Assembly: GCA_000153385.1 (NCBI GenBank)
Contig: CH672374.1
Span: forward strand, 349,119-413,118
Length of the DNA: 64,000 nt
Direction of reading: 5' to 3'
Source of the DNA: Flavobacteria bacterium BBFL7
Lineage (GTDB): Bacteria > Bacteroidota > Bacteroidia > Flavobacteriales > Flavobacteriaceae
The notes beneath the pieces were generated by a model that saw nothing but the letters and a program-made list of their open reading frames with translations, was not told the DNA's origin and did not search any database. Within the stretch, counting starts at the first letter, position 1. The number at the start of each line of letters is the position of its first letter. The position numbers and the translations under genes are program-made. Positions 1 to 64,000 of the stretch are shown here, in pieces.

Positions 1-449
1 AGATCATCAACCTCTACATAATTAAAATCTTCTGCAGCCGCAGTATCTAGAATTTTCTGTCCTTCTACACCATTTAAAAATTCTCCTTTATTATTTAAGA
101 GTTTAAGGGCATTCCACTGTTTTGGATTATGACTGGCTGTTAAAATAATTCCTCCATCTGCATTTTCAATAGGCACTGCTACTTCTACCGTTGGTGTTGT
201 ACTCAAACCTAAATCAATAATGTGACAGCCCATACCAACTAAAGTATTTTGAACTAAAGCTTGAATCATCGCACCACTCAAACGGGCATCTCTACCTATT
301 ACCACAGTAGGACTCTTTTTACCAGAAGCTTCTTTAATCCATTTTGCGTAAGCAGATGCAAATTTTACTGCATCTAATGGTGTTAAATTATCACCTGGCT
401 CACCACCAATGGTTCCTCGAATTCCAGAAATAGATTTTATAAGTGTCAT
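1..449 (-). CDS. glmM: Phosphoglucosamine mutase / phosphomannomutase family, N-terminal part (runs off the left edge)
   Basis: Only the first ~149 residues are in the window; the gene continues beyond base 1. The protein opens MTLIKSISGIRGTIGG and has the TASHNPKQWN loop near residue 100, where the serine is the phosphate-carrying active-site residue of alpha-D-phosphohexomutases. In this family GlmM interconverts glucosamine-6-P and glucosamine-1-P for peptidoglycan precursor synthesis. The opening is typical of Bacteroidota members annotated GlmM, but a phosphomannomutase specificity cannot be excluded without the C-terminal half. The ATG at 449 is preceded by a good -7/-33 promoter pair. 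Divergent from the gene starting at 513. Confidence 0.85.
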   Translation of the reverse strand, partial: MTLIKSISGIRGTIGGEPGDNLTPLDAVKFASAYAKWIKEASGKKSPTVVIGRDARLSGAMIQALVQNTLVGMGCHIIDLGLSTTPTVEVAVPIENADGGIILTASHNPKQWNALKLLNNKGEFLNGVEGQKILDTAAAEDFNYVEVDD

Positions 450-473
450 AGAAAAAATACTTTACATTTACCA

Positions 474-504
474 CAAAAGTAAGAGTACTCAACGCCATCT
501 ACAA
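474..504 (-). promoter_or_regulatory. Promoter of glmM (Bacteroidota type)
   Basis: On the minus strand TACTTTTG (481-474) matches the Bacteroidota -7 consensus TAnnTTTG. A TTG at 504-502 sits 20 bases upstream, as expected for the -33 element. The predicted transcript start is about 467, giving a leader of roughly 20 bases before the ATG at 449. Confidence 0.6.
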
Positions 505-512
505 CTGCAACC

Positions 513-1106
513 ATGAATTATCTCGCACATATTTATCTTTCTGGAAATGATACTGAATTACGTATTGGAAACTTTATCGCAGATTCTGTTCGTGGAAAAG
601 ATTTTTCAATGTTTCCAGAGCGTGTAGCTCAAGGTATTATTTTACATAGACATATTGATACCTTTACAGATTCACATCCTATTGTAAAACTAAGTAAGAA
701 CCTCATACGAGAGGAATACGGTCACTGGAGTAGTGTTATTGTTGATCTCTATTATGACCACTTTCTTGCTGCAAACTGGTCTGATTTCCATAAGGAACCA
801 CTTGATATATATGTTGAACAATTTTATTCTGATTTAAAAGAGAATTATAACATACTTCCAGAAAAGGTGCAGAAGTTTTTACCTTACATGGTAGATCAAA
901 ATTGGATTAGCAGCTATGCAACTGTAGATGGGATTTCACGCATCTTTCATCAAATGAATCATCGTACAAAAAACCGCAGTAAAATGAACTTTGCGCCTAT
1001 AGAGCTTGTTAAATACTATAATGAAATGGAGCGTCACTTTAGAGAGTTTTTTGAGGATCTAGAGTTTCATGTGAAGAAGCAGTTAGTTTATATTGATAAT
1101 GGATAA
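513..1106 (+). CDS. acpH: Acyl carrier protein phosphodiesterase (DUF479 family)
   Basis: 197 residues, the normal length of the ACP phosphodiesterase family, which removes the phosphopantetheine arm from holo-ACP in the cytoplasm. The start MNYLAHIYLS, the GNFIADSVRG segment, LHRHIDTFTDSHP and the DLYYDHFLAANW segment are the family's hallmarks; the conserved His and Asp residues in these blocks are the metal-binding candidates of an HD-like fold. No signal peptide. It is divergent from glmM, and its stop codon is followed directly by a palindromic repeat (1107-1126) and a terminator. The physiological role of AcpH in Bacteroidota is not well established. Confidence 0.85.
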   Translation: MNYLAHIYLSGNDTELRIGNFIADSVRGKDFSMFPERVAQGIILHRHIDTFTDSHPIVKLSKNLIREEYGHWSSVIVDLYYDHFLAANWSDFHKEPLDIYVEQFYSDLKENYNILPEKVQKFLPYMVDQNWISSYATVDGISRIFHQMNHRTKNRSKMNFAPIELVKYYNEMERHFREFFEDLEFHVKKQLVYIDNG

Positions 1107-1126
1107 TACGCTTTCGCGAAAGCGTA
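1107..1126. repeat. Palindromic repeat, copy 1 (20-bp perfect palindrome)
   Basis: TACGCTTTCGCGAAAGCGTA begins at the base after the acpH stop codon and runs directly into the A-tract of the terminator that follows. Intergenic copy of the dispersed GCTTTCGCGAAAGC family. Confidence 0.95.
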
Positions 1127-1127
1127 A

Positions 1128-1161
1128 AAAAAAGCCTTTGTTGTTAAACAGAGGCTTTTTT
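1128..1161. terminator. Bidirectional terminator between acpH and the T9SS gene
   Basis: A 10-bp stem (AAAAAAGCCT paired with AGGCTTTTTT) with a 14-base loop lies between two convergent genes. The A- and T-tracts make it work as an intrinsic terminator in both directions. Confidence 0.8.
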
Positions 1162-1179
1162 AATAGAATATTTTTTTAT

Positions 1180-2949
1180 TTAATCTAGTATAATCTTATG
1201 CGATGAAAGTTGATTTGCATCCATAATATTCATAATATAAGTTCCTTTCTTTAAAGTAATAGGTAAATTAATTTTTAACGTATTACCTATAGAGCTAATC
1301 GATTGAGGATCAATTTTAATTTCCTGACCAAGCATGTTTGATAATTTAAAGTTTGCTTCATCTTTTAAACCAGAAATATGAATAGTATGATCATCTGTAG
1401 GGTTAGGATATACACTAACTTTATTATCTAAATTGAAGTTATCATTTGATAAGGTTACATTAGAAAATTTAATTTGAAAACGATTTTCATGTACACTTTC
1501 AGGTATAGATGAATCTATAGTAAAATTATAAGTTGTGGAACCATTTGACGATAAAGCAGTATATGAATTTAAAAATGAATCATATAAATATGCTGGAGTA
1601 ATAATTCCCTCGATTGAAATATTTAAATCATATTGAGACGATCTATAATTAGTTGCAATTAAATCGATATTATCACCATCTTGTATAGATTGTCTGTTTT
1701 CAATACTTAATAATTGACCACCATTTTTAATAGATATGTTTTCATCAATGTTAGTGAATTTTAAAGCATCTCGTGAATTAACTAGATTACTAGAGGTAGC
1801 ATTAACATTAAGGACCACGGCATCTCTTTCTCTAGATCCTTGTGCATATTCTGTAGATTCAAATAACTGAATCTTTAAACGAGAATTATTAATAGGAACT
1901 GAAAAGATATTTAATGCTTGCTGATTTACCTCTTTATTATTTTCTTCAAAAGTCAGGCTTGTTGATCCGTTATTTAAAGTGGTTACAAAAAATGCAGAAT
2001 TAGGTTGAAGATAATTATTAAAACCACTACTAACATTTGAAGTATTATTACTAATATCAACAGTGACATAAGATCCTCTAGTGTTAATAGTAGGATCCCA
2101 GAAATAAACAAAATTTGAATTAAGATTAGTAGAAACTGATAGAACCTCATTTAAATCAACAGGTGCTTGATATGGATTACCAACAAAATTAAATTCACCT
2201 GCAATTGAACTTAAATTTGAGACTGTTTCGGTACCTGTTTTTAAACTTCCTGTCGCTCTTAATACTGTGTTAGTTGCAACCGCAGTATTATTGGATAGGT
2301 CTGTAGTACGGTCACCTCTGATAAATAATCGATAAGGTGATCCCGCAACAAGAGTCGTTACATCTGTATTTTGAGGAGTTGTCCAAGATTGATTTATATT
2401 ATCATATCCAAATAAAGAAGGACTACCAGTAGCAGTAATGTCAAAACCATTTGCACCAGTTATTGAACCTGTAATATGAGTTCCAAATGATCCTAAAGTA
2501 GATCCGTTTTCTTGCCAATTTTCATAAATACTTCCAGTAGAATTTACAGAAGAAGATATAAACCTGAATGCTCTCTTTGCAGGTATGAAACGCTCTGTTG
2601 TGAATAATCCATTTACTACACCAATTACTTCATCAACAAAGGCTGTTCCATTAATACCACTTTTTAAGGTTATAATATTATTGCTGTTGACGGTTAAATC
2701 ATCTTCAATACTGAGTAATTCTGTAATGTTTAAATTGAGATTAACCGTGGTTTCATTTTCTATTATAAATACATCAATATTAAAATCATTACCATTAACC
2801 TGTTGAGGAACTGTTCCCGACATGATGATACTCGTTCCAAGATCTGTTATGGACCCATCATTATAAAGGTTTTCTGTAATAGTTATTCCTCCATTAGACA
2901 AAGCTAAATCTGCGCCACTATCGATAGTAACATTTTTAAACAATGTCAT
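1180..2949 (-). CDS. C-terminal part of a frameshifted T9SS-secreted sugar dehydrogenase (T9SS type A sorting domain)
   Basis: 589 residues counted from the internal ATG at 2949, but the frame is open further upstream to about 3075. There it reads in phase with the lamin-tail region of the preceding gene (TGENINFIYDNGW, then DPSGSSYQATDA). So this is not a separate gene but the 3' half of one gene broken by a 1-base loss or 2-base gain near 3076-3080. It has no signal peptide of its own. The last ~80 residues hold VYPNPT followed by a short beta-sandwich ending in KIILD, the type A sorting signal used by the T9SS to export and anchor cargo. The middle resembles the beta-rich filler regions common in flavobacterial secreted proteins. 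As it stands, the first half would not be exported through the T9SS. Confidence 0.75.
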   Translation of the reverse strand: MTLFKNVTIDSGADLALSNGGITITENLYNDGSITDLGTSIIMSGTVPQQVNGNDFNIDVFIIENETTVNLNLNITELLSIEDDLTVNSNNIITLKSGINGTAFVDEVIGVVNGLFTTERFIPAKRAFRFISSSVNSTGSIYENWQENGSTLGSFGTHITGSITGANGFDITATGSPSLFGYDNINQSWTTPQNTDVTTLVAGSPYRLFIRGDRTTDLSNNTAVATNTVLRATGSLKTGTETVSNLSSIAGEFNFVGNPYQAPVDLNEVLSVSTNLNSNFVYFWDPTINTRGSYVTVDISNNTSNVSSGFNNYLQPNSAFFVTTLNNGSTSLTFEENNKEVNQQALNIFSVPINNSRLKIQLFESTEYAQGSRERDAVVLNVNATSSNLVNSRDALKFTNIDENISIKNGGQLLSIENRQSIQDGDNIDLIATNYRSSQYDLNISIEGIITPAYLYDSFLNSYTALSSNGSTTYNFTIDSSIPESVHENRFQIKFSNVTLSNDNFNLDNKVSVYPNPTDDHTIHISGLKDEANFKLSNMLGQEIKIDPQSISSIGNTLKINLPITLKKGTYIMNIMDANQLSSHKIILD

Positions 2950-2957
2950 ATCTGAAA

Positions 2958-5396
2958 TTAAACCAGATCCATTTTGAATTGTTGCATCCGTAGCTTGATA
3001 GCTTGATCCACTTGGATCATAAGGTGTCCAACCGTTATCATAAATAAAATTAATATTTTCTCCAGTTCCATCAGTAGTTCATTATAACTTGTGATGCCTT
3101 CTATAATCCATTCTGATGCAATCCAGGTATCACTAGCTTGAGATACTGTAATTTTTCTAATTGCTCGAGAATCATTATAATCCCAAGCCTGACCATCTCC
3201 ATTCTGACCTACTACACCATAAATATCCACAATTTGTGATGTTCCAGTATGTAATATATAAGCATCATTTCCATTACCGTTGATATAACCATAAGCTACA
3301 AGATCTGGGTTTGAGGATCCTTCTGCCCTACCAATAGTATAGTATTGACCAGGCTGTAAAATACCTGTTAAACTAACGGAATTGAAATTTGATCCACCGT
3401 CGTAAGTTATAGCTAGTTTAAAATCTTCGGACTGTAAATCTACAGGACTACTTCCATAATTAAATATCTCAACGTAGGCGTCATTAACATCTGTGCTTAC
3501 CACCTCTGATATAATTACAGTTGGCTCTAAAGAAATAGTTGTTGTTGCATTTGCCTCTGGAGCGGCTTGAGTTGTTAGAAAATCAATATCTGATCCAATA
3601 TTTGCATATGCAGTAATCTGAAAATAGTAAGTCGTATTCTCATCAAGATCATCAAATGTATACGTTTCTAAACCATTATTAACCAATACTAAACCACTAC
3701 CGTCTGCTATATCTAAATCCTGAGATGGTTGAGTACCATCGATAAAAACAGGAAAATTACCTGATGTAGTACTAATTGCAATAGCATAACCATCTGCAAG
3801 ATTAGTCCCTATTACATCTGTCCAATTGAGAACTATATCTAGTCCTGCATCAGTAGCAGTAAATCCTGTTACTTGATTAGATGGTTCTGGGAAAACTTGG
3901 TATTCAAATTTAAATACTGCACCTGGGTTTTGAATCGTTAAAAAAGAACTTCCAGATGGTCCAGAAGTTGATCCACCACTATCCGTGACTGCATAAATAG
4001 TATTACCATCAGGTGAAATTGCGATATCTCTATATCTATCTATTGAAGAATGAAATTCTATTAAATCTGTATTTACAGTATTAGTTGCATCAACACCATA
4101 TCTATAGATAGCTCCTTTTTTCAAGGTAGGCACAAAGATATTTTTTGAAAAAGGGAAGTTTCCGTTATCTTCATAAATATCAATACTAGAAGGTGCAACA
4201 GTAGGCCATGATAAAAAACCTCCTTGAGGAACACTAGATACAGTACTACCATATGTCGCAATAGGTCCTTGAAAATCTACTGGTAAGGTAAAATCCGTTT
4301 CCTTATGAGTTACAGAACCTGCTGGACACTCATTATCATTAGTATTACACCCAGGTGCAGAAGCTTTAATACATTGTTCATATCCCTGATCATCCTGCTC
4401 ACCTACAATTAGTGGCCATCCATAGTTTTTACCTGGTACTATAATATTCACTTCATCATCCACACGATCACCATGTTCTGATTGAAATAATGTTCCATTG
4501 CTGTCAAAAATAATACCTTGAGCATTTCTATGACCATAAGTATAGATATGACTTCTTACTTTATCTGAGTCTGGACGATTAGTATCGGCATTATCAGGAA
4601 AGGGAGAATTTGAGAATGGATTTGCCATAGAGCCATCAGGGACTTCAAATGGATAAAACTTTGGATTATCAGAAGGTATAGATCCATCTAAATTAATTCT
4701 AAGTAATTTTCCTTGATAACTACTCCAATCTTGACTGTTAACTTGAGATTGTGTTGGTAAAGCTTGTGCCTGTACAAGTTTACATTTGTTTGCAAATTGA
4801 TTATGACCTTGATCACCTACAGTATAATAGATTTTTAAGTCAGGACCAATTTTCATTCTTCCTGAATTATGATCATTACTTGCATTTATTCCTTCAATAA
4901 GTACAAATCTTGAAGCTGGAATTAAAGTTGAAGTTGCATTATCATATTCAAAACGAGTTATTCTTAATCTACGTGGTTGTCCTGTCGTATCTGTATTATC
5001 ATAATATGTATAAGCTAGATATACATAATTATTAACTGTAGTAGTAACATCTGAAAATAAATCCGGATGAATAGCCATTCCCATTAATCCATCTTGACCT
5101 GCATCACTATACACCTCATTATGAAGGTCTAACATTATAGTTTTTACACCAGTAGTGGGATTTACTCTAACGACTCTTTCTCCGTATAACGTGCCATCAT
5201 CATTATTATCATTTGTAGCTCTCTCTGTTATCCAAAGCCAAGCATCAGGTCCATAAGAGATTTCATTAGGATAAGAAACTAACTGATTTGTATTAGCTAA
5301 TTTGGTCACTGTCCAATTCCTACTATTTGTTTCTGGGTTCTGTGCAAACAAAATGGTAGTACAGCATAGTACTATTAAAAAAATAGATTTTTTCAT
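2958..5396 (-). CDS. Secreted PQQ-dependent sugar dehydrogenase-like protein with FN3 and lamin-tail domains (5' half of frameshifted gene)
   Basis: Signal peptide MKKSIFLIVLCCTTILFAQ. Residues ~30-480 are a GSDH/sorbosone-dehydrogenase beta-propeller: GLMGMAIHPD, HNSGRMKIGPD, GKLLRINLDG, YGHRNAQGI and SEHGD are family blocks, the last two lining the PQQ/calcium and sugar site. Residues ~505-620 look like a fibronectin type III domain and ~625-778 like a lamin-tail domain (VIISEVVSTDVNDAYVEIFN). After NELLMEL the reading changes to an unrelated tail of about 30 residues that ends at 2958; the natural continuation is in the frame of the gene at 1180-2949. The intact product would be roughly 1400 residues. 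Likely role is periplasmic or surface oxidation of aldose sugars; the substrate is unknown. Confidence 0.75.
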   Translation of the reverse strand: MKKSIFLIVLCCTTILFAQNPETNSRNWTVTKLANTNQLVSYPNEISYGPDAWLWITERATNDNNDDGTLYGERVVRVNPTTGVKTIMLDLHNEVYSDAGQDGLMGMAIHPDLFSDVTTTVNNYVYLAYTYYDNTDTTGQPRRLRITRFEYDNATSTLIPASRFVLIEGINASNDHNSGRMKIGPDLKIYYTVGDQGHNQFANKCKLVQAQALPTQSQVNSQDWSSYQGKLLRINLDGSIPSDNPKFYPFEVPDGSMANPFSNSPFPDNADTNRPDSDKVRSHIYTYGHRNAQGIIFDSNGTLFQSEHGDRVDDEVNIIVPGKNYGWPLIVGEQDDQGYEQCIKASAPGCNTNDNECPAGSVTHKETDFTLPVDFQGPIATYGSTVSSVPQGGFLSWPTVAPSSIDIYEDNGNFPFSKNIFVPTLKKGAIYRYGVDATNTVNTDLIEFHSSIDRYRDIAISPDGNTIYAVTDSGGSTSGPSGSSFLTIQNPGAVFKFEYQVFPEPSNQVTGFTATDAGLDIVLNWTDVIGTNLADGYAIAISTTSGNFPVFIDGTQPSQDLDIADGSGLVLVNNGLETYTFDDLDENTTYYFQITAYANIGSDIDFLTTQAAPEANATTTISLEPTVIISEVVSTDVNDAYVEIFNYGSSPVDLQSEDFKLAITYDGGSNFNSVSLTGILQPGQYYTIGRAEGSSNPDLVAYGYINGNGNDAYILHTGTSQIVDIYGVVGQNGDGQAWDYNDSRAIRKITVSQASDTWIASEWIIEGITSYNELLMELEKILILFMITVGHLMIQVDQAIKLRMQQFKMDLV

Positions 5397-5430
5397 TTTT
5401 TGTAAATAAATTGATTGGTTAGTAAAATAA

Positions 5431-8400
5431 TTATTGAACAGCTAGTTTTACTGTTCTATTAGAGTTATTAGTGCTAAGATTTACCAAATAAATACCCGTT
5501 GAGATTTGAGGTATTTTAATACCTGATTGCTCATTAATTAATTCGCTTTCGCGAAAGCTTGAAATTAATTTTCCTGATAGGTCGTAAATGTCTAAACCAG
5601 TCAGTGCTTGATTTAATCCTTGAATTGAAATTAACGAACTATCATTATCATAGTACACTAATAAATCATCAATCTCTAGAGAAGAATTAGATAAAGTCGT
5701 TGGGTTATAGAAAACAATATCAAATCTATCTTCATCAATACCATCGGTACTAAAATAAAAATGATAATCTGATGCTCTTATATCATGGTATACATTTAAC
5801 TCATTGTCTTTTAACCAGACCTCTTGAGTTAAATCTATATTAGTAAAGTCAGTTGATGTAATTTTATATAAATTACCCGTGATTCCTTTAACTGCGAGAT
5901 TTACTACTTTATCATCAGTTATATCATTAAATGATTTTATGACAAATTGTTGGCCTTGAGAAGGTACAAAGAAATCAGTTTCATTCAATGTTCCCGTCAA
6001 ATAAGCATCATAACCATAATCATAGCCATCAGAAAGTCCACTATCAAAACCAATTGCTATTTGACGACTAGCACCAGTATCTGAAATTAACTCAAGACGA
6101 ATTAATTTAATATTTAAGTCTTGATAGCTAGACCTATCAGCAGTAGCTTGACTAGAACCAGGAGCTGCTAAAAATATACTTTCATTTAATGCTTCTTGTT
6201 TAAATACCCTTTGAGAATTATTAAATTCAATAGATCCATTATTAGTGATAGTCACAAAGAATGCTTGAGATACTGGTAAAAAGAATGTAGGTAATATAGC
6301 TGGACCGGCACCACCATTAAGATATCCTAAACCAGGGTATTGCGCTGCTTTAACGGTTGCCATCTTAGTAATTGTAGCATATCCACCTTCATAGTAGGCC
6401 AATTGATGATTTGTGCCTCTAAATTGATCCCATAAATAAACAGCTCCATCTATCACACCTGCATTATCATCAATAAATTCTCTTGCATCAAATGCAGATG
6501 GGTAAGGATTACCTAATAAAGAAGATGTTATATTTCCACTTATATGAGGTATTGCAGGAATACTAATTAAACCGTTATTGGGTTTACCTTTAAATAAATA
6601 CTCTTGATATCCTAAAGCATTTCCAGTTCCTTTTTGTGACCATCCATGTCCGGCTGCAATTTGAGTAACTGATGGATCGATTCTACTCCAGTCAGAATAT
6701 GTAGCACCATTTAGGAAAGTATGTAACCATCTTCCACTAATAGTAACAGGAGATGTTACTGGTGGTGTTCCTACATTGATACCCGTAAATTGCACAGGTC
6801 CTACATTATCTTCTAAATTAGATAATTGAAAAGAATTATTATTAGTTGTTGAGTTAATCTCACCCACAGGAGAACTCCAGTAATTATATGAATACACATT
6901 TGCTTCTCCTTGCTGCTTTCTAGTAATAAAACCATTACTTGATACATCCAAATCACTACTAATAGTTTGAACTAATTGAGCATCACCTTCTAAATCTATA
7001 TTCCCATCTAGTAAAACATACCAAGAATTCTCTATATAATTACCATCATTAACATCAATAGACCCAGAAGTTTCAAGCACAATTCCAATAGTTGAAATAC
7101 TATTGTCTAATACGGTTTCATGAGCTATTCTTACAATGGTGTAATCATAATTAAAAAGATCACTAGCTTCCCATACTGTATTTTGAACAAACGTACTATT
7201 TGATGATAACAATCCATCTTGATTGGTTACATAAGGAATAGGTGCTGTTTGAATTACAATTTCCTTTACATTATACATTTTAATGTCTATATTATTGGTA
7301 ACATCGTGAACAATATCTCCTTCAATACGGGTTATATCATAATAAATTGCTAATTCATTCCACAACATACTAGTGTCTTTAGGTAACACTACTCCTGTCA
7401 AATATGAACCGTTAGCTTCAATCTCTTGATACATAATTCTTCTCAAGTCATTGATATCTTGTGCACTATTAAAAACACGTATTTCATCTAGATATCCTCG
7501 ATAGTAATTAGAATTACCTGCTATTGACGAATTTCCAACTGTAAAAGGATTACCTGATAAGGATGACAACGGTAAGCCTGATGTAGCAATTACGCCTTCT
7601 TCTACTCCATTGATATAGAGTGTCATATTTACAGAATCATAACTAGCCGCTATATTCATCCATTTCACATCTGAAATAGTATTTGTGGAAGTAATGGAAA
7701 AAACATTTCCTCCGTTATCTAAAGCTTGTAAAACAACATTTCCAGAAGCGTTTAAAACAATATTAAAGTTTTCTTCACCCATAATTACAGCATCAGTCGT
7801 GGTATGATCTGCTAAAACCCAGACCATCATAGATGAACTATTCAATCCAGCAGTTATAGGAACATTGGTTTGTAAGTAATCATTACGTCCATCAAAATAT
7901 ATAGATAAGTCATCATTTAGATCAATAGGTGCACCATAAATACCTGTATCAAAATCATTATTACCATCATTAATTCCATCTCTATCTACATCACCCGTAT
8001 TATCAACTCTTCCATCATTATTCATATCCTGATCAGCATAATAAGAGTTATCTATATCACTTCCGTTAGATAAATCATTTGCAGCATCATTACTATCAAT
8101 ATCTAAATAATCTGGAATTCCATCATTATCTGTATCTAGAGGTAAAATAAAAGATGATGTTCCATGATCATCATCATCAGTATCATCATCATTATTATCT
8201 ATACCAGATAACAATCCGTCTCCATCAAATTGATCATTAAAAATTCCAGTAGTTGCATCTGTTCCTTCCCCTATACCATCACCATTGACATCTAAATCTC
8301 CTAGACCATCGTATTCTAATACATCAAAAACACCATCATTATCACTATCTAAATCTAAATAGTCAGGAACGGTATCACCATCACTATCTTGAGGACTAAA

Positions 8401-11163
8401 CGATTCATAAGCATCGTGCAAACCATCATTATTAAGATCTAACCATGTTGAATCACCAAATGATGTACCATCTAAATTTGTATCTATAATAGCTATTCCC
8501 ATAGGTTGTCCTATTTCGTAAATATTTGGAATACCATCATTATCATTATCTAAGTCAATAACATCAGCAACTCCATCACCATCTAAATCACATAAAGTTT
8601 GGGTAATTTTAATATCGTCTAGTGCTAAGTCATTACCTAAACCACCTGGCGAGTTATTAACCATTTGAATAATAAAATCACTATCTGCTAATGTGATAGT
8701 TGTATTAAATTGAATCCATTGTGATAAAGACCCACAACCATTATGAGAACCATCGGTGCAACGTTCTACATCTCCAGGATTGAAAGTGGCAAGAAGTGAC
8801 GTTTTATCTGAATTAAAAAAATTGACAGTTACATTAGGTAATATCCTAGGTAGTTCACCACTGGAAAAATCAGAATCTTGTCTATCGATATTTAGAGCCC
8901 AAAATTCATAAAATATAGGTGCTCCTGGCACCGTACCAACAATTTCTGTTTCATAAAATATACCTGGATCTACATCTGCATTAAAAATAGCCATTCTACC
9001 ATTAACATCTCCTACAGTATGATCCTCACCGTAATACCAAACTCCTTCTGCCCAATTGGAAACATCTGGGTTAGAAGGCCCGATGTCAGTTACACCATTA
9101 TTATCACTAATTGAATAATGTACTGTATAATTACCATCACCTAAATTCACTTCGGTATCACATTCGTCTGGACCTTGTACAATTGTACCGTCTTCATAAC
9201 AATAATCCGTAGTTACACCTGGTGTAGACCCATCAATCGTAACTCTATTTAATCCTGCACCAAAAGTTTCATTTAAGAATATTACGTCAGCTGAAGTGCT
9301 TAAAGGACTCATTAAACAAGAATTTTGCTCATCTACATCTCTGACTCCATCATTATCATCATCTACATCTATATTATCAGGAACACCATCACCATCTGTA
9401 TCTGGGTAAATTTGTGCTCCTTCACCTTGTATTGCGAAGATGAAAGGATTCTCATCTGCATCATCACTAGTTATTTCTATAGTCGCGTTATGTTGCCCTA
9501 CTGATCTAGGTCTATATCTTACTTGAAAAGTTTCTGATGCGCCTGCATTTATTACCGTACCAGGAGTTGGCACATTTATTAAAGTGAAGGAACTATGCGA
9601 ACCTGTTCCAAAAATAATTGGACCTATTATACCTAAGGTTAAGTCGGTTGAACCATTATTAGTAATGACAAAAGTGTGATCATCTTCACCCACATTGCTA
9701 TCTACCACACCAAAATTAGTACCGTCTGCTAAGGATGTTGAAAAGCTATTGTGTGAAATGGCTACAGCATTACCTAAAACCGAGATATTTGCCCCAGCAA
9801 GAGGTAATATATCTATGATGTAATCTTCGAATTCCTCAGAATTGCCTGAATCATTTCCACATGATTGAACACTTGCCCAATACCTTCTACTCCCAATTCT
9901 CAACACTTTTCGACCTGTCGTAGCCGAAGTAGGTATAGTAATAGTTCTGACAGCGTAAGGTTCTGACTCAGTTCCTCCAGTTCCATTAGTTGCATAGACA
10001 TTATCTCCTACATCATTAAAACTACCATTTCCATTAAAATCTATATATGCCGCCCAACCGGAGTTATTGTTACCATTATTAAAGACATCTAATTGAATTG
10101 TATATGAACCTCCTGGAATCATATCTGCTGGAGGCAAATTAATGTAATTTCCATACCCAAAATCATCTCCAGAGCTATTATCAATTATTTGAGATTCTCC
10201 TGAAACCTGTACTCTAGTTATATAATGTACTTCGTTACCCGTTCTCTCATTAGAATTTGAGGTAGGTACACATGCACCAGAATTAACCGAAATATTAACT
10301 GACGCAGTATCACAATCACCTAATGCATCACATAATGTATACAAAAATGAATCACCTCCTAAGAAATTCATTGCAGGGATGTATTCAAAAACGCCATCAG
10401 TTAATTCAGTTACTGTTCCACCATTTACCGTTGTTAACGGAAGAGCACCTGTTGAAATAGAATAATCATCTAAATCTCCACCATCTGTACCTATAATATC
10501 ATTTGTACTTACGTCAACTTGCCCGACATTTCCAACATCTAGAAGTAAAGTATCGTCAGAAGCAATAGGATTATCACCAACTGGTACCGTTATTGTATAA
10601 TCTTCAGCTTCTCCTTTTGCCCAACTAAGATTAGGGCAAGCGCTATTTATATTAGTATATCGTGCTGTTAAAATCCTTAATCTATAATCACCAGGAGATA
10701 AGGTAGGCATATTAAAAGAAAGTGTCTGTACAACATTCGAATTTTGATTCGCATTATCTAATTGAGTTTCAAATACAGTATTACCTGATACATCATCTAA
10801 CCATAATGCGTATCCAAAATTTTCATGGACACTTTGACGAACAACTTCAATTTCTACAGAGTAATCTAAACCAGCAATAAAATTTCCAGAAATAGTAGTG
10901 TAATCCGAATTTCCATTTAATCCAGTAGGAGCTCCAGAATTAGTATTACTTATAATTGTGCTATTATTAAGAATATCCTTGATAAACACATTGTTAATAT
11001 AATGTGTTGAATTATTATTATCAAAAGTTGCAGAGCAAGGTGTCTGCGAATACCCTACATTAGCAATAAATAATAATAACACAAATAATAAGGGTATTTT
11101 AATTTTTACTCTATTGGTTATAAACCTAACTGAGAATGTTTTAGGGGAGTACAAATTCTTCAT
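5431..11163 (-). CDS. Giant T9SS-exported surface protein with GEVED, thrombospondin type 3 and LamG domains
   Basis: 1910 residues. An N-terminal signal peptide (hydrophobic IPLLFVLLLFIANVGYSQ) is followed by two GEVED-type domains (ends near residues 190, GEAEDYTI, and 450, EEFEDYII), an Ig/cadherin-like segment (~200-295) and a choice-of-anchor segment (~465-580). Calcium-binding thrombospondin type 3 repeats occur at ~586-612, ~856-885 and densely at ~920-1060 (DGDGVPD, DNDGVFD patterns). A LamG/concanavalin-like domain follows (~1089-1241), then a long beta-rich region and a C-terminal T9SS type A signal (ends TVKLAVQ). The residues SFRES near 1868 come from a palindromic repeat. No catalytic domain is evident; it is probably a cell-surface adhesin or glycan-binding protein. 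It lies upstream of the sugar dehydrogenase gene with a 34-base gap, so they may be co-transcribed. Confidence 0.8.
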   Translation of the reverse strand: MKNLYSPKTFSVRFITNRVKIKIPLLFVLLLFIANVGYSQTPCSATFDNNNSTHYINNVFIKDILNNSTIISNTNSGAPTGLNGNSDYTTISGNFIAGLDYSVEIEVVRQSVHENFGYALWLDDVSGNTVFETQLDNANQNSNVVQTLSFNMPTLSPGDYRLRILTARYTNINSACPNLSWAKGEAEDYTITVPVGDNPIASDDTLLLDVGNVGQVDVSTNDIIGTDGGDLDDYSISTGALPLTTVNGGTVTELTDGVFEYIPAMNFLGGDSFLYTLCDALGDCDTASVNISVNSGACVPTSNSNERTGNEVHYITRVQVSGESQIIDNSSGDDFGYGNYINLPPADMIPGGSYTIQLDVFNNGNNNSGWAAYIDFNGNGSFNDVGDNVYATNGTGGTESEPYAVRTITIPTSATTGRKVLRIGSRRYWASVQSCGNDSGNSEEFEDYIIDILPLAGANISVLGNAVAISHNSFSTSLADGTNFGVVDSNVGEDDHTFVITNNGSTDLTLGIIGPIIFGTGSHSSFTLINVPTPGTVINAGASETFQVRYRPRSVGQHNATIEITSDDADENPFIFAIQGEGAQIYPDTDGDGVPDNIDVDDDNDGVRDVDEQNSCLMSPLSTSADVIFLNETFGAGLNRVTIDGSTPGVTTDYCYEDGTIVQGPDECDTEVNLGDGNYTVHYSISDNNGVTDIGPSNPDVSNWAEGVWYYGEDHTVGDVNGRMAIFNADVDPGIFYETEIVGTVPGAPIFYEFWALNIDRQDSDFSSGELPRILPNVTVNFFNSDKTSLLATFNPGDVERCTDGSHNGCGSLSQWIQFNTTITLADSDFIIQMVNNSPGGLGNDLALDDIKITQTLCDLDGDGVADVIDLDNDNDGIPNIYEIGQPMGIAIIDTNLDGTSFGDSTWLDLNNDGLHDAYESFSPQDSDGDTVPDYLDLDSDNDGVFDVLEYDGLGDLDVNGDGIGEGTDATTGIFNDQFDGDGLLSGIDNNDDDTDDDDHGTSSFILPLDTDNDGIPDYLDIDSNDAANDLSNGSDIDNSYYADQDMNNDGRVDNTGDVDRDGINDGNNDFDTGIYGAPIDLNDDLSIYFDGRNDYLQTNVPITAGLNSSSMMVWVLADHTTTDAVIMGEENFNIVLNASGNVVLQALDNGGNVFSITSTNTISDVKWMNIAASYDSVNMTLYINGVEEGVIATSGLPLSSLSGNPFTVGNSSIAGNSNYYRGYLDEIRVFNSAQDINDLRRIMYQEIEANGSYLTGVVLPKDTSMLWNELAIYYDITRIEGDIVHDVTNNIDIKMYNVKEIVIQTAPIPYVTNQDGLLSSNSTFVQNTVWEASDLFNYDYTIVRIAHETVLDNSISTIGIVLETSGSIDVNDGNYIENSWYVLLDGNIDLEGDAQLVQTISSDLDVSSNGFITRKQQGEANVYSYNYWSSPVGEINSTTNNNSFQLSNLEDNVGPVQFTGINVGTPPVTSPVTISGRWLHTFLNGATYSDWSRIDPSVTQIAAGHGWSQKGTGNALGYQEYLFKGKPNNGLISIPAIPHISGNITSSLLGNPYPSAFDAREFIDDNAGVIDGAVYLWDQFRGTNHQLAYYEGGYATITKMATVKAAQYPGLGYLNGGAGPAILPTFFLPVSQAFFVTITNNGSIEFNNSQRVFKQEALNESIFLAAPGSSQATADRSSYQDLNIKLIRLELISDTGASRQIAIGFDSGLSDGYDYGYDAYLTGTLNETDFFVPSQGQQFVIKSFNDITDDKVVNLAVKGITGNLYKITSTDFTNIDLTQEVWLKDNELNVYHDIRASDYHFYFSTDGIDEDRFDIVFYNPTTLSNSSLEIDDLLVYYDNDSSLISIQGLNQALTGLDIYDLSGKLISSFRESELINEQSGIKIPQISTGIYLVNLSTNNSNRTVKLAVQ
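5545..5558. repeat. Palindromic repeat, copy 2 (14-bp core, intragenic)
   Basis: GCTTTCGCGAAAGC inside the C-terminal coding region of the 1910-residue protein, read in the frame that gives FRES. The flanks (AATTAATTC on one side, TTGAAATTAATT on the other) form an imperfect continuation of the inverted repeat. Confidence 0.95.
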
Positions 11164-11244
11164 GATAAATAAAAGTAAAAATTATTACACGAATTTATTC
11201 AGGAATTGAGTATTCCGTATAAGAGTTATATTACCAAATAATAT

Positions 11245-11313
11245 TATCGATTAAAATCTTTTATTAACGACATAATGCATATATTCTATTAACAAATGTG
11301 TATTTAATCGATA
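11245..11313. repeat. 11-bp inverted repeat upstream of the giant T9SS gene
   Basis: TATCGATTAAA at 11245-11255 is matched by its exact reverse complement TTTAATCGATA at 11303-11313, 47 bases apart, in the otherwise featureless AT-rich stretch upstream of the start codon at 11163. Each arm contains the small palindrome ATCGAT. It could be a paired operator site; no protein can be assigned. Confidence 0.4.
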
Positions 11314-11351
11314 GATAACGCTTCTAAATTTTAACAATTAATTAAATAACA

Positions 11352-11383
11352 AAAAAAATCTGTAAATTAATACAGATTTTTTT
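11352..11383. terminator. Terminator downstream of the LysM/Kbp-like gene
   Basis: A 13-bp stem (AAAAAAATCTGTA with TACAGATTTTTTT) and a 6-base AATTAA loop, about 50 bases past the stop codon of the minus-strand gene ending at 11434. A-tract and T-tract on both sides make it usable in either direction. Confidence 0.75.
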
Positions 11384-11433
11384 GTTAAAATTATAAGGTA
11401 TGGAAACCTTAATTAAATGAACATGTTAAAATA

Positions 11434-11811
11434 TTACAAATTAGGAATTACTAACTCCTGTCCTGGATGAATCACATCTGGATTAGAAAGTACTCCTGTA
11501 TTTGCCGCAAAAATTTGCTTATATTTCATAGGATCTTTAAAGTAATGCTTTGCAATAAGACTTAAAGACTCACCACTTTGTACAGTGTGACGTGCATAAA
11601 CTGAATCATCTTCAACTTTAATGTCTGCCATTAAATCACTAGGGCTTTCTCCACCTACTTTTTTAATTTCATCCCATAATAAGTCTTTGTCATAAGGAGT
11701 AGCTGCTGTACCTCTTATTTCAAGACGTTCTCCATTTACTTGAACATCGCCATCTTTAATTGCTAATTTTTCTCCTAAGTCAAGAACGCTTTGATATTTT
11801 GCTTTTACCAT
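11434..11811 (-). CDS. LysM domain protein, Kbp/YgaU-like (BON + LysM)
   Basis: 125 residues from the ATG at 11811 (MVKAKYQSVLDLG). The frame is open another 34 codons upstream, but that stretch has no family-like sequence and the internal ATG fits the family. Residues ~10-65 look like a BON-type domain (KLAIKDGDVQVNGERLEIRG), and residues ~75-125 are a clear LysM (HTVQSGESLSLIAKHYFKDP, then NPDVIHPGQELVIP). This two-domain layout is that of E. coli Kbp (YgaU), a cytoplasmic potassium-binding protein. There is no signal peptide, which agrees with a cytoplasmic location. Potassium binding here is inferred from the family only. Confidence 0.8.
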   Translation of the reverse strand: MVKAKYQSVLDLGEKLAIKDGDVQVNGERLEIRGTAATPYDKDLLWDEIKKVGGESPSDLMADIKVEDDSVYARHTVQSGESLSLIAKHYFKDPMKYKQIFAANTGVLSNPDVIHPGQELVIPNL

Positions 11812-11922
11812 TGTTGTAGTTTTAATTATTATGTTTAAAGTTAAGAATGATTTATGATAAATTAGATAATCAGAATTGAAATCCTTAGGATTCGATAAAA
11901 TGCATGATTTCATCTTTAAAAT

Positions 11923-11940
11923 ACACTTTCGCGAAAGCGT
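11923..11940. repeat. Palindromic repeat, copy 3 (one mismatch)
   Basis: ACACTTTCGCGAAAGCGT, a single mismatch from the 18-bp palindrome, between the LysM gene and yebC. It is flanked by the direct repeat ATCTTTAA (11912-11919 and 11941-11948). Together with its right flank it shares 24 identical bases with copy 6 (11926-11949 versus 26305-26328). Confidence 0.9.
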
Positions 11941-11954
11941 ATCTTTAAGAATGA

Positions 11955-12698
11955 TTACTCCTCATCTTGCATAGTCGTGTATACATTATTCACGTCATCA
12001 TCCTCATCTAATTTTTCCAACAACTTTTCTACATCTTCGCGTTGCTCTGCAGTCACTTCTTTTTGCATAGTTGGAATATATTCAAAACCAGAACTAAGTA
12101 TTTCATGACCTAACTCTTCAATCCCTTTCTGAAGCGCTCCATAATTTTGAAACTCTGCATAAATCATAATACCATCTACAGAATTATCATCTTCTTCATC
12201 TTTCTCGTCTAGAAATAATTCTTCAGCACCAAAATCAATCAATTCTAATTCTAATTCTTCTAGATCAACATCACCTGCAGGGATTCTAAAATGACATTTA
12301 TGATCAAACATAAATTCGACCGAACCAGATGTGCTTAAATTCCCATCACATTTAGTAAAATAGCTGCGCACATTGGCGACAGTTCTATTGTTATTATCTG
12401 TTGATGTTTCTACTAGTACGGCAATTCCATGTGGCGCATAACCTTCAAAAAGAACCGTTTCATAATTTGCAGTGTCTTTATCTGTTGCCTTTTTAATAGC
12501 ACGTTCAACGTTTGCCTTAGGCATATTAACGGCCTTTGCATTTTGAATCACCGCACGTAATTTTGCATTAGACTCAGGATCTGGACCACCTTCTTTTACC
12601 GCAATGACAATATCCTTACCTATTCTTGTAAATGCTTTAGACATAGCGCTCCATCTCTTCATTTTGCGCGCCTTACGGAATTCAAATGCTCTTCCCAT
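11955..12698 (-). CDS. yebC: YebC/PmpR family protein (TACO1-like)
   Basis: 247 residues, full family length. Starts MGRAFEFRKARKMKRWSAM and contains TRIGKDIVIAVKEGGPDPESN and NVERAIKKATD, the conserved N-terminal block; the acidic C-terminal domain follows (DEKDEEDDN near residue 160, LDEDDDVNNVYT at the end). Members were long called DNA-binding regulators (PmpR). More recent work on bacterial YebC and mitochondrial TACO1 ties the family to translation of proline-rich or otherwise stalling sequences. Cytoplasmic. The first ~16 residues show the MGRAFEFRK form, which replaces the MAGHSKW start of proteobacterial proteins. Confidence 0.9.
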   Translation of the reverse strand: MGRAFEFRKARKMKRWSAMSKAFTRIGKDIVIAVKEGGPDPESNAKLRAVIQNAKAVNMPKANVERAIKKATDKDTANYETVLFEGYAPHGIAVLVETSTDNNNRTVANVRSYFTKCDGNLSTSGSVEFMFDHKCHFRIPAGDVDLEELELELIDFGAEELFLDEKDEEDDNSVDGIMIYAEFQNYGALQKGIEELGHEILSSGFEYIPTMQKEVTAEQREDVEKLLEKLDEDDDVNNVYTTMQDEE

Positions 12699-12778
12699 TT
12701 ATTGTTTTTGTTAATTGTTAAAGTTCAAATTTAAGATTCTGTTGCTATCCTTGCAAGCTGATTAATATACTAATGATA

Positions 12779-13708
12779 TTAAAGACCTGAGATTAAGTCT
12801 TGGATATATTTACTAGTCTCAGTAGACCATGACGAATAAGAATCTCTTCTATTAAGATTAAACCAAGTTTTGGCAGTATTGAACGCCTCTGTTTTGGCTA
12901 TTATATCAGTTCTATCATTAAGAGAAACCGCTTCTAAGTATTCTAATATAGGTCCTGTATGATCCATAAATTTATTACCAAAAGATTGACTAAAGCTGTC
13001 ATATACTAGTTGTAAAGATTTTATATCTATAGAATTAGATAACTCATGCGATTTCAATTGATTTTCTTTAATCGTTTGGTCTAAATCCGTTAACCTATCA
13101 CTAAACTCTTGTGGAGAAAGGTTTGTTATGTCTTGCCATAAGTAGGCTTCTGCCATTTTAATTTGTTGTACTAGGAAATTCATCTCATTGTAATGATCAT
13201 AAATTTTAATGGTTGCTGCCATTCTTTGAGCTAGTTGATTATTATTACTATTTATGATTAAATCATGTTTTGAAGCATAGTCTGTTATAGCGGCATCATA
13301 ATCCATGCGCAATTGATACATGGCATTTCTAATCCTTCTAAATATAGTATTCTTATCAACCTCAGGTGCGTCTTGAGAATCAACCTTAAGAAGCTGTACA
13401 TAATCATACTGCACAATAGAAAGGTTATCTTTTAAATATTTCACAGCTGCTTTTTGAAGATTGGCATCAAAAGGAATTTCTTTTTCAATATTACGTATAG
13501 CCTTTTTTAATACATTTTCTAATACTTTACGCTGACCTTTACGTTTCTGTAAATTAGGTTCTAAAGAATAACTGTACATGTAATTCCATGTCTGGTTTAT
13601 GACCTTTTCATGATTACTATCAATAAATTGTAGGTATGAAGATGCCGTATTATATCGCTGAGCATGTACATTCAATCCTAGTAAAATAAAAAACAAAAAA
13701 TATCGCAT
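12779..13708 (-). CDS. Secreted helical protein of unknown function (possibly LIC11966-like surface protein family)
   Basis: 309 residues with a signal peptide (MRYFLFFILLGLNVHAQ). The mature part is predicted to be almost entirely alpha-helical: a W-x-Y segment near residue 42 (NQTWNYMYSYSL), a KKAIRNIEKEIPFDANLQ block and a DYVQLLKVDS block. These resemble what I recall of the LIC11966 surface-protein family, but I cannot confirm that. No catalytic motif. Its start codon directly abuts the T-tract of the preceding gene's terminator (13709-13740), so it must be transcribed by read-through or from a promoter inside the pterin dehydratase gene. Confidence 0.6.
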   Translation of the reverse strand: MRYFLFFILLGLNVHAQRYNTASSYLQFIDSNHEKVINQTWNYMYSYSLEPNLQKRKGQRKVLENVLKKAIRNIEKEIPFDANLQKAAVKYLKDNLSIVQYDYVQLLKVDSQDAPEVDKNTIFRRIRNAMYQLRMDYDAAITDYASKHDLIINSNNNQLAQRMAATIKIYDHYNEMNFLVQQIKMAEAYLWQDITNLSPQEFSDRLTDLDQTIKENQLKSHELSNSIDIKSLQLVYDSFSQSFGNKFMDHTGPILEYLEAVSLNDRTDIIAKTEAFNTAKTWFNLNRRDSYSSWSTETSKYIQDLISGL

Positions 13709-13740
13709 AAAAAAACAGCTGCCCTTTTATGGACAGCTGC
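13709..13740 (-). terminator. Terminator of the pterin dehydratase gene, abutting the next start codon
   Basis: On the minus strand GCAGCTG...CAGCTG forms a 9-bp stem (one mismatch, 13716-13739), followed by seven Ts that end at the base before the ATG of the gene starting at 13708. Confidence 0.75.
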
Positions 13741-13764
13741 AATATTACAAAATGAATGCCGCAA

Positions 13765-14052
13765 TTACTCGTCTCCTACAATATGCTCTATAGCTGCAGC
13801 TAGTTTAAAGTCATTTTCTGTTAGACCATTTACATCATGCGTACTTAATGTAATCTCTAGCGTATTATACACATTATGCCAGTCTGGATGATGTTCCATC
13901 TTTTCAGCAATTAAAGCTATACGTGTCATTACAGAAAAAGCATCCATAAAATTATCAAATTCAAAAGTGGTATGAATAGCATCATCATAGTAATCCCATC
14001 CTTCTACGTTTTCTAAATGCTTGTATATCTGATCTTCAGTTAATTTTTCCAT
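13765..14052 (-). CDS. 4a-hydroxytetrahydrobiopterin dehydratase (pterin-4a-carbinolamine dehydratase)
   Basis: 95 residues from the ATG at 14052 ([16 protein letters not shown]), the usual length; an upstream in-frame ATG at 14103 would overlap the csbD-like gene and adds nonfamily sequence. The motif [14 protein letters not shown] is the PCD signature with the catalytic histidines, and [17 protein letters not shown] follows as in the family. The enzyme dehydrates the 4a-carbinolamine formed when aromatic amino acid hydroxylases use pterin, regenerating the cofactor. Seven bases downstream of the CsbD gene, so probably in one transcript. Confidence 0.9.
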
Positions 14053-14059
14053 TTGTTTT

Positions 14060-14245
14060 TTATTTATCGTCAAAGGTATTTTTAATTTTTCTTTTAGCCT
14101 CACCTAGACCTTCTTTAATTTCACCTTTTACTTGGTCTGATTTACCATCGGCTTCTGTAGATTTATCGTTAGTTATTTTACCAAATTCTTCCTTAGCTTT
14201 TCCTTTGGTCTGATCCCATATTCCTTCTAATTCTTTGTCGCTCAT
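14060..14245 (-). CDS. CsbD family stress-response protein
   Basis: 61 residues, very hydrophilic. Contains [20 protein letters not shown] and a second, similar half ([18 protein letters not shown]), the duplicated pattern of the CsbD family. In Bacillus and E. coli (YjbJ) these small proteins are induced by general stress; their molecular function is unknown. Followed within 7 bases by the pterin dehydratase gene. Confidence 0.85.
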
Positions 14246-14363
14246 GGTTTTTGTTTTTAGATGAGTCTAAATGTAACTACGATCGTTTTAAAAGTACCAC
14301 AAGAAATTCTTAATCCTTCATTAAATTATTCCCAATACAGTAAGGAACTACTATCTTTAGACC

Positions 14364-15122
14364 ATGAAAAAAATCGCCCTACTCCTATTACTAGTCAGCT
14401 CTATTGTATTTTCACAAGATGAACTAAAACAGGTTAAACCAGAGACTGCCGTACATTTAAGAGAAATTCCTAGACATAATTTAGCGTTAGCTTTTGGGGT
14501 AGCACAACCATTTGGCGATTACAGCGATGTTGCTAGATCTGGACTCAATGTAGGATTAGACTACACCTATTATACTAATAAGTACCTAGGTCTTAGTGCA
14601 GGTTTAAGACATCAATATAATGAATTTGGTTATTTAGATACGGATACTAATCCACAGAATGTCATAAGTTCTAATAATTATATGACAACAAGTATTACCG
14701 TAGGTCCAACATTTAGTTACACTAAAAACAGGTTTCAACTAGATGTGATGTTTAAAGGAGGAATGGCCTTCTACAACAATCCAGAAAATGCAGTTATTAA
14801 TAATGAATTACAAGATGCACCTTCTAGAGTATTATATCAATCTGATGATGCAAATTCAAAATCTGCTAGTGCATTTATTGAAGGTGGTTTAAGGTTCAAT
14901 TATTACTTCCGCAGATCTGTACAACTATTCTTCTCACCTCAATTAAATACTACATTAGGAAAACCTTATGGCTATAACTTTCTAGATGAAAGCAGTACAT
15001 CATTTAATCCTGAAGAAGTACGTACTATCAATGCATCAAATTTCACCTTAAATTTTGGGATTAAAATAGCGTTAACACCAGAATATACCAGTGGAGAAGA
15101 TCGCTATGACGGAGATGAGTAG
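14364..15122 (+). CDS. Outer membrane beta-barrel protein
   Basis: 252 residues with a signal peptide (MKKIALLLLLVSSIVFSQ). The rest alternates short polar/aromatic strands and turns (LNVGLDYTYYTNKYLGLSAG, GGLRFNYYFRRSVQLFFSPQ, FTLNFGIKIALTPEY), typical of the 8- to 10-stranded outer membrane barrels of Bacteroidota (PF13568-like). It probably resides in the outer membrane; the ligand, if any, is unknown. Monocistronic on the plus strand, with a near-consensus -7 box TATCTTTA at 14352-14359 just before the ATG. Confidence 0.75.
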   Translation: MKKIALLLLLVSSIVFSQDELKQVKPETAVHLREIPRHNLALAFGVAQPFGDYSDVARSGLNVGLDYTYYTNKYLGLSAGLRHQYNEFGYLDTDTNPQNVISSNNYMTTSITVGPTFSYTKNRFQLDVMFKGGMAFYNNPENAVINNELQDAPSRVLYQSDDANSKSASAFIEGGLRFNYYFRRSVQLFFSPQLNTTLGKPYGYNFLDESSTSFNPEEVRTINASNFTLNFGIKIALTPEYTSGEDRYDGDE

Positions 15123-15290
15123 TCCTCATTAATTAATTTCTCATATTCAATTATATGCTTAAGCTTTATTCTTTAGTCTATACTACGGAAGATAAAAGGC
15201 AACATAAAATCGAATCCCATAATTAATTTAACAAACTCTTACTAAAACACATTTGTTTAATGTTTAACTTTATAGTCTAAACAAAATAAT

Positions 15291-15809
15291 GTGAAATTAT
15301 ATCAATTCTCATCACAGCAGAAGTTGCCCATCTCTATCGATGAAGCATGGAAATTTCTAACAGATGCTAATAATTTGAAGTTACTCACTCCACCAGAGCT
15401 GGAAATGAAAGTACAGTATGGTACAGAAAGAGGTATGTATCCAGGCCAGTTAATAGAGTATACAGTAAAGCCATTACCACTTTATAGAACTAATTGGGTT
15501 ACTCATATTACTCAAGTTAAGGACAGAGAATATTTTGTGGATGAGCAAATGTACGGACCTTATGCAACATGGCACCATAAACATTTTATCAGTGAAATTC
15601 CTGGTGGCACCTTAATGGAAGATTTAATTCATTATCGATTACCGTTAGGGTTTATAGGCAAGTTAGGAGCACCATTTGTTAAGAAGCAATTAGATGAAAT
15701 ATTCCGCTTTCGCGAAAGCGCACTAATCAAGCATTTTGGTGAATATAAAGAAAATGCTCACACACTAAACGATCTACAAGAAACACAAAAACACGAAATA
15801 CTAAACTAA
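15291..15809 (+). CDS. SRPBCC family ligand-binding-domain protein
   Basis: 172 residues starting with GTG at 15291 (KLYQFSSQQKLPISIDEAW); the nearby ATG at 15289 is out of frame. IDEAWKFLTDANNLKLLTPPEL and YTVKPLPLYRTNWVTHI are typical of SRPBCC (START-like) proteins of the type that sit beside photolyase genes and were once called 'cell division inhibitor'. The helix-grip fold binds a hydrophobic ligand; the ligand is unknown. The gene is followed by an SDR gene (1-base gap) and a photolyase gene, suggesting a light-related group. Residues 139-143 (RFRES) are encoded by palindrome copy 4, near the C-terminal helix. Confidence 0.75.
   Translation: MKLYQFSSQQKLPISIDEAWKFLTDANNLKLLTPPELEMKVQYGTERGMYPGQLIEYTVKPLPLYRTNWVTHITQVKDREYFVDEQMYGPYATWHHKHFISEIPGGTLMEDLIHYRLPLGFIGKLGAPFVKKQLDEIFRFRESALIKHFGEYKENAHTLNDLQETQKHEILN
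15705..15720. repeat. Palindromic repeat, copy 4 (16 bp, intragenic)
   Basis: CGCTTTCGCGAAAGCG inside the SRPBCC gene, read in the frame giving RFRES near the C-terminal helix. Confidence 0.95.
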
Positions 15810-15810
15810 A

Positions 15811-16506
15811 ATGTCTAAAAACATATTACTTATAGGCGGCAGCCACGGAATTGGAAATGCAATTGTGCACCATATGCATAGTAATCACAATGTATATGTA
15901 GCCTCACGTAATGGTGAAAAATTACCCGAAAATGTTACTCACATACCTTTTGACGCACTAACTGACGAGTTAGATACTGATGATTTACCAGAATCTCTAG
16001 ATGGTTTTGTTTACTGTCCGGGAAGTATTAATTTAAAACCTTTTAAGATGTTAAAACAAGAGCATTTTGAAGAAGATATGAATATCAACTTCTTTTCAAT
16101 GCTTAAGGTAACTCGCACAATTTTACCTTTATTGACTAAGGAAGGAACGAGCAGTATGGTCTATTTTTCGACAGTTGCGGTAGGCACAGGAATGCCATTT
16201 CATACTAGTGTCGCAGCTGCTAAAGGTGCAATTGAAGGTTTTGCAAAAGCACTTGCAGCAGAGTATGCACCAACTATACGTGTTAATGTGATTGCCCCAT
16301 CATTAGTCGACACACCACTGGCTGGTAGACTGCTTAATAATGATGCTAAAAAACAAAAAATGGGAGAAATGCATCCTTTAAAACGTGTCGGTACACCAGA
16401 TGATATTGCAAGTGTTGCTGCGTTTCTACTAGAGCAAAATGCAGGATGGATTACTGGTCAGGTAATAGGTGTTGATGGTGGAAAAGGAACTTTAAACCTG
16501 GGATAA
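15811..16506 (+). CDS. Short-chain dehydrogenase/reductase with atypical active site
   Basis: 231 residues. Cofactor motif IGGSHGIGNA near the N-terminus (TGxxxGIG-like), and the FVYCPGSINLKPF strand replaces the usual NNAG. Ser120 and Lys138 of the catalytic set are present, but the position of the catalytic Tyr is Val134 (HTSVAAAKGAIEG instead of YxxxK). The C-terminus PSLVDTPLA, HPLKRVGTPDDIA and GQVIGVDGG is standard. So the Rossmann fold is intact but normal hydride-transfer chemistry is doubtful unless another residue substitutes. It starts one base after the SRPBCC stop codon and lies 129 bases before the photolyase gene; a role linked to that pair is inferred. Confidence 0.8.
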   Translation: MSKNILLIGGSHGIGNAIVHHMHSNHNVYVASRNGEKLPENVTHIPFDALTDELDTDDLPESLDGFVYCPGSINLKPFKMLKQEHFEEDMNINFFSMLKVTRTILPLLTKEGTSSMVYFSTVAVGTGMPFHTSVAAAKGAIEGFAKALAAEYAPTIRVNVIAPSLVDTPLAGRLLNNDAKKQKMGEMHPLKRVGTPDDIASVAAFLLEQNAGWITGQVIGVDGGKGTLNLG

Positions 16507-16635
16507 ACAGTAGTAGAATGTAGCGCAACGCTATGATGTAGTAATTTTGTTTTAATCAGTTTTGATTAATCCATTAATTATTACTTTAAATAATTTAATT
16601 AACAGTTCTCTCGATCTAAAAACTAACCTAACAAA

Positions 16636-17958
16636 ATGAGTAAAAAAGTAAATATATTCTGGTTCCGTAGGGATATGAGATTAGATGATAATGTAGGTTT
16701 TTTAGAAGCTCTTAAAAGTGATTATCCGGTACTGCCTATTTTCATTTTTGATAAAGAGATTCTGGATCATCTACCAGAAGATGATGCTAGAGTCACATTT
16801 ATTTATGAGGAATTGCAACGAATGCGTAACAATCTTCAGGAAAATCACGATAGTTCACTAGCTACGTTTTATGGTAAACCATTAAATATATGGCAAGAGA
16901 TTATTGACAATTATGAAGTTAATGCTGTTTTTACCAATAGAGATTATGAGCCCTATGCACAAGAAAGAGATTTAAAACTCACCTCATTTTTTAATGAACA
17001 AAACGTAGCTTTTCATACGTTTAAGGATCAAGTCATTTATGAGAAAGATGACATTGTAAAAGATGATGGTGATCCCTATGTAGTATACACACCATATAAA
17101 AATAAATGGCTAGAAAATTTCCGTAAAGATTATGGTAAGGCAGATAATTTGACCATTCATTATACTAACGACTATTTAGATAATTGTATTAAAAACAGTC
17201 GTTTACCCAATCTCAATCTCTCTGATATAGGATTTAAAAAATCCTCTATTGAAATTCCAGAATATAACATCACTCCTACTCTCATAGAAGATTATGAAAA
17301 AACTAGAAATTATCCAGCGATGGAGAACGGTACTTCTCGTCTCGGTGTTTATCTACGATTTGGTGTCGTTAGTATTCGTAAAATGATGAAAAAGGCAGAT
17401 CTCGCCAACGAGAAGACCTTTATGAGCGAATTGATTTGGCGTGAGTTTTTTATGACTATTCTGTATCATTTTCCTCATACAGTAGATAACGCCTTTAGAT
17501 CCAAATATGATCGTATTGAGTGGAGAAATAATGAGTCCGAATTTGAGAAGTGGAAAAATGGACAAACAGGTTATGCTATAGTAGATGCTGGGATGCGAGA
17601 ATTAAATACCACAGGTTATATGCATAATCGAGTACGTATGCTAGTCGCTAGTTTTTTATGTAAGCATTTATTAATAGACTGGCGTTGGGGCGAGCGGTAT
17701 TTTGCAGAAAAGCTCCTAGATTTTGATCTCTCTGCAAATGTTGGAAACTGGCAATGGGCTGCTGGTAGCGGTGTAGATGCGGCTCCATATTTTAGAATAT
17801 TCAACCCTATTACTCAGAAAGATAAATTTGATAAAAATTATAAATATATTAAACAATGGGTGCCAGAGTTTGAGACAGATGATTATGTAGAAAAAATGGT
17901 CGATCATAAAGAAGCTCGTGAACGATGTTTAAAAACGTATAAAGAAGCTGTGTCCTGA
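16636..17958 (+). CDS. phrB: Deoxyribodipyrimidine photolyase (cryptochrome/photolyase family)
   Basis: 440 residues. N-terminal photolyase domain (FWFRRDMRLDDNVGFLEAL, antenna-binding Rossmann-like region) and C-terminal FAD domain with GTSRLGVYLRFGVVSIR, WREFFMTILYHFP, MHNRVRMLVASFL and the signature NVGNWQWAAGSGVDAAPYFR. This is a class I CPD photolyase, repairing UV-induced pyrimidine dimers with blue light. Tryptophans in the WREFF, DWRWGERY and NWQWAAG segments are candidates for the electron-transfer chain. The region before it (16507-16635) holds a weak hairpin (16552-16569) without a T-tract. Confidence 0.92.
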   Translation: MSKKVNIFWFRRDMRLDDNVGFLEALKSDYPVLPIFIFDKEILDHLPEDDARVTFIYEELQRMRNNLQENHDSSLATFYGKPLNIWQEIIDNYEVNAVFTNRDYEPYAQERDLKLTSFFNEQNVAFHTFKDQVIYEKDDIVKDDGDPYVVYTPYKNKWLENFRKDYGKADNLTIHYTNDYLDNCIKNSRLPNLNLSDIGFKKSSIEIPEYNITPTLIEDYEKTRNYPAMENGTSRLGVYLRFGVVSIRKMMKKADLANEKTFMSELIWREFFMTILYHFPHTVDNAFRSKYDRIEWRNNESEFEKWKNGQTGYAIVDAGMRELNTTGYMHNRVRMLVASFLCKHLLIDWRWGERYFAEKLLDFDLSANVGNWQWAAGSGVDAAPYFRIFNPITQKDKFDKNYKYIKQWVPEFETDDYVEKMVDHKEARERCLKTYKEAVS

Positions 17959-18082
17959 TCTCATTAATTAGAGATTAACCATATCAAAATAGTTCTAGCA
18001 TATCTTTTTATAAATCGACAAGTAGAAATATTACCAAATACCAAAAAGTAACTATTTTCGTTCTTTAAAATTAAGAATACAT

Positions 18083-18958
18083 ATGGCTTCAGGATTTTTT
18101 GCATTACTAGATGATATAGCAGTTCTAATGGACGATGTAGCTGCAATGAGTAAAATTGCTACTAAGAAAACTGCAGGGATTTTAGGTGATGATCTCGCTG
18201 TAAATGCAGAGAAAGCTTCTGGATTTGTATCTTCTAGAGAAATACCTGTTTTATGGGCTATAACAAAAGGTTCCTTTATTAATAAGTTGATCATCTTACC
18301 TCTTGCGTTCTTATTAAGTGCTTTTTTGCCTGTTGCGGTCACTATCATTTTATTGTTGGGAGCTATTTATTTAGCCTATGAAGGTGCCGAAAAGATTTAT
18401 GAATATGTTTTTCCGCATCATCAGCCTAAAGCTCAATTAGAGGCAAAAGAATTTACTGAGGAAGAGATTCTAGCATTTGAAAAAGATAAAATCAAATCTG
18501 CAATATTTACGGACTTTATCCTATCTGTTGAGATTGTAATTATTGCTTTAGGTACAGTTCTAGCAGAAGATATTACGACTCAAATTTTAGTGGTGTCATT
18601 TGTTGCAATCGTTGCTACTATTGGAGTATATGGAATCGTTGCACTTATTGTAAGGATGGATGACTTAGGCTATAGATTGATTAAATTGAGTAAAACTGAA
18701 AAAAGCTTTACTAAAACAGTAGGCCAAATTCTAGTTAACGCCTTACCTCTTATTATTAAAGGATTAGCAATTGTAGGTACTATTGCCCTACTACTAGTCG
18801 CAGGTGGTATTTTTCTACATAACATAGATTATTTACACGACCTATTGCATAATTTGCCTTCTATTCTAGCAGAGTTTTTAGTTGGGCTAGCCGTTGGTTT
18901 TATAACACTATTGATTATTAAAAGTTTTAAAAAGGTTTTCTTAAGTAAAAGGTCTTAG
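18083..18958 (+). CDS. DUF808 family inner membrane protein (YedI-like)
   Basis: 291 residues. The start MASGFFALLDDIAVLMDDVA followed by KIATKKTAGILGDDLAVNAEKASGF is the conserved N-terminal block of DUF808 (E. coli YedI). About six membrane segments follow (residues ~75-100, ~150-170, ~175-195, ~220-250 and ~265-285). The function is unknown. It ends 9 bases from the convergent priA stop codon, with no terminator between them. Confidence 0.85.
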   Translation: MASGFFALLDDIAVLMDDVAAMSKIATKKTAGILGDDLAVNAEKASGFVSSREIPVLWAITKGSFINKLIILPLAFLLSAFLPVAVTIILLLGAIYLAYEGAEKIYEYVFPHHQPKAQLEAKEFTEEEILAFEKDKIKSAIFTDFILSVEIVIIALGTVLAEDITTQILVVSFVAIVATIGVYGIVALIVRMDDLGYRLIKLSKTEKSFTKTVGQILVNALPLIIKGLAIVGTIALLLVAGGIFLHNIDYLHDLLHNLPSILAEFLVGLAVGFITLLIIKSFKKVFLSKRS

Positions 18959-18967
18959 AGATTTAAT

Positions 18968-21418
18968 TTAATAACAATCTACGTCTATATTACATCTCAC
19001 AGAATTGAATCCTTTAATAGATTCAAAACTGCGTTTTACTTTACGTATATAATCTTTTATGGTATTAGGATGGTGCTGTTTACCCATTTTTACCATGACA
19101 TGTACTTGATATAAATTACGAATACGAGCGACAGCAGGAAATTCTGGGCCTAGTACTTCTACTCCATGTTCTATTTGATTTAATGCATTTACAAACCATT
19201 GTCCTGCCTGTAAAGTTGTATTATAATCACGGTTTTTAAACGTTAACCGAATTAACCTTTGATAAGGTGGATATTTAAATTGATAACGATCTTCTAATTG
19301 ATCTTTAAACATACCGCTATAATCATAGGTACTGACTTGTTGTAATATTTGATGGTCTGGATTATAACTTTGAATCAGCACTTTACCACGTTCTGCGGTG
19401 CGTCCTGCTCGACCAGAAACTTGAGTTAAAAGATGAAAACATCTTTCATGTGCTCTAAAATCTGGAAAATTAAGCATGGAGTCAGCACTTAGTACTCCTA
19501 CAAGACTAACATTTCTAAAATCAAGCCCTTTAGTAAGCATTTGTGTCCCTACAAGACAATGTACTTCTCCAGTATCTATTTGCTCGATAATTTTTGCAAT
19601 GCTATTTTTTCCTCTAGTTGTATCTAAATCCATCCTAGCAATTTTAAAGTCAGGAAAAATCTCTTTAAACTCTTCTTCAATTTGTTGTGTACCAAAACCT
19701 TTAGTATCTAATGAGGTACTAGAACAAGAAGGACATTCTAGAGGCACAACGGTATGATAACCACAATAATGACATCGCAACTGTTTTTTATATTGATGAA
19801 AAGTTAAACTCACATCACAATTAGGACATTGCGGTGCGTTACCACAAGTATTACATTCTAAAATCGGTGCGTATCCTCTTCTATTTTGAAATAAAATAAC
19901 TTGATTATTGTTTTTAAAAGCTTCTTGCATTTGCTCGATAAGACTATCTGAAAAATGACCTTTCATTTTCTTACGCTTATGCTTATCTTTTATATCAATA
20001 ATCTGAATTTCAGGCATTAAGACCTTTCCATAACGTTCTTTTAATTCCACTAATCCATACTTACCTATAGTTGTATTATAATAGCTTTCTAAAGATGGAG
20101 TTGCAGAACCTAGAAGAACATCGGCCTTTTTCATATGACCTAATACCACAGCCGCATCACGAGCATGATAGCGAGGATCTGGATCAAATTGTTTAAAACT
20201 GGTCTCGTGTTCTTCATCAACGATGATAAGCTTTACGTTTTGAAAAGGTAATAATAAAGCACTACGAGCACCTATTATAACATAGGGTTGTTTATTCTCA
20301 ATTACATGATTCCAAACCTCTAATCGTTCATTCAAATTATATCTTGAGTGATATACAAGAACTTGATGTTTAAAATAATGCTTTAAACGAGATATAAGCT
20401 GAGTTGTTAATGCAATTTCTGGAAGTAAATACAATACTTGATTACCTAATTCAAGCTGTTCCTGTATTAACCTGACATAAATTTCTGTTTTACCACTAGA
20501 TGTAACACCATGTAGTAAAGTTGTATTACCAGTAGCAAATTGCTCTCGTATTTCATTAAGAGCAAATTGTTGTGCGGGCTGTAATTCAAAAAGGTCTCTT
20601 CCTTGCTCTTTATGATCTAATACACGATCTACTGTTTGTTCTTCTTCAATAAAAATGTTTTTATCTATTAATGCTTTGATAACCGCTCGTGAAACAGCTG
20701 CCCGATCTTGTAATAATTTTGTAGTTACTGATTTACTACCTGTTTGTAGCATAAAAAGCGTCATGACTGTATCGCGTTGTTTAGGCGCTCTAGTCATATC
20801 ATCTAGTAAATTTTTGAGATGTTCTTCATCTTTATACCTAGAATTTAAAGAAATGTACTTAACTGTTTTAGGTTTATAAGTAGAATAAACTTCTTCTTGA
20901 AGAATAATCCATTCTAACTCTAACATCTTTTTAAGAATAGGTAAGACAGATTTTCTATCGAGAATTTCCATTACCTCTTTGATCTTCAAGGCTGGTCGAT
21001 GGTGCAAGGCTTCCATGATTAGAAACTGCTTATCATCTAGCTCATCTTCATTAATATCAGTGTCGGCATTTTTGAGAATAATTGTCTCACTTTCTAACAT
21101 CAGTGATTTAGGCAAAGCAGCACGCATTACTTGACCTACACTACATACGTAATAAGAGGCAATCCATTCCCAAAACTTTATTTGATCAGGTGTAACGGTA
21201 GGTTGTTCATCTACAATAAGTTCTATGTCCTTTACCTCATAATTAAGAGGTGGAGATTGATGTAGATGATGGACAATTGCGGTATAGATTTTTGATTTAC
21301 CAAAAGGTACAGCGACTCGCATTCCAGGTCGTAAAAAATCCGCCTCGGCAGCAGTAACTCGATAAGCAAAAAGCCTTTCAAGCGGTAACGGTATGATGAC
21401 ATCTATATAATGTGACAT
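18968..21418 (-). CDS. priA: Primosomal protein N' (replication restart helicase PriA)
   Basis: 816 residues, a normal size. N-terminal DNA-binding domain (VIIPLPLERLFAYRV, the 3'-end binding domain), Walker A GVTSSGKTE near residue 305, DEEH near residue 400, and a zinc-binding insert with paired cysteines (CNTCGNAPQCPNC, CHYCGYH, CPSCSS). Helicase motifs V and VI are GTQMLTKGLDF and QVSGRAGR. PriA reloads the replisome at stalled forks. The start codon lies directly behind the T-tract of the upstream DUF2147 terminator. Confidence 0.95.
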   Translation of the reverse strand: MSHYIDVIIPLPLERLFAYRVTAAEADFLRPGMRVAVPFGKSKIYTAIVHHLHQSPPLNYEVKDIELIVDEQPTVTPDQIKFWEWIASYYVCSVGQVMRAALPKSLMLESETIILKNADTDINEDELDDKQFLIMEALHHRPALKIKEVMEILDRKSVLPILKKMLELEWIILQEEVYSTYKPKTVKYISLNSRYKDEEHLKNLLDDMTRAPKQRDTVMTLFMLQTGSKSVTTKLLQDRAAVSRAVIKALIDKNIFIEEEQTVDRVLDHKEQGRDLFELQPAQQFALNEIREQFATGNTTLLHGVTSSGKTEIYVRLIQEQLELGNQVLYLLPEIALTTQLISRLKHYFKHQVLVYHSRYNLNERLEVWNHVIENKQPYVIIGARSALLLPFQNVKLIIVDEEHETSFKQFDPDPRYHARDAAVVLGHMKKADVLLGSATPSLESYYNTTIGKYGLVELKERYGKVLMPEIQIIDIKDKHKRKKMKGHFSDSLIEQMQEAFKNNNQVILFQNRRGYAPILECNTCGNAPQCPNCDVSLTFHQYKKQLRCHYCGYHTVVPLECPSCSSTSLDTKGFGTQQIEEEFKEIFPDFKIARMDLDTTRGKNSIAKIIEQIDTGEVHCLVGTQMLTKGLDFRNVSLVGVLSADSMLNFPDFRAHERCFHLLTQVSGRAGRTAERGKVLIQSYNPDHQILQQVSTYDYSGMFKDQLEDRYQFKYPPYQRLIRLTFKNRDYNTTLQAGQWFVNALNQIEHGVEVLGPEFPAVARIRNLYQVHVMVKMGKQHHPNTIKDYIRKVKRSFESIKGFNSVRCNIDVDCY

Positions 21419-21448
21419 AAAAAAATCTACTATGTAAAAATAGTAGAT
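21419..21448 (-). terminator. Terminator of the DUF2147 gene, abutting the priA start
   Basis: An 8-bp stem (ATCTACTA with TAGTAGAT) and a run of Ts on the minus strand; the T-run ends immediately before the priA ATG at 21418. Confidence 0.7.
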
Positions 21449-21498
21449 GATTTAAATTGATGAACAATAATTACTCGATATTTATCCAGTACTTATCG

Positions 21499-21927
21499 CT
21501 ATTTCAGTCTTAACCAAGTTTGAGTACGGTATAAAAAAAGAATATATCCTCTCACCATTAATAAATCTGGATTATCTTCATTGAGCCAGATTTTGCACTC
21601 ATAAGACTTGCCATTTTCAGGATCTAATACGGTACCATTTTTATACACTTTGCCTTTTTCTTCAAGATTGTTGATGATTACTAATCCTTCTATAGGTGCA
21701 TCTTTTAAATTACCATCACAATTGACACACAATGGTATATCTGGCGCAGCTGGATCTAGAACTTTAAGAACCTTACCATAGTATTTACCATCTTTTTCAA
21801 AAATTTCGACATGAGATTTAACGATACCAGATTCTTCATCTACGGTTTTCCATACACCTGTTATGTCTTGTGAGTACGCTTTCGCGAAAGCGAATAAAAA
21901 AAGTGCAAATGTTATTAATAATCTCAT
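21499..21927 (-). CDS. DUF2147 domain secreted protein
   Basis: 142 residues. Signal peptide MRLLITFALFLFAFAKAYSQ, cleavable after the Q or just before it. The mature part begins DITGVWKTVDEESGIVKSHV and ends RGYILFLYRTQTWLRL, the DUF2147 pattern, with a CVNCDGN pair of cysteines. The family is a small lipocalin-like beta-barrel of unknown role in the cell envelope. Residues AFAKA (13-17) of the signal peptide are encoded by palindromic repeat copy 5, so the repeat supplies part of the signal peptide. Confidence 0.85.
   Translation of the reverse strand: MRLLITFALFLFAFAKAYSQDITGVWKTVDEESGIVKSHVEIFEKDGKYYGKVLKVLDPAAPDIPLCVNCDGNLKDAPIEGLVIINNLEEKGKVYKNGTVLDPENGKSYECKIWLNEDNPDLLMVRGYILFLYRTQTWLRLK
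21877..21892. repeat. Palindromic repeat, copy 5 (16 bp, inside a signal peptide)
   Basis: CGCTTTCGCGAAAGCG in the DUF2147 gene, read as AFAKA at the end of the hydrophobic core of the signal peptide. Confidence 0.95.
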
Positions 21928-21938
21928 ATCTATAAATT

Positions 21939-21969
21939 AAAAAACCCACGCAAATTTAATTTACGTGGG
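21939..21969 (-). terminator. Terminator of the chalcone-isomerase-like gene
   Basis: On the minus strand CCCACG...CGTGGG (21945-21969) is followed by a T-run, 23 bases after the stop codon at 21992. Confidence 0.8.
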
Positions 21970-21991
21970 CAATAATATTCTAAAAGTAATA

Positions 21992-22558
21992 TTAAGACTT
22001 ACCTAACATTCCTTCTTTTAAATCTTTATCTGCTGGGTCTTCACCTAGCCAGATACCAAATAAAGCTCTCTTAAAATCAAGACCAGCAATGGTACCTAAT
22101 GCTTTTCCGTTTTTAGAAACCATTGTTCCTTTTCCAGGTACATAAGCGATTTCAAATTCGTCTCCTTTAACGATAGCATCTTTAAAAAAGCCTATAAATC
22201 TTTTGATATCATCCTTAATCGCAGCACGTTCTGCATCTGTACAACTATCTTCAAAACCATCTTCTACAGCACCTTTCATTTTTGCTTGAGTCACTTTACT
22301 ATCAGTGATATCTAAAGTAATAGCCATCGGTAAGTCTGCATCTACTAAGGTAGAACCATCACTTGATTTTACAGTTGTGTACAAAGCACCAACATAAAGA
22401 TCAAACCATAATTTTTCACGCATTCCTGCGCCGTTAAGCATCAACTCTTGTCCTTCTATGGATAAAGACTTCTCAACCTTTACATCGTTTATAGTTACTT
22501 GAGCATCTGCAGTAAATGTAGCTACTAAGGCTACAGCTAATAAAATTAATTTTTTCAT
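21992..22558 (-). CDS. Chalcone isomerase-like periplasmic protein
   Basis: 188 residues. Signal peptide MKKLILLAVALVATFTADAQ, then a chalcone-isomerase-fold domain (LMLNGAGMREKLWFDLYVGALY, FKRALFGIWLGEDPADKDLKEGMLG). Bacterial members of this family (PF16036 type) are secreted and are not known to act on flavonoids; the fold may bind fatty acids. Its terminator separates it from the DUF2147 gene, so it is probably transcribed alone or with the YihY gene 33 bases upstream. Confidence 0.85.
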   Translation of the reverse strand: MKKLILLAVALVATFTADAQVTINDVKVEKSLSIEGQELMLNGAGMREKLWFDLYVGALYTTVKSSDGSTLVDADLPMAITLDITDSKVTQAKMKGAVEDGFEDSCTDAERAAIKDDIKRFIGFFKDAIVKGDEFEIAYVPGKGTMVSKNGKALGTIAGLDFKRALFGIWLGEDPADKDLKEGMLGKS

Positions 22559-22591
22559 TGTGTTTCTTATTTTGGGTTTTTAAAGATAATA

Positions 22592-23521
22592 TTAACTATT
22601 CAAATTCTGTGCCTTTAATTTTCTAAGAGAGGCATTTAATTCAAATCCTAGCAGTAATATGTTGGAATTGAGCCATATATAAATCATTAAGATCAATAAA
22701 GCACCTATTGATCCATAGATTTCATTATAAGATGTGAAATTATCAATATAAACCCCATAAAGTACTGATAATAAAACTATTAAAACTGTAGTTACCGATG
22801 CTCCTATTGAGAAAAACCGAGTCTGACGACCATCTCTAGTTCCAAAATAATAAAGTACCGCAACAAAAATATAAGTCAATATTATTACAATTAAATATCT
22901 AACAAAAACTAAGGTTTCTCCTTGACCAGTTTCACTCATGATGTTGGATTTACGTAATTCTTCTAATAAATATTCTACATAACCCGTCACAATCACCATA
23001 ATTAAAAGGAATATGGTAAGTAAGACTGATACCGCTAATGATATAGCATATTGTCTAAAGAATCCTCTATTAAAATCAGTATGAAACGATCTTTCAAAGC
23101 CATTAAACACTGCATTTACACCATTAGACATGAAGATCAAAGAAGAGACAAAAGCTATAGTTAATAAACCTGTATTACCTTGAAGTGCAATTTCTTTAAA
23201 GATTTGATCAAAAATACTTACTGCCTGAGCTGGTAGTAATTCAATTACAAATTCAAGAAATTCATTTTGAAAATTCTCTATTGGGATAAAAGGGATAAGG
23301 TTTAAGACAAATAATAGAAAAGGAAATATAGCCATAAAAAAGCTATAGCTAATTGCACTAGCTCTGGCAGAAAATGCTCCTTGTGCGATTCCTATTATAT
23401 ACGTCTCTGCAACGTCATATAGCGTCATGCCTTCTAGTCCTGGAATACGTATCTTATTAGCAATGTTTACTGGCCATCGCAAAACAGGAATACGGTCTAG
23501 TAGGTCTTTGGTTTTACTCAT
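22592..23521 (-). CDS. YihY/BrkB family inner membrane protein
   Basis: 309 residues with about six membrane segments. The block FSARASAISYSFFMAIFPFLLF at about residues 52-73 and LYGVYIDNFTSYNEIYGSIG near residue 255 are the YihY family signatures. Once annotated as ribonuclease BN, the family is now regarded as a membrane protein of unknown function. The start codon overlaps the end of nadC by 8 bases, indicating translational coupling. Confidence 0.88.
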   Translation of the reverse strand: MSKTKDLLDRIPVLRWPVNIANKIRIPGLEGMTLYDVAETYIIGIAQGAFSARASAISYSFFMAIFPFLLFVLNLIPFIPIENFQNEFLEFVIELLPAQAVSIFDQIFKEIALQGNTGLLTIAFVSSLIFMSNGVNAVFNGFERSFHTDFNRGFFRQYAISLAVSVLLTIFLLIMVIVTGYVEYLLEELRKSNIMSETGQGETLVFVRYLIVIILTYIFVAVLYYFGTRDGRQTRFFSIGASVTTVLIVLLSVLYGVYIDNFTSYNEIYGSIGALLILMIYIWLNSNILLLGFELNASLRKLKAQNLNS

Positions 23522-24380
23522 GGACCGCTTTAAGGCTTAAATCTAAATTATACACGCTATGTGTTAATGCACCACTTGATATAAAGTCTACACCACAAGC
23601 AGCGTATTGCGGAGCTGTTTCTAAGGTGATTCCTCCACTACTCTCTGTTAAGCATTGATCACCTATTAACTCAACTGCCTTGCGTGTATCCACATAATTA
23701 AAATTATCTATCAATATGCGATATACACCATCATTAGTTAAAATCTCTTTGATTTCTTCTAGATCTCGAGCTTCTACAATAATTTTCAAATCTCGATTGG
23801 TTTCTTTTAAGTATTGTTGCGTTTTTTGAATCGCTTTACTTACTCCACCTGCAAAATCGATATGATTATCCTTAAGCATAATAACATCATACAACCCAAA
23901 TCTATGATTAACTCCACCACCTATTTTAACCGCCCATTTTTCTAAAACTCTTATACCAGGTGTTGTTTTTCTTGTATCTAAAATTTTTGTTTTTGTTCCT
24001 TCTAATGCATCGACAAAGGTTCTAGTCTTTGTCGCGATAGCACTCATGCGTTGCATGGCATTTAAAGCTAATCTTTCTGCCTTTAAAATAGATTGTGAGG
24101 AACCTGACACATAAAAAGCTTCATCGCCATATTTTACAATACTTCCATCTTCAATTCTCACATCAATTTTTAAGTCTGGATCTACCTCATGAAATACTGC
24201 TTTTGCAAATTCTACACCGGCAAGAATACCATTATCTTTAACTAGTAATCGCGCTTTACCAGTTGCAGTAGAAGGAATACAGGATAAACTACTATGATCT
24301 CCATCACCAACATCTTCTCTTAAAGCGTTAGTAATAATCCTTTTTATTTCTTCTTTAAATGCTGGGCTTCCGTATTCCAT
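23514..24380 (-). CDS. nadC: Nicotinate-nucleotide diphosphorylase (carboxylating)
   Basis: 288 residues, the usual size. ALREDVGDGDHSSL, AERLALNAMQRMSAIAT, DTRKTTPGIRVLEKWAVKIGGG, NHRFGLYDVIMLKDNHI and the C-terminal TESSGGITLE with SSGALTHS are the quinolinate phosphoribosyltransferase motifs; Arg, His and Lys residues in them bind quinolinate and PRPP. The enzyme converts quinolinate and PRPP to nicotinate mononucleotide in de novo NAD synthesis. First gene of a two-gene unit with the YihY protein; divergent from rlmH. Confidence 0.95.
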   Translation of the reverse strand: MEYGSPAFKEEIKRIITNALREDVGDGDHSSLSCIPSTATGKARLLVKDNGILAGVEFAKAVFHEVDPDLKIDVRIEDGSIVKYGDEAFYVSGSSQSILKAERLALNAMQRMSAIATKTRTFVDALEGTKTKILDTRKTTPGIRVLEKWAVKIGGGVNHRFGLYDVIMLKDNHIDFAGGVSKAIQKTQQYLKETNRDLKIIVEARDLEEIKEILTNDGVYRILIDNFNYVDTRKAVELIGDQCLTESSGGITLETAPQYAACGVDFISSGALTHSVYNLDLSLKAVHE

Positions 24381-24443
24381 TAGTTTAATTTATAACTCAA
24401 AAATAAGCTAAACATCTCTTTTTACATATTGTTAAAATGCAAT

Positions 24444-24451
24444 TAACTTTG
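24444..24451 (+). promoter_or_regulatory. -7 promoter box of rlmH
   Basis: TAACTTTG is a perfect TAnnTTTG. With a start about 6 bases downstream of the box, the transcript would begin at or next to the ATG at 24457, so the mRNA may be leaderless. No good -33 TTG at the normal distance. Confidence 0.5.
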
Positions 24452-24456
24452 CTTCT

Positions 24457-24930
24457 ATGAAAATTATACTTCTCGCCGTAGGCAAAACAGACGATTCTAG
24501 AATTGACCAGCTCACTCAAATGTATGTAGACCGTTTGAAACACTATATTAATTTTGAGTTACAAATTATTCCTGACCTAAAAAAGACTAAAAATCTCAGT
24601 GAGGAACAACAAAAAAATGAAGAAGGAAAATTGATTTTGAATAAGTTAGAGAAAAGTGATTTCATTACTCTACTAGACGAAAAAGGTAAAAAACTCTCAA
24701 GCATGCAATTTGCAGAATTAATCAACAAACGTAGTGTATCAGGTCTCAAACGGTTAGTTTTTATAATCGGTGGTCCTTATGGTTTTTCAGCAGATGTGTA
24801 CCAACGAGCCAACTCCAAATTATCGTTAAGTGACATGACTTTTTCACATCAAATGGTTCGATTATTTGCTACAGAACAAATTTACCGAGCCTTTACCATT
24901 TTAAGAAATGAACCTTATCATCACGAGTAG
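24457..24930 (+). CDS. rlmH: 23S rRNA (pseudouridine1915-N3)-methyltransferase RlmH
   Basis: 157 residues, full length. SPOUT-fold methyltransferase with LLDEKGKKLSSMQFAELI, the SAM-binding knot loop FIIGGPYGFS, and the C-terminal LSLSDMTFSHQMVRLFATEQIYRAFTI and NEPYHHE. It methylates pseudouridine 1915 in helix 69 of 23S rRNA on assembled ribosomes. Divergent from nadC. Confidence 0.95.
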   Translation: MKIILLAVGKTDDSRIDQLTQMYVDRLKHYINFELQIIPDLKKTKNLSEEQQKNEEGKLILNKLEKSDFITLLDEKGKKLSSMQFAELINKRSVSGLKRLVFIIGGPYGFSADVYQRANSKLSLSDMTFSHQMVRLFATEQIYRAFTILRNEPYHHE

Positions 24931-24936
24931 TTTAAA

Positions 24937-24954
24937 ATACCCCATATAGGGTAT
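24937..24954. promoter_or_regulatory. Possible operator ATACCC-N6-GGGTAT upstream of the thioredoxin-like gene
   Basis: ATACCCCATATAGGGTAT, an 18-bp palindrome with one mismatched pair, 50 bases before the ATG at 25005. A near copy with the same arms is at 28910-28927, 48 bases before the start of the DUF5723 gene. The matching arms and distance suggest a shared regulator. Confidence 0.35.
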
Positions 24955-25004
24955 GGAATATTTCTCATAATTTTTGTTAATTGCATACTATAAACCAACG
25001 AATT

Positions 25005-25730
25005 ATGAAAAATCTCCTATTATTATTGCTTGCTATGCTCTCGATACAAGCTACAGCTCAAATTGAACTAACAGATGAAAATGCACATGAAAAACTTCTG
25101 ATTAATAATGATAAGCTCATCATTGTAGATTTTTATGCAACCTGGTGTGGACCATGTAAAAGAATGGATCCGATTATTGAAAGGTTAGCAGAAAAGTACG
25201 GTGACCGCATTTCAATCTATAAAATTGATGTTGATAAGAATGAAGTTGATGATGCTTTAAGTGTTACCTCTATACCTACTTATTATTTCATTAAAAACCA
25301 AACTACTTTAGAGTATATGGAAGGTGCTATGTCTGAAGAGGATTTTGAAGATCTTATCATCGAGCACGGTGGTTTCTCCAGTAATTCTTCAAGCGCTGGT
25401 AATTCTGAAGGTACAGAGGATGAATTTAGTCAAGATAATATTGATGCAATCTGGTATGACAGTGATGCTTTAAATTCTAAAGCATGGCATGCCTATTTAG
25501 AGCATTCTGAAATAGATGTCTTATTAAAATCAATTAAAATGGTGAAGAGATCAATAGAATTAGATGCTAATTATAACAATACCGATACTTATGCTGCTTT
25601 ATTATATAAAACGGGTCGATATGATGAAGCATGGAAACAAGCTAAAGCCGCGATTCTTCTCGCTAAAGTAGAAGATGTAAGCTACAGTAGTACACAAGAA
25701 TTATTATTGAAGATTGTGGATAAAATGTAA
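25005..25730 (+). CDS. Exported thioredoxin-fold protein with C-terminal helical extension
   Basis: 241 residues from the ATG at 25005 (MKNLLLLLLAMLSIQATAQ, a signal peptide); the upstream in-frame start at 24981 adds eight residues before the signal peptide and is less likely. A thioredoxin domain spans ~20-125 with FYATWCGPCKRMDPI (redox pair CGPC) and the cis-proline in SIPTYYF. A Ser/Gly linker follows, then a ~100-residue helical, TPR-like domain (SIELDANYNNTDTYAALLYK). Likely a periplasmic disulfide reductase or chaperone; its partner is unknown. Confidence 0.8.
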   Translation: MKNLLLLLLAMLSIQATAQIELTDENAHEKLLINNDKLIIVDFYATWCGPCKRMDPIIERLAEKYGDRISIYKIDVDKNEVDDALSVTSIPTYYFIKNQTTLEYMEGAMSEEDFEDLIIEHGGFSSNSSSAGNSEGTEDEFSQDNIDAIWYDSDALNSKAWHAYLEHSEIDVLLKSIKMVKRSIELDANYNNTDTYAALLYKTGRYDEAWKQAKAAILLAKVEDVSYSSTQELLLKIVDKM

Positions 25731-25745
25731 ATCAGTTACTATTCT

Positions 25746-25787
25746 AAAAAAAAGCCATTCAGTTAATGAACGGCTTTTTTTTTTTTT
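25746..25787. terminator. Bidirectional terminator (thioredoxin-like gene / mnmD)
   Basis: AAAGCCATTC and GAACGGCTTT form a stem with one mismatch, an A-run on the left and 13 Ts on the right. The T-run enters the stop codon of the convergent mnmD gene. Confidence 0.8.
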
Positions 25788-26454
25788 AGAACTCTTTTCT
25801 ACCTCTTAACATTTCACGTTTACCTGGTGGACCTGGCAATCGCTCAATTAAAAAACCGGCTGATTGCATATTTCTACGGGCTTGTCCTTGCGCACAATAT
25901 GTAGTTAATACTCCATTAGGTTTAAGAACTTTAAACGCTGCTTTAAAAATCTCTTCAGTCCATAAATCAGGCTGCACTCTAGGTCCAAATGCGTCAAAAT
26001 AGATTATATCAAAACAAGATTCATTATGTATTTGATCAAACTTTTTTTCAACTTTTTTGATCGTAAAAGATTCTGTAAGTTCTATAATCTGATTCCATTC
26101 GCAACCATGCAGTTGTTGATACAGCGTGTTGTCATTTAATAAATTACCATAATTCACTTCCATAGCTTCTTCTAGGCTTACGGGATAAGCCTCTACAGCA
26201 GTATAATTAATTTTAAATTTAGTAGGATATTGTGCCGTAATCATAGCATTAAGGCCAGTGCCTAATCCATACTCTAAAATAGAAATAGGAGTTGATATAT
26301 CATGCTTTCGCGAAAGCGTATCTTTAAGTCCCATTTCTATAAAAACATGAAGCGCCTCTTGCAAAGCGCCATGTTTTGAATGATATTGTTCGTTCCACTC
26401 TGGCATATGTATGGTTTTAGAACCATCACCAGTAGTGATTATTTCTCTTTTCAT
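25786..26454 (-). CDS. mnmD: tRNA (5-methylaminomethyl-2-thiouridine34)-methyltransferase MnmD
   Basis: 222 residues, a stand-alone MnmD-type protein (DUF752) without the FAD-dependent MnmC oxidase domain. TITTGDGSKTIHMPEWNE-like opening, ALHVFIEMGL, the SAM-binding ILEYGLGTGLNA, AVEAYP and FDIIYFDAFGPRVQPDLW are the family blocks. It carries out the last methylation of mnm5s2U at the tRNA wobble position. Residues ~46-50 (TLSRK within GLKDTLSRKHD) come from palindrome copy 6, in a loop between the first helix and the SAM-binding strand. The stop codon of the upstream DUF4920 gene is immediately adjacent. Confidence 0.9.
   Translation of the reverse strand: MKREIITTGDGSKTIHMPEWNEQYHSKHGALQEALHVFIEMGLKDTLSRKHDISTPISILEYGLGTGLNAMITAQYPTKFKINYTAVEAYPVSLEEAMEVNYGNLLNDNTLYQQLHGCEWNQIIELTESFTIKKVEKKFDQIHNESCFDIIYFDAFGPRVQPDLWTEEIFKAAFKVLKPNGVLTTYCAQGQARRNMQSAGFLIERLPGPPGKREMLRGRKEF
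26304..26317. repeat. Palindromic repeat, copy 6 (14-bp core, intragenic)
   Basis: GCTTTCGCGAAAGC in mnmD, read as LSRK within TLSRK. The core plus right flank shares 24 identical bases with copy 3 (26305-26328 versus 11926-11949). Confidence 0.95.
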
Positions 26455-27012
26455 CTACTCTTCTGTAGCAGGCTCCATACCTTCTACATCTGGATTTTCA
26501 AATTCTTCAACAAGAGCTCCATCTGCCATAAAAGCATAAGTTATTTTGTCTTCAGTAATCTTTGCGATTTCTTCTTCACTTTCTCCAGCGTCTTGTGCAT
26601 AGTGAATTAATTCATCCTTAGGTGTTACACTTTTATAAGCTTTACCTCTTAATACCACTTCTTTGTCCGTTCCATTTTTAGGCAAGAAGAAACCATAATC
26701 TTTAAACTTTACAAAGGCAGATTCTGTATCATTTACTGGTAATTTAATCCAACAACCTTTATTAACACATACTTCTTGTATCATCCCTTTAACCTTTACT
26801 TCCATCGTATCTCCTTCTTTCATACTCTCATAAAAGCTACCTAATTTTACAGCATCGATTGCATCTGTAGCATCGATTTTTTCACCATAACTCATGTAAG
26901 CCATTTCCTGAACTTGCTCATCATTTACAGCTGGTGTCATGTCTTCTTTTACCTCTTCCTTACATCCTATTACAGCAACTGCTGCAAGTAATGCCAATGC
27001 GATTTTTTTCAT
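26455..27012 (-). CDS. DUF4920 lipoprotein
   Basis: 185 residues. Lipoprotein signal MKKIALALLAAVAVIGC with the lipidated Cys at 17. The domain (GSFYESMKEGDTMEVKVKG, VCVNKGCWIKLPV, FVKFKDYGFFLP, VVLRGKAY) is DUF4920, an OB-like beta-barrel found in Bacteroidota and related to proteins that handle metals through the CxxxxCW cysteines. Function not known. The gene ends one base before the mnmD start codon, so the two are likely co-transcribed. Confidence 0.85.
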   Translation of the reverse strand: MKKIALALLAAVAVIGCKEEVKEDMTPAVNDEQVQEMAYMSYGEKIDATDAIDAVKLGSFYESMKEGDTMEVKVKGMIQEVCVNKGCWIKLPVNDTESAFVKFKDYGFFLPKNGTDKEVVLRGKAYKSVTPKDELIHYAQDAGESEEEIAKITEDKITYAFMADGALVEEFENPDVEGMEPATEE

Positions 27013-27074
27013 AATGTTGATAGTTTAATGCAAATTTAAGAATTCGTTTAGGTAAATGATGTATAGATATCCAG

Positions 27075-27082
27075 TATCTTTG
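27075..27082 (+). promoter_or_regulatory. -7 promoter box of ilvE
   Basis: TATCTTTG is a perfect TAnnTTTG, 19 bases before the ilvE ATG. The -33 region has only a weak TTTA near 27047. Confidence 0.6.
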
Positions 27083-27101
27083 CAAAAAACTTTAACAAGC
27101 T

Positions 27102-28163
27102 ATGACTGACGCCTACGAAATCGTTATCGATAAGATTCAAGAATCTAAAATTAGTAGTACTGATTTTGATAATTTGACATTCGGTAAAACATTTACTGAC
27201 CACATGCTAGAATGTACATGGCGCGATGGTAAATGGGAAACTGCTGTTATAAAACCATATGGTCCTATAATGGTAGAGCCTAGTTGTAAGGTGTTTCATT
27301 ACGGTCAAGCAATTTTTGAAGGAATGAAAGCCTTTAAAGATGACGCTGGTGATGTGTTTCTTTTTAGACCTGAGGATAACTGGATTAGATTTAATGAAAG
27401 TGCAAAAAGACTAGCGATGCCAGAAGTACCTGAAGAGGTCTTTGTAGAAGGGCTTAAAACTCTAGTAAACTTAGATAAGGAATGGGTACGACATGGTGAA
27501 GGTTTATCTCTTTACCTCAGGCCATTTATGATTGCTAGTGAGAATGGTGTAGCAGCTGCTCCATCTACAGAATATAAGTTTATGATCGTTATGTCTCCAG
27601 CCTTTGCTTATTACAAAGGTGATGTACGTGTAATTATTGCCTCTGATTATTCACGTGCAGCAGATGGTGGTGTAGGATATGCGAAAGCCGCAGGAAATTA
27701 TGCTGCTAGCTTCTACCCTAACAACCTTGCGCTAGCCGAAGGTTATCAACAAATTATCTGGACAGATGCTGCTTCTCATGAATATTTAGAGGAAGCAGGA
27801 ACTATGAATATCTTTGTACGTATTGGTGATACATTGTTAACTGCTCCTAATAATGATCGTATTCTTAATGGTGTAACTAGACGCAGTGTTTTACAACTAG
27901 CAAAGGACGCTGGTGTAAACATAGAAGAACGCAGAATTAGTGTTAAAGAGCTTAATGATGCTGCCGAAAATGGAACTCTTAAAGAAATATTTGGATCCGG
28001 TACCGCAGCGGTAATTGTTCCTATTAAAGGCTATAAGCATAAAGAGTTCAAGTACGAGCTTCCTAATCTGGACGATAGCTATGCAGAAAGATTTAAATCT
28101 GCATTAAAGGATATTCAATATAACCGTGCAGATGATGCACATGGTTGGAGAGTAAAGATATAA
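27102..28163 (+). CDS. ilvE: Branched-chain amino acid aminotransferase
   Basis: 353 residues, matching the longer type II BCAT form. VFHYGQAIFEGMKAF, RPEDNWIRFNESAKRLAMP, LYLRPFMIASE and the PLP lysine Lys195 in GYAKAAGNYAAS are diagnostic, with ITWTDA-like IIWTDAASHEYLEEAGTMN and GVTRRSVLQLA after it. It transaminates the 2-oxoacids of leucine, isoleucine and valine. Transcribed alone, with a strong terminator at its end. Confidence 0.95.
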   Translation: MTDAYEIVIDKIQESKISSTDFDNLTFGKTFTDHMLECTWRDGKWETAVIKPYGPIMVEPSCKVFHYGQAIFEGMKAFKDDAGDVFLFRPEDNWIRFNESAKRLAMPEVPEEVFVEGLKTLVNLDKEWVRHGEGLSLYLRPFMIASENGVAAAPSTEYKFMIVMSPAFAYYKGDVRVIIASDYSRAADGGVGYAKAAGNYAASFYPNNLALAEGYQQIIWTDAASHEYLEEAGTMNIFVRIGDTLLTAPNNDRILNGVTRRSVLQLAKDAGVNIEERRISVKELNDAAENGTLKEIFGSGTAAVIVPIKGYKHKEFKYELPNLDDSYAERFKSALKDIQYNRADDAHGWRVKI

Positions 28164-28176
28164 TGATCAACAGAGC

Positions 28177-28228
28177 ATTGAATATAAAAAAAGCCATCAA
28201 TTAATTGATGGCTTTTTTTATATTCAAT
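28177..28228. terminator. 52-bp perfect palindrome: bidirectional terminator between ilvE and the MazG-like gene
   Basis: Every base from 28177 to 28228 pairs with its partner across the centre at 28202/28203. The inner stem is GCCATCAATTAATTGATGGC with a 7-base A-run on one side and a 7-base T-run on the other. It sits between two convergent genes and ends 4 bases from the second stop codon. Confidence 0.9.
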
Positions 28229-28231
28229 ATT

Positions 28232-28621
28232 CTATGAGTTCTTTAATATTTTTTCAAAATTTGGTTTAAAGTAATTAGGACCTTTAAGAACCTTACCATC
28301 TTCACGATAGATAGGTTTCCCGTCTGCTCCTAACTTACTCATATTTGATTTTTGTATTTCGTCAAAAACATCTTCAATCACCTCTTGCATACCATGTTCT
28401 ATAATTGTACCACATAATATATAAAGCATGTCACCTAGCGCATCTGCAACTTCTACTAGATCATTATTTTGTGCGGCTTCAAAATATTCTTCATTTTCTT
28501 CTTTCATCAATTCATAGCGCAATGTATTGCGGCGTTCTGTAATATCTCCCTTAGGTTGATGATTCATTCCTAACTGAAATGCTGTATGAAATTCTTCTAC
28601 GGCTTTAATTTGTTTCTTCAT
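28232..28621 (-). CDS. MazG-like nucleoside triphosphate pyrophosphohydrolase (PRA-PH superfamily)
   Basis: 129 residues. An all-alpha NTP pyrophosphatase of the phosphoribosyl-ATP pyrophosphohydrolase-like group: LRYELMKEENEEYFEAAQ gives the ExxE(x)nE metal ligands and VEVADALGDMLYILCG gives the second E/D pair. The C-terminal NMSKLGADGKPIYREDGKVLKGPNYF hairpin is typical of the single-domain form. Such enzymes hydrolyse (d)NTPs, often noncanonical ones; the substrate here is not known. Confidence 0.85.
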   Translation of the reverse strand: MKKQIKAVEEFHTAFQLGMNHQPKGDITERRNTLRYELMKEENEEYFEAAQNNDLVEVADALGDMLYILCGTIIEHGMQEVIEDVFDEIQKSNMSKLGADGKPIYREDGKVLKGPNYFKPNFEKILKNS

Positions 28622-28647
28622 GTACTGTAATTAATAAGATCCTGTTG

Positions 28648-28655
28648 TAATTTTG
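28648..28655 (+). promoter_or_regulatory. -7 promoter box of the small membrane protein gene
   Basis: TAATTTTG, a perfect TAnnTTTG, 17 bases before the ATG at 28673. Confidence 0.5.
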
Positions 28656-28672
28656 TCAAAAATAGTTATTCT

Positions 28673-28894
28673 ATGTTTCATTTATTATTACTTGCAAAAG
28701 ACCCTATGTTTACTAGTGGTCAGATAACATTTGGAATTGTATTCTTTATTGTATTTGTTATCATTATTTCTTTCATGTATTTAAAAGATAAAGGAATGCA
28801 TAGAAAAAATTATAAAGGTGTCAAATGGATACTTCTTGGTTTTATAGGTTTTATACTATTACTATTTATAATTAAAATGACTTTAAAAAGCTAA
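28673..28894 (+). CDS. Small conserved membrane protein, two transmembrane segments
   Basis: 73 residues with two hydrophobic segments (residues ~18-36, GQITFGIVFFIVFVIIISFMY, and ~52-68, ILLGFIGFILLLFIIKM) joined by a basic loop (KDKGMHRKNYKG). It has its own promoter box and a sensible codon pattern. I recall similar small membrane proteins in other Flavobacteriaceae, but no function is known. Confidence 0.7.
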   Translation: MFHLLLLAKDPMFTSGQITFGIVFFIVFVIIISFMYLKDKGMHRKNYKGVKWILLGFIGFILLLFIIKMTLKS

Positions 28895-28909
28895 TAGATT
28901 TATCTAAAT

Positions 28910-28927
28910 ATACCCTTTAAAGGGTAT
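28910..28927. promoter_or_regulatory. Possible operator ATACCC-N6-GGGTAT upstream of the DUF5723 gene
   Basis: ATACCCTTTAAAGGGTAT, an 18-bp perfect palindrome whose right edge meets the -33 TTG of the following promoter. It shares both arms with 24937-24954. A regulator bound here would affect RNA polymerase binding. Confidence 0.4.
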
Positions 28928-28958
28928 TGACTAATTACTGTGATTAGGTTTAATTTTG
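28927..28958 (+). promoter_or_regulatory. Promoter of the DUF5723 gene
   Basis: TTG at 28927-28929, a 21-base spacer, and TAATTTTG at 28951-28958 (perfect TAnnTTTG). The predicted start is near 28965, which rules out the in-frame GTG at 28940 and supports the ATG at 28976. Confidence 0.65.
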
Positions 28959-28975
28959 AGCTTAAACCTAACCAA

Positions 28976-30355
28976 ATGAAATATTTACAATATAGTTTTA
29001 TAGCTTTTTTTATAAGTTTTCTAAGTCTAGCCCAAAGCTATTCAGGAAAAGAAACCGATAATTATTCTGGTATAACAAGTTTAGCTATTAATCCAGCAAA
29101 TCTAGCCGACTCAAGATTCAAAACAGATATCAATCTCTTTCAGGTCTCATCAACTACTTCAAATGATTATTATGCCTTTAATTTTTCAGAGCTTTTCAGT
29201 GATGCAAGCGGTATAAGCTTTGAAGAATCCGGAATGCGTTTTCCTAGTCAAAACAATAATGTATATCAAAATCTAGACCTATTAGGTCCTTCTTTTTTAT
29301 TCAACCTTTCTGATAAACATAGTCTCGCTATATCAACACGTGTTAGAGGTTTTTTAAATTTAAGAGAAGTAAATGGTAACCTTTTTGAAACATTACAAGA
29401 TGGTGACATTCTTAATAAAGATTTCAATATAGACATGGAAAATCTTAACGGTACCGCACATGCATGGGCAGAAGCTGGATTAACCTATGGTTTTGTGATA
29501 ACAAATAAAAATCATCACTTCCTTAAGGCTGGAATCACAGCAAAATATTTGTTAGGTGCTGGTGGCTTTTTTATGAATTCCAATAGTATTGAAGGATCTT
29601 ACGATTCTGTAGCCGAAACAATTTCTGCAAATGGCGATTTATCCTACGCTAGTGCTACTTCTACAGATGAAGATGATGATTTCGATTTTGGAAACGGTAG
29701 TTCAAGTATAGGTGGCGATATCGGTATCATCTACGAATATCGTCCAGAACTCAATAAAGATACAAAGTTAGATTCCCTTGCTTTAAGAGGTCACAATCAA
29801 TATAGATTGAAAATAGGTTTAAGTGTAACAGATGTTGGTAATATCACCTATAATGATGTAAGTATTGATACCTATAGTGTTTCAGGTACTGTAAGTGCCT
29901 CTGACTTTGATGAAGATTTTGAACAAGGTCTAGAAGACAATTACACTTTTATAACAACGACACAAGATATATCTGTTCAACTACCTACTGCTTTAAGATA
30001 TGCGATAGATTTACGTGTCGATCGCAACCTTTACCTTGCCGCTACTGGAGCAATAGGATTAAATCAATCAACAGATCCTTATAGTAACAATCAATTGAAT
30101 TATACAACAATAGTTCCTAGATTTGAATCTCGTTTATTTACTTTATATACCAATATCAGTTTTGTAGAATATGCAGACATGACATGGGGCGCAGGACTAC
30201 GATTCGGCCCGTTGAGTTTTGGGTCTGGCTCTATTTTAAGTAATTTAATTACTGAAGACTCAAAAGCTGCAGATTTCTATATCGGTCTTAAAATACCATT
30301 TCATCATCGATTAAAATCTAAAAAGGAAAAGAACAAATACAAACAACTACTTTAA
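28976..30355 (+). CDS. DUF5723 family outer membrane protein
   Basis: 459 residues from the ATG at 28976 (MKYLQYSFIAFFISFLSLAQ, signal peptide). The GTG at 28940 lies upstream of the predicted transcript start. The mature start SYSGKETDNYSGITSLAINPANLADSR is the DUF5723 opening, followed by an alternating beta-barrel pattern to the C-terminal FYIGLKIPFHHRL. Related to the PorQ/PorV/FadL-like barrels of Bacteroidota. Function unknown. Confidence 0.8.
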   Translation: MKYLQYSFIAFFISFLSLAQSYSGKETDNYSGITSLAINPANLADSRFKTDINLFQVSSTTSNDYYAFNFSELFSDASGISFEESGMRFPSQNNNVYQNLDLLGPSFLFNLSDKHSLAISTRVRGFLNLREVNGNLFETLQDGDILNKDFNIDMENLNGTAHAWAEAGLTYGFVITNKNHHFLKAGITAKYLLGAGGFFMNSNSIEGSYDSVAETISANGDLSYASATSTDEDDDFDFGNGSSSIGGDIGIIYEYRPELNKDTKLDSLALRGHNQYRLKIGLSVTDVGNITYNDVSIDTYSVSGTVSASDFDEDFEQGLEDNYTFITTTQDISVQLPTALRYAIDLRVDRNLYLAATGAIGLNQSTDPYSNNQLNYTTIVPRFESRLFTLYTNISFVEYADMTWGAGLRFGPLSFGSGSILSNLITEDSKAADFYIGLKIPFHHRLKSKKEKNKYKQLL

Positions 30356-30381
30356 AAAAGACTTTATTTAAACCTAAATAA

Positions 30382-30421
30382 AAAGGCTCATAAATAGATA
30401 ACAAATCTTTTATGAGCCTTT
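30382..30421. terminator. Bidirectional terminator (DUF5723 gene / DPP III gene)
   Basis: A 13-bp perfect stem (AAAGGCTCATAAA with TTTATGAGCCTTT) between two convergent genes. Confidence 0.8.
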
Positions 30422-30442
30422 GATTTATAATTAAATGGACAA

Positions 30443-32452
30443 CTAGTCTAGATGGCCATATTTTTCTGAGTACATCAACATTTGATCTGCAAATGTTTCT
30501 GGTTGTTCAATTGTGAACGATTTAATCTCATCACCTTCCATTACTGGAGTAATCATAGGATTTACAAAACCTCTATAAGCTGGTGTTTTGAATTGACTAT
30601 TTCTTTTTAATACTTCACTATGTAAATCTTGATCAACCTTAACACCATAATCTTCTACTAATGCTTGAGCAGCCTCAAAATCACCTTCACTAGTAATACG
30701 CTGTGTCTCTCTTAATAACTGACCAAATAGTTCTCTTAACTTTACATAATCTTTAATATCGTAATAGGTATTTCCATCTTTAGTGACTTTTTCTATCACA
30801 TTATCCTCAAGTCCTTTCTCATATACCCAAGCACTCACCCATTGCCTATTACGCATATGGTCTTCTTCTACATCCTGACCTAATTCAAGTCGTACTAATT
30901 GTGATATCAAACCATTTCTTATATACCCATCATAAGCAGCTGTACCTGTTTTTTGCCAGTCTTTTACCAGTCCTAACTCTTCTAATTTAGGATCCATCAA
31001 ATAGTAAAGACCAAACAAATCTGCACGACCTTCTTCAATAGTCGACTTATAACTTTTTAAAGTTTCCTTAGGAGTCGCGACTCCTTCATTAATTTGACCA
31101 GAGGCATGTCCTACCACTTCATGTAAAGCAGTATGCAATTTATCTGCTAGTGCACCATATTCTTTTTCGAGAGCAATTTCTTCCTCATCAAAGGCAAATT
31201 CTTCTAACCTACCAGAACTACCTGAACTGCCATAAGCTTCAATAATATTACCTAAAGACACAGATTTACTACCATGCACTTCTCTAATCCATACATTATT
31301 AGGCAGGTTCACACCTATAGGAGTTGCTGGACTTGCATCACCAGCCTCACCAGCTACATTAACCGTTTTATAACTTACACCAGTTACTTTTTTCTTTTTA
31401 TGCTCAGCCATTAATGGAGAATTATCTTCAAACCATTGTGCATTTGCACTTAATACTTCCATTTTGCGTGACATATCAAAGTCCTTGATCTGTACGATAG
31501 TTTCATAACTACCTTTATAGGCAATTGGGTCATTATACACCTCAACAAATCCTGTAATCCAGTCTACAGCACCATCAGTAGATTTAGACCATACAATTGC
31601 ATATTCGTCCCATTTCTGTAAATCTCCGGTCTGATAGTATTCCACAAGTAAACCTAGAGCTTTCGCCTGTTGATCAGTTTCGGCAACTGCTTGTGCTTTT
31701 TGAAGCCAGTAAATCATTTGATCCATCGCTGGGCCGTATAATCCACCACTTTTATATGGTTTCTCTACCAGCACACCATTCTCTTTAACCAGTTGAGAAT
31801 TTAAACCTACTTCTATAGGCTCATTAGGATCTACAGAAATACTTTTGTAATAAGCTCGGGCTTCATCCTCTGTAACATCTGGTCCATAAAAGTTTACCGC
31901 ACTAGCAAGCACGATATCTTTTCCTTTTGCTTTATCAACTTTTTTAGCATCCTGATCATTGAACATTACCATCCATACCTGTTCATCAATACTTACATCA
32001 GTCTGATTCATTAAGTTTTTAAAGTATTGTTCATTAAAACCAGGCTTCATTTTATCCATACTATAATGATGATGAATCCCATTTGCAAACCATACTCGAT
32101 GTAAATAAATTTCAAATTCTTTCCAATCTACATCATTTTTATCTCCTTGATAATTAGTATAAATAGATTCTAATCCTTTACGCAGTTCTAAATTATGACG
32201 GTAATTTTGATCCCATATAATATCCCTACCGCTCAATCCTGCTTGCGTTAAATAATATACCAGTTTTTGTTGTTGAAGATTTAATTCATCCCAACCTGGG
32301 ATTTTATACCTCAACACACCTATGTCTGCAAATTCTGTAACATCATAGCTAAACTCCGTAACAGGCGCCTCCATTGTTTCAGGCACTTGGTCGTTACAAG
32401 AAATCAATGCTGTTGTTGCTAGTACGATACTAGCAATCTTTAAGTATTTCAT
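30443..32452 (-). CDS. Dipeptidyl peptidase III (M49 zinc peptidase) lipoprotein
   Basis: 669 residues. Lipoprotein signal MKYLKIASIVLATTALISC. The zinc motif is HEVVGH (M49 type HExxGH, near residue 445), with the second glutamate in the EEGRADLFGLYYL segment some 30 residues later, as in DPP III. PNNVWIREVHGSKSV and the C-terminal NPMITPVMEGDEIKSF also fit. M49 enzymes remove dipeptides from peptide N-termini. The lipid anchor places it at the periplasmic face of a membrane, which suggests a role in peptide nutrition. Some databases call members 'dihydrofolate reductase'; nothing in this sequence supports that. Confidence 0.88.
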   Translation of the reverse strand: MKYLKIASIVLATTALISCNDQVPETMEAPVTEFSYDVTEFADIGVLRYKIPGWDELNLQQQKLVYYLTQAGLSGRDIIWDQNYRHNLELRKGLESIYTNYQGDKNDVDWKEFEIYLHRVWFANGIHHHYSMDKMKPGFNEQYFKNLMNQTDVSIDEQVWMVMFNDQDAKKVDKAKGKDIVLASAVNFYGPDVTEDEARAYYKSISVDPNEPIEVGLNSQLVKENGVLVEKPYKSGGLYGPAMDQMIYWLQKAQAVAETDQQAKALGLLVEYYQTGDLQKWDEYAIVWSKSTDGAVDWITGFVEVYNDPIAYKGSYETIVQIKDFDMSRKMEVLSANAQWFEDNSPLMAEHKKKKVTGVSYKTVNVAGEAGDASPATPIGVNLPNNVWIREVHGSKSVSLGNIIEAYGSSGSSGRLEEFAFDEEEIALEKEYGALADKLHTALHEVVGHASGQINEGVATPKETLKSYKSTIEEGRADLFGLYYLMDPKLEELGLVKDWQKTGTAAYDGYIRNGLISQLVRLELGQDVEEDHMRNRQWVSAWVYEKGLEDNVIEKVTKDGNTYYDIKDYVKLRELFGQLLRETQRITSEGDFEAAQALVEDYGVKVDQDLHSEVLKRNSQFKTPAYRGFVNPMITPVMEGDEIKSFTIEQPETFADQMLMYSEKYGHLD

Positions 32453-32488
32453 ATAGTTATAATTTAAAGTGAATTATTGGTTGGTATA

Positions 32489-32506
32489 ACGCTTTCGCGA
32501 AAGCGT
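32489..32506. repeat. Palindromic repeat, copy 7 (18 bp)
   Basis: ACGCTTTCGCGAAAGCGT in the intergenic region upstream of both the DPP III gene (minus) and the sensor kinase gene (plus). Confidence 0.95.
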
Positions 32507-32612
32507 ACAACATCACCAAACTTCTTAAAATCAAATTTAAGAAATTAAACAATCTATAAATAATGCTTGAGAATAGATTTTCTAAGAGTTACATTTCTTA
32601 ACTATAGTTTAT

Positions 32613-32620
32613 TATATTTG
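32613..32620 (+). promoter_or_regulatory. -7 promoter box of the sensor kinase operon
   Basis: TATATTTG, a perfect TAnnTTTG, 26 bases before the ATG at 32647. Confidence 0.5.
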
Positions 32621-32646
32621 AAAGTATATCGTTCCCTACAAAACAA

Positions 32647-34434
32647 ATGATTCAACTCTTTACGCTCAATAATCGATCGATCACTCGATTCGTATACACT
32701 ATAATTATATTATTAACTACTACACAGCTGGTGGATGCTCAAGTAAAACCACTAGACAGTGTAATGAACTTGTTGAACCGTAATGAGATTCCACAATTGA
32801 GGGAAATTGTAAAGAATAATGATGTAAAGCTATTAGATGATAATAATAAAGCACTTTATGTTCTAGCTACAGGTGGTATTAAGTATGCCGTTGATGATTT
32901 TGAAAATGCCTATAAAGATTTACAACAAGCAAAGAGTTTATCGTCGAATAAGCGTGTCATTTTTATGGCAAATGATTATATGATGGAACTTAGCAATTCT
33001 ACATCAGAGTTGCATGTCGCTCCAGAGTCATTAATGGAAGAGAATCTTGCTATCGCGACAGAATTAAATGATCCAGCGCTTTTAATTAAAAGTAAATTCT
33101 ATTTCATGTTTAAGGATATACAAATGGGTAATTTTAAGAATGCCCAGGATATCTGTTATGAAATGAGAAAAATAAGCATCGAGAACAATCTAAGGCAAGA
33201 ATTGATCGATACAGAATTTAATCTTGGGACCTTACATTATTACCAATCTCGAAATGATTCTGCTTTATTTTATTACGAAAAGAACCTTGCAGATGTCGTT
33301 GCAAAAAAAGACACATTTGATATTGCAGTAAGACTTAACAATCTTGCCATGCTTCAAATGGCGATAGGTGAAAATCAAGCAGCTGTAGATAATTTAATTA
33401 AAGCAAAAGTTTTAATCGAGGATAAAAATGACAAAGAACTAAGTGTAGGCCTATTGCGCAACATTGCAGATGCACAAACCGCAGCCGGTAATTATGAGGA
33501 AGCTATCAATTATTATAATCAGTTTATTTCTGAAGAAGACTCTTTAGAGCGCACAACCATTGCACAAAATTTAAAAGAGTTACAAACTAAATATGAAACA
33601 GCTGAAAAAGATCTAGAGAATGCAGAACTGATCTCAAAAAATCTAACCAGCGAGAATAGGATATACCTTTTACTTTTTATACTAGCCTGTATCATTGGAC
33701 TAGGTACATTCATTCTTAATAGAATGCGACAAAAACAAAGATTACTTGCCGCGCAAGCTGAAGTCCAAAAGCAAAGAGAAGAAAAATTACTGCGTGATCA
33801 AGAGCTAGCTGGTATAGATGCGATGATAACTGGACAAGAAAAAGAACGTAAAAAAATTGCGCAAGATTTACATGATGATATAGGTAGTTCATTAACTACT
33901 GCCCGTATGTGTATTGAAAATGTAATAGGTAAAAGTGATCAAGTGGAGAATAAAAAAATTCTAGAGAATGCCTATGATTTATTAAATGACACCTATACCA
34001 AAGTGCGTAATATATCACATGCACAAAAAAGTAGTGTACTGAGCTCTCATGGTTTAATAGGAACACTAGAGCAACTGGCTGGTCGTATCAATGCAGGGAA
34101 ATCTATACAGGTTGAAGTCGTACATCATGGTTTACAAGGAAACTTAAGCAATAGTATGGAATTAGGTCTTTTTAGAATAATTCAAGAATTACTCAATAAT
34201 ACCATTAAACATGCGCAAGCCCAGCACGCAAGTATTATACTAACGGGTTATGAAGACCATGTAAGTATTATGGTAGAAGATGATGGTAAAGGTTTTGTTC
34301 AGGGAAATTCAAGTCATACTGGAACCGGACTTGATAGCATTCAAACTAGAGTGCAAAATCTAGATGGTACTATGGAAATAGATACTAAACTAGAACGAGG
34401 AACGACTATTAATATAGAAATTCCGTTTGTATGA
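32647..34434 (+). CDS. TPR-containing sensor histidine kinase (HisKA_3 family)
   Basis: 595 residues. A signal-peptide-like N-terminus is followed by TPR-type helical repeats (~40-320, for example NNLAMLQMAIGENQAAVDNL and NIADAQTAAGNYEEAINYYN) and a membrane segment at ~339-357. A coiled coil leads to a HisKA_3 dimerisation domain with the phospho-accepting His409 (AQDLHDDIGSSLTTAR) and a C-terminal HATPase domain (ELLNNTIKHAQA, VEDDGKGF). This is the NarX/DesK-like design, with the TPRs in the periplasm sensing an unknown signal. The stop codon overlaps the start of the response regulator gene (ATGA), so the two are translated together. Confidence 0.88.
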   Translation: MIQLFTLNNRSITRFVYTIIILLTTTQLVDAQVKPLDSVMNLLNRNEIPQLREIVKNNDVKLLDDNNKALYVLATGGIKYAVDDFENAYKDLQQAKSLSSNKRVIFMANDYMMELSNSTSELHVAPESLMEENLAIATELNDPALLIKSKFYFMFKDIQMGNFKNAQDICYEMRKISIENNLRQELIDTEFNLGTLHYYQSRNDSALFYYEKNLADVVAKKDTFDIAVRLNNLAMLQMAIGENQAAVDNLIKAKVLIEDKNDKELSVGLLRNIADAQTAAGNYEEAINYYNQFISEEDSLERTTIAQNLKELQTKYETAEKDLENAELISKNLTSENRIYLLLFILACIIGLGTFILNRMRQKQRLLAAQAEVQKQREEKLLRDQELAGIDAMITGQEKERKKIAQDLHDDIGSSLTTARMCIENVIGKSDQVENKKILENAYDLLNDTYTKVRNISHAQKSSVLSSHGLIGTLEQLAGRINAGKSIQVEVVHHGLQGNLSNSMELGLFRIIQELLNNTIKHAQAQHASIILTGYEDHVSIMVEDDGKGFVQGNSSHTGTGLDSIQTRVQNLDGTMEIDTKLERGTTINIEIPFV

Positions 34435-35060
34435 TATTTATAACAATAACTGAAGATCACATCTCTCTTAGTGATGGTCTCAAAGTTTTTCTAGAACAAG
34501 ATTCTAACATTGAAGTCATAGGAAATGCGCCTAATGGAAAAGAAATGTTAGAAATGCTTAAATATGTAAAACCACAAGTTGTTCTTACAGATATCAATAT
34601 GCCTATTATGAATGGTGTTGAGTTGTGCAAGGCTATAAAAGCAAAACATCCTAGCATTAAAGTCATTGCTTTAAGCATGTATGATAATCCAGGTGCAATT
34701 AAAGAAATGATTGATGCAGGAGCTGATGGATATATACTTAAAATAAGTCCTTTAACTGAGCTTAAGAAAGCGATTGAAAACGTGGCGACTGGTACATCTT
34801 ATTTTGACGCAGCTATAGACATAAAAGAAGTTCATAAAAAAGATGATATAGATAATGTACAGCCTTTATCACGTAGCGAAACAGAAATTTTAAAGCTTAT
34901 AGCATTAGGAAAAACATCTGCTGAAATTGCTGAAGAAAGACAAACTGCAGTCAGTACCGTAGTCAAGCACAGAAAGAATATGATTCATAAATTACAATTA
35001 GAAGGTAAAAATGAATTGTATAAATATGCTCTGCAGCGTTATGGGCATTATAATCAATAA
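34431..35060 (+). CDS. NarL/FixJ-type response regulator
   Basis: 209 residues. Receiver domain with acidic pocket E8/D9, phosphorylation site Asp54 in VLTDINMP and switch residues in ALSMYD and YILKISP, then a LuxR-type HTH (LSRSETEILKLIALGKTSAEIA, TAVSTVVKHRKNMIHKL). It overlaps the kinase gene by 4 bases and is its obvious partner. Target genes are unknown; the esterase gene directly downstream (2-base gap) is a candidate or simply an operon member. Confidence 0.92.
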   Translation: MIFITITEDHISLSDGLKVFLEQDSNIEVIGNAPNGKEMLEMLKYVKPQVVLTDINMPIMNGVELCKAIKAKHPSIKVIALSMYDNPGAIKEMIDAGADGYILKISPLTELKKAIENVATGTSYFDAAIDIKEVHKKDDIDNVQPLSRSETEILKLIALGKTSAEIAEERQTAVSTVVKHRKNMIHKLQLEGKNELYKYALQRYGHYNQ

Positions 35061-35062
35061 TT

Positions 35063-36004
35063 ATGAAGTCGATTCTCTATTATATCCTACTTCTTTTGAT
35101 ATGTACATCTTGTAAAAATCAATCTCCTACTAACGTATTTACACCTGTCGCTGTAACGAACATGGGCATTTTTGAAATCCAAAACCCAATAGTCCAAGAC
35201 ACTATTCTTTATTACAATAATTTTAAATCTAACTATGTCGATCAACGAAATTTAGAAATATGGTTACCTCAAGGATATCCATTAACTAATGTAGATTATA
35301 AATTGCTCTACATGCATGATGGTCAAAATGTATTTAATAAAAGTACTTCCAATTATGGAAAGGCTTGGGAAATAGATGAAAAGATGGATTCATTATCTAT
35401 CATTAACGCAATCCAACCTACAATAGTAGTAACGACATGGTCACATCCTAAAAAGCGTATGAATGAATACATGCCACAACAACCTAAAGAGTTAACTCAG
35501 TCTAAATTTGCAAAATCAGAATTAAAGAAAAAAACTGGTTATGATCAACTATACTCAGATCAGTATTTAAAATTTGTAACAGAAGAGGTTCTCCCTTTTA
35601 TAAATGCAAATTTTCAAGTATCTGAAGAACCTAAAGATAATATCATTATGGGAAGCAGTATGGGTGGACTTATATCTTTATATGCAATGATAGAATATCC
35701 TAATACTTTTGGAAATGCCGGTTGTTTAAGCACACACTGGCCAGTTCCATATTTAGGTGAGGCATTTATAGAAAGTCTACCAGAGACCATACCACAAGCA
35801 AAAAATCATCGTATTTACTTTGATTATGGAACAGAAACGTTAGATAAAGAATATGAGCCGTATCAAAAGCGTGTAGACAGTATGTTTTTGCATAAAGGTT
35901 ATACTGACATTAATTATAAATCACTAAAGTTTGAAGGTCATGAACATGACGAGAACTACTGGAGACGACGTGTTGCTCCTTCTTTAGTCTTTTTACTGAA
36001 TTAA
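35063..36004 (+). CDS. Alpha/beta hydrolase-fold esterase lipoprotein (esterase D family)
   Basis: 313 residues. Lipoprotein signal ending LLLICTSC. The domain LYMHDGQNVFNKS, the nucleophile elbow GSSMGGLISLYAM and the C-terminal HDENYWRRRVAPSLVFLL match the putative esterase family (PF00756). Serine is in GSSMGG; the acid and histidine are probably the Asp/Glu before DKEYEPY and the His in FEGHEHDENYW. It could act on siderophore or feruloyl esters, but the substrate is not determinable. It starts 2 bases after the response regulator gene. Confidence 0.8.
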   Translation: MKSILYYILLLLICTSCKNQSPTNVFTPVAVTNMGIFEIQNPIVQDTILYYNNFKSNYVDQRNLEIWLPQGYPLTNVDYKLLYMHDGQNVFNKSTSNYGKAWEIDEKMDSLSIINAIQPTIVVTTWSHPKKRMNEYMPQQPKELTQSKFAKSELKKKTGYDQLYSDQYLKFVTEEVLPFINANFQVSEEPKDNIIMGSSMGGLISLYAMIEYPNTFGNAGCLSTHWPVPYLGEAFIESLPETIPQAKNHRIYFDYGTETLDKEYEPYQKRVDSMFLHKGYTDINYKSLKFEGHEHDENYWRRRVAPSLVFLLN

Positions 36005-36039
36005 AAATCCCATTTCAATAAAGACATGAAATGGGATTT
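36005..36039. terminator. Bidirectional terminator (esterase gene / TonB receptor gene)
   Basis: A 13-bp perfect stem (AAATCCCATTTCA with TGAAATGGGATTT) with a 9-base loop, between two convergent genes. Confidence 0.8.
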
Positions 36040-36061
36040 AAATTAAAAGGTAAACATTGCA

Positions 36062-38023
36062 CTAAAATTGGTACCTCATTCCTATTTTATAAGTTCTACC
36101 TCTAGTTTGATAACCAAAAAGTTCTTGGAAATCAGTATCAGTCACATTATTTATTCCTGCAAAAAAAGTTGCCGGAATATCTTTTAAACCATATGTAAGG
36201 TCTAAATCTAGTGTATGATAACTACTCAATACTACAGCATCGTTAGTGAAAGTATTGGAATTAAAAAATGAATCACCTCTATCATCATTATATTGATATC
36301 TTAAGGTTACAAAACCTCTAGAAATAGCTTGTACTCTTGCGCTAGCGTTAACTTTATGCTTAGGGATACGACGTAATAAGGATTGATCATTACGCTCTGT
36401 AAAACTATAATTTGCGGTAAGCATTAACTTATCAAACAACGTGGTCTGACCACTGACCTCTACACCTTTGGCCGTTAATTCTTCATCTACATTTTGATAC
36501 TGAGAAATGAAGTTAACAGGATCTATCGTTACAAACTGTACTAGATTATTTTCATCACGCTGGAAAGCACTTACTGTTATAGTACTTTTTCCTTTTGTCC
36601 AAGAAATGCCTGCTTCCATAGTAGTGTTTTCTTCTGGATTAAGTTCTTCATTCCCAAAACCAGCTGCATATAGTTGAAACAGTGATGGCGTTATATAAGC
36701 CGTACTATAACTTCCGTATACTTTAAAACTTGAACTTCCTACATTGAATCTGTATGATGGATTTAAATTATAAACCAACTGTCCATCATAATTGCTATGC
36801 TTATTATACCGAGCACCAGCATTTACATTAAGACCAAAATCACTGATGTACACCACATTTAAATATGGGTCATAAATCTGTGCATTAACATCATCTTTAT
36901 CAGCATTTTGTTCAAAACTAGAACTACCGAATGGGATACTAAAATCCTCATAACGATCTGTTCTAAAATTAAAACCAACTATCGTTTTCAGTGATGAAGT
37001 CTCACTTAAATCAAATGTATACTTATTGTATAAGTCTAACGAATAGCCATCTGCATTATAAAGTGATGGGAAACTACTTCTGTTATCACGACGTGTATGT
37101 GTACTTACGTCAGTATATACGATTTCACCTTTTGTACTATATTTCCAGTTCACATTTGTTCCCCATCGTACTTGTCGGCTATAAGTTTCATTATTGGCAT
37201 CAACTAGTGAGAAATCATCAAATTCAGCAGTGTATTCATCAAATGACACATAACTAGATAGCTTGAAATTTTTCTTATTATCATATCCTATTCTACCTAG
37301 TAAATTGACCCTATTAAAGTCGTCAGACTCATTAGGTGAGGCTCCATCTGCAGCTTCGGCAGCACTTATTCCTCCATTAGTAGCTTGATGATTAAAACCT
37401 AGACCATAGGTCAAACCATTTTTTGCAGTACCTTGTAATTGTACGCTATTTGTAAATTCATCTGGACCATTATTTGCTTGCTCCACACTTTTGTTAGTAC
37501 CTATAAATGAGGCAACTGTTACACGCACACCAGTTTCAGGAGACTTGCGCAGTTTTATATTGATAACAGCTGTACTCGCATTAGCGCCATATAAAGTACT
37601 TGCCGCACCTTTCAATATTTCTATTTCCTCGATTTGATTAAGGTCTACCAGTCTTATATCAAACTCATTGCTGATGTTACTGGCATCATTAACTTGTGCT
37701 CCATTTATTAAAAACGCTACCTGTCTGGTGCTACCACCACGTACAAAATACCCTAGATTTTGCCCAGCATTACTACGTGCTCCATTCATTTCAATACCAG
37801 CATATTGATTTAATAAATCTGCAAGACTTGCAGCACTCTGTGCCTCAATATCAGCTCTGGTAATTTTGATAACAGGCTTACCGCTATCTTTTCTAGTTAA
37901 TTCAAACTTAGAATCTGCACTGATTAGTACCTGATCCAATTTAGTTGCAGTAGAATCTACTTGTGCAATTCCCGACACAGCAGCTACCATCATAGCGCTC
38001 ATGGCAATGATTTTTTTGTTCAT
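36062..38023 (-). CDS. TonB-dependent receptor, BtuB-like (vitamin B12 uptake)
   Basis: 653 residues. Signal peptide MNKKIIAMSAMMVAAVSGIAQ, TonB-box-like start and a plug domain (~45-165; IKITRADIEAQSAASLADLLNQ, YFVRGGSTRQVAFLINGAQVN, EIEILKGAASTLYGANASTAVI). A 22-strand barrel follows and ends with an aromatic residue (KIGMRYQF). Substrate is deduced from context: a cobalamin riboswitch lies in its 5' leader and a BtuFCD-like ABC system is divergent from it. It therefore probably moves cobalamin or a related corrinoid across the outer membrane, powered by TonB. Confidence 0.9.
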   Translation of the reverse strand: MNKKIIAMSAMMVAAVSGIAQVDSTATKLDQVLISADSKFELTRKDSGKPVIKITRADIEAQSAASLADLLNQYAGIEMNGARSNAGQNLGYFVRGGSTRQVAFLINGAQVNDASNISNEFDIRLVDLNQIEEIEILKGAASTLYGANASTAVINIKLRKSPETGVRVTVASFIGTNKSVEQANNGPDEFTNSVQLQGTAKNGLTYGLGFNHQATNGGISAAEAADGASPNESDDFNRVNLLGRIGYDNKKNFKLSSYVSFDEYTAEFDDFSLVDANNETYSRQVRWGTNVNWKYSTKGEIVYTDVSTHTRRDNRSSFPSLYNADGYSLDLYNKYTFDLSETSSLKTIVGFNFRTDRYEDFSIPFGSSSFEQNADKDDVNAQIYDPYLNVVYISDFGLNVNAGARYNKHSNYDGQLVYNLNPSYRFNVGSSSFKVYGSYSTAYITPSLFQLYAAGFGNEELNPEENTTMEAGISWTKGKSTITVSAFQRDENNLVQFVTIDPVNFISQYQNVDEELTAKGVEVSGQTTLFDKLMLTANYSFTERNDQSLLRRIPKHKVNASARVQAISRGFVTLRYQYNDDRGDSFFNSNTFTNDAVVLSSYHTLDLDLTYGLKDIPATFFAGINNVTDTDFQELFGYQTRGRTYKIGMRYQF

Positions 38024-38131
38024 TTTAATGATTTTAAATACGGGAATAAAATAGAGAAATCACTTTAAGCACGAGATTAATGATAATCACATAGAATATG
38101 ATATTACATTAAAGCACTTAAAAGACTCGCC

Positions 38132-38148
38132 ACCTTTATCCCGAAGGT
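38132..38148 (-). promoter_or_regulatory. Hairpin between the riboswitch and the receptor gene
   Basis: ACCTT/AAGGT stem with a 7-base loop (38132-38148), just downstream of the aptamer on the minus strand, about 110 bases before the start codon. It may be part of the expression platform; no T-run follows, so control by RNA folding around translation or by early RNA processing is more likely than termination. Confidence 0.35.
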
Positions 38149-38164
38149 TAACAATTAGTTTGTG

Positions 38165-38325
38165 TAAGCTGGCAGGTCTCCTGACTTATTTATTTCTATC
38201 GCCTTCCCAAGTCTAAGACTCAGTGACCTATGATAGAAATCTCGATGAGACATCTTCTTTAAAGATGTAAACTTTACAGTTGCGGGAACAGTTCTAGATT
38301 CACACTAGATTCCCTTTTAATCCTA
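38165..38325 (-). ncRNA. Cobalamin riboswitch
   Basis: Read on the minus strand: GGGAAT near the 5' end (38314-38309), then a GTGAATC segment, CTGTTCCCGCAACTGT, an arm ending in GGTCACTGAGTC, CTTGGGAAGGC, and AGTCAGGAGACCTGCC (38186-38171). These are the successive conserved blocks of the AdoCbl/cobalamin aptamer (the B12 box in the 3' half) in the right order. It precedes a BtuB-like receptor gene, the classic target. Cobalamin binding would switch off expression. Confidence 0.9.
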
Positions 38326-38341
38326 TAATCTTCATATATCT

Positions 38342-38357
38342 CGCTTTCGCGAAAGCG
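38342..38357. repeat. Palindromic repeat, copy 8 (16 bp)
   Basis: CGCTTTCGCGAAAGCG in the divergent region between the cobalamin riboswitch and the ABC substrate-binding gene. Confidence 0.95.
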
Positions 38358-38408
38358 TAATCCAACTAGAGAAACCAATTTTACACGGCAAATGTATGCT
38401 AATAATAG

Positions 38409-38416
38409 TATTTTTG
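38409..38416 (+). promoter_or_regulatory. -7 promoter box of the BtuFCD-like operon
   Basis: TATTTTTG is a perfect TAnnTTTG and ends 8 bases before the ATG at 38424, so the mRNA would start at or next to the start codon. There is no room for a riboswitch on this side, so the ABC genes are not controlled by the aptamer. Confidence 0.5.
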
Positions 38417-38423
38417 AGGCTCT

Positions 38424-39581
38424 ATGAAGAACATATATTTTCTCTTATTTTCATTATTGTTAATCTCATCGTGTAAAAACAATGAAAGCTCAACTACTAA
38501 AGAAAAAGTAAAGGTATCTAAAGATGATTACACAAATGTAGAAGTGAAATATGCCACTGGTTTTGTAATCAACTCTACAGAAACTGGATATTACATTTCC
38601 ATCAATAATCCATGGCCAGAAGCAGATCTTGAATATTCTTTTAAACTAGTTAAGGGTTCATCAACTAGTGAGCGCCTGCCAGAACCTGATGCATCCCAAA
38701 TCATTAACATACCACTACAAAAAATCATACTGAGCTCTACAACTCACATTCCACCAGTTGTTTTGCTTCAGGAACAGTCTTCTATTATAGGTTTCCCTGG
38801 TACAGATTACATCAGTGACTCTAGTGTAAGAGCATTGATAGATGATGGTAAAATTGAAGAACTGGGACAAAATCAGACTATCAGCGTTGAAAAAGTAGTG
38901 ACCATGCAGCCAGATCTAGTGATGGGATATGGCATTGATGGTGATAATCCAGTTTATGAATCAATTCAAAGAGCTGGAATACCGGTTATATACAATGGTG
39001 ACTGGATAGAGAAACATCCTTTAGGAAAAGCTGAATGGATTAAATTATTTGGTGTCTTATATGGTAAAGAAAAAGAGGCCAATCGTATTTTTAAAGAAAT
39101 TGAGAAAGAATATCTTGAGACCAAAAAGCTTGCTCAAGCCTTTGAATCACCTAGTGTAATCGCTGGAGCCACATGGAAAGATACCTGGTATCTACCTTAT
39201 GGAAACTCGTGGCAAGGAAAAATAATTGCAGATGCACATGGTGATTATGTCTATTCTAATACGACAGGAACTGGTTCTTTATCATATAATGTAGAACGTG
39301 TCCTTACAGATGCACACAATGCAGACATATGGATAGCACCTGGACAGTATACCAGCTATAAAGCCATGAAGGAAGATAATAGTGCTTACAGCCAGTTTGA
39401 TGCCTTTAAAAACAGAAAGGTCTATACCTTTGCACTTAATGTAGGTGCACGTGGTGGTGTTACATATTATGAAGAAGCTTCTATGAGACCTGATTTGGTT
39501 TTAAAAGATTTGGTTAAAATATTGCATCCTAATAGCTTACCACAACATCAACTCTATTTTTTTAAGCCACTTAACGATTGA
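38424..39581 (+). CDS. ABC transporter substrate-binding lipoprotein, BtuF-like
   Basis: 385 residues. Lipoprotein signal MKNIYFLLFSLLLISSCKN. A 75-residue beta-rich lead-in precedes the helical-backbone metal-receptor fold (IILSSTTHIPPVVLLQEQ, IGFPGTDY, VEKVVTMQPDLVMGYG, GIPVIYNGDWIEKHPLGKAEWIKLFG, and AGATWKDTWYLPYGNSW). This class binds cobalamin, heme or siderophores. The neighbouring riboswitch-controlled receptor favours cobalamin. Its stop codon overlaps the TTG start of the permease gene. Confidence 0.82.
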   Translation: MKNIYFLLFSLLLISSCKNNESSTTKEKVKVSKDDYTNVEVKYATGFVINSTETGYYISINNPWPEADLEYSFKLVKGSSTSERLPEPDASQIINIPLQKIILSSTTHIPPVVLLQEQSSIIGFPGTDYISDSSVRALIDDGKIEELGQNQTISVEKVVTMQPDLVMGYGIDGDNPVYESIQRAGIPVIYNGDWIEKHPLGKAEWIKLFGVLYGKEKEANRIFKEIEKEYLETKKLAQAFESPSVIAGATWKDTWYLPYGNSWQGKIIADAHGDYVYSNTTGTGSLSYNVERVLTDAHNADIWIAPGQYTSYKAMKEDNSAYSQFDAFKNRKVYTFALNVGARGGVTYYEEASMRPDLVLKDLVKILHPNSLPQHQLYFFKPLND

Positions 39582-40579
39582 AAAATAAGGTCCTTTTTTT
39601 ATTAGTCATAGCTGTTGTTGTGCTATTTATAGCAGACATATGCCTGGGCACGGTATTTATTAAACCGCACAAGATTTGGGATGTTTTATTAGGCAATAAT
39701 ACTAACGCTTCAGAAAATTATATCATTACCCAAATGCGCTTACCGCGTGCTGTTATGGCCATTTTAACAGGTGCTGGACTTGCGATTGCTGGATTATTGA
39801 TGCAAACCCTTTTTAGAAATCCGCTAGCAGGACCTTTTGTTTTGGGAATATCATCTGGTGCAGGATTAGGTGTTGCATTAGTCGTAATGGGAAGTGCTGT
39901 ATTAGGGATAAGTGCTGTGTCAGGATTAGGACTGGTAACGGCTAGCATTATAGGTAGTGTACTGGTTATGATGCTTATTATAATGATGTCCTTACGTATT
40001 AAAGATACCATGGGATTGCTTATTGTAGGATTGATGGTGGGAAGTTTAAGTAGTGCAGTAGTAGGTATCTTATCTTACTTTAGTTCTAGCGAACAGTTAA
40101 AACGTTATGTTTTTTGGTCTTTAGGTAGTTTAGGTAATCTTGAATGGGAGAACATTTTAATTCTGGCGTTTATTTTATTGATTTCCAGCTTGCTAGTAAT
40201 TCTTATATTAAAACCACTCAATGCGATGTTGTTGGGAGAAACCTATGCACGCAGTTTAGGGATTAATATAAAAACTACACGATGGATCATTATTATCATA
40301 ACTAGTCTACTAGCTGGTAGTATCACTGCATTTGCAGGTCCTATCGCATTTATAGGACTTGCGGTACCTCATCTAGCACGATTATTATTACCTACGGTTA
40401 ATCATAAAATATTACTACCTACCGCTGTGTTGTTAGGTGCTTCACTCCTATTAGCTTGTGATATCATATCACAATTACCATTTTCTAATTACTCGTTACC
40501 CATTAATGCAGTAACCTCACTAATAGGCGCGCCATTAGTAATTTGGCTTATCTTAAGAAAACGTAATTTACATTTCTGA
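39578..40579 (+). CDS. FecCD-family ABC permease, BtuC-like
   Basis: 333 residues, 9-10 membrane segments. TTG start at 39578, overlapping the upstream stop codon. RLPRAVMAILTGAGLAIAGLLMQTLFRNPLAGP is the classic FecCD N-terminal block, with WSLGSLGN, GPIAFIGLAVPHLARLLLP and PFSNYSLPINAVTSLIGAPLVIWLIL after it. Inner-membrane channel for cobalamin or a related corrinoid or metal complex. Overlaps the ATPase gene by a single base. Confidence 0.88.
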   Translation: MKNKVLFLLVIAVVVLFIADICLGTVFIKPHKIWDVLLGNNTNASENYIITQMRLPRAVMAILTGAGLAIAGLLMQTLFRNPLAGPFVLGISSGAGLGVALVVMGSAVLGISAVSGLGLVTASIIGSVLVMMLIIMMSLRIKDTMGLLIVGLMVGSLSSAVVGILSYFSSSEQLKRYVFWSLGSLGNLEWENILILAFILLISSLLVILILKPLNAMLLGETYARSLGINIKTTRWIIIIITSLLAGSITAFAGPIAFIGLAVPHLARLLLPTVNHKILLPTAVLLGASLLLACDIISQLPFSNYSLPINAVTSLIGAPLVIWLILRKRNLHF

Positions 40580-41358
40580 TGATACGTTTACAACATATAG
40601 AAATAGGTTATGGTCACTGTGTAATAGCACAAAGTGAAGAAGATATCGCTTGCGCGAAAGGTAAATTTATCACCTTATTAGGTGCTAATGGAACAGGTAA
40701 ATCTACTTTGCTACGTGCTATTTCTAACAATCAACATGTAATTAAAGGCACTATTTACATAAACAACACTAACATAATTAATATTAGTGATTTAGATAAA
40801 TCAAAATCTATTGCTGTTGTTCTTACGAATCGTGAGTTCAGTCAATTCTTAACTGTTGAAGAAATCTTATATTTAAGTCGTGCACCATACACTAATTTTT
40901 TAGGAAAGCTTACACCATCAGATATCGCTTTTGTGGAAGAAATCATGACTGATTTTGAGATCTTAAAAATGAGGTCGCGTAGGCTATCAACGTTAAGTGA
41001 TGGACAATTACAACGCGTACTTATCGCAAGAGCATTAGTTCAAGACACACCTTATATTTTAATGGATGAGCCTACCAGTCATCTTGATGTACATCACAAA
41101 GCAGAAATCTTGCTAAAACTTAGAGACTATTGCCATCAACATCACAAGTGTATCATATTCTCTAGTCATGAGTTGAGTATTGCTTTAGCTCTATCAGACG
41201 AAGTGATTGCTATCCATGATTTAAAACTTACACATCAAAGTAAAGACGATTTCATTGCGTCTGATATGCTATTAAAAATGTTCCCGTCACCATTGCTAGA
41301 TTTTAAAGATGGTTTATTGGGATTGAAAATAAACGATGATAAATCTAAAACATCATAA
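40579..41358 (+). CDS. ABC transporter ATP-binding protein, BtuD-like
   Basis: 259 residues. Walker A GANGTGKST, Q-loop in VVLTNREFSQFLT, signature LSDGQLQRVLIARAL, Walker B YILMDEPTSHLD and switch His in FSSHELS. It powers the FecCD-type permease encoded just before it. The degenerate palindrome copy 14 lies in its first 30 codons (DIACAKGK). Confidence 0.9.
   Translation: MIRLQHIEIGYGHCVIAQSEEDIACAKGKFITLLGANGTGKSTLLRAISNNQHVIKGTIYINNTNIINISDLDKSKSIAVVLTNREFSQFLTVEEILYLSRAPYTNFLGKLTPSDIAFVEEIMTDFEILKMRSRRLSTLSDGQLQRVLIARALVQDTPYILMDEPTSHLDVHHKAEILLKLRDYCHQHHKCIIFSSHELSIALALSDEVIAIHDLKLTHQSKDDFIASDMLLKMFPSPLLDFKDGLLGLKINDDKSKTS
40647..40661. repeat. Degenerate palindromic repeat, copy 14
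   Basis: CGCTTGCGCGAAAGG matches the 16-bp palindrome at 13 of 16 aligned positions. It lies in the BtuD-like gene and may be a decayed copy or chance resemblance. Confidence 0.35.
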
Positions 41359-41404
41359 TTCTAAATTTTTGGATCTTTTACAACGACTTTATAAATTCTA
41401 GTAT

Positions 41405-41869
41405 ATGAAAAAACTAATTACGTTAATAATACTTACCATCACCTTAATAAGCTGTGATAGCATTACAGGAGAAGAAATAGGTAGACTAGCTATTAATGAA
41501 GTAAGCACTGGAAAGGATCATAAAATTTTAAAAGAATTTACAATAGACCTGAAAAAAGGTGATGAAATTGGCATATGGTCTGATATGGATATACAATATA
41601 CTGGTGAGGTTACTTTAACCTTTAAGTTGACGATGTTTAAGAATAGTAAAAGAATCGCCACCATAGATATCGATCCTACTGATAAATACATCACTATAGG
41701 AGAAATGCAAAAGAGTATAAACGGTAAAACAGACTGGAGTTTTACAGGAAAAAATACGTCTTTAACTATAGATGATGATGCTACTTACACATTTAAAGGA
41801 ATTCTAGTAGCAACAAAAAATTCTACATTACAAATTAATCAAGCTGAAGTTATTTTTAAAAGGAGTTAG
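41405..41869 (+). CDS. Putative lipoprotein of unknown function
   Basis: 154 residues. Lipoprotein signal MKKLITLIILTITLISC with Cys17. The remainder has alternating polar/hydrophobic strands (DEIGIWSDMDIQYTGEVTLTFKLTMF, TYTFKGILVATKNSTLQINQAEVIFK), suggesting a small beta-sandwich. I do not recognise a family. It is 46 bases downstream of the BtuFCD-like genes but has no evident link to them. Confidence 0.6.
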   Translation: MKKLITLIILTITLISCDSITGEEIGRLAINEVSTGKDHKILKEFTIDLKKGDEIGIWSDMDIQYTGEVTLTFKLTMFKNSKRIATIDIDPTDKYITIGEMQKSINGKTDWSFTGKNTSLTIDDDATYTFKGILVATKNSTLQINQAEVIFKRS

Positions 41870-41938
41870 CATAACATCGAGCTTAATAACGCTTTTAATA
41901 TTCTTCTAGAGTTTTACGGAACGATAAACAAACTAAGA

Positions 41939-42191
41939 ATGAGTTATGAAGGATTCAGATTGATCTTTACATTTTTAATACTTCTAGTACTCACTAGTTG
42001 TAACCTTAATAACTTTAAAGAAAAAGCTAGATAATGGCTATGAACTAGACTTAACCACTGGATGGATAGGTAAACCTAAAGAATTAAGCTATCCAGATAA
42101 ATTTTGGAAAGGACTCGGATTAGTAAAGTCTAATATGAAAAAGATGTCGCAAGAACAGGTTTTAATTGAACTACAATTCTTTTCAATTTAG
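41939..42191 (+). pseudogene. Frameshifted small lipoprotein gene
   Basis: From the ATG at 41939 the first frame gives a lipoprotein signal (LIFTFLILLVLTSC) and NLNNFKE, then stops at 42034. A different frame, open from the A-run at 42021-42025 to the TAG at 42191, continues with a plausible sequence (KLDNGYELDLTTGWIGKPKE, then SYPDKFWKGLG and MSQEQVLIELQF). Removing one A joins them into an ~83-residue lipoprotein. So the gene has a +1 frameshift, either real decay or a homopolymer sequencing error. Family unknown. Confidence 0.5.
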
Positions 42192-42211
42192 AATTTCATT
42201 AAATTAGATTC

Positions 42212-42670
42212 ATGAATAGAGACAAAAAACCATTGTATCGAAAAGTCAACACACGAGCAAGAGGTGTTATTCACAATTTTGGAAGTGATTTTAAATATTC
42301 TAGAAATAAAAAGCGAGAAACTGTAGAACAGACCAAAGGCTCTATGCACGGTAAAAAAGAAAGAGGACTTGATTACACTCCTTTATTTAGATTTTTACTA
42401 TCCAAGGTCGGAAAGAACTGGGATGATATATTTAGTGAGGCGAGTTCAAGACTAGATAAGACAGAACCCATATTTTGGATTGTGGCACTAGATGTAAATG
42501 AGAAAGAAGAATTTGTAAGAACTGGAGAGTCCTCTTTTTTCTCTGGATTGTATGTGGATGAGGAGAATAAATTGCAATTAACCAATCCAGAATTAATAGC
42601 TAAGGATATGATACCTTACTGTAATTGTTGCACGCATACTTTAAATGGAAAAGTATTTGGTACCGAATAA
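42212..42670 (+). CDS. Conserved hypothetical protein with C-terminal Cys cluster
   Basis: 152 residues, no signal peptide, cytoplasmic. Notable segments: RARGVIHNFGSDFKYSRN, SMHGKKERGLDYTPLFRFLL, WDDIFSEASSRLDKTEPIFW and a C-terminal CNCCTHTLNG that could bind a metal ion with nearby histidines. I believe similar proteins occur in other Bacteroidota, but no function is assigned to them that I know of. Codon pattern and length suggest a real gene. The next gene starts 74 bases downstream. Confidence 0.65.
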   Translation: MNRDKKPLYRKVNTRARGVIHNFGSDFKYSRNKKRETVEQTKGSMHGKKERGLDYTPLFRFLLSKVGKNWDDIFSEASSRLDKTEPIFWIVALDVNEKEEFVRTGESSFFSGLYVDEENKLQLTNPELIAKDMIPYCNCCTHTLNGKVFGTE

Positions 42671-42744
42671 AGCTTTTAAATAAATTATCTCTTGATGTCA
42701 ATGTCCATTTCTTGACGATTAATCACGTAACAAAATACCCAACC

Positions 42745-43113
42745 ATGAAAGTAACAGCTGAAAAGAATAAGAAAGTAGCCCAAATGATTTTTGGGTCTGT
42801 TTATCCACACTACTTGAGTAGAATAGAAAAAAATGGTAGAACTAAGGAAGAATTAGATCAGGTAATAGAATGGCTCACTGGTTATGATGCAAATCGTGTT
42901 CAAAACTTGATTGATGAAAAAGCAACCTTTGAAACCTTTTATAAAGAAGCAAACATGCATCCCAACGCTCACTTAATTAAAGGCGTTATTTGTGGATACC
43001 GTATTGAGGATATTGAAGATGATTTTCTAATCTATAGACAATGTAGATATTTAGACAAATTAGTGGATGAACTTGCCAAAGGACGCAAAATGGAAAAAAT
43101 CATGCGTAAATAA
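42745..43113 (+). CDS. DUF2200 domain protein
   Basis: 122 residues from the ATG at 42745 (MKVTAEKNKKVAQMIFGSVYP). The frame is open upstream to 42625, but that overlaps the preceding gene and does not look like protein. HYLSRIEKNGRTKEELDQVI, EWLTGYDANRVQNLIDEKAT and GVICGYRIEDIEDDFLIYRQ are the DUF2200 blocks. A small alpha-helical protein of unknown function that occurs in many bacteria. Confidence 0.88.
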   Translation: MKVTAEKNKKVAQMIFGSVYPHYLSRIEKNGRTKEELDQVIEWLTGYDANRVQNLIDEKATFETFYKEANMHPNAHLIKGVICGYRIEDIEDDFLIYRQCRYLDKLVDELAKGRKMEKIMRK

Positions 43114-43121
43114 TTCTATCC

Positions 43122-43478
43122 ATGCTCTATAAAAATATCGTGAAAACCATATTGCTTTGGTTACCTAGTATTCCAGTTATTATCTTCTTTTTGCAAAATG
43201 CATTTGAAAAAATTGTAAAGCATGATCAACTAGATAAAATAGGTACAAGCCCTACTCTACTTATTATCACAGGTTTAGTTTTATTGATAGCTACTGGGTT
43301 ATTTATATTTCATAGAACCTTACTTTATGGGACACTAATTTTAAGCTTTTATATGACAGCTATTGTAGCAATACATATCCATAAAGGAAAAGGCTTTTAT
43401 CTTACCATGTTGATTATTATTGGAACTCTAGTGGCTGGTTGGTTAAGAAAAACCTATTTACCTATTAAGCCAGAATAA
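43122..43478 (+). CDS. Four-helix membrane protein, probably DoxX-like
   Basis: 118 residues and four hydrophobic segments. IFFLQNAFEKIVKHDQLDKIG after the first helix and AIVAIHIHKGKGFYLTM resemble the DoxX-like arrangement (G/N-x-x-K motif after helix 1, His near helix 3). The family assignment is tentative. Eight bases downstream of the DUF2200 gene, so likely the same transcript. Confidence 0.55.
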   Translation: MLYKNIVKTILLWLPSIPVIIFFLQNAFEKIVKHDQLDKIGTSPTLLIITGLVLLIATGLFIFHRTLLYGTLILSFYMTAIVAIHIHKGKGFYLTMLIIIGTLVAGWLRKTYLPIKPE

Positions 43479-43512
43479 CGATAATCCATGACTCATTACC
43501 TATTTTAAGCAG

Positions 43513-43520
43513 TAAATTTG
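43513..43520 (+). promoter_or_regulatory. -7 promoter box of the RluA-type gene
   Basis: TAAATTTG, a perfect TAnnTTTG, 20 bases before the ATG at 43541. Confidence 0.5.
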
Positions 43521-43540
43521 TAATGTAAACCTATTACAAC

Positions 43541-44224
43541 ATGTCTATCAACAATCGTATTCTATTTGAAGATAATCACCTTATCGCCGTAAATAAGAAA
43601 TCTGGTGATCTAGTACAAGGCGATAAAACAGGTGATGTCATTTTACCTGAAATGATTAAAGAGTACATTGCTGTAAAATATGATAAACCTGGAGCTGTCT
43701 TTCTAGGTGTTACACATAGACTAGATCGTCCTACTAGTGGTGTGGTGGTTTTTGCTCGCACATCAAAAGCGTTACCACGCATGAACAAGTTATTTGCAAA
43801 TCACGAGACGCGTAAGACCTATTGGGCTGTTGTAGAAGGTACAACGCCCAAAAAGCAAGATCGATTGATACATCACTTAGTACGCAATACAAAGCAGAAT
43901 AAAAGTTATGCTCATGACCACGGTGTTCCCAACTCAAAAGAAGCCATTCTTAGCTATACAGTTATTCAAAAATTAGACCGCTACACGTTACTAGAAATAG
44001 CATTAGAAACCGGTAGACATCATCAAATACGTGCTCAGTTAAGTAAAATAGGTTGTGTGATTAAAGGTGATTTAAAATATGGTGCAAGACGTAGCAATAA
44101 AGATGGTAGTATTCACTTACATGCACGGCAGTTAGAATTTATTCATCCAGTAAAGAAAGAACCAGTAAAGATTATCGCGCCTGTTCCTGATGGTGACGCG
44201 ATTTGGAAAATTATTGCTAGTTAG
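43541..44224 (+). CDS. RluA-family RNA pseudouridine synthase
   Basis: 227 residues. Catalytic block GVTHRLDRPTSGVVVFART with Asp62, then KTYWAVVEG and the C-terminal LETGRHHQIRAQLSKIGC and GARRSNKDGSIHLHA. No N-terminal S4 domain, so it is the short RluA/TruC-like type that modifies uridine in rRNA or tRNA. Target position cannot be read from the sequence. Confidence 0.88.
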   Translation: MSINNRILFEDNHLIAVNKKSGDLVQGDKTGDVILPEMIKEYIAVKYDKPGAVFLGVTHRLDRPTSGVVVFARTSKALPRMNKLFANHETRKTYWAVVEGTTPKKQDRLIHHLVRNTKQNKSYAHDHGVPNSKEAILSYTVIQKLDRYTLLEIALETGRHHQIRAQLSKIGCVIKGDLKYGARRSNKDGSIHLHARQLEFIHPVKKEPVKIIAPVPDGDAIWKIIAS

Positions 44225-44317
44225 CTTAAAGAATTTAAATTTCTAACAATTAATTGGCTACTAAATATTCTACTTAGTCTAATTTAGACCTAACTAGTAA
44301 GGTTTTAGAATACAATT

Positions 44318-45703
44318 ATGGTCGATCAACAATACATTAAGCTAACCCATCAATCACATCAAGAGTTTTTTAAATCTCAACAGACTAAGGATGTGAATTA
44401 TCGTATAACGGCTTTGAAAAAATTAAAAGCAGTTATAGAGCAAAAAGAACAGCAAGTGTACAAGGCTTTAGCCGCAGATTTAGGTAAAAGTGAATTTGAA
44501 GCATTTATTACAGAATATCAAGTGATTACTGGCGAACTTGATAAGTACATTAAAAAGACAAAAAAATGGGCAAGTCCAAGAAAGGTGCGACCTTCACTTC
44601 TTAACTTTCCATCAAAAGCGCGTCAATATTCTGAACCTTATGGTAATACCTTAATTATATCACCTTGGAATTACCCTTTTCAATTAGCACTTGCTCCTTT
44701 GATAGGTGCTGTAGCAGCTGGGAATACAGTGATTCTTAAACCTAGTGAGTTCTCTACCGCTACGTCACAATTACTAGAAGAGATAGTTAATGAATCCTTT
44801 GATGCTCAACATGTAAAAGTGATACAAGGTGATGCTGACGTTGCCAAAGAATTGACCAGTCTGAAATGGGATTATATATTCTTTACAGGTAGTCCACCAG
44901 TAGGGAAAGCGATTTATCAAGCGGCTGCAAAACATTTAACGCCTGTAACCCTTGAATTAGGTGGTAAAAACCCTTGTGTCATACATGAAAGCGCATCACT
45001 TAAGGTGGCTGCACGTAGAATAGTCTGGGGAAAATTTCTCAATGCTGGTCAGACCTGTATTGCACCTGATTATATATTAGTACATAATAGTGTTAAGCTA
45101 GAGTTCATAGAACATGTAAAAGCCGAAATCATCAATTTCTTTGGTAAAAATCCTAAAGAAAGTCCAGATTTGCCTAGAATAATCAGAGAACAACATTTTA
45201 GAAAACTCATTGAGATGTTAGAAGATCAAAAGATAATTTCTGGTGGTCAACACGATATTAATACTTTATACATCGCTCCTACACTACTAGATGAGCCACA
45301 ACGAGATAGTAACGTGATGCAAGAGGAAATTTTTGGTCCTATACTTCCAGTAATTAGTTATAAGAATCAAGGTGATATCATCCAGTGGATTGACTCTTAT
45401 GAAAAATCATTGGGTGCATATATATTTAGTAATAACAATAGGTTTGAGCAATGGTTCATACAGCGATTTTCATATGGTGGTGGCGTTATAAACGACAGTA
45501 TTGTACAGTTTGTGAATGAGCGATTACCCTTTGGCGGCGTAGGAAATAGCGGTATTGGAAATTATCATGGTAAAAAGACTTTCGAAACTTTTTCACATAT
45601 GAAAAGTATGGTTCATCGTGGCACTTGGTTAGATATTCCCATAAAATATGCACCATATAGTGGTAAATTGGATATCGTTAAAAGAATAATCCGATGGCTA
45701 TAA
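44318..45703 (+). CDS. Aldehyde dehydrogenase (class 3-like)
   Basis: 461 residues, the length of class 3 ALDHs. Cofactor block ISPWNYPFQLALAPLIGAVAAGN and FTGSPPVGKAI; general base Glu213 in TLELGGKNP, and the catalytic Cys247 in NAGQTCIAPDY; C-terminal LPFGGVGNSGIGNYHGKKTFE and a hydrophobic/basic tail. Enzymes of this type oxidise medium- and long-chain fatty aldehydes to acids with NAD(P). A membrane link via the tail is possible but not shown. Confidence 0.88.
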   Translation: MVDQQYIKLTHQSHQEFFKSQQTKDVNYRITALKKLKAVIEQKEQQVYKALAADLGKSEFEAFITEYQVITGELDKYIKKTKKWASPRKVRPSLLNFPSKARQYSEPYGNTLIISPWNYPFQLALAPLIGAVAAGNTVILKPSEFSTATSQLLEEIVNESFDAQHVKVIQGDADVAKELTSLKWDYIFFTGSPPVGKAIYQAAAKHLTPVTLELGGKNPCVIHESASLKVAARRIVWGKFLNAGQTCIAPDYILVHNSVKLEFIEHVKAEIINFFGKNPKESPDLPRIIREQHFRKLIEMLEDQKIISGGQHDINTLYIAPTLLDEPQRDSNVMQEEIFGPILPVISYKNQGDIIQWIDSYEKSLGAYIFSNNNRFEQWFIQRFSYGGGVINDSIVQFVNERLPFGGVGNSGIGNYHGKKTFETFSHMKSMVHRGTWLDIPIKYAPYSGKLDIVKRIIRWL

Positions 45704-45747
45704 TCTTCCTAAAATTCTCATAATGTATCCTTAAGGTGTTGTTATCA

Positions 45748-45763
45748 CGCTTTCGCGAAAGCG
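45748..45763. repeat. Palindromic repeat, copy 9 (16 bp)
   Basis: CGCTTTCGCGAAAGCG between the aldehyde dehydrogenase and the DUF2945 gene. GTTAT on the left and ATAAC on the right extend the inverted symmetry imperfectly. Confidence 0.95.
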
Positions 45764-45790
45764 ATATAACGTCTATCTTTAAAAGAAAAA

Positions 45791-46000
45791 ATGATCAGAG
45801 AAGGTAGTAAAGTCTCATGGGAATGGGGCAACGGCACAGCAGAAGGAAAAGTTAAAGAGACCTATTCAGAGTCCATTACAAAATCCATTAACGGTAATGA
45901 CGTCACCCGTAATGGAGAAAGTGGTAATAAAGCCTTGTATATTGAACAAGAAGATGGAGATATGGTTTTAAAGTTAGAAAGTGAAGTTAAAAAAGCTTAG
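45791..46000 (+). CDS. DUF2945 (hypervirulence-associated TUDOR domain) protein
   Basis: 69 residues forming a single small beta-barrel: REGSKVSWEWGNGTAEGKVKE, then GNKALYIEQEDGDMVLKLESEV. This is the DUF2945/HVA1 TUDOR pattern. Such proteins are common stand-alone genes in bacteria; function unknown. Confidence 0.85.
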   Translation: MIREGSKVSWEWGNGTAEGKVKETYSESITKSINGNDVTRNGESGNKALYIEQEDGDMVLKLESEVKKA

Positions 46001-46012
46001 TTATAAAGTTTT

Positions 46013-46351
46013 ATGATTAACTTTATAAGGAATTTTTATATCATGATTTACAGCACCTTATCAACAGATCTACAACTACTTTTAATGTCATCCACCGACT
46101 GGATGATTTTACTGGTTATATCTAGTATTATAGCCGTAGGAACTTTTGTAGCATATCGTTTTTGTAGTGAGGATACAGATAAGACGAAGCGATCAATAAT
46201 GATTAAGATCGATCGTAATGGTAAACACCGATATGAAATTAAAGAGAATCTAGATAACGGAAAAACGGTATTCTGGATGAAGGTCGTTTTATTCATAATT
46301 ACCGTAGGCATTCTTTGTATTCCTATTCATAGTTGGTTTTATAAATCATAA
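46013..46351 (+). CDS. Small membrane protein of unknown function
   Basis: 112 residues with two membrane segments (~31-49, MILLVISSIIAVGTFVAY, and ~88-107, MKVVLFIITVGILCIPIHSW) separated by a basic cytoplasmic loop. Starts at 46013; ATGs at residues 11 and 25 (MSSTDWMILL) are alternatives. Thirteen bases after the DUF2945 gene and 6 before the next, so all three are probably co-transcribed. No family recognised. Confidence 0.55.
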   Translation: MINFIRNFYIMIYSTLSTDLQLLLMSSTDWMILLVISSIIAVGTFVAYRFCSEDTDKTKRSIMIKIDRNGKHRYEIKENLDNGKTVFWMKVVLFIITVGILCIPIHSWFYKS

Positions 46352-46357
46352 TATATC

Positions 46358-46975
46358 ATGGCACAATTAGTACGTATATATGAGGACAATCCTAGTCCTA
46401 AAGAATTACAGCGTATCGCAAAAGCTATGAGAGATGGCGCTCTTGTGATATATCCTACAGATACCGTTTATGGTCTAGGTTGTGATATCAATCATAAAGG
46501 TGCTCTTGAAAAAGTTGCCAAAATACGTGGCGTAAAGCTGGAAAAAGCTAATTTTTCTTTTATATGTGAAAGCTTAAGTAATTTAAGTGAATATGTAAGT
46601 CAAATAGATACAGCAACTTTTAAATTATTGAAACGCAATCTACCTGGTCCTTACACTTTTATATTGCCAGGTAACAATAATTTACCATCTGTTTTTAAGA
46701 AAAAGAAAACAGTAGGTATTCGTGTACCAGATAATTCAATCGCAATAGGTCTTGTTCAGGCGCTAGGCAATCCTATTATTTCCACTTCTATTAAGGATGA
46801 GGATGAGGTAATAGAATATACCACTGACCCTAGTCTTATAGTAGAAAAATGGGATAATCTAGTAGATTATGTTATTGATGGTGGTTATGGAGATAATATT
46901 GCTTCTACAGTTATAGATTTAACCGGTGATGAACCTGTACTGGTAAGAGAAGGAAAAGGTAGTGTAGAGTTGTAA
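46358..46975 (+). CDS. Sua5/YciO/YrdC-family protein (threonylcarbamoyl-AMP synthase-like)
   Basis: 205 residues. GALVIYPTDTVYGLGCDIN, KIRGVKLEKANFSFICESLSNLS, PGPYTFILPG and GIRVPDNSIAIGLVQALGNPI are the YrdC-fold motifs. The enzyme class makes threonylcarbamoyl-AMP for the t6A37 modification of tRNAs. The substitutions in the KxR...SKRP loop (GVKLEKANFSF) resemble the YciO-like subgroup, so a function other than t6A synthesis is possible. Overlapping spacing (2 bases) with the next gene suggests one transcript. Confidence 0.82.
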   Translation: MAQLVRIYEDNPSPKELQRIAKAMRDGALVIYPTDTVYGLGCDINHKGALEKVAKIRGVKLEKANFSFICESLSNLSEYVSQIDTATFKLLKRNLPGPYTFILPGNNNLPSVFKKKKTVGIRVPDNSIAIGLVQALGNPIISTSIKDEDEVIEYTTDPSLIVEKWDNLVDYVIDGGYGDNIASTVIDLTGDEPVLVREGKGSVEL

Positions 46976-46977
46976 TT

Positions 46978-47397
46978 ATGCGTGTTGAAAGGTTAGTTTC
47001 TTACTTACTTTTTGTAATAGTCGCAATACTAATTTCATCGGCATTTTTTAACCCATTAGATTCACTTGAATTTGCTTATACAGATATCTATTTTAAGGAT
47101 GCACATCGCGAGGCTCTATTAATTTATGCTGCCTTTATTTCCATTCCTGGTTTTATGTTGTTATTATGGTCTGATAAGAACAACACTTTTATATCTAATA
47201 TATGTTGGTTGATGCTAGCGGCAACAATTATTATTTGCATGGCTATACTATACTTAACTTATTTTGTCAAACCTTATGACATGGGATTTGAAGAATATAC
47301 TAATTATAGCTGGTACATTGCTTATGCTTTAATTGCGCTTATTATACTTAATATTATCTATCTAGTTGCAAAATTATTTAAAGTAGGTAAAGAATGA
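46978..47397 (+). CDS. Membrane protein with four predicted segments, unknown function
   Basis: 139 residues; hydrophobic segments at about 8-24, 46-64, 72-94 and 112-132, ending in a basic tail. Starts 2 bases after the YrdC-like gene. I do not recognise a family; it resembles poorly characterised small membrane proteins of Flavobacteriaceae. Confidence 0.55.
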   Translation: MRVERLVSYLLFVIVAILISSAFFNPLDSLEFAYTDIYFKDAHREALLIYAAFISIPGFMLLLWSDKNNTFISNICWLMLAATIIICMAILYLTYFVKPYDMGFEEYTNYSWYIAYALIALIILNIIYLVAKLFKVGKE

Positions 47398-47458
47398 GCT
47401 ATTATAAAATTGCCATTTTTAAAAACTGACTTTCTAAAAAATATCTTTATTTCTTACA

Positions 47459-47656
47459 ATGAATATTCTTTTAAAAATAGATATTGTTGCAGAGACACCT
47501 TTTGATATAAACATCTATGAATCCGACGCTATTGATGATGTAAGTCTATTTAGGATTTAACTCATACTTCAAGCTCCACTCATTTTAATAACAGGTCTAT
47601 TGTATCTTCTTATTAATCTAATATCTAAGTTTAAACAGATATTAATAAAGTCATAA
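47459..47656 (+). pseudogene. Possible remnant of a membrane protein gene with an in-frame stop
   Basis: An ATG at 47459 opens a 33-codon frame (MNILLKIDIVAETPFDINIY) that stops at 47558-47560. The same frame continues after the stop with a clear membrane helix (LILQAPLILITGLLYLLINL) and a basic tail, ending at 47656. Removing the TAA would give one 66-codon frame. It could be a decayed small membrane protein or coincidence in AT-rich DNA. It fills most of the gap between 47397 and 47716; the rest of that gap shows nothing. Confidence 0.35.
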
Positions 47657-47715
47657 TTCACAATTAATTAATCTCAAGGTTGAACTTGTTTTTTATCTTT
47701 AATAAAAATAACAAT

Positions 47716-48549
47716 ATGCCATATTTAGAAAAAACGACCGCACAGCACGATGCAGATGTTAGTATATACTTTGAAGATCAAGGAGAAGGACAACCTATAA
47801 TTCTTATACATGGATGGCCATTAAGTGGTGCTATGTGGGAATATCAAGTACCTGTGTTGATTGAGAATGGGTATCGTGTCATTACATATGATCGACGTGG
47901 TTTTGGTAAATCGTCGAGACCGTGGAACGGCTATGATTATCATACCATGGCCGAAGATTTAAATGATTTAATACAGCAATTAGAATTGGAAAATGTAATT
48001 CTAGTTGGATTTTCTATGGGTGGTGGTGAATTAGCACAGTATGTAGGCAACTTCGGTACTAGTAAAATTAATAAGCTCATTTTCATGAGTTCTATCGCTC
48101 CTTTTCTATTAAAGACAGATGATAATCCTGACGGTACACCAGATGATGCTTTTAAAGGAATGGAAAGTGGTGTTAAAAATGACCGTGCAGGATTTTTGAA
48201 AGATTTTGGTCCTGGATTTGTTAATTATGAAGATAATCAAGATCGTATCTCAAAAGCGCAACTGGATTATAATTTTCAAATTGCTATTGATGCAAGTCCT
48301 AAAGGAACTTTAGATTGTATTAACGCTTTTGGACGAACTGATTTAAGAGATGCACTTAAAAAAATAGATGTCCCTACCCTATTCATACATGGTGATGCAG
48401 ATAACATTGTGCCTATTGAGCCCAGTTCAAAACAAGGTCATTCTATTGTAAAAGGCTCTCAACTAGAGGTTATTAATAATGCACCACATGGTCTATATGT
48501 TACACATAAAGATGAGGTAAATAAAATATTATTAGACTTTATTAAATAG
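47716..48549 (+). CDS. Alpha/beta hydrolase, haloperoxidase/arylesterase-like
   Basis: 277 residues from the ATG at 47716 (MPYLEKTTAQHDADVSIYFE); the TTG start at 47680 adds 12 residues with no family match. The motifs IHGWPLSGAMWE, YDRRGFGKSSRP, the nucleophile elbow GFSMGGGELAQY, DVPTLFIHGDADNIVPIE and the C-terminal NAPHGLYVTHKDEVN give the Ser/Asp/His triad. This is the non-heme chloroperoxidase/arylesterase branch, which hydrolyses esters and can show perhydrolysis. Substrate not known. Confidence 0.88.
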   Translation: MPYLEKTTAQHDADVSIYFEDQGEGQPIILIHGWPLSGAMWEYQVPVLIENGYRVITYDRRGFGKSSRPWNGYDYHTMAEDLNDLIQQLELENVILVGFSMGGGELAQYVGNFGTSKINKLIFMSSIAPFLLKTDDNPDGTPDDAFKGMESGVKNDRAGFLKDFGPGFVNYEDNQDRISKAQLDYNFQIAIDASPKGTLDCINAFGRTDLRDALKKIDVPTLFIHGDADNIVPIEPSSKQGHSIVKGSQLEVINNAPHGLYVTHKDEVNKILLDFIK

Positions 48550-48577
48550 GTTTTTTAAACATAACGACAGTATTAAG

Positions 48578-48612
48578 ATAGGCTACAATAATCAGTAGCC
48601 TATTCTTTTTTC
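48578..48612 (+). terminator. Terminator of the alpha/beta hydrolase gene
   Basis: A 9-bp stem (ATAGGCTAC with GTAGCCTAT) followed by TTCTTTTTTC. Confidence 0.8.
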
Positions 48613-48717
48613 ATAATGCTATGGATAATAATTATTTAATAAATCCACGACCACATTATTAAAAAATAGTAGAATTGTCGTACTAATTCTTTATTTTTCA
48701 ACCTATAAATAACAGGT

Positions 48718-49347
48718 ATGAAAAATATTAATCAAATTTTTGACAACAATAAAGAATGGATCAAGTCTAAGCTGGCTAAAGACAGTACTTACTTTGACAA
48801 GTTAGCTTCTGGTCAGGATCCTGAAATTCTTTACATAGGTTGTTCTGATAGCCGTGCAACAGCCGAGGAAATCATGGGATTAGGTCCTGGAGATGTATTT
48901 GTACATAGAAATATTGCAAACATGGCCTCTAACCTAGACCTTACCGCTATGGGTGTGATTAATTATGCGGTAGAACACCTTAAAGTAGATCATGTAGTTG
49001 TATGTGGACATTATGGTTGTGGTGGTGTTAAAGCTGCTATGCAATCTCAAGATTTAGGTATTCTTAATCCATATTTAAGAAACATACGTGATGTGTATAG
49101 AATGCATAAAGAAGAACTTAACGCTATCTCTGATGAAGACCAACGTTACAGACGTCTTATAGAATTAAATGTTCAAGAACAATGTATTAACGTACTTAAA
49201 ACTAGTGATGTACAAATAGCATTTAAACGTCGTGGTATTACAGTACATGGTTGGGTATTTGATCTAGCCACTGGTGAGCTTATTGACCTCAAAATTGACT
49301 TCGCAAAAATTTTAGAAGATATCATGGAAATCTATCATTTAGATTAA
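48718..49347 (+). CDS. Beta-class carbonic anhydrase
   Basis: 209 residues. Zinc ligands Cys42 (GCSDSRA, with Asp44-Arg46 dyad), His98 and Cys101 (CGHYGCGG). PGDVFVHRNIANMAS and VHGWVFDLATGELIDL are standard. It interconverts CO2 and bicarbonate in the cytoplasm. Transcribed alone; its 3' region carries palindrome copy 10 and a long inverted repeat. Confidence 0.93.
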   Translation: MKNINQIFDNNKEWIKSKLAKDSTYFDKLASGQDPEILYIGCSDSRATAEEIMGLGPGDVFVHRNIANMASNLDLTAMGVINYAVEHLKVDHVVVCGHYGCGGVKAAMQSQDLGILNPYLRNIRDVYRMHKEELNAISDEDQRYRRLIELNVQEQCINVLKTSDVQIAFKRRGITVHGWVFDLATGELIDLKIDFAKILEDIMEIYHLD

Positions 49348-49378
49348 ATTTTTAGATTCTAGTATTTTAAATGTTAAC

Positions 49379-49396
49379 ACGCTTCCGCGAAAGCGT
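49379..49396. repeat. Palindromic repeat, copy 10 (one mismatch)
   Basis: ACGCTTCCGCGAAAGCGT, one mismatch from the 18-bp palindrome, between the carbonic anhydrase and the DUF3857 gene. Confidence 0.9.
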
Positions 49397-49406
49397 ACTT
49401 AAACAG

Positions 49407-49472
49407 CACATATAATACTTAACAATGTACCTTGAATACTACTCACGGTAATCGCTTTAGGTATTATATGTG
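49407..49472. repeat. 12-bp inverted repeat with 42-base loop, followed by a T-rich stretch
   Basis: CACATATAATAC (49407-49418) and its exact complement GTATTATATGTG (49461-49472), then TTTTATTATTTT up to the next ATG. This is a possible terminator or leader structure of the DUF3857 gene at 49487. Confidence 0.5.
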
Positions 49473-49486
49473 TTTTATTATTTTAT

Positions 49487-51412
49487 ATGAAATTATTTGT
49501 TCCTGCACTCCTATTAAGTTTATCACTTCTATTCACGACTCAAGCAAATGCTCAAAAAGATAAACCTACCGCTCAAGAAGTTTCTAAAGCCAAAACTCTT
49601 AAAGAAAAATATAAAGATGAGGATGTAGTCATATCAGACAAGAAAACTGAAATCACATTTACTCGCAATAACAAGACCAATAAAGTAGAAGTTAGAGAAG
49701 AGATAATTACAACATTCTTTGCTATTGCTTCGAGAGCAGATATAGGTTACAACACAGGTTATGATAATGAATCATCTATTGAAACATTAAGCCTTACAGA
49801 TAAGAGAAATAAAAGAATTGCATGGAATATTAATGATGAGGCCTACTCTACAGAATCCGTTTTTCATAATGACTACCGTGTGAAGTATGCAAAACTTACC
49901 TTTCCTCTTCAAGGTTACCTAAGAACTGTAAAAGAGGTTAAAGAATATAAAGATGTAAAATATTTTACAACAGATTACTTTGTAGAGCCTTATCGAGTAA
50001 TGAAAGGTACCATGACCATCACTATACCTGATTGGTTAGAAATGGATATTAAAGAATACCATTTTGGTTCTAATGATATAAAGAAAGTAATCAAAAAAGT
50101 AGGCGCAGATACGCAAATTACTTTCAAAATAAATAACCTATCTCCTATGAAAAGGGAATACCGTATGCCTGGTAACTCTTACATATATCCTCATGTGCTT
50201 TATTTGACCAAGTCATTTAAAGATAACAAAGGTACTGAGGTCACTCTTTTTAAAGAAACTCAAGATTTATACAATTGGTACTCTTCACTAGTTAATGATG
50301 TAGATATTCAAACAACTGATATTGCTGTTAAAGTTAAAGAGCTTACTGATGGACTTACCACAGATGATGAGAAAGTAAAAGCGATTTATTATTGGGTACA
50401 GGATAATATTAAATACATCGCCTTTGAAGATGGAATTGCAGGTTTTAAACCAGATAGTCCGCAAAATGTTTTTAATAAGAAGTATGGAGATTGTAAAGGC
50501 ATGGCAATTCTTTTAAAAACGATGTTAGTTGAAGCCGGCTATGATGCCCGATTAGTATGGATAGGTACCGATCATATTTCGTATGACTACTCTACTCCTT
50601 CATTAAGCGTGGATAATCATATGATAACTGCTATTATGGTGGATGGAAATCCGATATTTATTGATGGTACAGAAAAGTTTAATTCATACGGAACATTTGC
50701 CACTAGAATACAAGGTAAGCAAGCATTAATAGAAAATGGAGAAACCTTCTTACTTAAAAAAGTACCACAGGCAACTCCAGAATTTAATAAAGAAGTATAT
50801 CAAGGTACTTTTAAGATTGATGGTAATGATCTTGTAGGAACCATAAATAAAGAACTTACAGGAGAGCAAGCTAGTAGTTTCTTATACGGTTTTACAGGCA
50901 TGGAACAAGATAAACGTCAAGAAGTCATGCTTAAAGTTCTAACTGATGGTAATAACAATGCTACCGTGCAAAACGTAAGTGATTTTGATCCTACAGATAG
51001 GGATGCAATTCTTAAACTTAATTACAATCTTAAAGTATCTAATGCTGTAAGTAGCTTTGATGATAATCTTTATCTTGAGCTAGATCCGGTACGTTATCTA
51101 GCAGACTGGACTATGGAAGAAGATCGTGAGAATTCTTATAAAATGAGTAATACTCGTGTAGAACAAAAGAATATTTCATTAGAACTACCAGTAGGATATC
51201 AAATAGAAACATTACCTGACGCCATTTCAATTGATAACCAATTTCTACAAGTCGAGGCGCGTTACACTTTAAATGGAAATAGCATTGATTATAATTCTCA
51301 AATAAAAATTAAAAATCGCTTAATTAAAAAAACAGAATTTAAAACTTGGAACGCTGCTATTCAACAGATTAAAAACTTTTATGACGAACAAATCGTTCTA
51401 AAAAAAGTTTAG
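49487..51412 (+). CDS. Secreted DUF3857/transglutaminase-like protein
   Basis: 641 residues with a signal peptide (MKLFVPALLLSLSLLFTTQANAQ). An N-terminal DUF3857 beta-sandwich (~50-240) is followed by a transglutaminase-like core (~285-420) with a full triad: Cys336 (YGDCKGMA), His378 (VDNHMI) and Asp393 (FIDGT), plus a C-terminal beta domain. Such proteins are periplasmic or surface proteins of Bacteroidota, probably acting on peptides as proteases or acyltransferases rather than as crosslinkers. The downstream gene is a related protein without the triad. Confidence 0.85.
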   Translation: MKLFVPALLLSLSLLFTTQANAQKDKPTAQEVSKAKTLKEKYKDEDVVISDKKTEITFTRNNKTNKVEVREEIITTFFAIASRADIGYNTGYDNESSIETLSLTDKRNKRIAWNINDEAYSTESVFHNDYRVKYAKLTFPLQGYLRTVKEVKEYKDVKYFTTDYFVEPYRVMKGTMTITIPDWLEMDIKEYHFGSNDIKKVIKKVGADTQITFKINNLSPMKREYRMPGNSYIYPHVLYLTKSFKDNKGTEVTLFKETQDLYNWYSSLVNDVDIQTTDIAVKVKELTDGLTTDDEKVKAIYYWVQDNIKYIAFEDGIAGFKPDSPQNVFNKKYGDCKGMAILLKTMLVEAGYDARLVWIGTDHISYDYSTPSLSVDNHMITAIMVDGNPIFIDGTEKFNSYGTFATRIQGKQALIENGETFLLKKVPQATPEFNKEVYQGTFKIDGNDLVGTINKELTGEQASSFLYGFTGMEQDKRQEVMLKVLTDGNNNATVQNVSDFDPTDRDAILKLNYNLKVSNAVSSFDDNLYLELDPVRYLADWTMEEDRENSYKMSNTRVEQKNISLELPVGYQIETLPDAISIDNQFLQVEARYTLNGNSIDYNSQIKIKNRLIKKTEFKTWNAAIQQIKNFYDEQIVLKKV

Positions 51413-51455
51413 AAATTAACTCAACTCAAAACCAATCATAACCACTACATCTATT

Positions 51456-53639
51456 ATGAGATTAACCTTATTTACCATTTCCGTGCTTTTCTTGTCTTTT
51501 ATTGCTCAAGGTCAAAGTAAGTTAGAAAAAGAGCTGCAAGAAAAGTTCTGGAGCAATACTGCCGCTCAAATTAAAGCAATGGATATTCCAGAAAAATGGA
51601 ATGAAGAAAGTGCGGTAATTCTTAAAGACCATCGTTATATACAATATATCAATAGTGGTAAAGTGGTTTATTTTAAGTCCAATAAGCACCAATTAATTAA
51701 AATACAGGATCAAGCATCTCTAGAAGGATTTTCAGAAATATCTTTAAGTAAAGATTCAAAAATATCTTTTGGTTGGACCACAACATCACGTAAAGAGACC
51801 ACGATAGGAATACGTATTATTAAAAGTGATGGTTCTATAAGTCTTGTGGATATTGAAAAAGAAGAAGTTGAAGAGGATGATAAACGTAAGATTGCAATTC
51901 CTAATTTAGAGATAGGAGATATAATTGACATCTACATACAAACCGATCGTAAAGAGCGTGACTATGATGGATTAGATGTTTATGCTGCCGTTGAAACAAC
52001 CATAAAAGACAACTACCCTATTTTAGATTATCGTATCGCTGTAGAAGTAGAAAACGACTTCTTCTTAAATATGAACACTTATAATGGTGCGCCAGCGGTA
52101 AAGGAAGAAGAAACAGAACGTAGCGCTACTAAAATGTATGTTGTCGAGGCACAAAATGTAGATAAGCTAGAAACTAGTAGATGGTATTATCCGCTTGTTG
52201 AAGAACCTTCAGTAAAATTACAAGTTGCATTTGCTAGAAAAAGATCTAACGAGTATGCTGCCGAAATTTTTAAAGGTGAAGATGGCGAGCGCAAAGCGAG
52301 TGTGGACAAAACTGATGTTCTAGATTATTTTGATCGCAAATTCAATCGTGCCTATAGTTATAGTGCCAAAGAGGTTATCGCTTATATTAAAAAAGGAAAA
52401 TTTAAATCAAAAGCTGAAAAGCTACAGGCTGGTCTAGAATACATAAGATTCAATAGATACACGCGTTTCTTTGAACCTATTTTTGCTTATCAGGCAGACA
52501 TCGTGGCAGGAACACCACGGTCTAAGTGTTATGACTTATACTTTGGTATTTATGAATATGATGCTCAAGTTGTAAACGATTTAAGAGCTATTAGTGAAGA
52601 GTTCAATATAGACTATGATATTGTTTTAGTGCAACCACGATATGACGGTAAACTAGATGATTTATTAATTAAAGGAAATGCTCGTGTAGGACTAAAATTC
52701 AATACACAACCAGAGCTATATTTCTTTGACTTTAATGAGAATATGACTTTAGAGCGTTTTCCAGAACAACTAGAAGGCGCAGAAGCCTATATAGGATCTG
52801 TTGTGAAAAAGAAAAACATTTCTTCTATAACACGTACCACTTTAAACTCCTCAACGGCAAGTCAAAATGTGTATCAAGAAATTATAGATTTATCCCTGAC
52901 AGATGATAAAAAGGGTTTTGAAATGGATAGAGAATTATCTGCTACAGGACATTTTGAAAGTGAATATATATTTTCATGGATCCATTGGACAGATTTTCTT
53001 GATGAAGATTATGAAACGTATAAAGATCAAGAACACTTTTATGAATGTGGAAGTAAAAAAGAACTACAACGATATGCAGAACAGTTCACGGCACTAGAAG
53101 AAAAGAAAGTTGAAGAATTTAGAGAACGTAGAGAAAAATCAACTGATCGTGAATGGGATGCCGCTACAGTTAAGGATTATACCTCTACCGTCATAGAAAC
53201 TGGACGATATGGTAACAATTCTCCTTTAAAAGTTAAAGAAACCATGACGTTGAAAGATGGTTATATTAAAAAAGCCGGTAAAAACTTAATTATCGAAATA
53301 GGTAAATTTATAGGTGGACAAGTAGAGTTAGATGAAAAAGAAAGAGAACGCTCTGTAGACATTTATTTAGATCATGCAAAAACCTATGTTTATGAGATTA
53401 AATTAGAAATCCCAGAAGGTTATACCGTTAAAGGTTTAGATGCTTTAAATAGTTCTGTAGATAATGTAACCGGTAATTTTATAACGACTGCTGTTATGGA
53501 CGGTAATATGCTTAAGGTGAAAACCATTAAAACCTATAAGAGTAATTACCTTAAAAGTGAACAATGGAATGATATGGCACTTTGGTTAGATGCTGCGTTT
53601 GCTTTTAATCAGGCAAAAGTGCTTTTAGAAAAAAAATAA
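51456..53639 (+). CDS. Secreted DUF3857-like protein without transglutaminase triad
   Basis: 727 residues with a signal peptide (MRLTLFTISVLFLSFIAQGQ). The N-terminal half resembles the DUF3857 domain of its neighbour (LEIGDIIDIYIQTDRKERDY, NYPILDYRIAVEVEN). The middle has a transglutaminase-like layout (YIRFNRYTRFFEPIFAYQADIVAGTPRSKCYDLYFGIYE region) in which I see no clear Cys-His-Asp triad: Cys occurs in SKCYD but the His/Asp blocks are not evident. It is 43 bases after its neighbour and probably in the same transcript. Perhaps a binding partner or a regulatory homologue. Confidence 0.7.
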   Translation: MRLTLFTISVLFLSFIAQGQSKLEKELQEKFWSNTAAQIKAMDIPEKWNEESAVILKDHRYIQYINSGKVVYFKSNKHQLIKIQDQASLEGFSEISLSKDSKISFGWTTTSRKETTIGIRIIKSDGSISLVDIEKEEVEEDDKRKIAIPNLEIGDIIDIYIQTDRKERDYDGLDVYAAVETTIKDNYPILDYRIAVEVENDFFLNMNTYNGAPAVKEEETERSATKMYVVEAQNVDKLETSRWYYPLVEEPSVKLQVAFARKRSNEYAAEIFKGEDGERKASVDKTDVLDYFDRKFNRAYSYSAKEVIAYIKKGKFKSKAEKLQAGLEYIRFNRYTRFFEPIFAYQADIVAGTPRSKCYDLYFGIYEYDAQVVNDLRAISEEFNIDYDIVLVQPRYDGKLDDLLIKGNARVGLKFNTQPELYFFDFNENMTLERFPEQLEGAEAYIGSVVKKKNISSITRTTLNSSTASQNVYQEIIDLSLTDDKKGFEMDRELSATGHFESEYIFSWIHWTDFLDEDYETYKDQEHFYECGSKKELQRYAEQFTALEEKKVEEFRERREKSTDREWDAATVKDYTSTVIETGRYGNNSPLKVKETMTLKDGYIKKAGKNLIIEIGKFIGGQVELDEKERERSVDIYLDHAKTYVYEIKLEIPEGYTVKGLDALNSSVDNVTGNFITTAVMDGNMLKVKTIKTYKSNYLKSEQWNDMALWLDAAFAFNQAKVLLEKK

Positions 53640-53651
53640 CATCAGATTTAC

Positions 53652-54608
53652 TTATAAATTGAAACGCTCTAGAGATTTTTCTAGAGCGTTTATTTTTTGC
53701 TCCATTTTATTAAAGAAAATGGAACGCTCTTTTAAAGAACTATCCTTAATAGATGTAGATTGGCGCATCTGATGTTTGAAAAAGTTATTCATTCTATTAA
53801 GTATATTACTGCCACTAAATCTGATGTAACCCAACATAGTCATCGTCACAAAACCTGCCACGGGAATACCACTTTTACGCACAACAGCATTATTACTCAT
53901 CAATAATAATTCGTGATAATAGATATTATAAGAATCGTGCATTAAATCTGTAGCTGTGTTTTTAAGTAATTCTCTTAAATCATTGCATAACACCTTAGCC
54001 GTATCATGATCGATATAACCTGCCTCGTGATAAAAATGAATTTGCTGTAAACTACTAGATATAGTAGTGTCATTCCATATTTCTATCCTATTAAACTGCT
54101 CAAATAAGGCCTTATTTCTCTTTATTTGTTCCTTAATAGATAAGGGTAAATGAAAATCTGCAAAACGCTTGCCTTCCATAGTATCGTCTAGTAAGTGTAA
54201 CCAGACGTAAATTTTAAATCTGCCTAACAGAGAATCATTAAAATGATGAAAAACTGGTATATCCTTGGCACTATAAATCCACTCGACATCATCTTTACCA
54301 GCAGCTTTTAAGTTAATTTCCATTTCCTTAAAATACTTCTCAAGGCTTTCTATAGAGTTAATGGTATCCGTAGCGGTGCCCAAAGCGGTCAAATCCTGTT
54401 GAGCGGTCATAATCTGATCTAACGAGAACTGACCAGCTTTGGCCAACTTCATAGATTCTGCTATATCTAATTTTGCATTTCCTTGTATCCGGCGATAAGC
54501 AGCATCATAGCTTATTTCTAGAACATCTGCTAGGTGTTGAATTACAGACTTGGTTTTGGGTACGCTTTCGCGAAAGCGTTCTATAATCATCTCTTGGACA
54601 AGTAACAT
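53652..54608 (-). CDS. Helix-turn-helix regulator of flavobacterial type
   Basis: 318 residues. N-terminal HTH (SVIQHLADVLEISYDAAYRRIQG, then LDIAESMKLAKAGQFSLDQI) followed by a ~240-residue helical C-terminal domain of unknown fold (IHFYHEAGYIDHDTAKVLCNDLR, YHELLLMSNNAVVRKSGIPVA). I recall many similar proteins in Flavobacteriaceae, generally uncharacterised. Residues 11-15 (RFRES) are encoded by palindrome copy 11 in front of the HTH. Its last codons overlap the terminator of the convergent DUF3857 gene. Confidence 0.7.
   Translation of the reverse strand: MLLVQEMIIERFRESVPKTKSVIQHLADVLEISYDAAYRRIQGNAKLDIAESMKLAKAGQFSLDQIMTAQQDLTALGTATDTINSIESLEKYFKEMEINLKAAGKDDVEWIYSAKDIPVFHHFNDSLLGRFKIYVWLHLLDDTMEGKRFADFHLPLSIKEQIKRNKALFEQFNRIEIWNDTTISSSLQQIHFYHEAGYIDHDTAKVLCNDLRELLKNTATDLMHDSYNIYYHELLLMSNNAVVRKSGIPVAGFVTMTMLGYIRFSGSNILNRMNNFFKHQMRQSTSIKDSSLKERSIFFNKMEQKINALEKSLERFNL
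53662..53691 (+). terminator. Terminator of the DUF3857 gene pair, embedded in the convergent HTH gene
   Basis: A 12-bp stem (AAACGCTCTAGA with TCTAGAGCGTTT) followed by TATTTTTT. It lies within the last 14 codons of the HTH gene (LEKSLERFNL). Confidence 0.8.
54562..54579. repeat. Palindromic repeat, copy 11 (18 bp, intragenic)
   Basis: ACGCTTTCGCGAAAGCGT near the N-terminus of the HTH gene, giving RFRES at residues 11-15. Confidence 0.95.
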
Positions 54609-54701
54609 ATTTGTGATTTTCGCAAATTAAAGATAATACAAACTTATTATTCACGTTAATAATTGTGAATATGATTATAGATTTGATTAAAAGATTTAAT
54701 T

Positions 54702-54839
54702 ATGAAAAGGAAACGTTTTACAAATCCAGAAGTCGAAGCTTATATTAAAGATACTTTGAGACAATTAAAATATTTGAGATCCAGATGGTGTTCTACTCAG
54801 CAGATAAGGAGTCTAAGTAAAGGTAAAAATCATCTTTAA
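54702..54839 (+). CDS. Possible small basic ORF (45 residues)
   Basis: MKRKRFTNPEVEAYIKDTLR, then QLKYLRSRWC and a basic tail. It lies in the gap between the HTH and TlpA-like genes and overlaps the 3' end of the latter by 47 bases on the opposite strand. The first 30 residues have a plausible composition, but the overlap and short length make it uncertain. Confidence 0.2.
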   Translation: MKRKRFTNPEVEAYIKDTLRQLKYLRSRWCSTQQIRSLSKGKNHL

Positions 54840-56007
54840 ATTTCACATAAGAATCGCCAGTTGCTTTACCATTAAATCCTGTATGGATACGTCTCACCTT
54901 TCCATTTTTATCGATATAAATTGTGGTAGGATAAGATAATATATGGTTGAGCATGGGCAGTTTTTCTTGCGCTATATTCTTATCCACATTACCGTATTGA
55001 GCAAGCAAAATGGGATAAGGAATTTGTAATTGTTTTTTCATGCGCTCTATAGATTGAAATGCTTTTTCTTCAGTACGCGCATATTCAAATGCCAGACCGA
55101 TAACTTGTACATTAGTATCTGGATTAGATTTCAAATAGTCGACATAAAACTGAGTTTCTTCCATACAATTAGGACACCAAGATCCTAATATTTGTACAAG
55201 CACCACTTTGTTTTCAAATTGTGAATCACTTAAAGAAATACTTGTACCATCCGAATCTTTAAAACTGAAGTCTAATTGCTCATAGCCTTCTTTAAGATAA
55301 GTCAATTCTCGCGCGTCTGGTAATTCATAATCATTATTAAGTTGAGCTGTAAAGGGTTCTTGCCAGTGATTACCACTATAGAAAGTTCCATTAATTGTAG
55401 AGTCTGTCACCGTTGCCTTAAATAAAAATGCATGAGCTCCATCAAAAGTAGAAAGCTTTAATTGATTACCTTCAATCACACCATCAAGATAACGATAATC
55501 ACCTGTTGTGGTTCTAAAAGTTCCAGTCACTCGCTGGCCATTTTGATTAAAAATTCCTAAAGCGATATAACGATCTGCATCATTATCGGGACTGAAAACG
55601 GTTTCCCATTTACCAGTAATATTTGCAGACGGCTCTTCTGTACCGACCTTAAATCTATGTGGTTTTCCATATTGCATGTTAAATGGCACTACTCTATCTA
55701 GACTAGGTTTTATAAAATGTCCTTTGATGGTTTTATTATCTATAAAAATGCCCTTAAAAATCCCTTCAAAAATGGGTGGTTGAAATGTTATAGAATCTCC
55801 TTTAATCTTAACATCATTAACGGTAATGCGTTCTTTATCATTAATAAGAATAATCTGTGATTCTTTTGTAGTTTCTATAAGTACAGGTAGTTCATTATCA
55901 TTGCCCAGATCAAGCGTTAATCTCCACGCGCCTGCGTTTAATTCCTTATCCACATCAGATTGACAACCAGCAATTAAAATAAAAAGTAATAGATATAAAT
56001 TTTTCAT
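54793..56007 (-). CDS. TlpA-family disulfide reductase lipoprotein
   Basis: 404 residues from the ATG at 56007 (lipoprotein signal LLLFILIAGC); a TTG two codons upstream is the alternative. A ~230-residue beta-rich N-terminal domain precedes the thioredoxin domain (~250-404), with VQILGSWCPNCMEETQF (redox pair WCPNC) and the cis-Pro region YPTTIYIDKNGKVRRIHTG. Anchored in the periplasm, probably reducing disulfides of apo-cytochromes or other exported proteins. The thiol partner is unknown. Confidence 0.85.
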   Translation of the reverse strand: MKNLYLLLFILIAGCQSDVDKELNAGAWRLTLDLGNDNELPVLIETTKESQIILINDKERITVNDVKIKGDSITFQPPIFEGIFKGIFIDNKTIKGHFIKPSLDRVVPFNMQYGKPHRFKVGTEEPSANITGKWETVFSPDNDADRYIALGIFNQNGQRVTGTFRTTTGDYRYLDGVIEGNQLKLSTFDGAHAFLFKATVTDSTINGTFYSGNHWQEPFTAQLNNDYELPDARELTYLKEGYEQLDFSFKDSDGTSISLSDSQFENKVVLVQILGSWCPNCMEETQFYVDYLKSNPDTNVQVIGLAFEYARTEEKAFQSIERMKKQLQIPYPILLAQYGNVDKNIAQEKLPMLNHILSYPTTIYIDKNGKVRRIHTGFNGKATGDSYVKFKDDFYLYLDSLSAE

Positions 56008-56089
56008 GTGCAATGTTACCTCATAATTATCACAGAAACTTCATCTATATTAATTCTAACATTACTTTATAATTCTGCATTTTTGCAAG

Positions 56090-56692
56090 ATGCACAGACA
56101 TTTTTTGATTTATAAACCTTATCGCATGTTGAGTCAGTTTATGACTAACGATAGACATCAAAAAAATAAAAGGTTTTTAGGAGAACTCTATGATTTTCCT
56201 GAAAATGCAATGGCTGTAGGAAGACTAGATGAACACTCTGAAGGTTTATTATTAATAACGACAGATGGTCAATTAAGTCATCACATCAATAAATCTGGTA
56301 TAGTAGATAAAGAATATGCTGCGCTAGTTGATGGATTGATAACAGAACAGGCTATCGAACAGTTGCAAAATGGTGTTACCATTAGTATCAATGGCTCAAC
56401 CTATGATACAAAGCCATGTCAGGTACAGAAACCAAATCAGATACCAGACTTACCTGAGACGAAGCAAAAAATAAGAGATGAACGTCACGGTCCAACATCA
56501 TGGGTAAATGTAACCTTGAGTGAAGGGAAATTTAGACAAGTACGTAAAATGACTGGCGTTGTAGGCTTTCCTACATTAAGACTTGCTAGGGTAAGAATCG
56601 GACCTTATAATGTCCTCTCATTAAGAAATCAACAGGTTATTGAATTATCTGATCAAGAGATAAGATCATTATTCCTTTATGACAATAAGTAG
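56090..56692 (+). CDS. RsuA/RluE-family rRNA pseudouridine synthase
   Basis: 200 residues without an S4 domain, the size of RluE. FLIYKPYRMLSQF, VGRLDEHSEGLLLITTDG (catalytic Asp in GRLD), KEYAALVDG, and VTLSEGKFRQVRKM with FPTLRLARVRIGP are diagnostic. RluE makes pseudouridine 2457 in E. coli 23S rRNA; the same target is likely but unproven. The 3' end overlaps the convergent gene by 24 bases. Confidence 0.88.
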   Translation: MHRHFLIYKPYRMLSQFMTNDRHQKNKRFLGELYDFPENAMAVGRLDEHSEGLLLITTDGQLSHHINKSGIVDKEYAALVDGLITEQAIEQLQNGVTISINGSTYDTKPCQVQKPNQIPDLPETKQKIRDERHGPTSWVNVTLSEGKFRQVRKMTGVVGFPTLRLARVRIGPYNVLSLRNQQVIELSDQEIRSLFLYDNK

Positions 56693-57277
56693 AGATTTTA
56701 CACCTGCGTTAATCATGCAAACCTTTTCTTCCATAACATCTCCTTCATCGTCTCTTATTACAATCCCAGAAGTATTAGGTGCAGAATATCCCTGATTTAA
56801 TGCTTCTATCTCAATTTTATTAAACCCATCTTTTAAATTAATAGGAAAACCTTGAGCGGCATTCAATAAAGTCATGTCCGTAATCAGAATTTCATCATTG
56901 AGCCATATACGAACACGATCACCATCTTCAAGTCTTGGATCCCATAAAGTCATATTTAAAACAGCTTTATCTGTCTTTATTTCACCTAGATAAGTATCAT
57001 TGATAAAATTAACTGGTGGCGCATCACTTTTAAATTTTTGACCTTGAAAACGTACACCTGGATCAAGTAGATCTGTTTTTTGAGTAAGGTCTATGGTAGG
57101 CGTCTCACTAGGTCTTACATACTTCTTCTCTTCTGTACTGTTAGGAAAAAGCATAGAACCACTTGTATTAGTACCCGATGGAATTGGTTCAATTGTGCGG
57201 CTCGAAGAAGAAGGAATTTCTTGTGCATGAAGCATAGCACCAGAAAGTAAGATAAGTGATATAAAAAACTTGTTCAT
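56669..57277 (-). CDS. Secreted protein of unknown function
   Basis: 202 residues with a signal peptide (MNKFFISLILLSGAMLHAQ), a Ser/Thr/Pro-rich linker and a C-terminal beta domain (~90-202; LNMTLWDPRLEDGDRVRIWLNDE, FPINLKDGFNKIEIEALNQG). It is beta-sandwich-like and typical of Bacteroidota secreted proteins, but no family is recognised. Lies between murA and the RluE-like gene on the minus strand, separated from murA by a strong terminator. Confidence 0.6.
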   Translation of the reverse strand: MNKFFISLILLSGAMLHAQEIPSSSSRTIEPIPSGTNTSGSMLFPNSTEEKKYVRPSETPTIDLTQKTDLLDPGVRFQGQKFKSDAPPVNFINDTYLGEIKTDKAVLNMTLWDPRLEDGDRVRIWLNDEILITDMTLLNAAQGFPINLKDGFNKIEIEALNQGYSAPNTSGIVIRDDEGDVMEEKVCMINAGVKSLLIVIKE

Positions 57278-57343
57278 AATTTAAAACTAGCAAAAGTCTT
57301 GCCTAAAACGTTGAATTTTAGACATAATTATGACTTCAACAAT

Positions 57344-57386
57344 AAAAAAAGGTTTAATTACGCTTTCGCGAAAGCGTAATTAAACC
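57344..57386 (-). terminator. Terminator of murA built from palindromic repeat copy 12 (36-bp perfect palindrome)
   Basis: Bases 57351-57386 form a perfect 36-bp palindrome centred on the GCTTTCGCGAAAGC core and extended by ATTAAACC-type arms. On the minus strand it is followed by seven Ts (57350-57344), so it makes a complete intrinsic terminator 19 bases after the murA stop codon. Confidence 0.85.
57361..57376. repeat. Palindromic repeat, copy 12 (core of the murA terminator)
   Basis: CGCTTTCGCGAAAGCG with further perfect symmetry out to 57351-57386. Confidence 0.95.
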
Positions 57387-57404
57387 CATTTTAAATTTTA
57401 TTTC

Positions 57405-58715
57405 TTAAGCTAGACGTTCGATCTTAGCTCCTATTTTTTTCAATCGTGTATCGATATTCTGATATCCGCGATCGATTTGCTCAATGTTATGTATAGTGCT
57501 AGTTCCTTTGGCACTTAACGCTGCAATTAATAATGAAATACCTGCACGTATGTCAGGAGAAGTCATAGTTGTTGCTTTTAGACTAGACTGAAAATCATGA
57601 CCGATAACACTAGCTCTATGTGGATCACAAAGAATAATTTTTGCACCCATATCAATCAACTTATCGACAAAGAACAAACGACTTTCAAACATTTTTTGAT
57701 GGATTAGAACACTGCCTCTAGCTTGTGTTGCTACCACTAAAATGATACTCAATAGGTCTGGCGTAAAACCTGGCCATGGTGCATCTGAAATAGTTAAAAT
57801 AGAACCATCTATATAATTTTGAATTTCATAACCATCAGTATGCGCAGGAATGAAAATGTCATCGCCTTTACGTTCTATGGTAATACCTAATTTTCTAAAC
57901 GTGTCTGGAATGATTCCTAGTTCATCATAAGCAACATTCTTTATAGTTACTTCACTCTTAGTCATTGCAGCCAGTCCTATCCAACTACCTATTTCTATCA
58001 TATCAGGTAAGATAGTATGTGTAGTTCCACCTAATTTCTTAACTCCATTAATGGTTAACATATTAGAACCTATACCTTTAATATCAGCTCCCATGCGCAC
58101 TAACATTTTACATAGCTGCTGTAAATATGGTTCACAGGCTGCATTATAGATAGTGGTTTCTCCAGTCGCCATGACTGCTGCCATAACAATATTTGCTGTA
58201 CCGGTTACAGATGCTTCATCTAGTAGCATATAAGTACCATGAAGCTCATCTGCCTCTACTCCATAGAAATATTCTTCTTTGTTATATCTAAATTTTGCGC
58301 CTAGTTTTATAAAACCTTCAAAATGTGTATCTAATCTTCTACGGCCTATTTTATCACCACCTGGACGTGGAATATATCCTTTTCCAAAACGAGCTAGCAA
58401 AGGTCCTACTAGCATTATTGAACCTCTTAATCCACGACCTTGTACTTTATACTCTTCAGATTGTAAAAAATCTAAATCGACTTGATCTGCTTGAAATGTA
58501 TATGATTCAGGTCCATTTTTTGTAACCTTTACACCTAGATTATTTAATAAGGCAATTAATTTATTAACGTCTATAATATCCGGAACGTTATTGATACGTA
58601 CTGGTTCGTCTGTTAATAATACAGCACAAAGTATCTGCAATGCTTCGTTTTTTGCTCCTTGTGGTTGAATATCACCTTTTAATTGGTGTCCACCTTCTAT
58701 AATGAATGTTCCCAT
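57405..58715 (-). CDS. murA: UDP-N-acetylglucosamine 1-carboxyvinyltransferase MurA
   Basis: 436 residues, full length. GGHQLKGDIQPQGAKNEALQ, then PDIIDVNKL, LDEASVTGTANIVMAAV, NAACEPYLQQLCKMLVRMGA and FESRLFFVDKLIDMGAKI are MurA blocks. It catalyses enolpyruvyl transfer from PEP to UDP-GlcNAc, the first committed step of peptidoglycan synthesis. The catalytic loop reads RPGGDKIG, with Asp121 where E. coli has Cys115; Asp at this position is known to keep activity but prevents fosfomycin attachment. Transcribed after the DUF4290 gene. Confidence 0.95.
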   Translation of the reverse strand: MGTFIIEGGHQLKGDIQPQGAKNEALQILCAVLLTDEPVRINNVPDIIDVNKLIALLNNLGVKVTKNGPESYTFQADQVDLDFLQSEEYKVQGRGLRGSIMLVGPLLARFGKGYIPRPGGDKIGRRRLDTHFEGFIKLGAKFRYNKEEYFYGVEADELHGTYMLLDEASVTGTANIVMAAVMATGETTIYNAACEPYLQQLCKMLVRMGADIKGIGSNMLTINGVKKLGGTTHTILPDMIEIGSWIGLAAMTKSEVTIKNVAYDELGIIPDTFRKLGITIERKGDDIFIPAHTDGYEIQNYIDGSILTISDAPWPGFTPDLLSIILVVATQARGSVLIHQKMFESRLFFVDKLIDMGAKIILCDPHRASVIGHDFQSSLKATTMTSPDIRAGISLLIAALSAKGTSTIHNIEQIDRGYQNIDTRLKKIGAKIERLA

Positions 58716-58816
58716 TTTTGTATCGTATTAATATTTTAAAAATACGAGTATCTATGCGGCTTGAAAAGCTTTATAGGAATAACTATTCATATTTAATTAA
58801 CAATACTATTAACTAA

Positions 58817-58840
58817 AAAAGCAGCCCAAAGGCTGCTTTT
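58817..58840 (-). terminator. Terminator of the DUF4290 gene
   Basis: A 10-bp stem AAAAGCAGCC/GGCTGCTTTT with a 4-base loop and flanking A/T runs, 22 bases after the stop codon at 58863. It implies that murA has its own promoter between here and 58715, although I could not identify a convincing -7 box. Confidence 0.8.
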
Positions 58841-58862
58841 AAATAGCTATTTATAGAATATA

Positions 58863-59528
58863 TTATCTTGATCGTTTATGATTGCGATTGTTAGATTTAT
58901 AATTACGTTTATTGTTATTACGACGTGGATTAGTACTATGATCTCTACGACCTACAGTCTTATGTATTAACGACTTAGAATCTAGAAGATCTTCATCCTT
59001 TGCAGCTAGATTAATCTCGCCATTGCTCATTTCAAATAGATGTTTGAAAATCACATTATCATCAACAGAATCCTTATTCCAGTTAAGGAAAGATTTTTTC
59101 ATGTGATTTGCTATAATAAAAGTAAGAGCTTCACGCTTTTCACCTTTTTCCCAGCTTAATGCTACATCAATCATGTTTTGAATATTGTTACCATAGAAAC
59201 GATATTTAGGTCGTTTTTGAGGATAAGGCATACGTTCTGGTGCAGCAGCAAGTTGCTCTTGATCTGGTAACGGATAAGGAGAATCTGCGTCTAAATCAAA
59301 GTCTGCTATAACAAATAGTTGATCCCAAAGCTTATGTTGGAAGTCTGCTACATCTCTTAAATGCGGATTAAGGTTACCCATTACACCTACAATTGCTGTA
59401 GCCATTCTATTGCGTTCTTCCTTAGTCTCTAGCGCTTTACAATGTTCAACTAGTTTTTGAATATGTCTTCCATACTCAGGTATATTAAGGTGATTACGCT
59501 CTGTGTTGTATTCTAATGATGGTACCAA
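58863..59528 (-). CDS. DUF4290 family protein
   Basis: 221 residues with a TTG start at 59528 (VPSLEYNTERNHLNIPEYGR). LEYNTERNHLNIPEYGRHIQ, then HLRDVADFQHKLWDQLFVIA and RFYGNNIQNMIDVALSWEKG are the DUF4290 blocks. The C-terminal ~30 residues are strongly basic and rich in Arg, Asn and Lys, probably disordered and able to contact nucleic acid. The gene stands before murA, a context I believe is common in Bacteroidota. Function unknown. Confidence 0.82.
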   Translation of the reverse strand: MVPSLEYNTERNHLNIPEYGRHIQKLVEHCKALETKEERNRMATAIVGVMGNLNPHLRDVADFQHKLWDQLFVIADFDLDADSPYPLPDQEQLAAAPERMPYPQKRPKYRFYGNNIQNMIDVALSWEKGEKREALTFIIANHMKKSFLNWNKDSVDDNVIFKHLFEMSNGEINLAAKDEDLLDSKSLIHKTVGRRDHSTNPRRNNNKRNYKSNNRNHKRSR

Positions 59529-59596
59529 AATGATTTTTTAATTACTTGTGAAGAGCTGCAAAATAAGCATTTTACCGCAATAATATTACATAAAAA

Positions 59597-59884
59597 TTAT
59601 AAAGAAATAACACCTTCTATCTTCCCTACTTCTTTGTATTTTTCAATAACAGCTTCGGGAGATGACATCGTTACTTTTATCGAGACGCTCGTATAAGTTC
59701 CTTTACTAGAAACTTTGTGTTCAATAATTGCGCCCAATCCATCAAATATCGTAGAGATAGAATCTGTCTTCTCTGGTATAGATGGAACAATAAATTTATA
59801 CATGTATTTTGCAGGCCAGACACTCGTATCTGCCAGTTGATCTTTCAGTTTTTTATAAAACTCGTCAGAATTATTTGAATCCAT
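59597..59884 (-). CDS. DUF493 family protein (YbeD-like)
   Basis: 95 residues. KYMYKFIVPSIPEKTDSI, SSKGTYTSVSIKVTMSSPEAV and the final EVGKIEGVISL match the small alpha/beta fold of DUF493 (E. coli YbeD), which resembles ACT-like regulatory domains. Function unknown. Confidence 0.85.
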   Translation of the reverse strand: MDSNNSDEFYKKLKDQLADTSVWPAKYMYKFIVPSIPEKTDSISTIFDGLGAIIEHKVSSKGTYTSVSIKVTMSSPEAVIEKYKEVGKIEGVISL

Positions 59885-59957
59885 AATTTAAATATGTACA
59901 AATATAAGTCAACATATAACGTACACTAAAATTGATTTTAGTTATTTTGTAACTATT

Positions 59958-60491
59958 ATGACAGATTGTAAAAGAATATTAATAATCGGTGGACCAGGTT
60001 CTGGTAAAACGACCTTAGTAAATTATATAGAGCAACAAGGTAATATTGTACATCATGAAATATCGAGACAAGTTACACTAGAGGCTCAAGAAAAAGGAAT
60101 CGATCAATTGTTTTTAACAGATCCTTTAGCATTCAGCAACAGTCTTCTAGATGGGAGAATAAATCAATTTAAAAATGCTATATCTGGTATTAATTACTAC
60201 GATCGTGGTATACCTGATGTACCTGCATATCACATTTTTACAGGAGACCCAATTCCTGATAATTATATTGATGCCTGTAAGAAGTATCAATATGATATCG
60301 TATTTCACTTACCACCATGGAAAGATATTTATGAGTCTGATAATGAACGTTATGAAACCTTTGAACAGGCGCAACAGATCAGTGATATTTTAGTCGCTTA
60401 TTATAAAAAATTTAATTATCAACCTATCGATGTACCACAGGGAACTGTAGAACAACGTTTTCAATTTATCCAAGACCATCTCTCCTATTGA
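59958..60491 (+). CDS. AAA-family ATPase of the NadR-kinase type (AAA_28)
   Basis: 177 residues. P-loop GGPGSGKTTLVNYIEQQG, then EISRQVTLEAQEKG, a DRGIPDVPAYHIFTGD segment with the DRG motif, VFHLPPWKDIYESDNERYETFEQ and FNYQPIDVPQGTVEQR. It is a small nucleotide kinase-like protein related to the NadR C-terminal domain; the substrate is unknown. Stop codon overlaps the TTG start of recQ. Confidence 0.85.
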   Translation: MTDCKRILIIGGPGSGKTTLVNYIEQQGNIVHHEISRQVTLEAQEKGIDQLFLTDPLAFSNSLLDGRINQFKNAISGINYYDRGIPDVPAYHIFTGDPIPDNYIDACKKYQYDIVFHLPPWKDIYESDNERYETFEQAQQISDILVAYYKKFNYQPIDVPQGTVEQRFQFIQDHLSY

Positions 60492-62374
60492 ATCCAGAAG
60501 CAAAAAGCATATTAAAAAACACCTTTGGCTTTGATGATTTTAGGCCACAACAAGAGGAAATAATAACAGCCGTTATAGATGGTAATGATATTATGGCTCT
60601 ATTACCTACTGGTGGTGGAAAATCTCTATGCTATCAAATTCCTGGATTAGTGCGCAACGGTATTTGTATAGTTATATCTCCGTTAGTAGCTTTAATTAAA
60701 GATCAAGTAAATACGTTAAAACAAAAAGGTATAAAAGCCACTGGAATTACTGGTGGAATAAGCTATAAAGAATTAGATGATATATTAGATAACTGTATTT
60801 ATGGGCAATACCAATTTTTATATTTAAGTCCAGAAAGGTTACAGCAAAGCCTTGTTCAAGAACGTATATCAAAAATGCGTATTTCTCTTATAGCAGTAGA
60901 TGAAGCACATTGTATAAGTCAATGGGGACATGATTTCAGACCAGCATATCGAGACATAAGTCTTTTGCGCTCTATACATAAAGAAGTTCCTGTCATCGCA
61001 GTTACTGCTACCGCGACTACATCTGTACAAAAAGATATCATAGAAAACTTACAGCTTGAAAATGTAAAAGTGTTTAAAAACAGTTATTTGAGACCTAATA
61101 TTTCATATCAAATAACCAATACCACAGATAAATCAAATTCATACATTAATTTTTACAGAAACCATGGCGGCAGTTCTGTAACTTATGTACGTAGTAGAAA
61201 AAATGCAATTGAATACTCTAGATTACTCACTAGTCATGGGATTTCTTCTGGCTTTTTTCATGGAGGATTACCTAATAAAATTAAGGTAGATACCGCACAA
61301 CGCTGGATGAAAAACCAAACGCAGGTAATGGTAGCTACTAATGCCTTTGGGATGGGAATAGACAAACCAGATGTACGTACCGTTGTTCACTTGCAGTTAC
61401 CAGATAGTATAGAAAGTTATTATCAGGAAACAGGTCGTGCCGGACGTGATGGTAAGAATAGTATTGCTCAGTTTTTCTATAATATCAACGATATCAATCA
61501 TGCGCAAAATCAATTTATCAAGTCCTTACCTTCAGTAGAGAATATCAAATTTGTATACCGTAAACTCAATAACTATCTACGTATTGCAATGAATGAAGGT
61601 GAGCACACCACTCATCAATTGAGTTTCTCGGACTTTGCACGGACTTATTCCATTAATGGGATGATGTGTTATAATGCATTACTAACATTAGATCGTTTTA
61701 GTGTCATTAGTCTATCACAAAGCTATCATAGAAGATCTAATATACGCTTTCGCGAAAGCGGGAAAAACATCATAAACTTTCTAGGAAATCATAAGGAAAT
61801 GAATGCCATCGTGCAAGCCATATTACGTACTTATGGCAGTAGCACCTATCAAAATCTAGAAATCAATACCTCTATCATCGCACTGCGCAGTAACACTACT
61901 GAACAAAAAGTGATTGAGACATTACAGAAACTTGAAGAACAAGAATATATAGAAGCTAATATCATCGATGCCGATACGCAAATTAACTTTTTAGTACCAC
62001 GAGATGATGACCGAACTATTAATAGATTTTCAAAAGAGCTCTCGAAACAAAATGAAATTAAAAAGCAGAAGCTCGAACAAATATTCTACTTAATCTCTCA
62101 AAATAAACAATGCATTAATATGCTTATTTTGAGATACTTTGGTGAGAAATCAAATCCTTGTGGCAATTGTTCCGTTTGTAGAGATCAAAAGTCTACTGTT
62201 CTTTTATTAGATCGCATTAAAGATGTACTTATTAAAAGAGATTTAAATAGTAACGAAATCGCATCTTTGCTTCCTGAAGCAGACAAAAATAATATCGTAG
62301 AAACCTTGAAGCTGTTATTAGAGCAGGGAAAAGTTTCAATACATCAAAATCATAAATATCACTGGAATGGATAA
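60488..62374 (+). CDS. recQ: ATP-dependent DNA helicase RecQ
   Basis: 628 residues with a TTG start overlapping the upstream stop codon. ILKNTFGFDDFRPQQEEII, Walker A TGGGKSLCYQ, DEAH box VDEAHCISQWGHDFR, SVTYVRSRKNA and GRAGRDGKNS are RecQ helicase motifs. The zinc-binding domain with cysteines (NPCGNCSVC) follows at ~555-563. It unwinds recombination and stalled-fork structures. Residues ~420-424 (RFRES within IRFRESGKNI) come from palindrome copy 13. Overlaps fmt by 8 bases. Confidence 0.93.
   Translation: MNPEAKSILKNTFGFDDFRPQQEEIITAVIDGNDIMALLPTGGGKSLCYQIPGLVRNGICIVISPLVALIKDQVNTLKQKGIKATGITGGISYKELDDILDNCIYGQYQFLYLSPERLQQSLVQERISKMRISLIAVDEAHCISQWGHDFRPAYRDISLLRSIHKEVPVIAVTATATTSVQKDIIENLQLENVKVFKNSYLRPNISYQITNTTDKSNSYINFYRNHGGSSVTYVRSRKNAIEYSRLLTSHGISSGFFHGGLPNKIKVDTAQRWMKNQTQVMVATNAFGMGIDKPDVRTVVHLQLPDSIESYYQETGRAGRDGKNSIAQFFYNINDINHAQNQFIKSLPSVENIKFVYRKLNNYLRIAMNEGEHTTHQLSFSDFARTYSINGMMCYNALLTLDRFSVISLSQSYHRRSNIRFRESGKNIINFLGNHKEMNAIVQAILRTYGSSTYQNLEINTSIIALRSNTTEQKVIETLQKLEEQEYIEANIIDADTQINFLVPRDDDRTINRFSKELSKQNEIKKQKLEQIFYLISQNKQCINMLILRYFGEKSNPCGNCSVCRDQKSTVLLLDRIKDVLIKRDLNSNEIASLLPEADKNNIVETLKLLLEQGKVSIHQNHKYHWNG
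61745..61760. repeat. Palindromic repeat, copy 13 (16 bp, intragenic)
   Basis: CGCTTTCGCGAAAGCG in recQ, read as RFRES. Confidence 0.95.
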
Positions 62375-63326
62375 ATCTTTAAAGATTGTTTTTTTTGGAA
62401 CACCTGAATTTGCTACAGGAGTTTTAGAAACTTTATATAATTCTAATCATCAGATAGTAGCAGTTGTTACAGCTGTGGATAAACCTGCAGGACGTGGAAG
62501 GAAAATTAACGAAAGCCATGTAAAACAATTTGCTCTTAAAAATAATATACCTGTATTACAACCTAGTAATCTTAAGTCATCAGAGTTTATCGATGAATTA
62601 AGAAGCTATAATGCAGACTTACAAGTTATTGTAGCCTTTAGAATGCTCCCTAAGGTTGTGTGGAGTATGCCAGCAATGGGAACATTTAATCTACATGCAA
62701 GTCTATTACCAGAATATAGAGGTGCTGCACCTATTAATTGGGCAATAATAAATCAAGAAAAAAAATCTGGTGTGACTACATTTTTCATTGATGAAAAAAT
62801 AGATACCGGAGCGATAATCGACCAGCAAAGTTGTGATATTGAAGAATATGAAACTGTAGGGACTTTATATAAAAAGCTTATGGATTTAGGTAGCACCTTA
62901 TCCTTAGAAACGGTAAACAATATTGCTGCAGGTAATATCACCACTCAAACACAGCCTATGAGTAAGGAACTTAAAGAGGCTCCTAAACTTAATGCAACAA
63001 ACACGACTATTAACTGGCATATGAAGACAGCTGCTGTGGACGCCATGGTAAGAGGTTTATATCCGTTTCCAGTAGCAAAAGCCGTATTAGTACAAGATAA
63101 GGCTGAAACAATTAAGATATATAGGACTTCTATCCTTTTAGAAAATCATGAAATGATTCCTGGAAGTATTGTGATTGATGGTGATATTTTTAAAGTTGCG
63201 TGCTCTGATGGATTTTTGATAATTGATGAGATGCAATTACCTAATAAGAAAAGAATGGATGTAAAAAGTCTTTTAAACGGATATAAGTTCAGCGCTGACG
63301 CTAGATTCCACAACGGATTGCTGTAA
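62367..63326 (+). CDS. fmt: Methionyl-tRNA formyltransferase
   Basis: 319 residues. VFFGTPEFATGVLETL, AVVTAVDKPAGRGRKI, the catalytic block NLHASLLPEYRGAAPINWAI and DEKIDTGAIIDQQ are diagnostic; Asn, His and Asp in them are the catalytic set. It formylates the initiator Met-tRNA. It overlaps the end of recQ by 8 bases. Confidence 0.95.
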   Translation: MDKSLKIVFFGTPEFATGVLETLYNSNHQIVAVVTAVDKPAGRGRKINESHVKQFALKNNIPVLQPSNLKSSEFIDELRSYNADLQVIVAFRMLPKVVWSMPAMGTFNLHASLLPEYRGAAPINWAIINQEKKSGVTTFFIDEKIDTGAIIDQQSCDIEEYETVGTLYKKLMDLGSTLSLETVNNIAAGNITTQTQPMSKELKEAPKLNATNTTINWHMKTAAVDAMVRGLYPFPVAKAVLVQDKAETIKIYRTSILLENHEMIPGSIVIDGDIFKVACSDGFLIIDEMQLPNKKRMDVKSLLNGYKFSADARFHNGLL

Positions 63327-63403
63327 TTTACAGCTAAAAAGACCTAACTTATTAACAATCGGTTACTTTTATAAACAAATTTTATCATTTATCGCTCTAA
63401 TCC

Positions 63404-63433
63404 TTGTGTGGTAGCATAATCCGTATAAATTTG
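63404..63433 (+). promoter_or_regulatory. Promoter of the HU gene
   Basis: TTG at 63404-63406, a 19-base spacer and TAAATTTG at 63426-63433 (perfect TAnnTTTG), the cleanest promoter in the window; 41 bases before the ATG. Confidence 0.7.
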
Positions 63434-63474
63434 TTCCACGTTTTAGTTTAACCAACATTAATTTAATTTCAATT

Positions 63475-63747
63475 ATGAACAAAACAGATTTAATCGAAGG
63501 AATGGCAGAGCATGCTGGTATTTCAAAAGCAGCAGCTAAAAAAGCATTAGAATCTTTCTTAGGTAACGTTGAAAAGTGTCTTAAAAAAGGTGATAGAGTT
63601 TCTTTAGTAGGATTCGGATCTTTCTCAGTTTCTAAAAGAGCTGCACGTGAAGGTAGAAACCCACAAACTGGAAAAACTATCAAAATCGCTGCTAAAAAAG
63701 TAGTGAAATTCAAAGCAGGTAGTGATTTACAGAAAGCTGTAAACTAA
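63475..63747 (+). CDS. hup: HU-family DNA-binding protein
   Basis: 90 residues, exact HU length. MNKTDLIEGMAEHAGISKAA, VSLVGFGSFSVSKRAAREG and RNPQTGKTIKIAAKKVVKFK contain the GFGSF motif and the intercalating proline arm (RNPQTG). It bends DNA and organises the nucleoid. Strong consensus promoter and terminator suggest high expression. Confidence 0.95.
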   Translation: MNKTDLIEGMAEHAGISKAAAKKALESFLGNVEKCLKKGDRVSLVGFGSFSVSKRAAREGRNPQTGKTIKIAAKKVVKFKAGSDLQKAVN

Positions 63748-63771
63748 TAACTACTTTGTTTAAAGTATCAG

Positions 63772-63799
63772 CCCGATTCTGAAAGGAATCGGGTTTTTT
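63772..63799 (+). terminator. Terminator of the HU gene
   Basis: An 8-bp GC-rich stem (CCCGATTC with GAATCGGG), 6-base loop and six Ts. Confidence 0.9.
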
Positions 63800-63887
63800 A
63801 TTATATATACTTTACCTACAAAAAAATTATTAAGGATAGCATGATTGTTTTTAGAATTATTTAATTAAGTTTAATCATAATTAACTT

Positions 63888-64000
63888 ATGAAAACAACAG
63901 AAATTCATAAAGGAAGCTTACTTGTATCAGAACCTAATATTATAGGAGATGAATCTTTTTCAAGGTCCGTTGTACTATTGACTGAGTATGATGATAATGG
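63888..64000 (+). CDS. YqgE/AlgH family protein, N-terminal part (runs off the right edge)
   Basis: The first 37 residues are visible: MKTTEIHKGSLLVSEPNIIG then DESFSRSVVLLTEYDDN. The LLVSEP...F.RSVVLL pattern is the opening of the YqgE/AlgH family (DUF179). Function in Bacteroidota is unknown. Confidence 0.8.
   Translation, partial: MKTTEIHKGSLLVSEPNIIGDESFSRSVVLLTEYDDN

Follow-up and report, generated by a model that had tools for sequence, protein, structure and literature searches.

A dispersed 50-bp palindromic element in flavobacterial genomes, possibly a DNA-uptake signal

Introduction

What kind of function would keep a perfect 14-bp palindrome at evenly spaced positions along a bacterial chromosome? 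The question is raised by a 64-kb stretch of DNA from Flavobacteria bacterium BBFL7 (the window), in which an earlier note had recognised copies of the palindrome GCTTTCGCGAAAGC. The dispersed palindrome is confirmed to be real, and it is far larger in extent than the window.

Copies in the window and in the genome

When up to three mismatches are allowed, the window contains 16 matches: 11 exact, two with one mismatch (starting at 11925 and 49381), a two-mismatch copy (40648) and a pair of three-mismatch copies (16237 and 33049). Dinucleotide shuffles of the window give a mean of 0.99 matches and a maximum of 4, and none of 100 reaches 16. The earlier count of 11 exact copies and two with one mismatch is borne out. 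The 13 sites listed at that time are also right, but their coordinates were 0-3 bases too low; the corrected starts are 1110, 5545, 11925, 15706, 21878, 26304, 32491, 38343, 45749, 49381, 54564, 57362 and 61746. The genome-wide scan that had been proposed as a refuting test gives no refutation, since GCTTTCGCGAAAGC has 551 exact copies in the 3.10-Mb genome (about 178 per Mb) and its reversed pattern, used as a control, has 0. A 464-kb part of this genome has 82 perfect copies and 14 with a single mismatch, and perfect copies are likewise in excess in five other genomes with sites (98:14, 21:6, 18:4, 14:1 and 13:2).

Structure of the element

The element spans about 50 bp, with a 16-bp palindromic core, CGCTTTCGCGAAAGCG, between two mirror-image arms that are each about 15 bp long. 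Read outward from the core, both arms are nearly free of G and rich in A, without being purely A/T, while G and T are enriched 5' of the core on each strand; the left flank favours T and the right flank A. The flanks of different copies have only base preferences in common and no copied sequence. In genus g209 (G234) the core is present with weak arms, in which the frequency of G is 0.159 against a background of 0.221. C-to-T mutation alone is rejected as the source of the arms, since on the outward strand T is depleted along with G, and C is enriched. Compensating changes within the arms are likewise rejected, because pairing across the core is at or near independent expectation at 10 of 11 flank positions; at flank position 2 it is mildly over expectation (36 against 28). 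The earlier note had noticed only the centre of the element, and neither its full 50 bp with the arms nor the taxon limits described below.

Sites in the window

Ten of the 11 window sites that can be aligned base for base with the related genome G001, at 84% identity, are kept there, while only 14% of all aligned 14-mers are identical. The sites therefore hold their places between species, a comparison that had been suggested earlier. Coordinates below are those of the 50-bp elements, whose strand is given as ".". The element at 1092..1141 (exact core 1110-1123) lies just past the end of an ORF at 1106 and ahead of a convergent ORF, and is missing at the matching place in G001. The one at 5527..5576 (exact core 5545-5558), where a 1910-aa minus-strand ORF encodes its C-terminal part, has no alignment to G001. 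Exact cores that are kept in G001 are found within an ORF at 15688..15737 (core 15706-15719), close to the start of a 142-aa minus-strand ORF at 21860..21909 (core 21878-21891), within a 222-aa minus-strand ORF at 26286..26335 (core 26304-26317), between divergent ORFs at 32473..32522 (core 32491-32504), in intergenic DNA at 45731..45780 (core 45749-45762) and within a 628-aa RecQ-family ORF at 61728..61777 (core 61746-61759). The element at 54546..54595 (exact core 54564-54577), close to the start of a 318-aa minus-strand ORF, is kept in both G001 and G005. Also kept in G001 is the element at 38325..38374 (exact core 38343-38356), which sits in the 40-nt extra stretch of a variable loop of a cobalamin riboswitch (RF00174, 38155..38394, minus strand, 87 bits against a gathering cut-off of 31.5), upstream of a TonB-dependent receptor ORF (36062-38023).

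At 11907..11956 the core (11925-11938, ACTTTCGCGAAAGC) has one mismatch, and the aligned place in G001 holds an exact core. The intergenic element at 49363..49412 (core 49381-49394, GCTTCCGCGAAAGC) also has one mismatch; G001 has the same variant and G005 another one-mismatch copy. The intergenic element at 57344..57393 (exact core 57362-57375) is changed in G001 and missing at the aligned place in G005. The two-mismatch copy at 40648..40661 is possibly a decayed site or a chance match.

Spacing and placement relative to genes

The gaps between the 13 window sites have a mean of 5053 and a standard deviation of 1363, as had been claimed. Beyond the window the spacing is still more even than random, but it is looser than in the window, with a coefficient of variation (CV) of 0.58 against 0.27. 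The genome value comes from 100 listed copies of the 551, all on contig C1, and all 10,000 random placements give a higher CV (lowest 0.715). Among these listed copies, gaps range from 0.49 to 21.8 kb and only one of 99 is shorter than 1 kb, against 17 expected. In a 400-kb sample, the sites are more even than all 10,000 placements that preserve the split between coding and intergenic DNA.

By simple ORF calls of our own, 38 of 82 sites lie outside ORFs, although such DNA makes up only about 9-10%; more than half lie within ORFs, in all three frames. Intergenic copies occur between genes in the orientations ++ (11), -- (13), -+ (8) and +- (5), numbers that track the available space and not convergent ends, and no link between site and gene orientation is found among the 82 sites. 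Counted in 20 bins of 20 kb, the sites have no strong trend in density along the chromosome of G020.

Taxonomic range and mobile DNA

In the genus, which is most likely Nonlabens (the name is taken from its other members), each of the 23 genomes examined carries 288-857 copies. A direct comparison of the window's genome with a sample of Nonlabens loci gave no close orthologue. Dokdonia sinensis and one further genus have hundreds, and the remaining genomes of a 397-genome sample of the family have 0-19. Two closely related groups of genera differ completely, one having sites and the other being wholly without them. When 20 site-free genomes (18 genera) were screened for similar palindromes, with 20 kb taken from each, no repeated one of 12 or 14 bp emerged, but the screen is weak: of three positive controls it recovered the site in two and missed it in G234 (L285). 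The sole repeated 10-bp palindrome from these genomes is TTTTATAAAA.

Sites are present in phage contigs and metal-resistance islands. Two phages of a Nonlabens host, close relatives of each other, have no site. Their lack of sites, set against the presence of sites in resident and mobile DNA, may count for a role in DNA uptake. The idea that conjugative elements make up the site clusters of other genera is not borne out, as the tested proteins are metal-resistance cargo.

A possible role in DNA uptake

Copy number, evenness, conservation in place and the lack of a tie to gene orientation support a DNA-level, chromosome-wide role, as the earlier note had proposed. Even spacing, which it had used as a pointer to chromosome organisation, is also published for uptake sequences (PMC1626085) and does not separate the two. 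Among the functions it had listed, DNA uptake fits best, and the chance that the element is a DNA-uptake signal, of a new palindromic variety, is about even. This view is based on the family of sites, its extent, evenness, conservation in place and taxon limits, its occurrence in phage contigs and mobile islands, and the presence of ComEC and of a competence-type gene with DUF5689; we infer that uptake is what selects for the sites, which kind of receptor reads them, and that these bacteria are competent at all. A receptor of the competence machinery in these flavobacteria would prefer DNA that carries CGCTTTCGCGAAAGCG with outward G-poor flanks of about 15 bp. DNA of kin would then enter and recombine more often, and because of this, sites born by mutation could spread and stay, up to about one per 5 kb. 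Short gaps may be few because a second site beside an existing one would gain nothing.

An excess of perfect over mismatched copies is described as a puzzling trait common to the uptake sequences USS and DUS, in contrast with binding sites of regulators, whose consensus is relaxed (PMC1626085). The same source describes USS and DUS as somewhat more regular than random, with a preference for non-coding DNA and many coding copies. USS is further described as having AT-rich flanking segments at about one helical turn. Flavobacteriaceae include competent species, whose machinery is reported to be without known homologues, and DUF5689 is a domain of a gene essential for transformation in Riemerella (PMC8459023). 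Riemerella columbina favours its own DNA, and the k-mers listed as its putative signals are A-rich words (PMC7965970).

All 21 site genomes tested for ComEC have it without stops, and all 10 tested for DUF5689 have that domain, but the two do not account for the distribution of sites, since they are equally present in site-free genomes (14 of 14 and 16 of 16). In a tree of the DUF5689 protein the site genera do not group together. For the family of type II/IV ATPases (PF00437), which drives pilus-based DNA uptake, 0 of 6 site genomes and 5 of 14 others have a match over the cut-off, a result that speaks against an uptake signal. Searches for PF00437, ParB_N, RecC, DUF5689 and ComEC, together with the DUF5689 tree, found no gene that tracks the sites. 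Two features of the element itself also count against an uptake signal: a perfect palindrome is more naturally explained by a dimeric intracellular protein, and the arms are weak in genus g209.

Alternative explanations

Such a protein is the basis of the main alternative, in which a putative dimer for nucleoid organisation, segregation or nucleoid occlusion covers about 50 bp and is needed every 5 kb or so. The palindrome with its mirror-image arms, the even spacing with few close pairs, and the conservation of alignable sites in G001 above that of aligned 14-mers in general all favour this explanation, which we consider the next most likely after DNA uptake, at clearly less than an even chance. 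No second ParB-type protein is found, each of the 6 site genomes searched having a single ParB_N match, and the density along G020 is without strong trend. For proteins that bind DNA inside the cell, such an excess of perfect copies is described as atypical (PMC1626085), and related groups of genera that are wholly with or wholly without sites would be odd for a basic chromosome function.

The other explanations are weaker still. Chi motifs are short and one-strand. A bidirectional Chi-like signal for recombination or repair, halting an exonuclease from either side, would agree with a density of about one per 5 kb, near that in E. coli, whose genome has 1008 Chi copies (PMC1939737), and with the enrichment of these two bases, G and T, on the 5' side of the core in each strand. 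It is improbable, as a 16-bp double-strand palindrome with two arms is unlike Chi and the RecC family is found in none of 20 genomes, E. coli serving as positive control. Even less probable is a highly iterated palindrome that goes with a DNA methyltransferase, in the manner of cyanobacterial HIP1, despite the over-representation of the palindrome and its GC-rich CGCG centre. The methylation target that the earlier note had listed is disfavoured: long arms are unexpected, and outside the motif the inner words CGCG (289 observed, 311 expected), TCGCGA (45 and 32) and TTCGCGAA (0 and 3.7) reach at most about 1.4 times expectation. HIPs are also generally present at 1000-2000 per million bases (PMC4390886), well above the density here. 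Least probable of all is an RNA-level element, such as a terminator or processing hairpin, or the spread of a small mobile element, e.g. a REP-type repeat. The core could form a hairpin, and the copies are dispersed, many of them outside ORFs. However, a terminator or processing hairpin is rejected by the gene-orientation counts, with intergenic copies showing no preference for convergent ends, and by the direction of the flanks, T on the left and A on the right being the reverse of a bidirectional terminator. The copies in ORFs in all frames, and flanks with common base preferences instead of copied sequence, also speak against this explanation.

Taken more broadly, it is slightly short of an even chance that the element belongs either to a pilus-independent, sequence-reading uptake system of Bacteroidota or to a wholly new system for bookmarking the chromosome. 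A symmetric receptor or dimer would act on the 50-bp mirror-image site, which would have been separately gained or lost in Nonlabens and the Dokdonia lineage and would mark genes later moved to other genera. A literature search found no report of an uptake signal of this sort in Bacteroidota. If the element is one, it would be an unusual, palindromic signal in bacteria without the pilus ATPase of known systems, and would provide a DNA ligand for finding the receptor of the transformation machinery of flavobacteria, which is poorly understood. A nucleoid site of this kind would be among the densest and most regular known. Under either reading, the element is a natural tag by which the past locations of horizontally moved genes can be traced.

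Comparison with known systems

ParB/Noc and MatP bind as dimers to palindromic sites that are spread along the chromosome. The element resembles them in being palindromic and dispersed, but is far more numerous, and lacks both a strong trend along G020 and an extra ParB-type protein. With Chi it has a similar density in common, but it is palindromic and much longer, and RecC is missing from 20 of 20 genomes. Like HIP1 and the other cyanobacterial HIPs it is a dispersed, over-represented palindrome; unlike them it has a longer core with arms, is rarer, and shows no enrichment of its inner methylase-type words. The Riemerella transformation system belongs to the same family and has ComEC and the DUF5689 gene in common with the site-bearing bacteria, but there are no reports of a comparable site in it. 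The known uptake sequences, which PMC1939737 describes as not palindromic, differ from this perfect palindrome with arms on both sides; they occur about once per kb, against about once per 5.6 kb here, and the type II/IV ATPase is over the cut-off in none of the 6 site genomes. Like USS of Pasteurellaceae and DUS of Neisseria, however, the element has hundreds of genus-limited copies, an excess of perfect ones, a preference for non-coding DNA alongside many copies in genes, and a spacing more regular than random, and with USS it shares a strong core with long flanking segments.

Structure of the element

The 14-bp palindromic core sits at the centre of a unit some 50 bp long whose two halves mirror each other. 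When the 82 exact copies found in 464 kb of the BBFL7 genome are aligned, 90% of half-sites continue the core with the same base, G to the right and C to the left. Further outward, between +4 and about +18, both sides almost lack G (read as C on the left, by symmetry). The G content of the arms is 0.067 at sites within ORFs and 0.044 at sites between them, compared with 0.142 in intergenic DNA. Since the arms are depleted of G below the intergenic level both inside and outside ORFs, they are not a product of gene structure. G is just as scarce in the arms of sites in three further genomes, G250, G020 and G005 (0.055-0.057 against 0.176-0.198). In G234, a genome of genus g209, the arms are weak (0.159 against 0.221), and a decaying or differently read version of the site is suggested. 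Five fetched stretches of G234 (L285-L289) hold 13 cores in 100 kb, with weakly conserved arms and flanking base.

The same 464 kb contains 14 copies with one mismatch and seven with two, compared with the 82 exact ones, and perfect copies are likewise dominant in five other site-rich genomes. Outside the motif as a whole, the shorter words contained in the core show no enrichment; selection therefore acts on the complete element. In literature of partial coverage, no publication was found for the core as a text string, none on bacterial genome repeats for TTTCGCGAAA, and no report of the element in work on Nonlabens or Dokdonia palindromes, flavobacterial TCGCGA or uptake sequences; such absence is not proof of novelty.

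Copy number, spacing and gene context

The earlier note, which proposed an evenly spaced palindrome with a chromosome-scale function, placed the copies correctly to within three bases, and its copy classes are confirmed: 11 exact, two with one mismatch and one with two. The genome-wide scan that it had named as a check finds the exact sequence 551 times in 3.10 Mb and a reversed control pattern not once. The regular spacing extends beyond the window: among the 100 copies listed, from contig C1, the gap CV is 0.58, none of 10,000 random placements is as even, and one of 99 gaps is shorter than 1 kb where 17 are expected. Only at G000:C1:407090 and 407579 do two exact cores in this list lie within 1 kb of each other. 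Because sites favour intergenic DNA, the placement test was redone with the coding/intergenic split preserved; for the 71 sites in C1 1-400000, again none of 10,000 placements is as even, and no gap is shorter than 1 kb against 12.7 expected. An exception to this evenness is a site-free gap of 21.8 kb on C1, which contains ordinary genes such as those for alanine dehydrogenase and a dihydrouridine synthase. In a second genome, G020, sampling of 20 separate 20-kb stretches yields 98 sites, between 1 and 7 in each (variance/mean 0.60); two of 78 gaps are below 1 kb, and site density shows no strong trend along the chromosome.

By our own simple ORF calls, 44 of the 82 sites lie in ORFs, using all three frames (22, 12 and 10), while 38 lie outside, where only 9-10% of the DNA is found. 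The between-gene sites (++ 11, -- 13, -+ 8, +- 5, one undefined) are distributed in proportion to the available space. A cobalamin riboswitch on the minus strand (window 38155-38394) has in its variable loop, a spot where the RNA tolerates insertions, an extra stretch of 40 nt that holds an element (core 38343-38356; its position in the loop is by our arithmetic).

Conservation and distribution

Against genome G001 (84% identity over the aligned parts), 11 of the 13 window sites align base for base; ten are retained with at most one mismatch and one is altered. The remaining two correspond to a place without a site and to a region that is not alignable. Exact cores are retained in eight of nine cases, compared with 14% of all aligned 14-mers. 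In the more distant G005, the three comparable sites are kept, kept with one mismatch and lost, respectively.

All 23 genomes surveyed from the window's genus carry 288-857 copies. In the same survey, one of 13 genomes from other genera of the family has copies (six), and none of 23 genomes from other families has any. Among 397 family genomes, drawn evenly, more than 19 copies occur in only three genera: the window's (four genomes), g209 (G234, 408 copies) and g225 (G250, 857 copies). Identity over 8,000 bases to scaffold 1 of Dokdonia sinensis assigns G250 to that species. A 20-bp form is found in at least 108 stretches of named genomes, the matches listed being, by our count, 88 labelled Dokdonia, 18 labelled Nonlabens, one from Muricauda and one from another flavobacterium. 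Sequence matches make Nonlabens the most likely identity of the window's genus: two proteins of G005 match N. antarcticus at 87% and 99%, and matches of G020 with Nonlabens loci reach 83-86%. None of the few Nonlabens loci compared is closely matched by the window's own genome. A tree built from one gene only, PriA, in 30 genomes does not place the site genera in one clade and requires three changes; Dokdonia and G234 join the site-free genus g163 (99/97). Either gain or loss of the site has therefore happened repeatedly, or the site has moved.

Islands and phages

The few copies in other genera are often clustered. Twenty such places, selected for having the core, contain 44 sites; the arms of 35 score above the 95th percentile of flanks taken at random from the own genome, and those of nine do not. 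The majority of the loci are islands related to one another that carry genes for metal resistance (CusA/CusB type, copper oxidase, P-type ATPases), and an island of this kind with sites also occurs in Muricauda. Pairwise comparison of islands, in which the pairs are not independent, shows conservation of 52 out of 107 aligned sites; for 14-mers the figure is 14%. The metal-resistance genes have likely passed through site-bearing genera. Distances of 933 and 2446 bases between sites recur in the related islands that many flavobacterial genera share (L117-L132, L036, L377-L379). The scattered g163 copies examined (L339, L340) are without arms.

Several other features were seen. L383 (G438:C1:1095001-1113000) carries five exact cores at intervals of 2.3-2.6 kb, and its genome has seven altogether; the arms are good in some and poor in one. 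Five genomes with islands (G145, G259, G033, G245 and G188) encode a second ParB_N protein of 598-616 aa; in G033 its gene lies some 3 kb away from the island stretch examined. TTGGCCAA, perhaps another iterated palindrome, occurs 11 times in 20 kb of G245 (L316, G245:C1:1000001-1020000) against 0.3 expected. Four adjacent ORFs on the minus strand of L376 (12771-18830; 432, 226, 1056 and 313 aa) have a layout that may correspond to a Wadjet/JetABCD-type defence operon.

In viral contigs, some of them near-copies, good arms are found at 35 of 132 scored sites relative to a null from the AT-rich own genome; the others look like chance copies in unrelated phages. Twenty viral records were selected for their arm scores; seven sites lie in the 37 kb of G445 and 1-5 in each of the others. 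Phage structural genes are present on L256 (in G445) and L188, and an integrase on L189. Two phages recorded as Nonlabens phages, P12024S and P12024L (35.7 kb each), lack the core even when two mismatches are allowed, and TCGCGA as well, where about six sites each are expected at host density. They are close relatives and thus represent about one independent case, and are taken as lytic because their annotation names no integrase.

Possible function and comparison with uptake signals

We give roughly even chances to the element working like a DNA-uptake signal. The main rival, a site for a nucleoid-organising dimer, seems less likely; the single ParB_N match in each of six site genomes counts against a Noc-like ParB, and no observation counts against a novel protein in this role. 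A Chi-like signal is very improbable, being weakened by the absence of RecC from 20 of 20 genomes. ComEC is intact in all 21 site genomes tested and DUF5689 occurs in all ten tested; as both are equally present in genomes without sites, they permit an uptake signal and do not prove it. Riemerella, of the same family, is naturally competent, with several machinery parts lacking known homologues, according to the part of PMC8459023 consulted, and R. columbina prefers its own DNA, according to that of PMC7965970.

Two observations count against uptake. The element is palindromic, unlike known uptake sequences as described in the part seen of PMC1939737, and a type II/IV ATPase exceeds the cut-off in none of six site genomes compared with five of 14 others. 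The element is therefore described as working like an uptake signal and is not filed as a USS of Pasteurellaceae or a DUS of Neisseria. As far as the portion consulted of PMC1626085 describes them, uptake sequences have more perfect than singly mismatched copies, are spaced more regularly than random and prefer non-coding DNA, yet have many coding copies. The USS also has AT-rich flanking segments one helical turn apart; the arms of the element lie on both sides and are A-rich and G-poor outward, not purely A/T. The other traits given there are shared by the element in kind.
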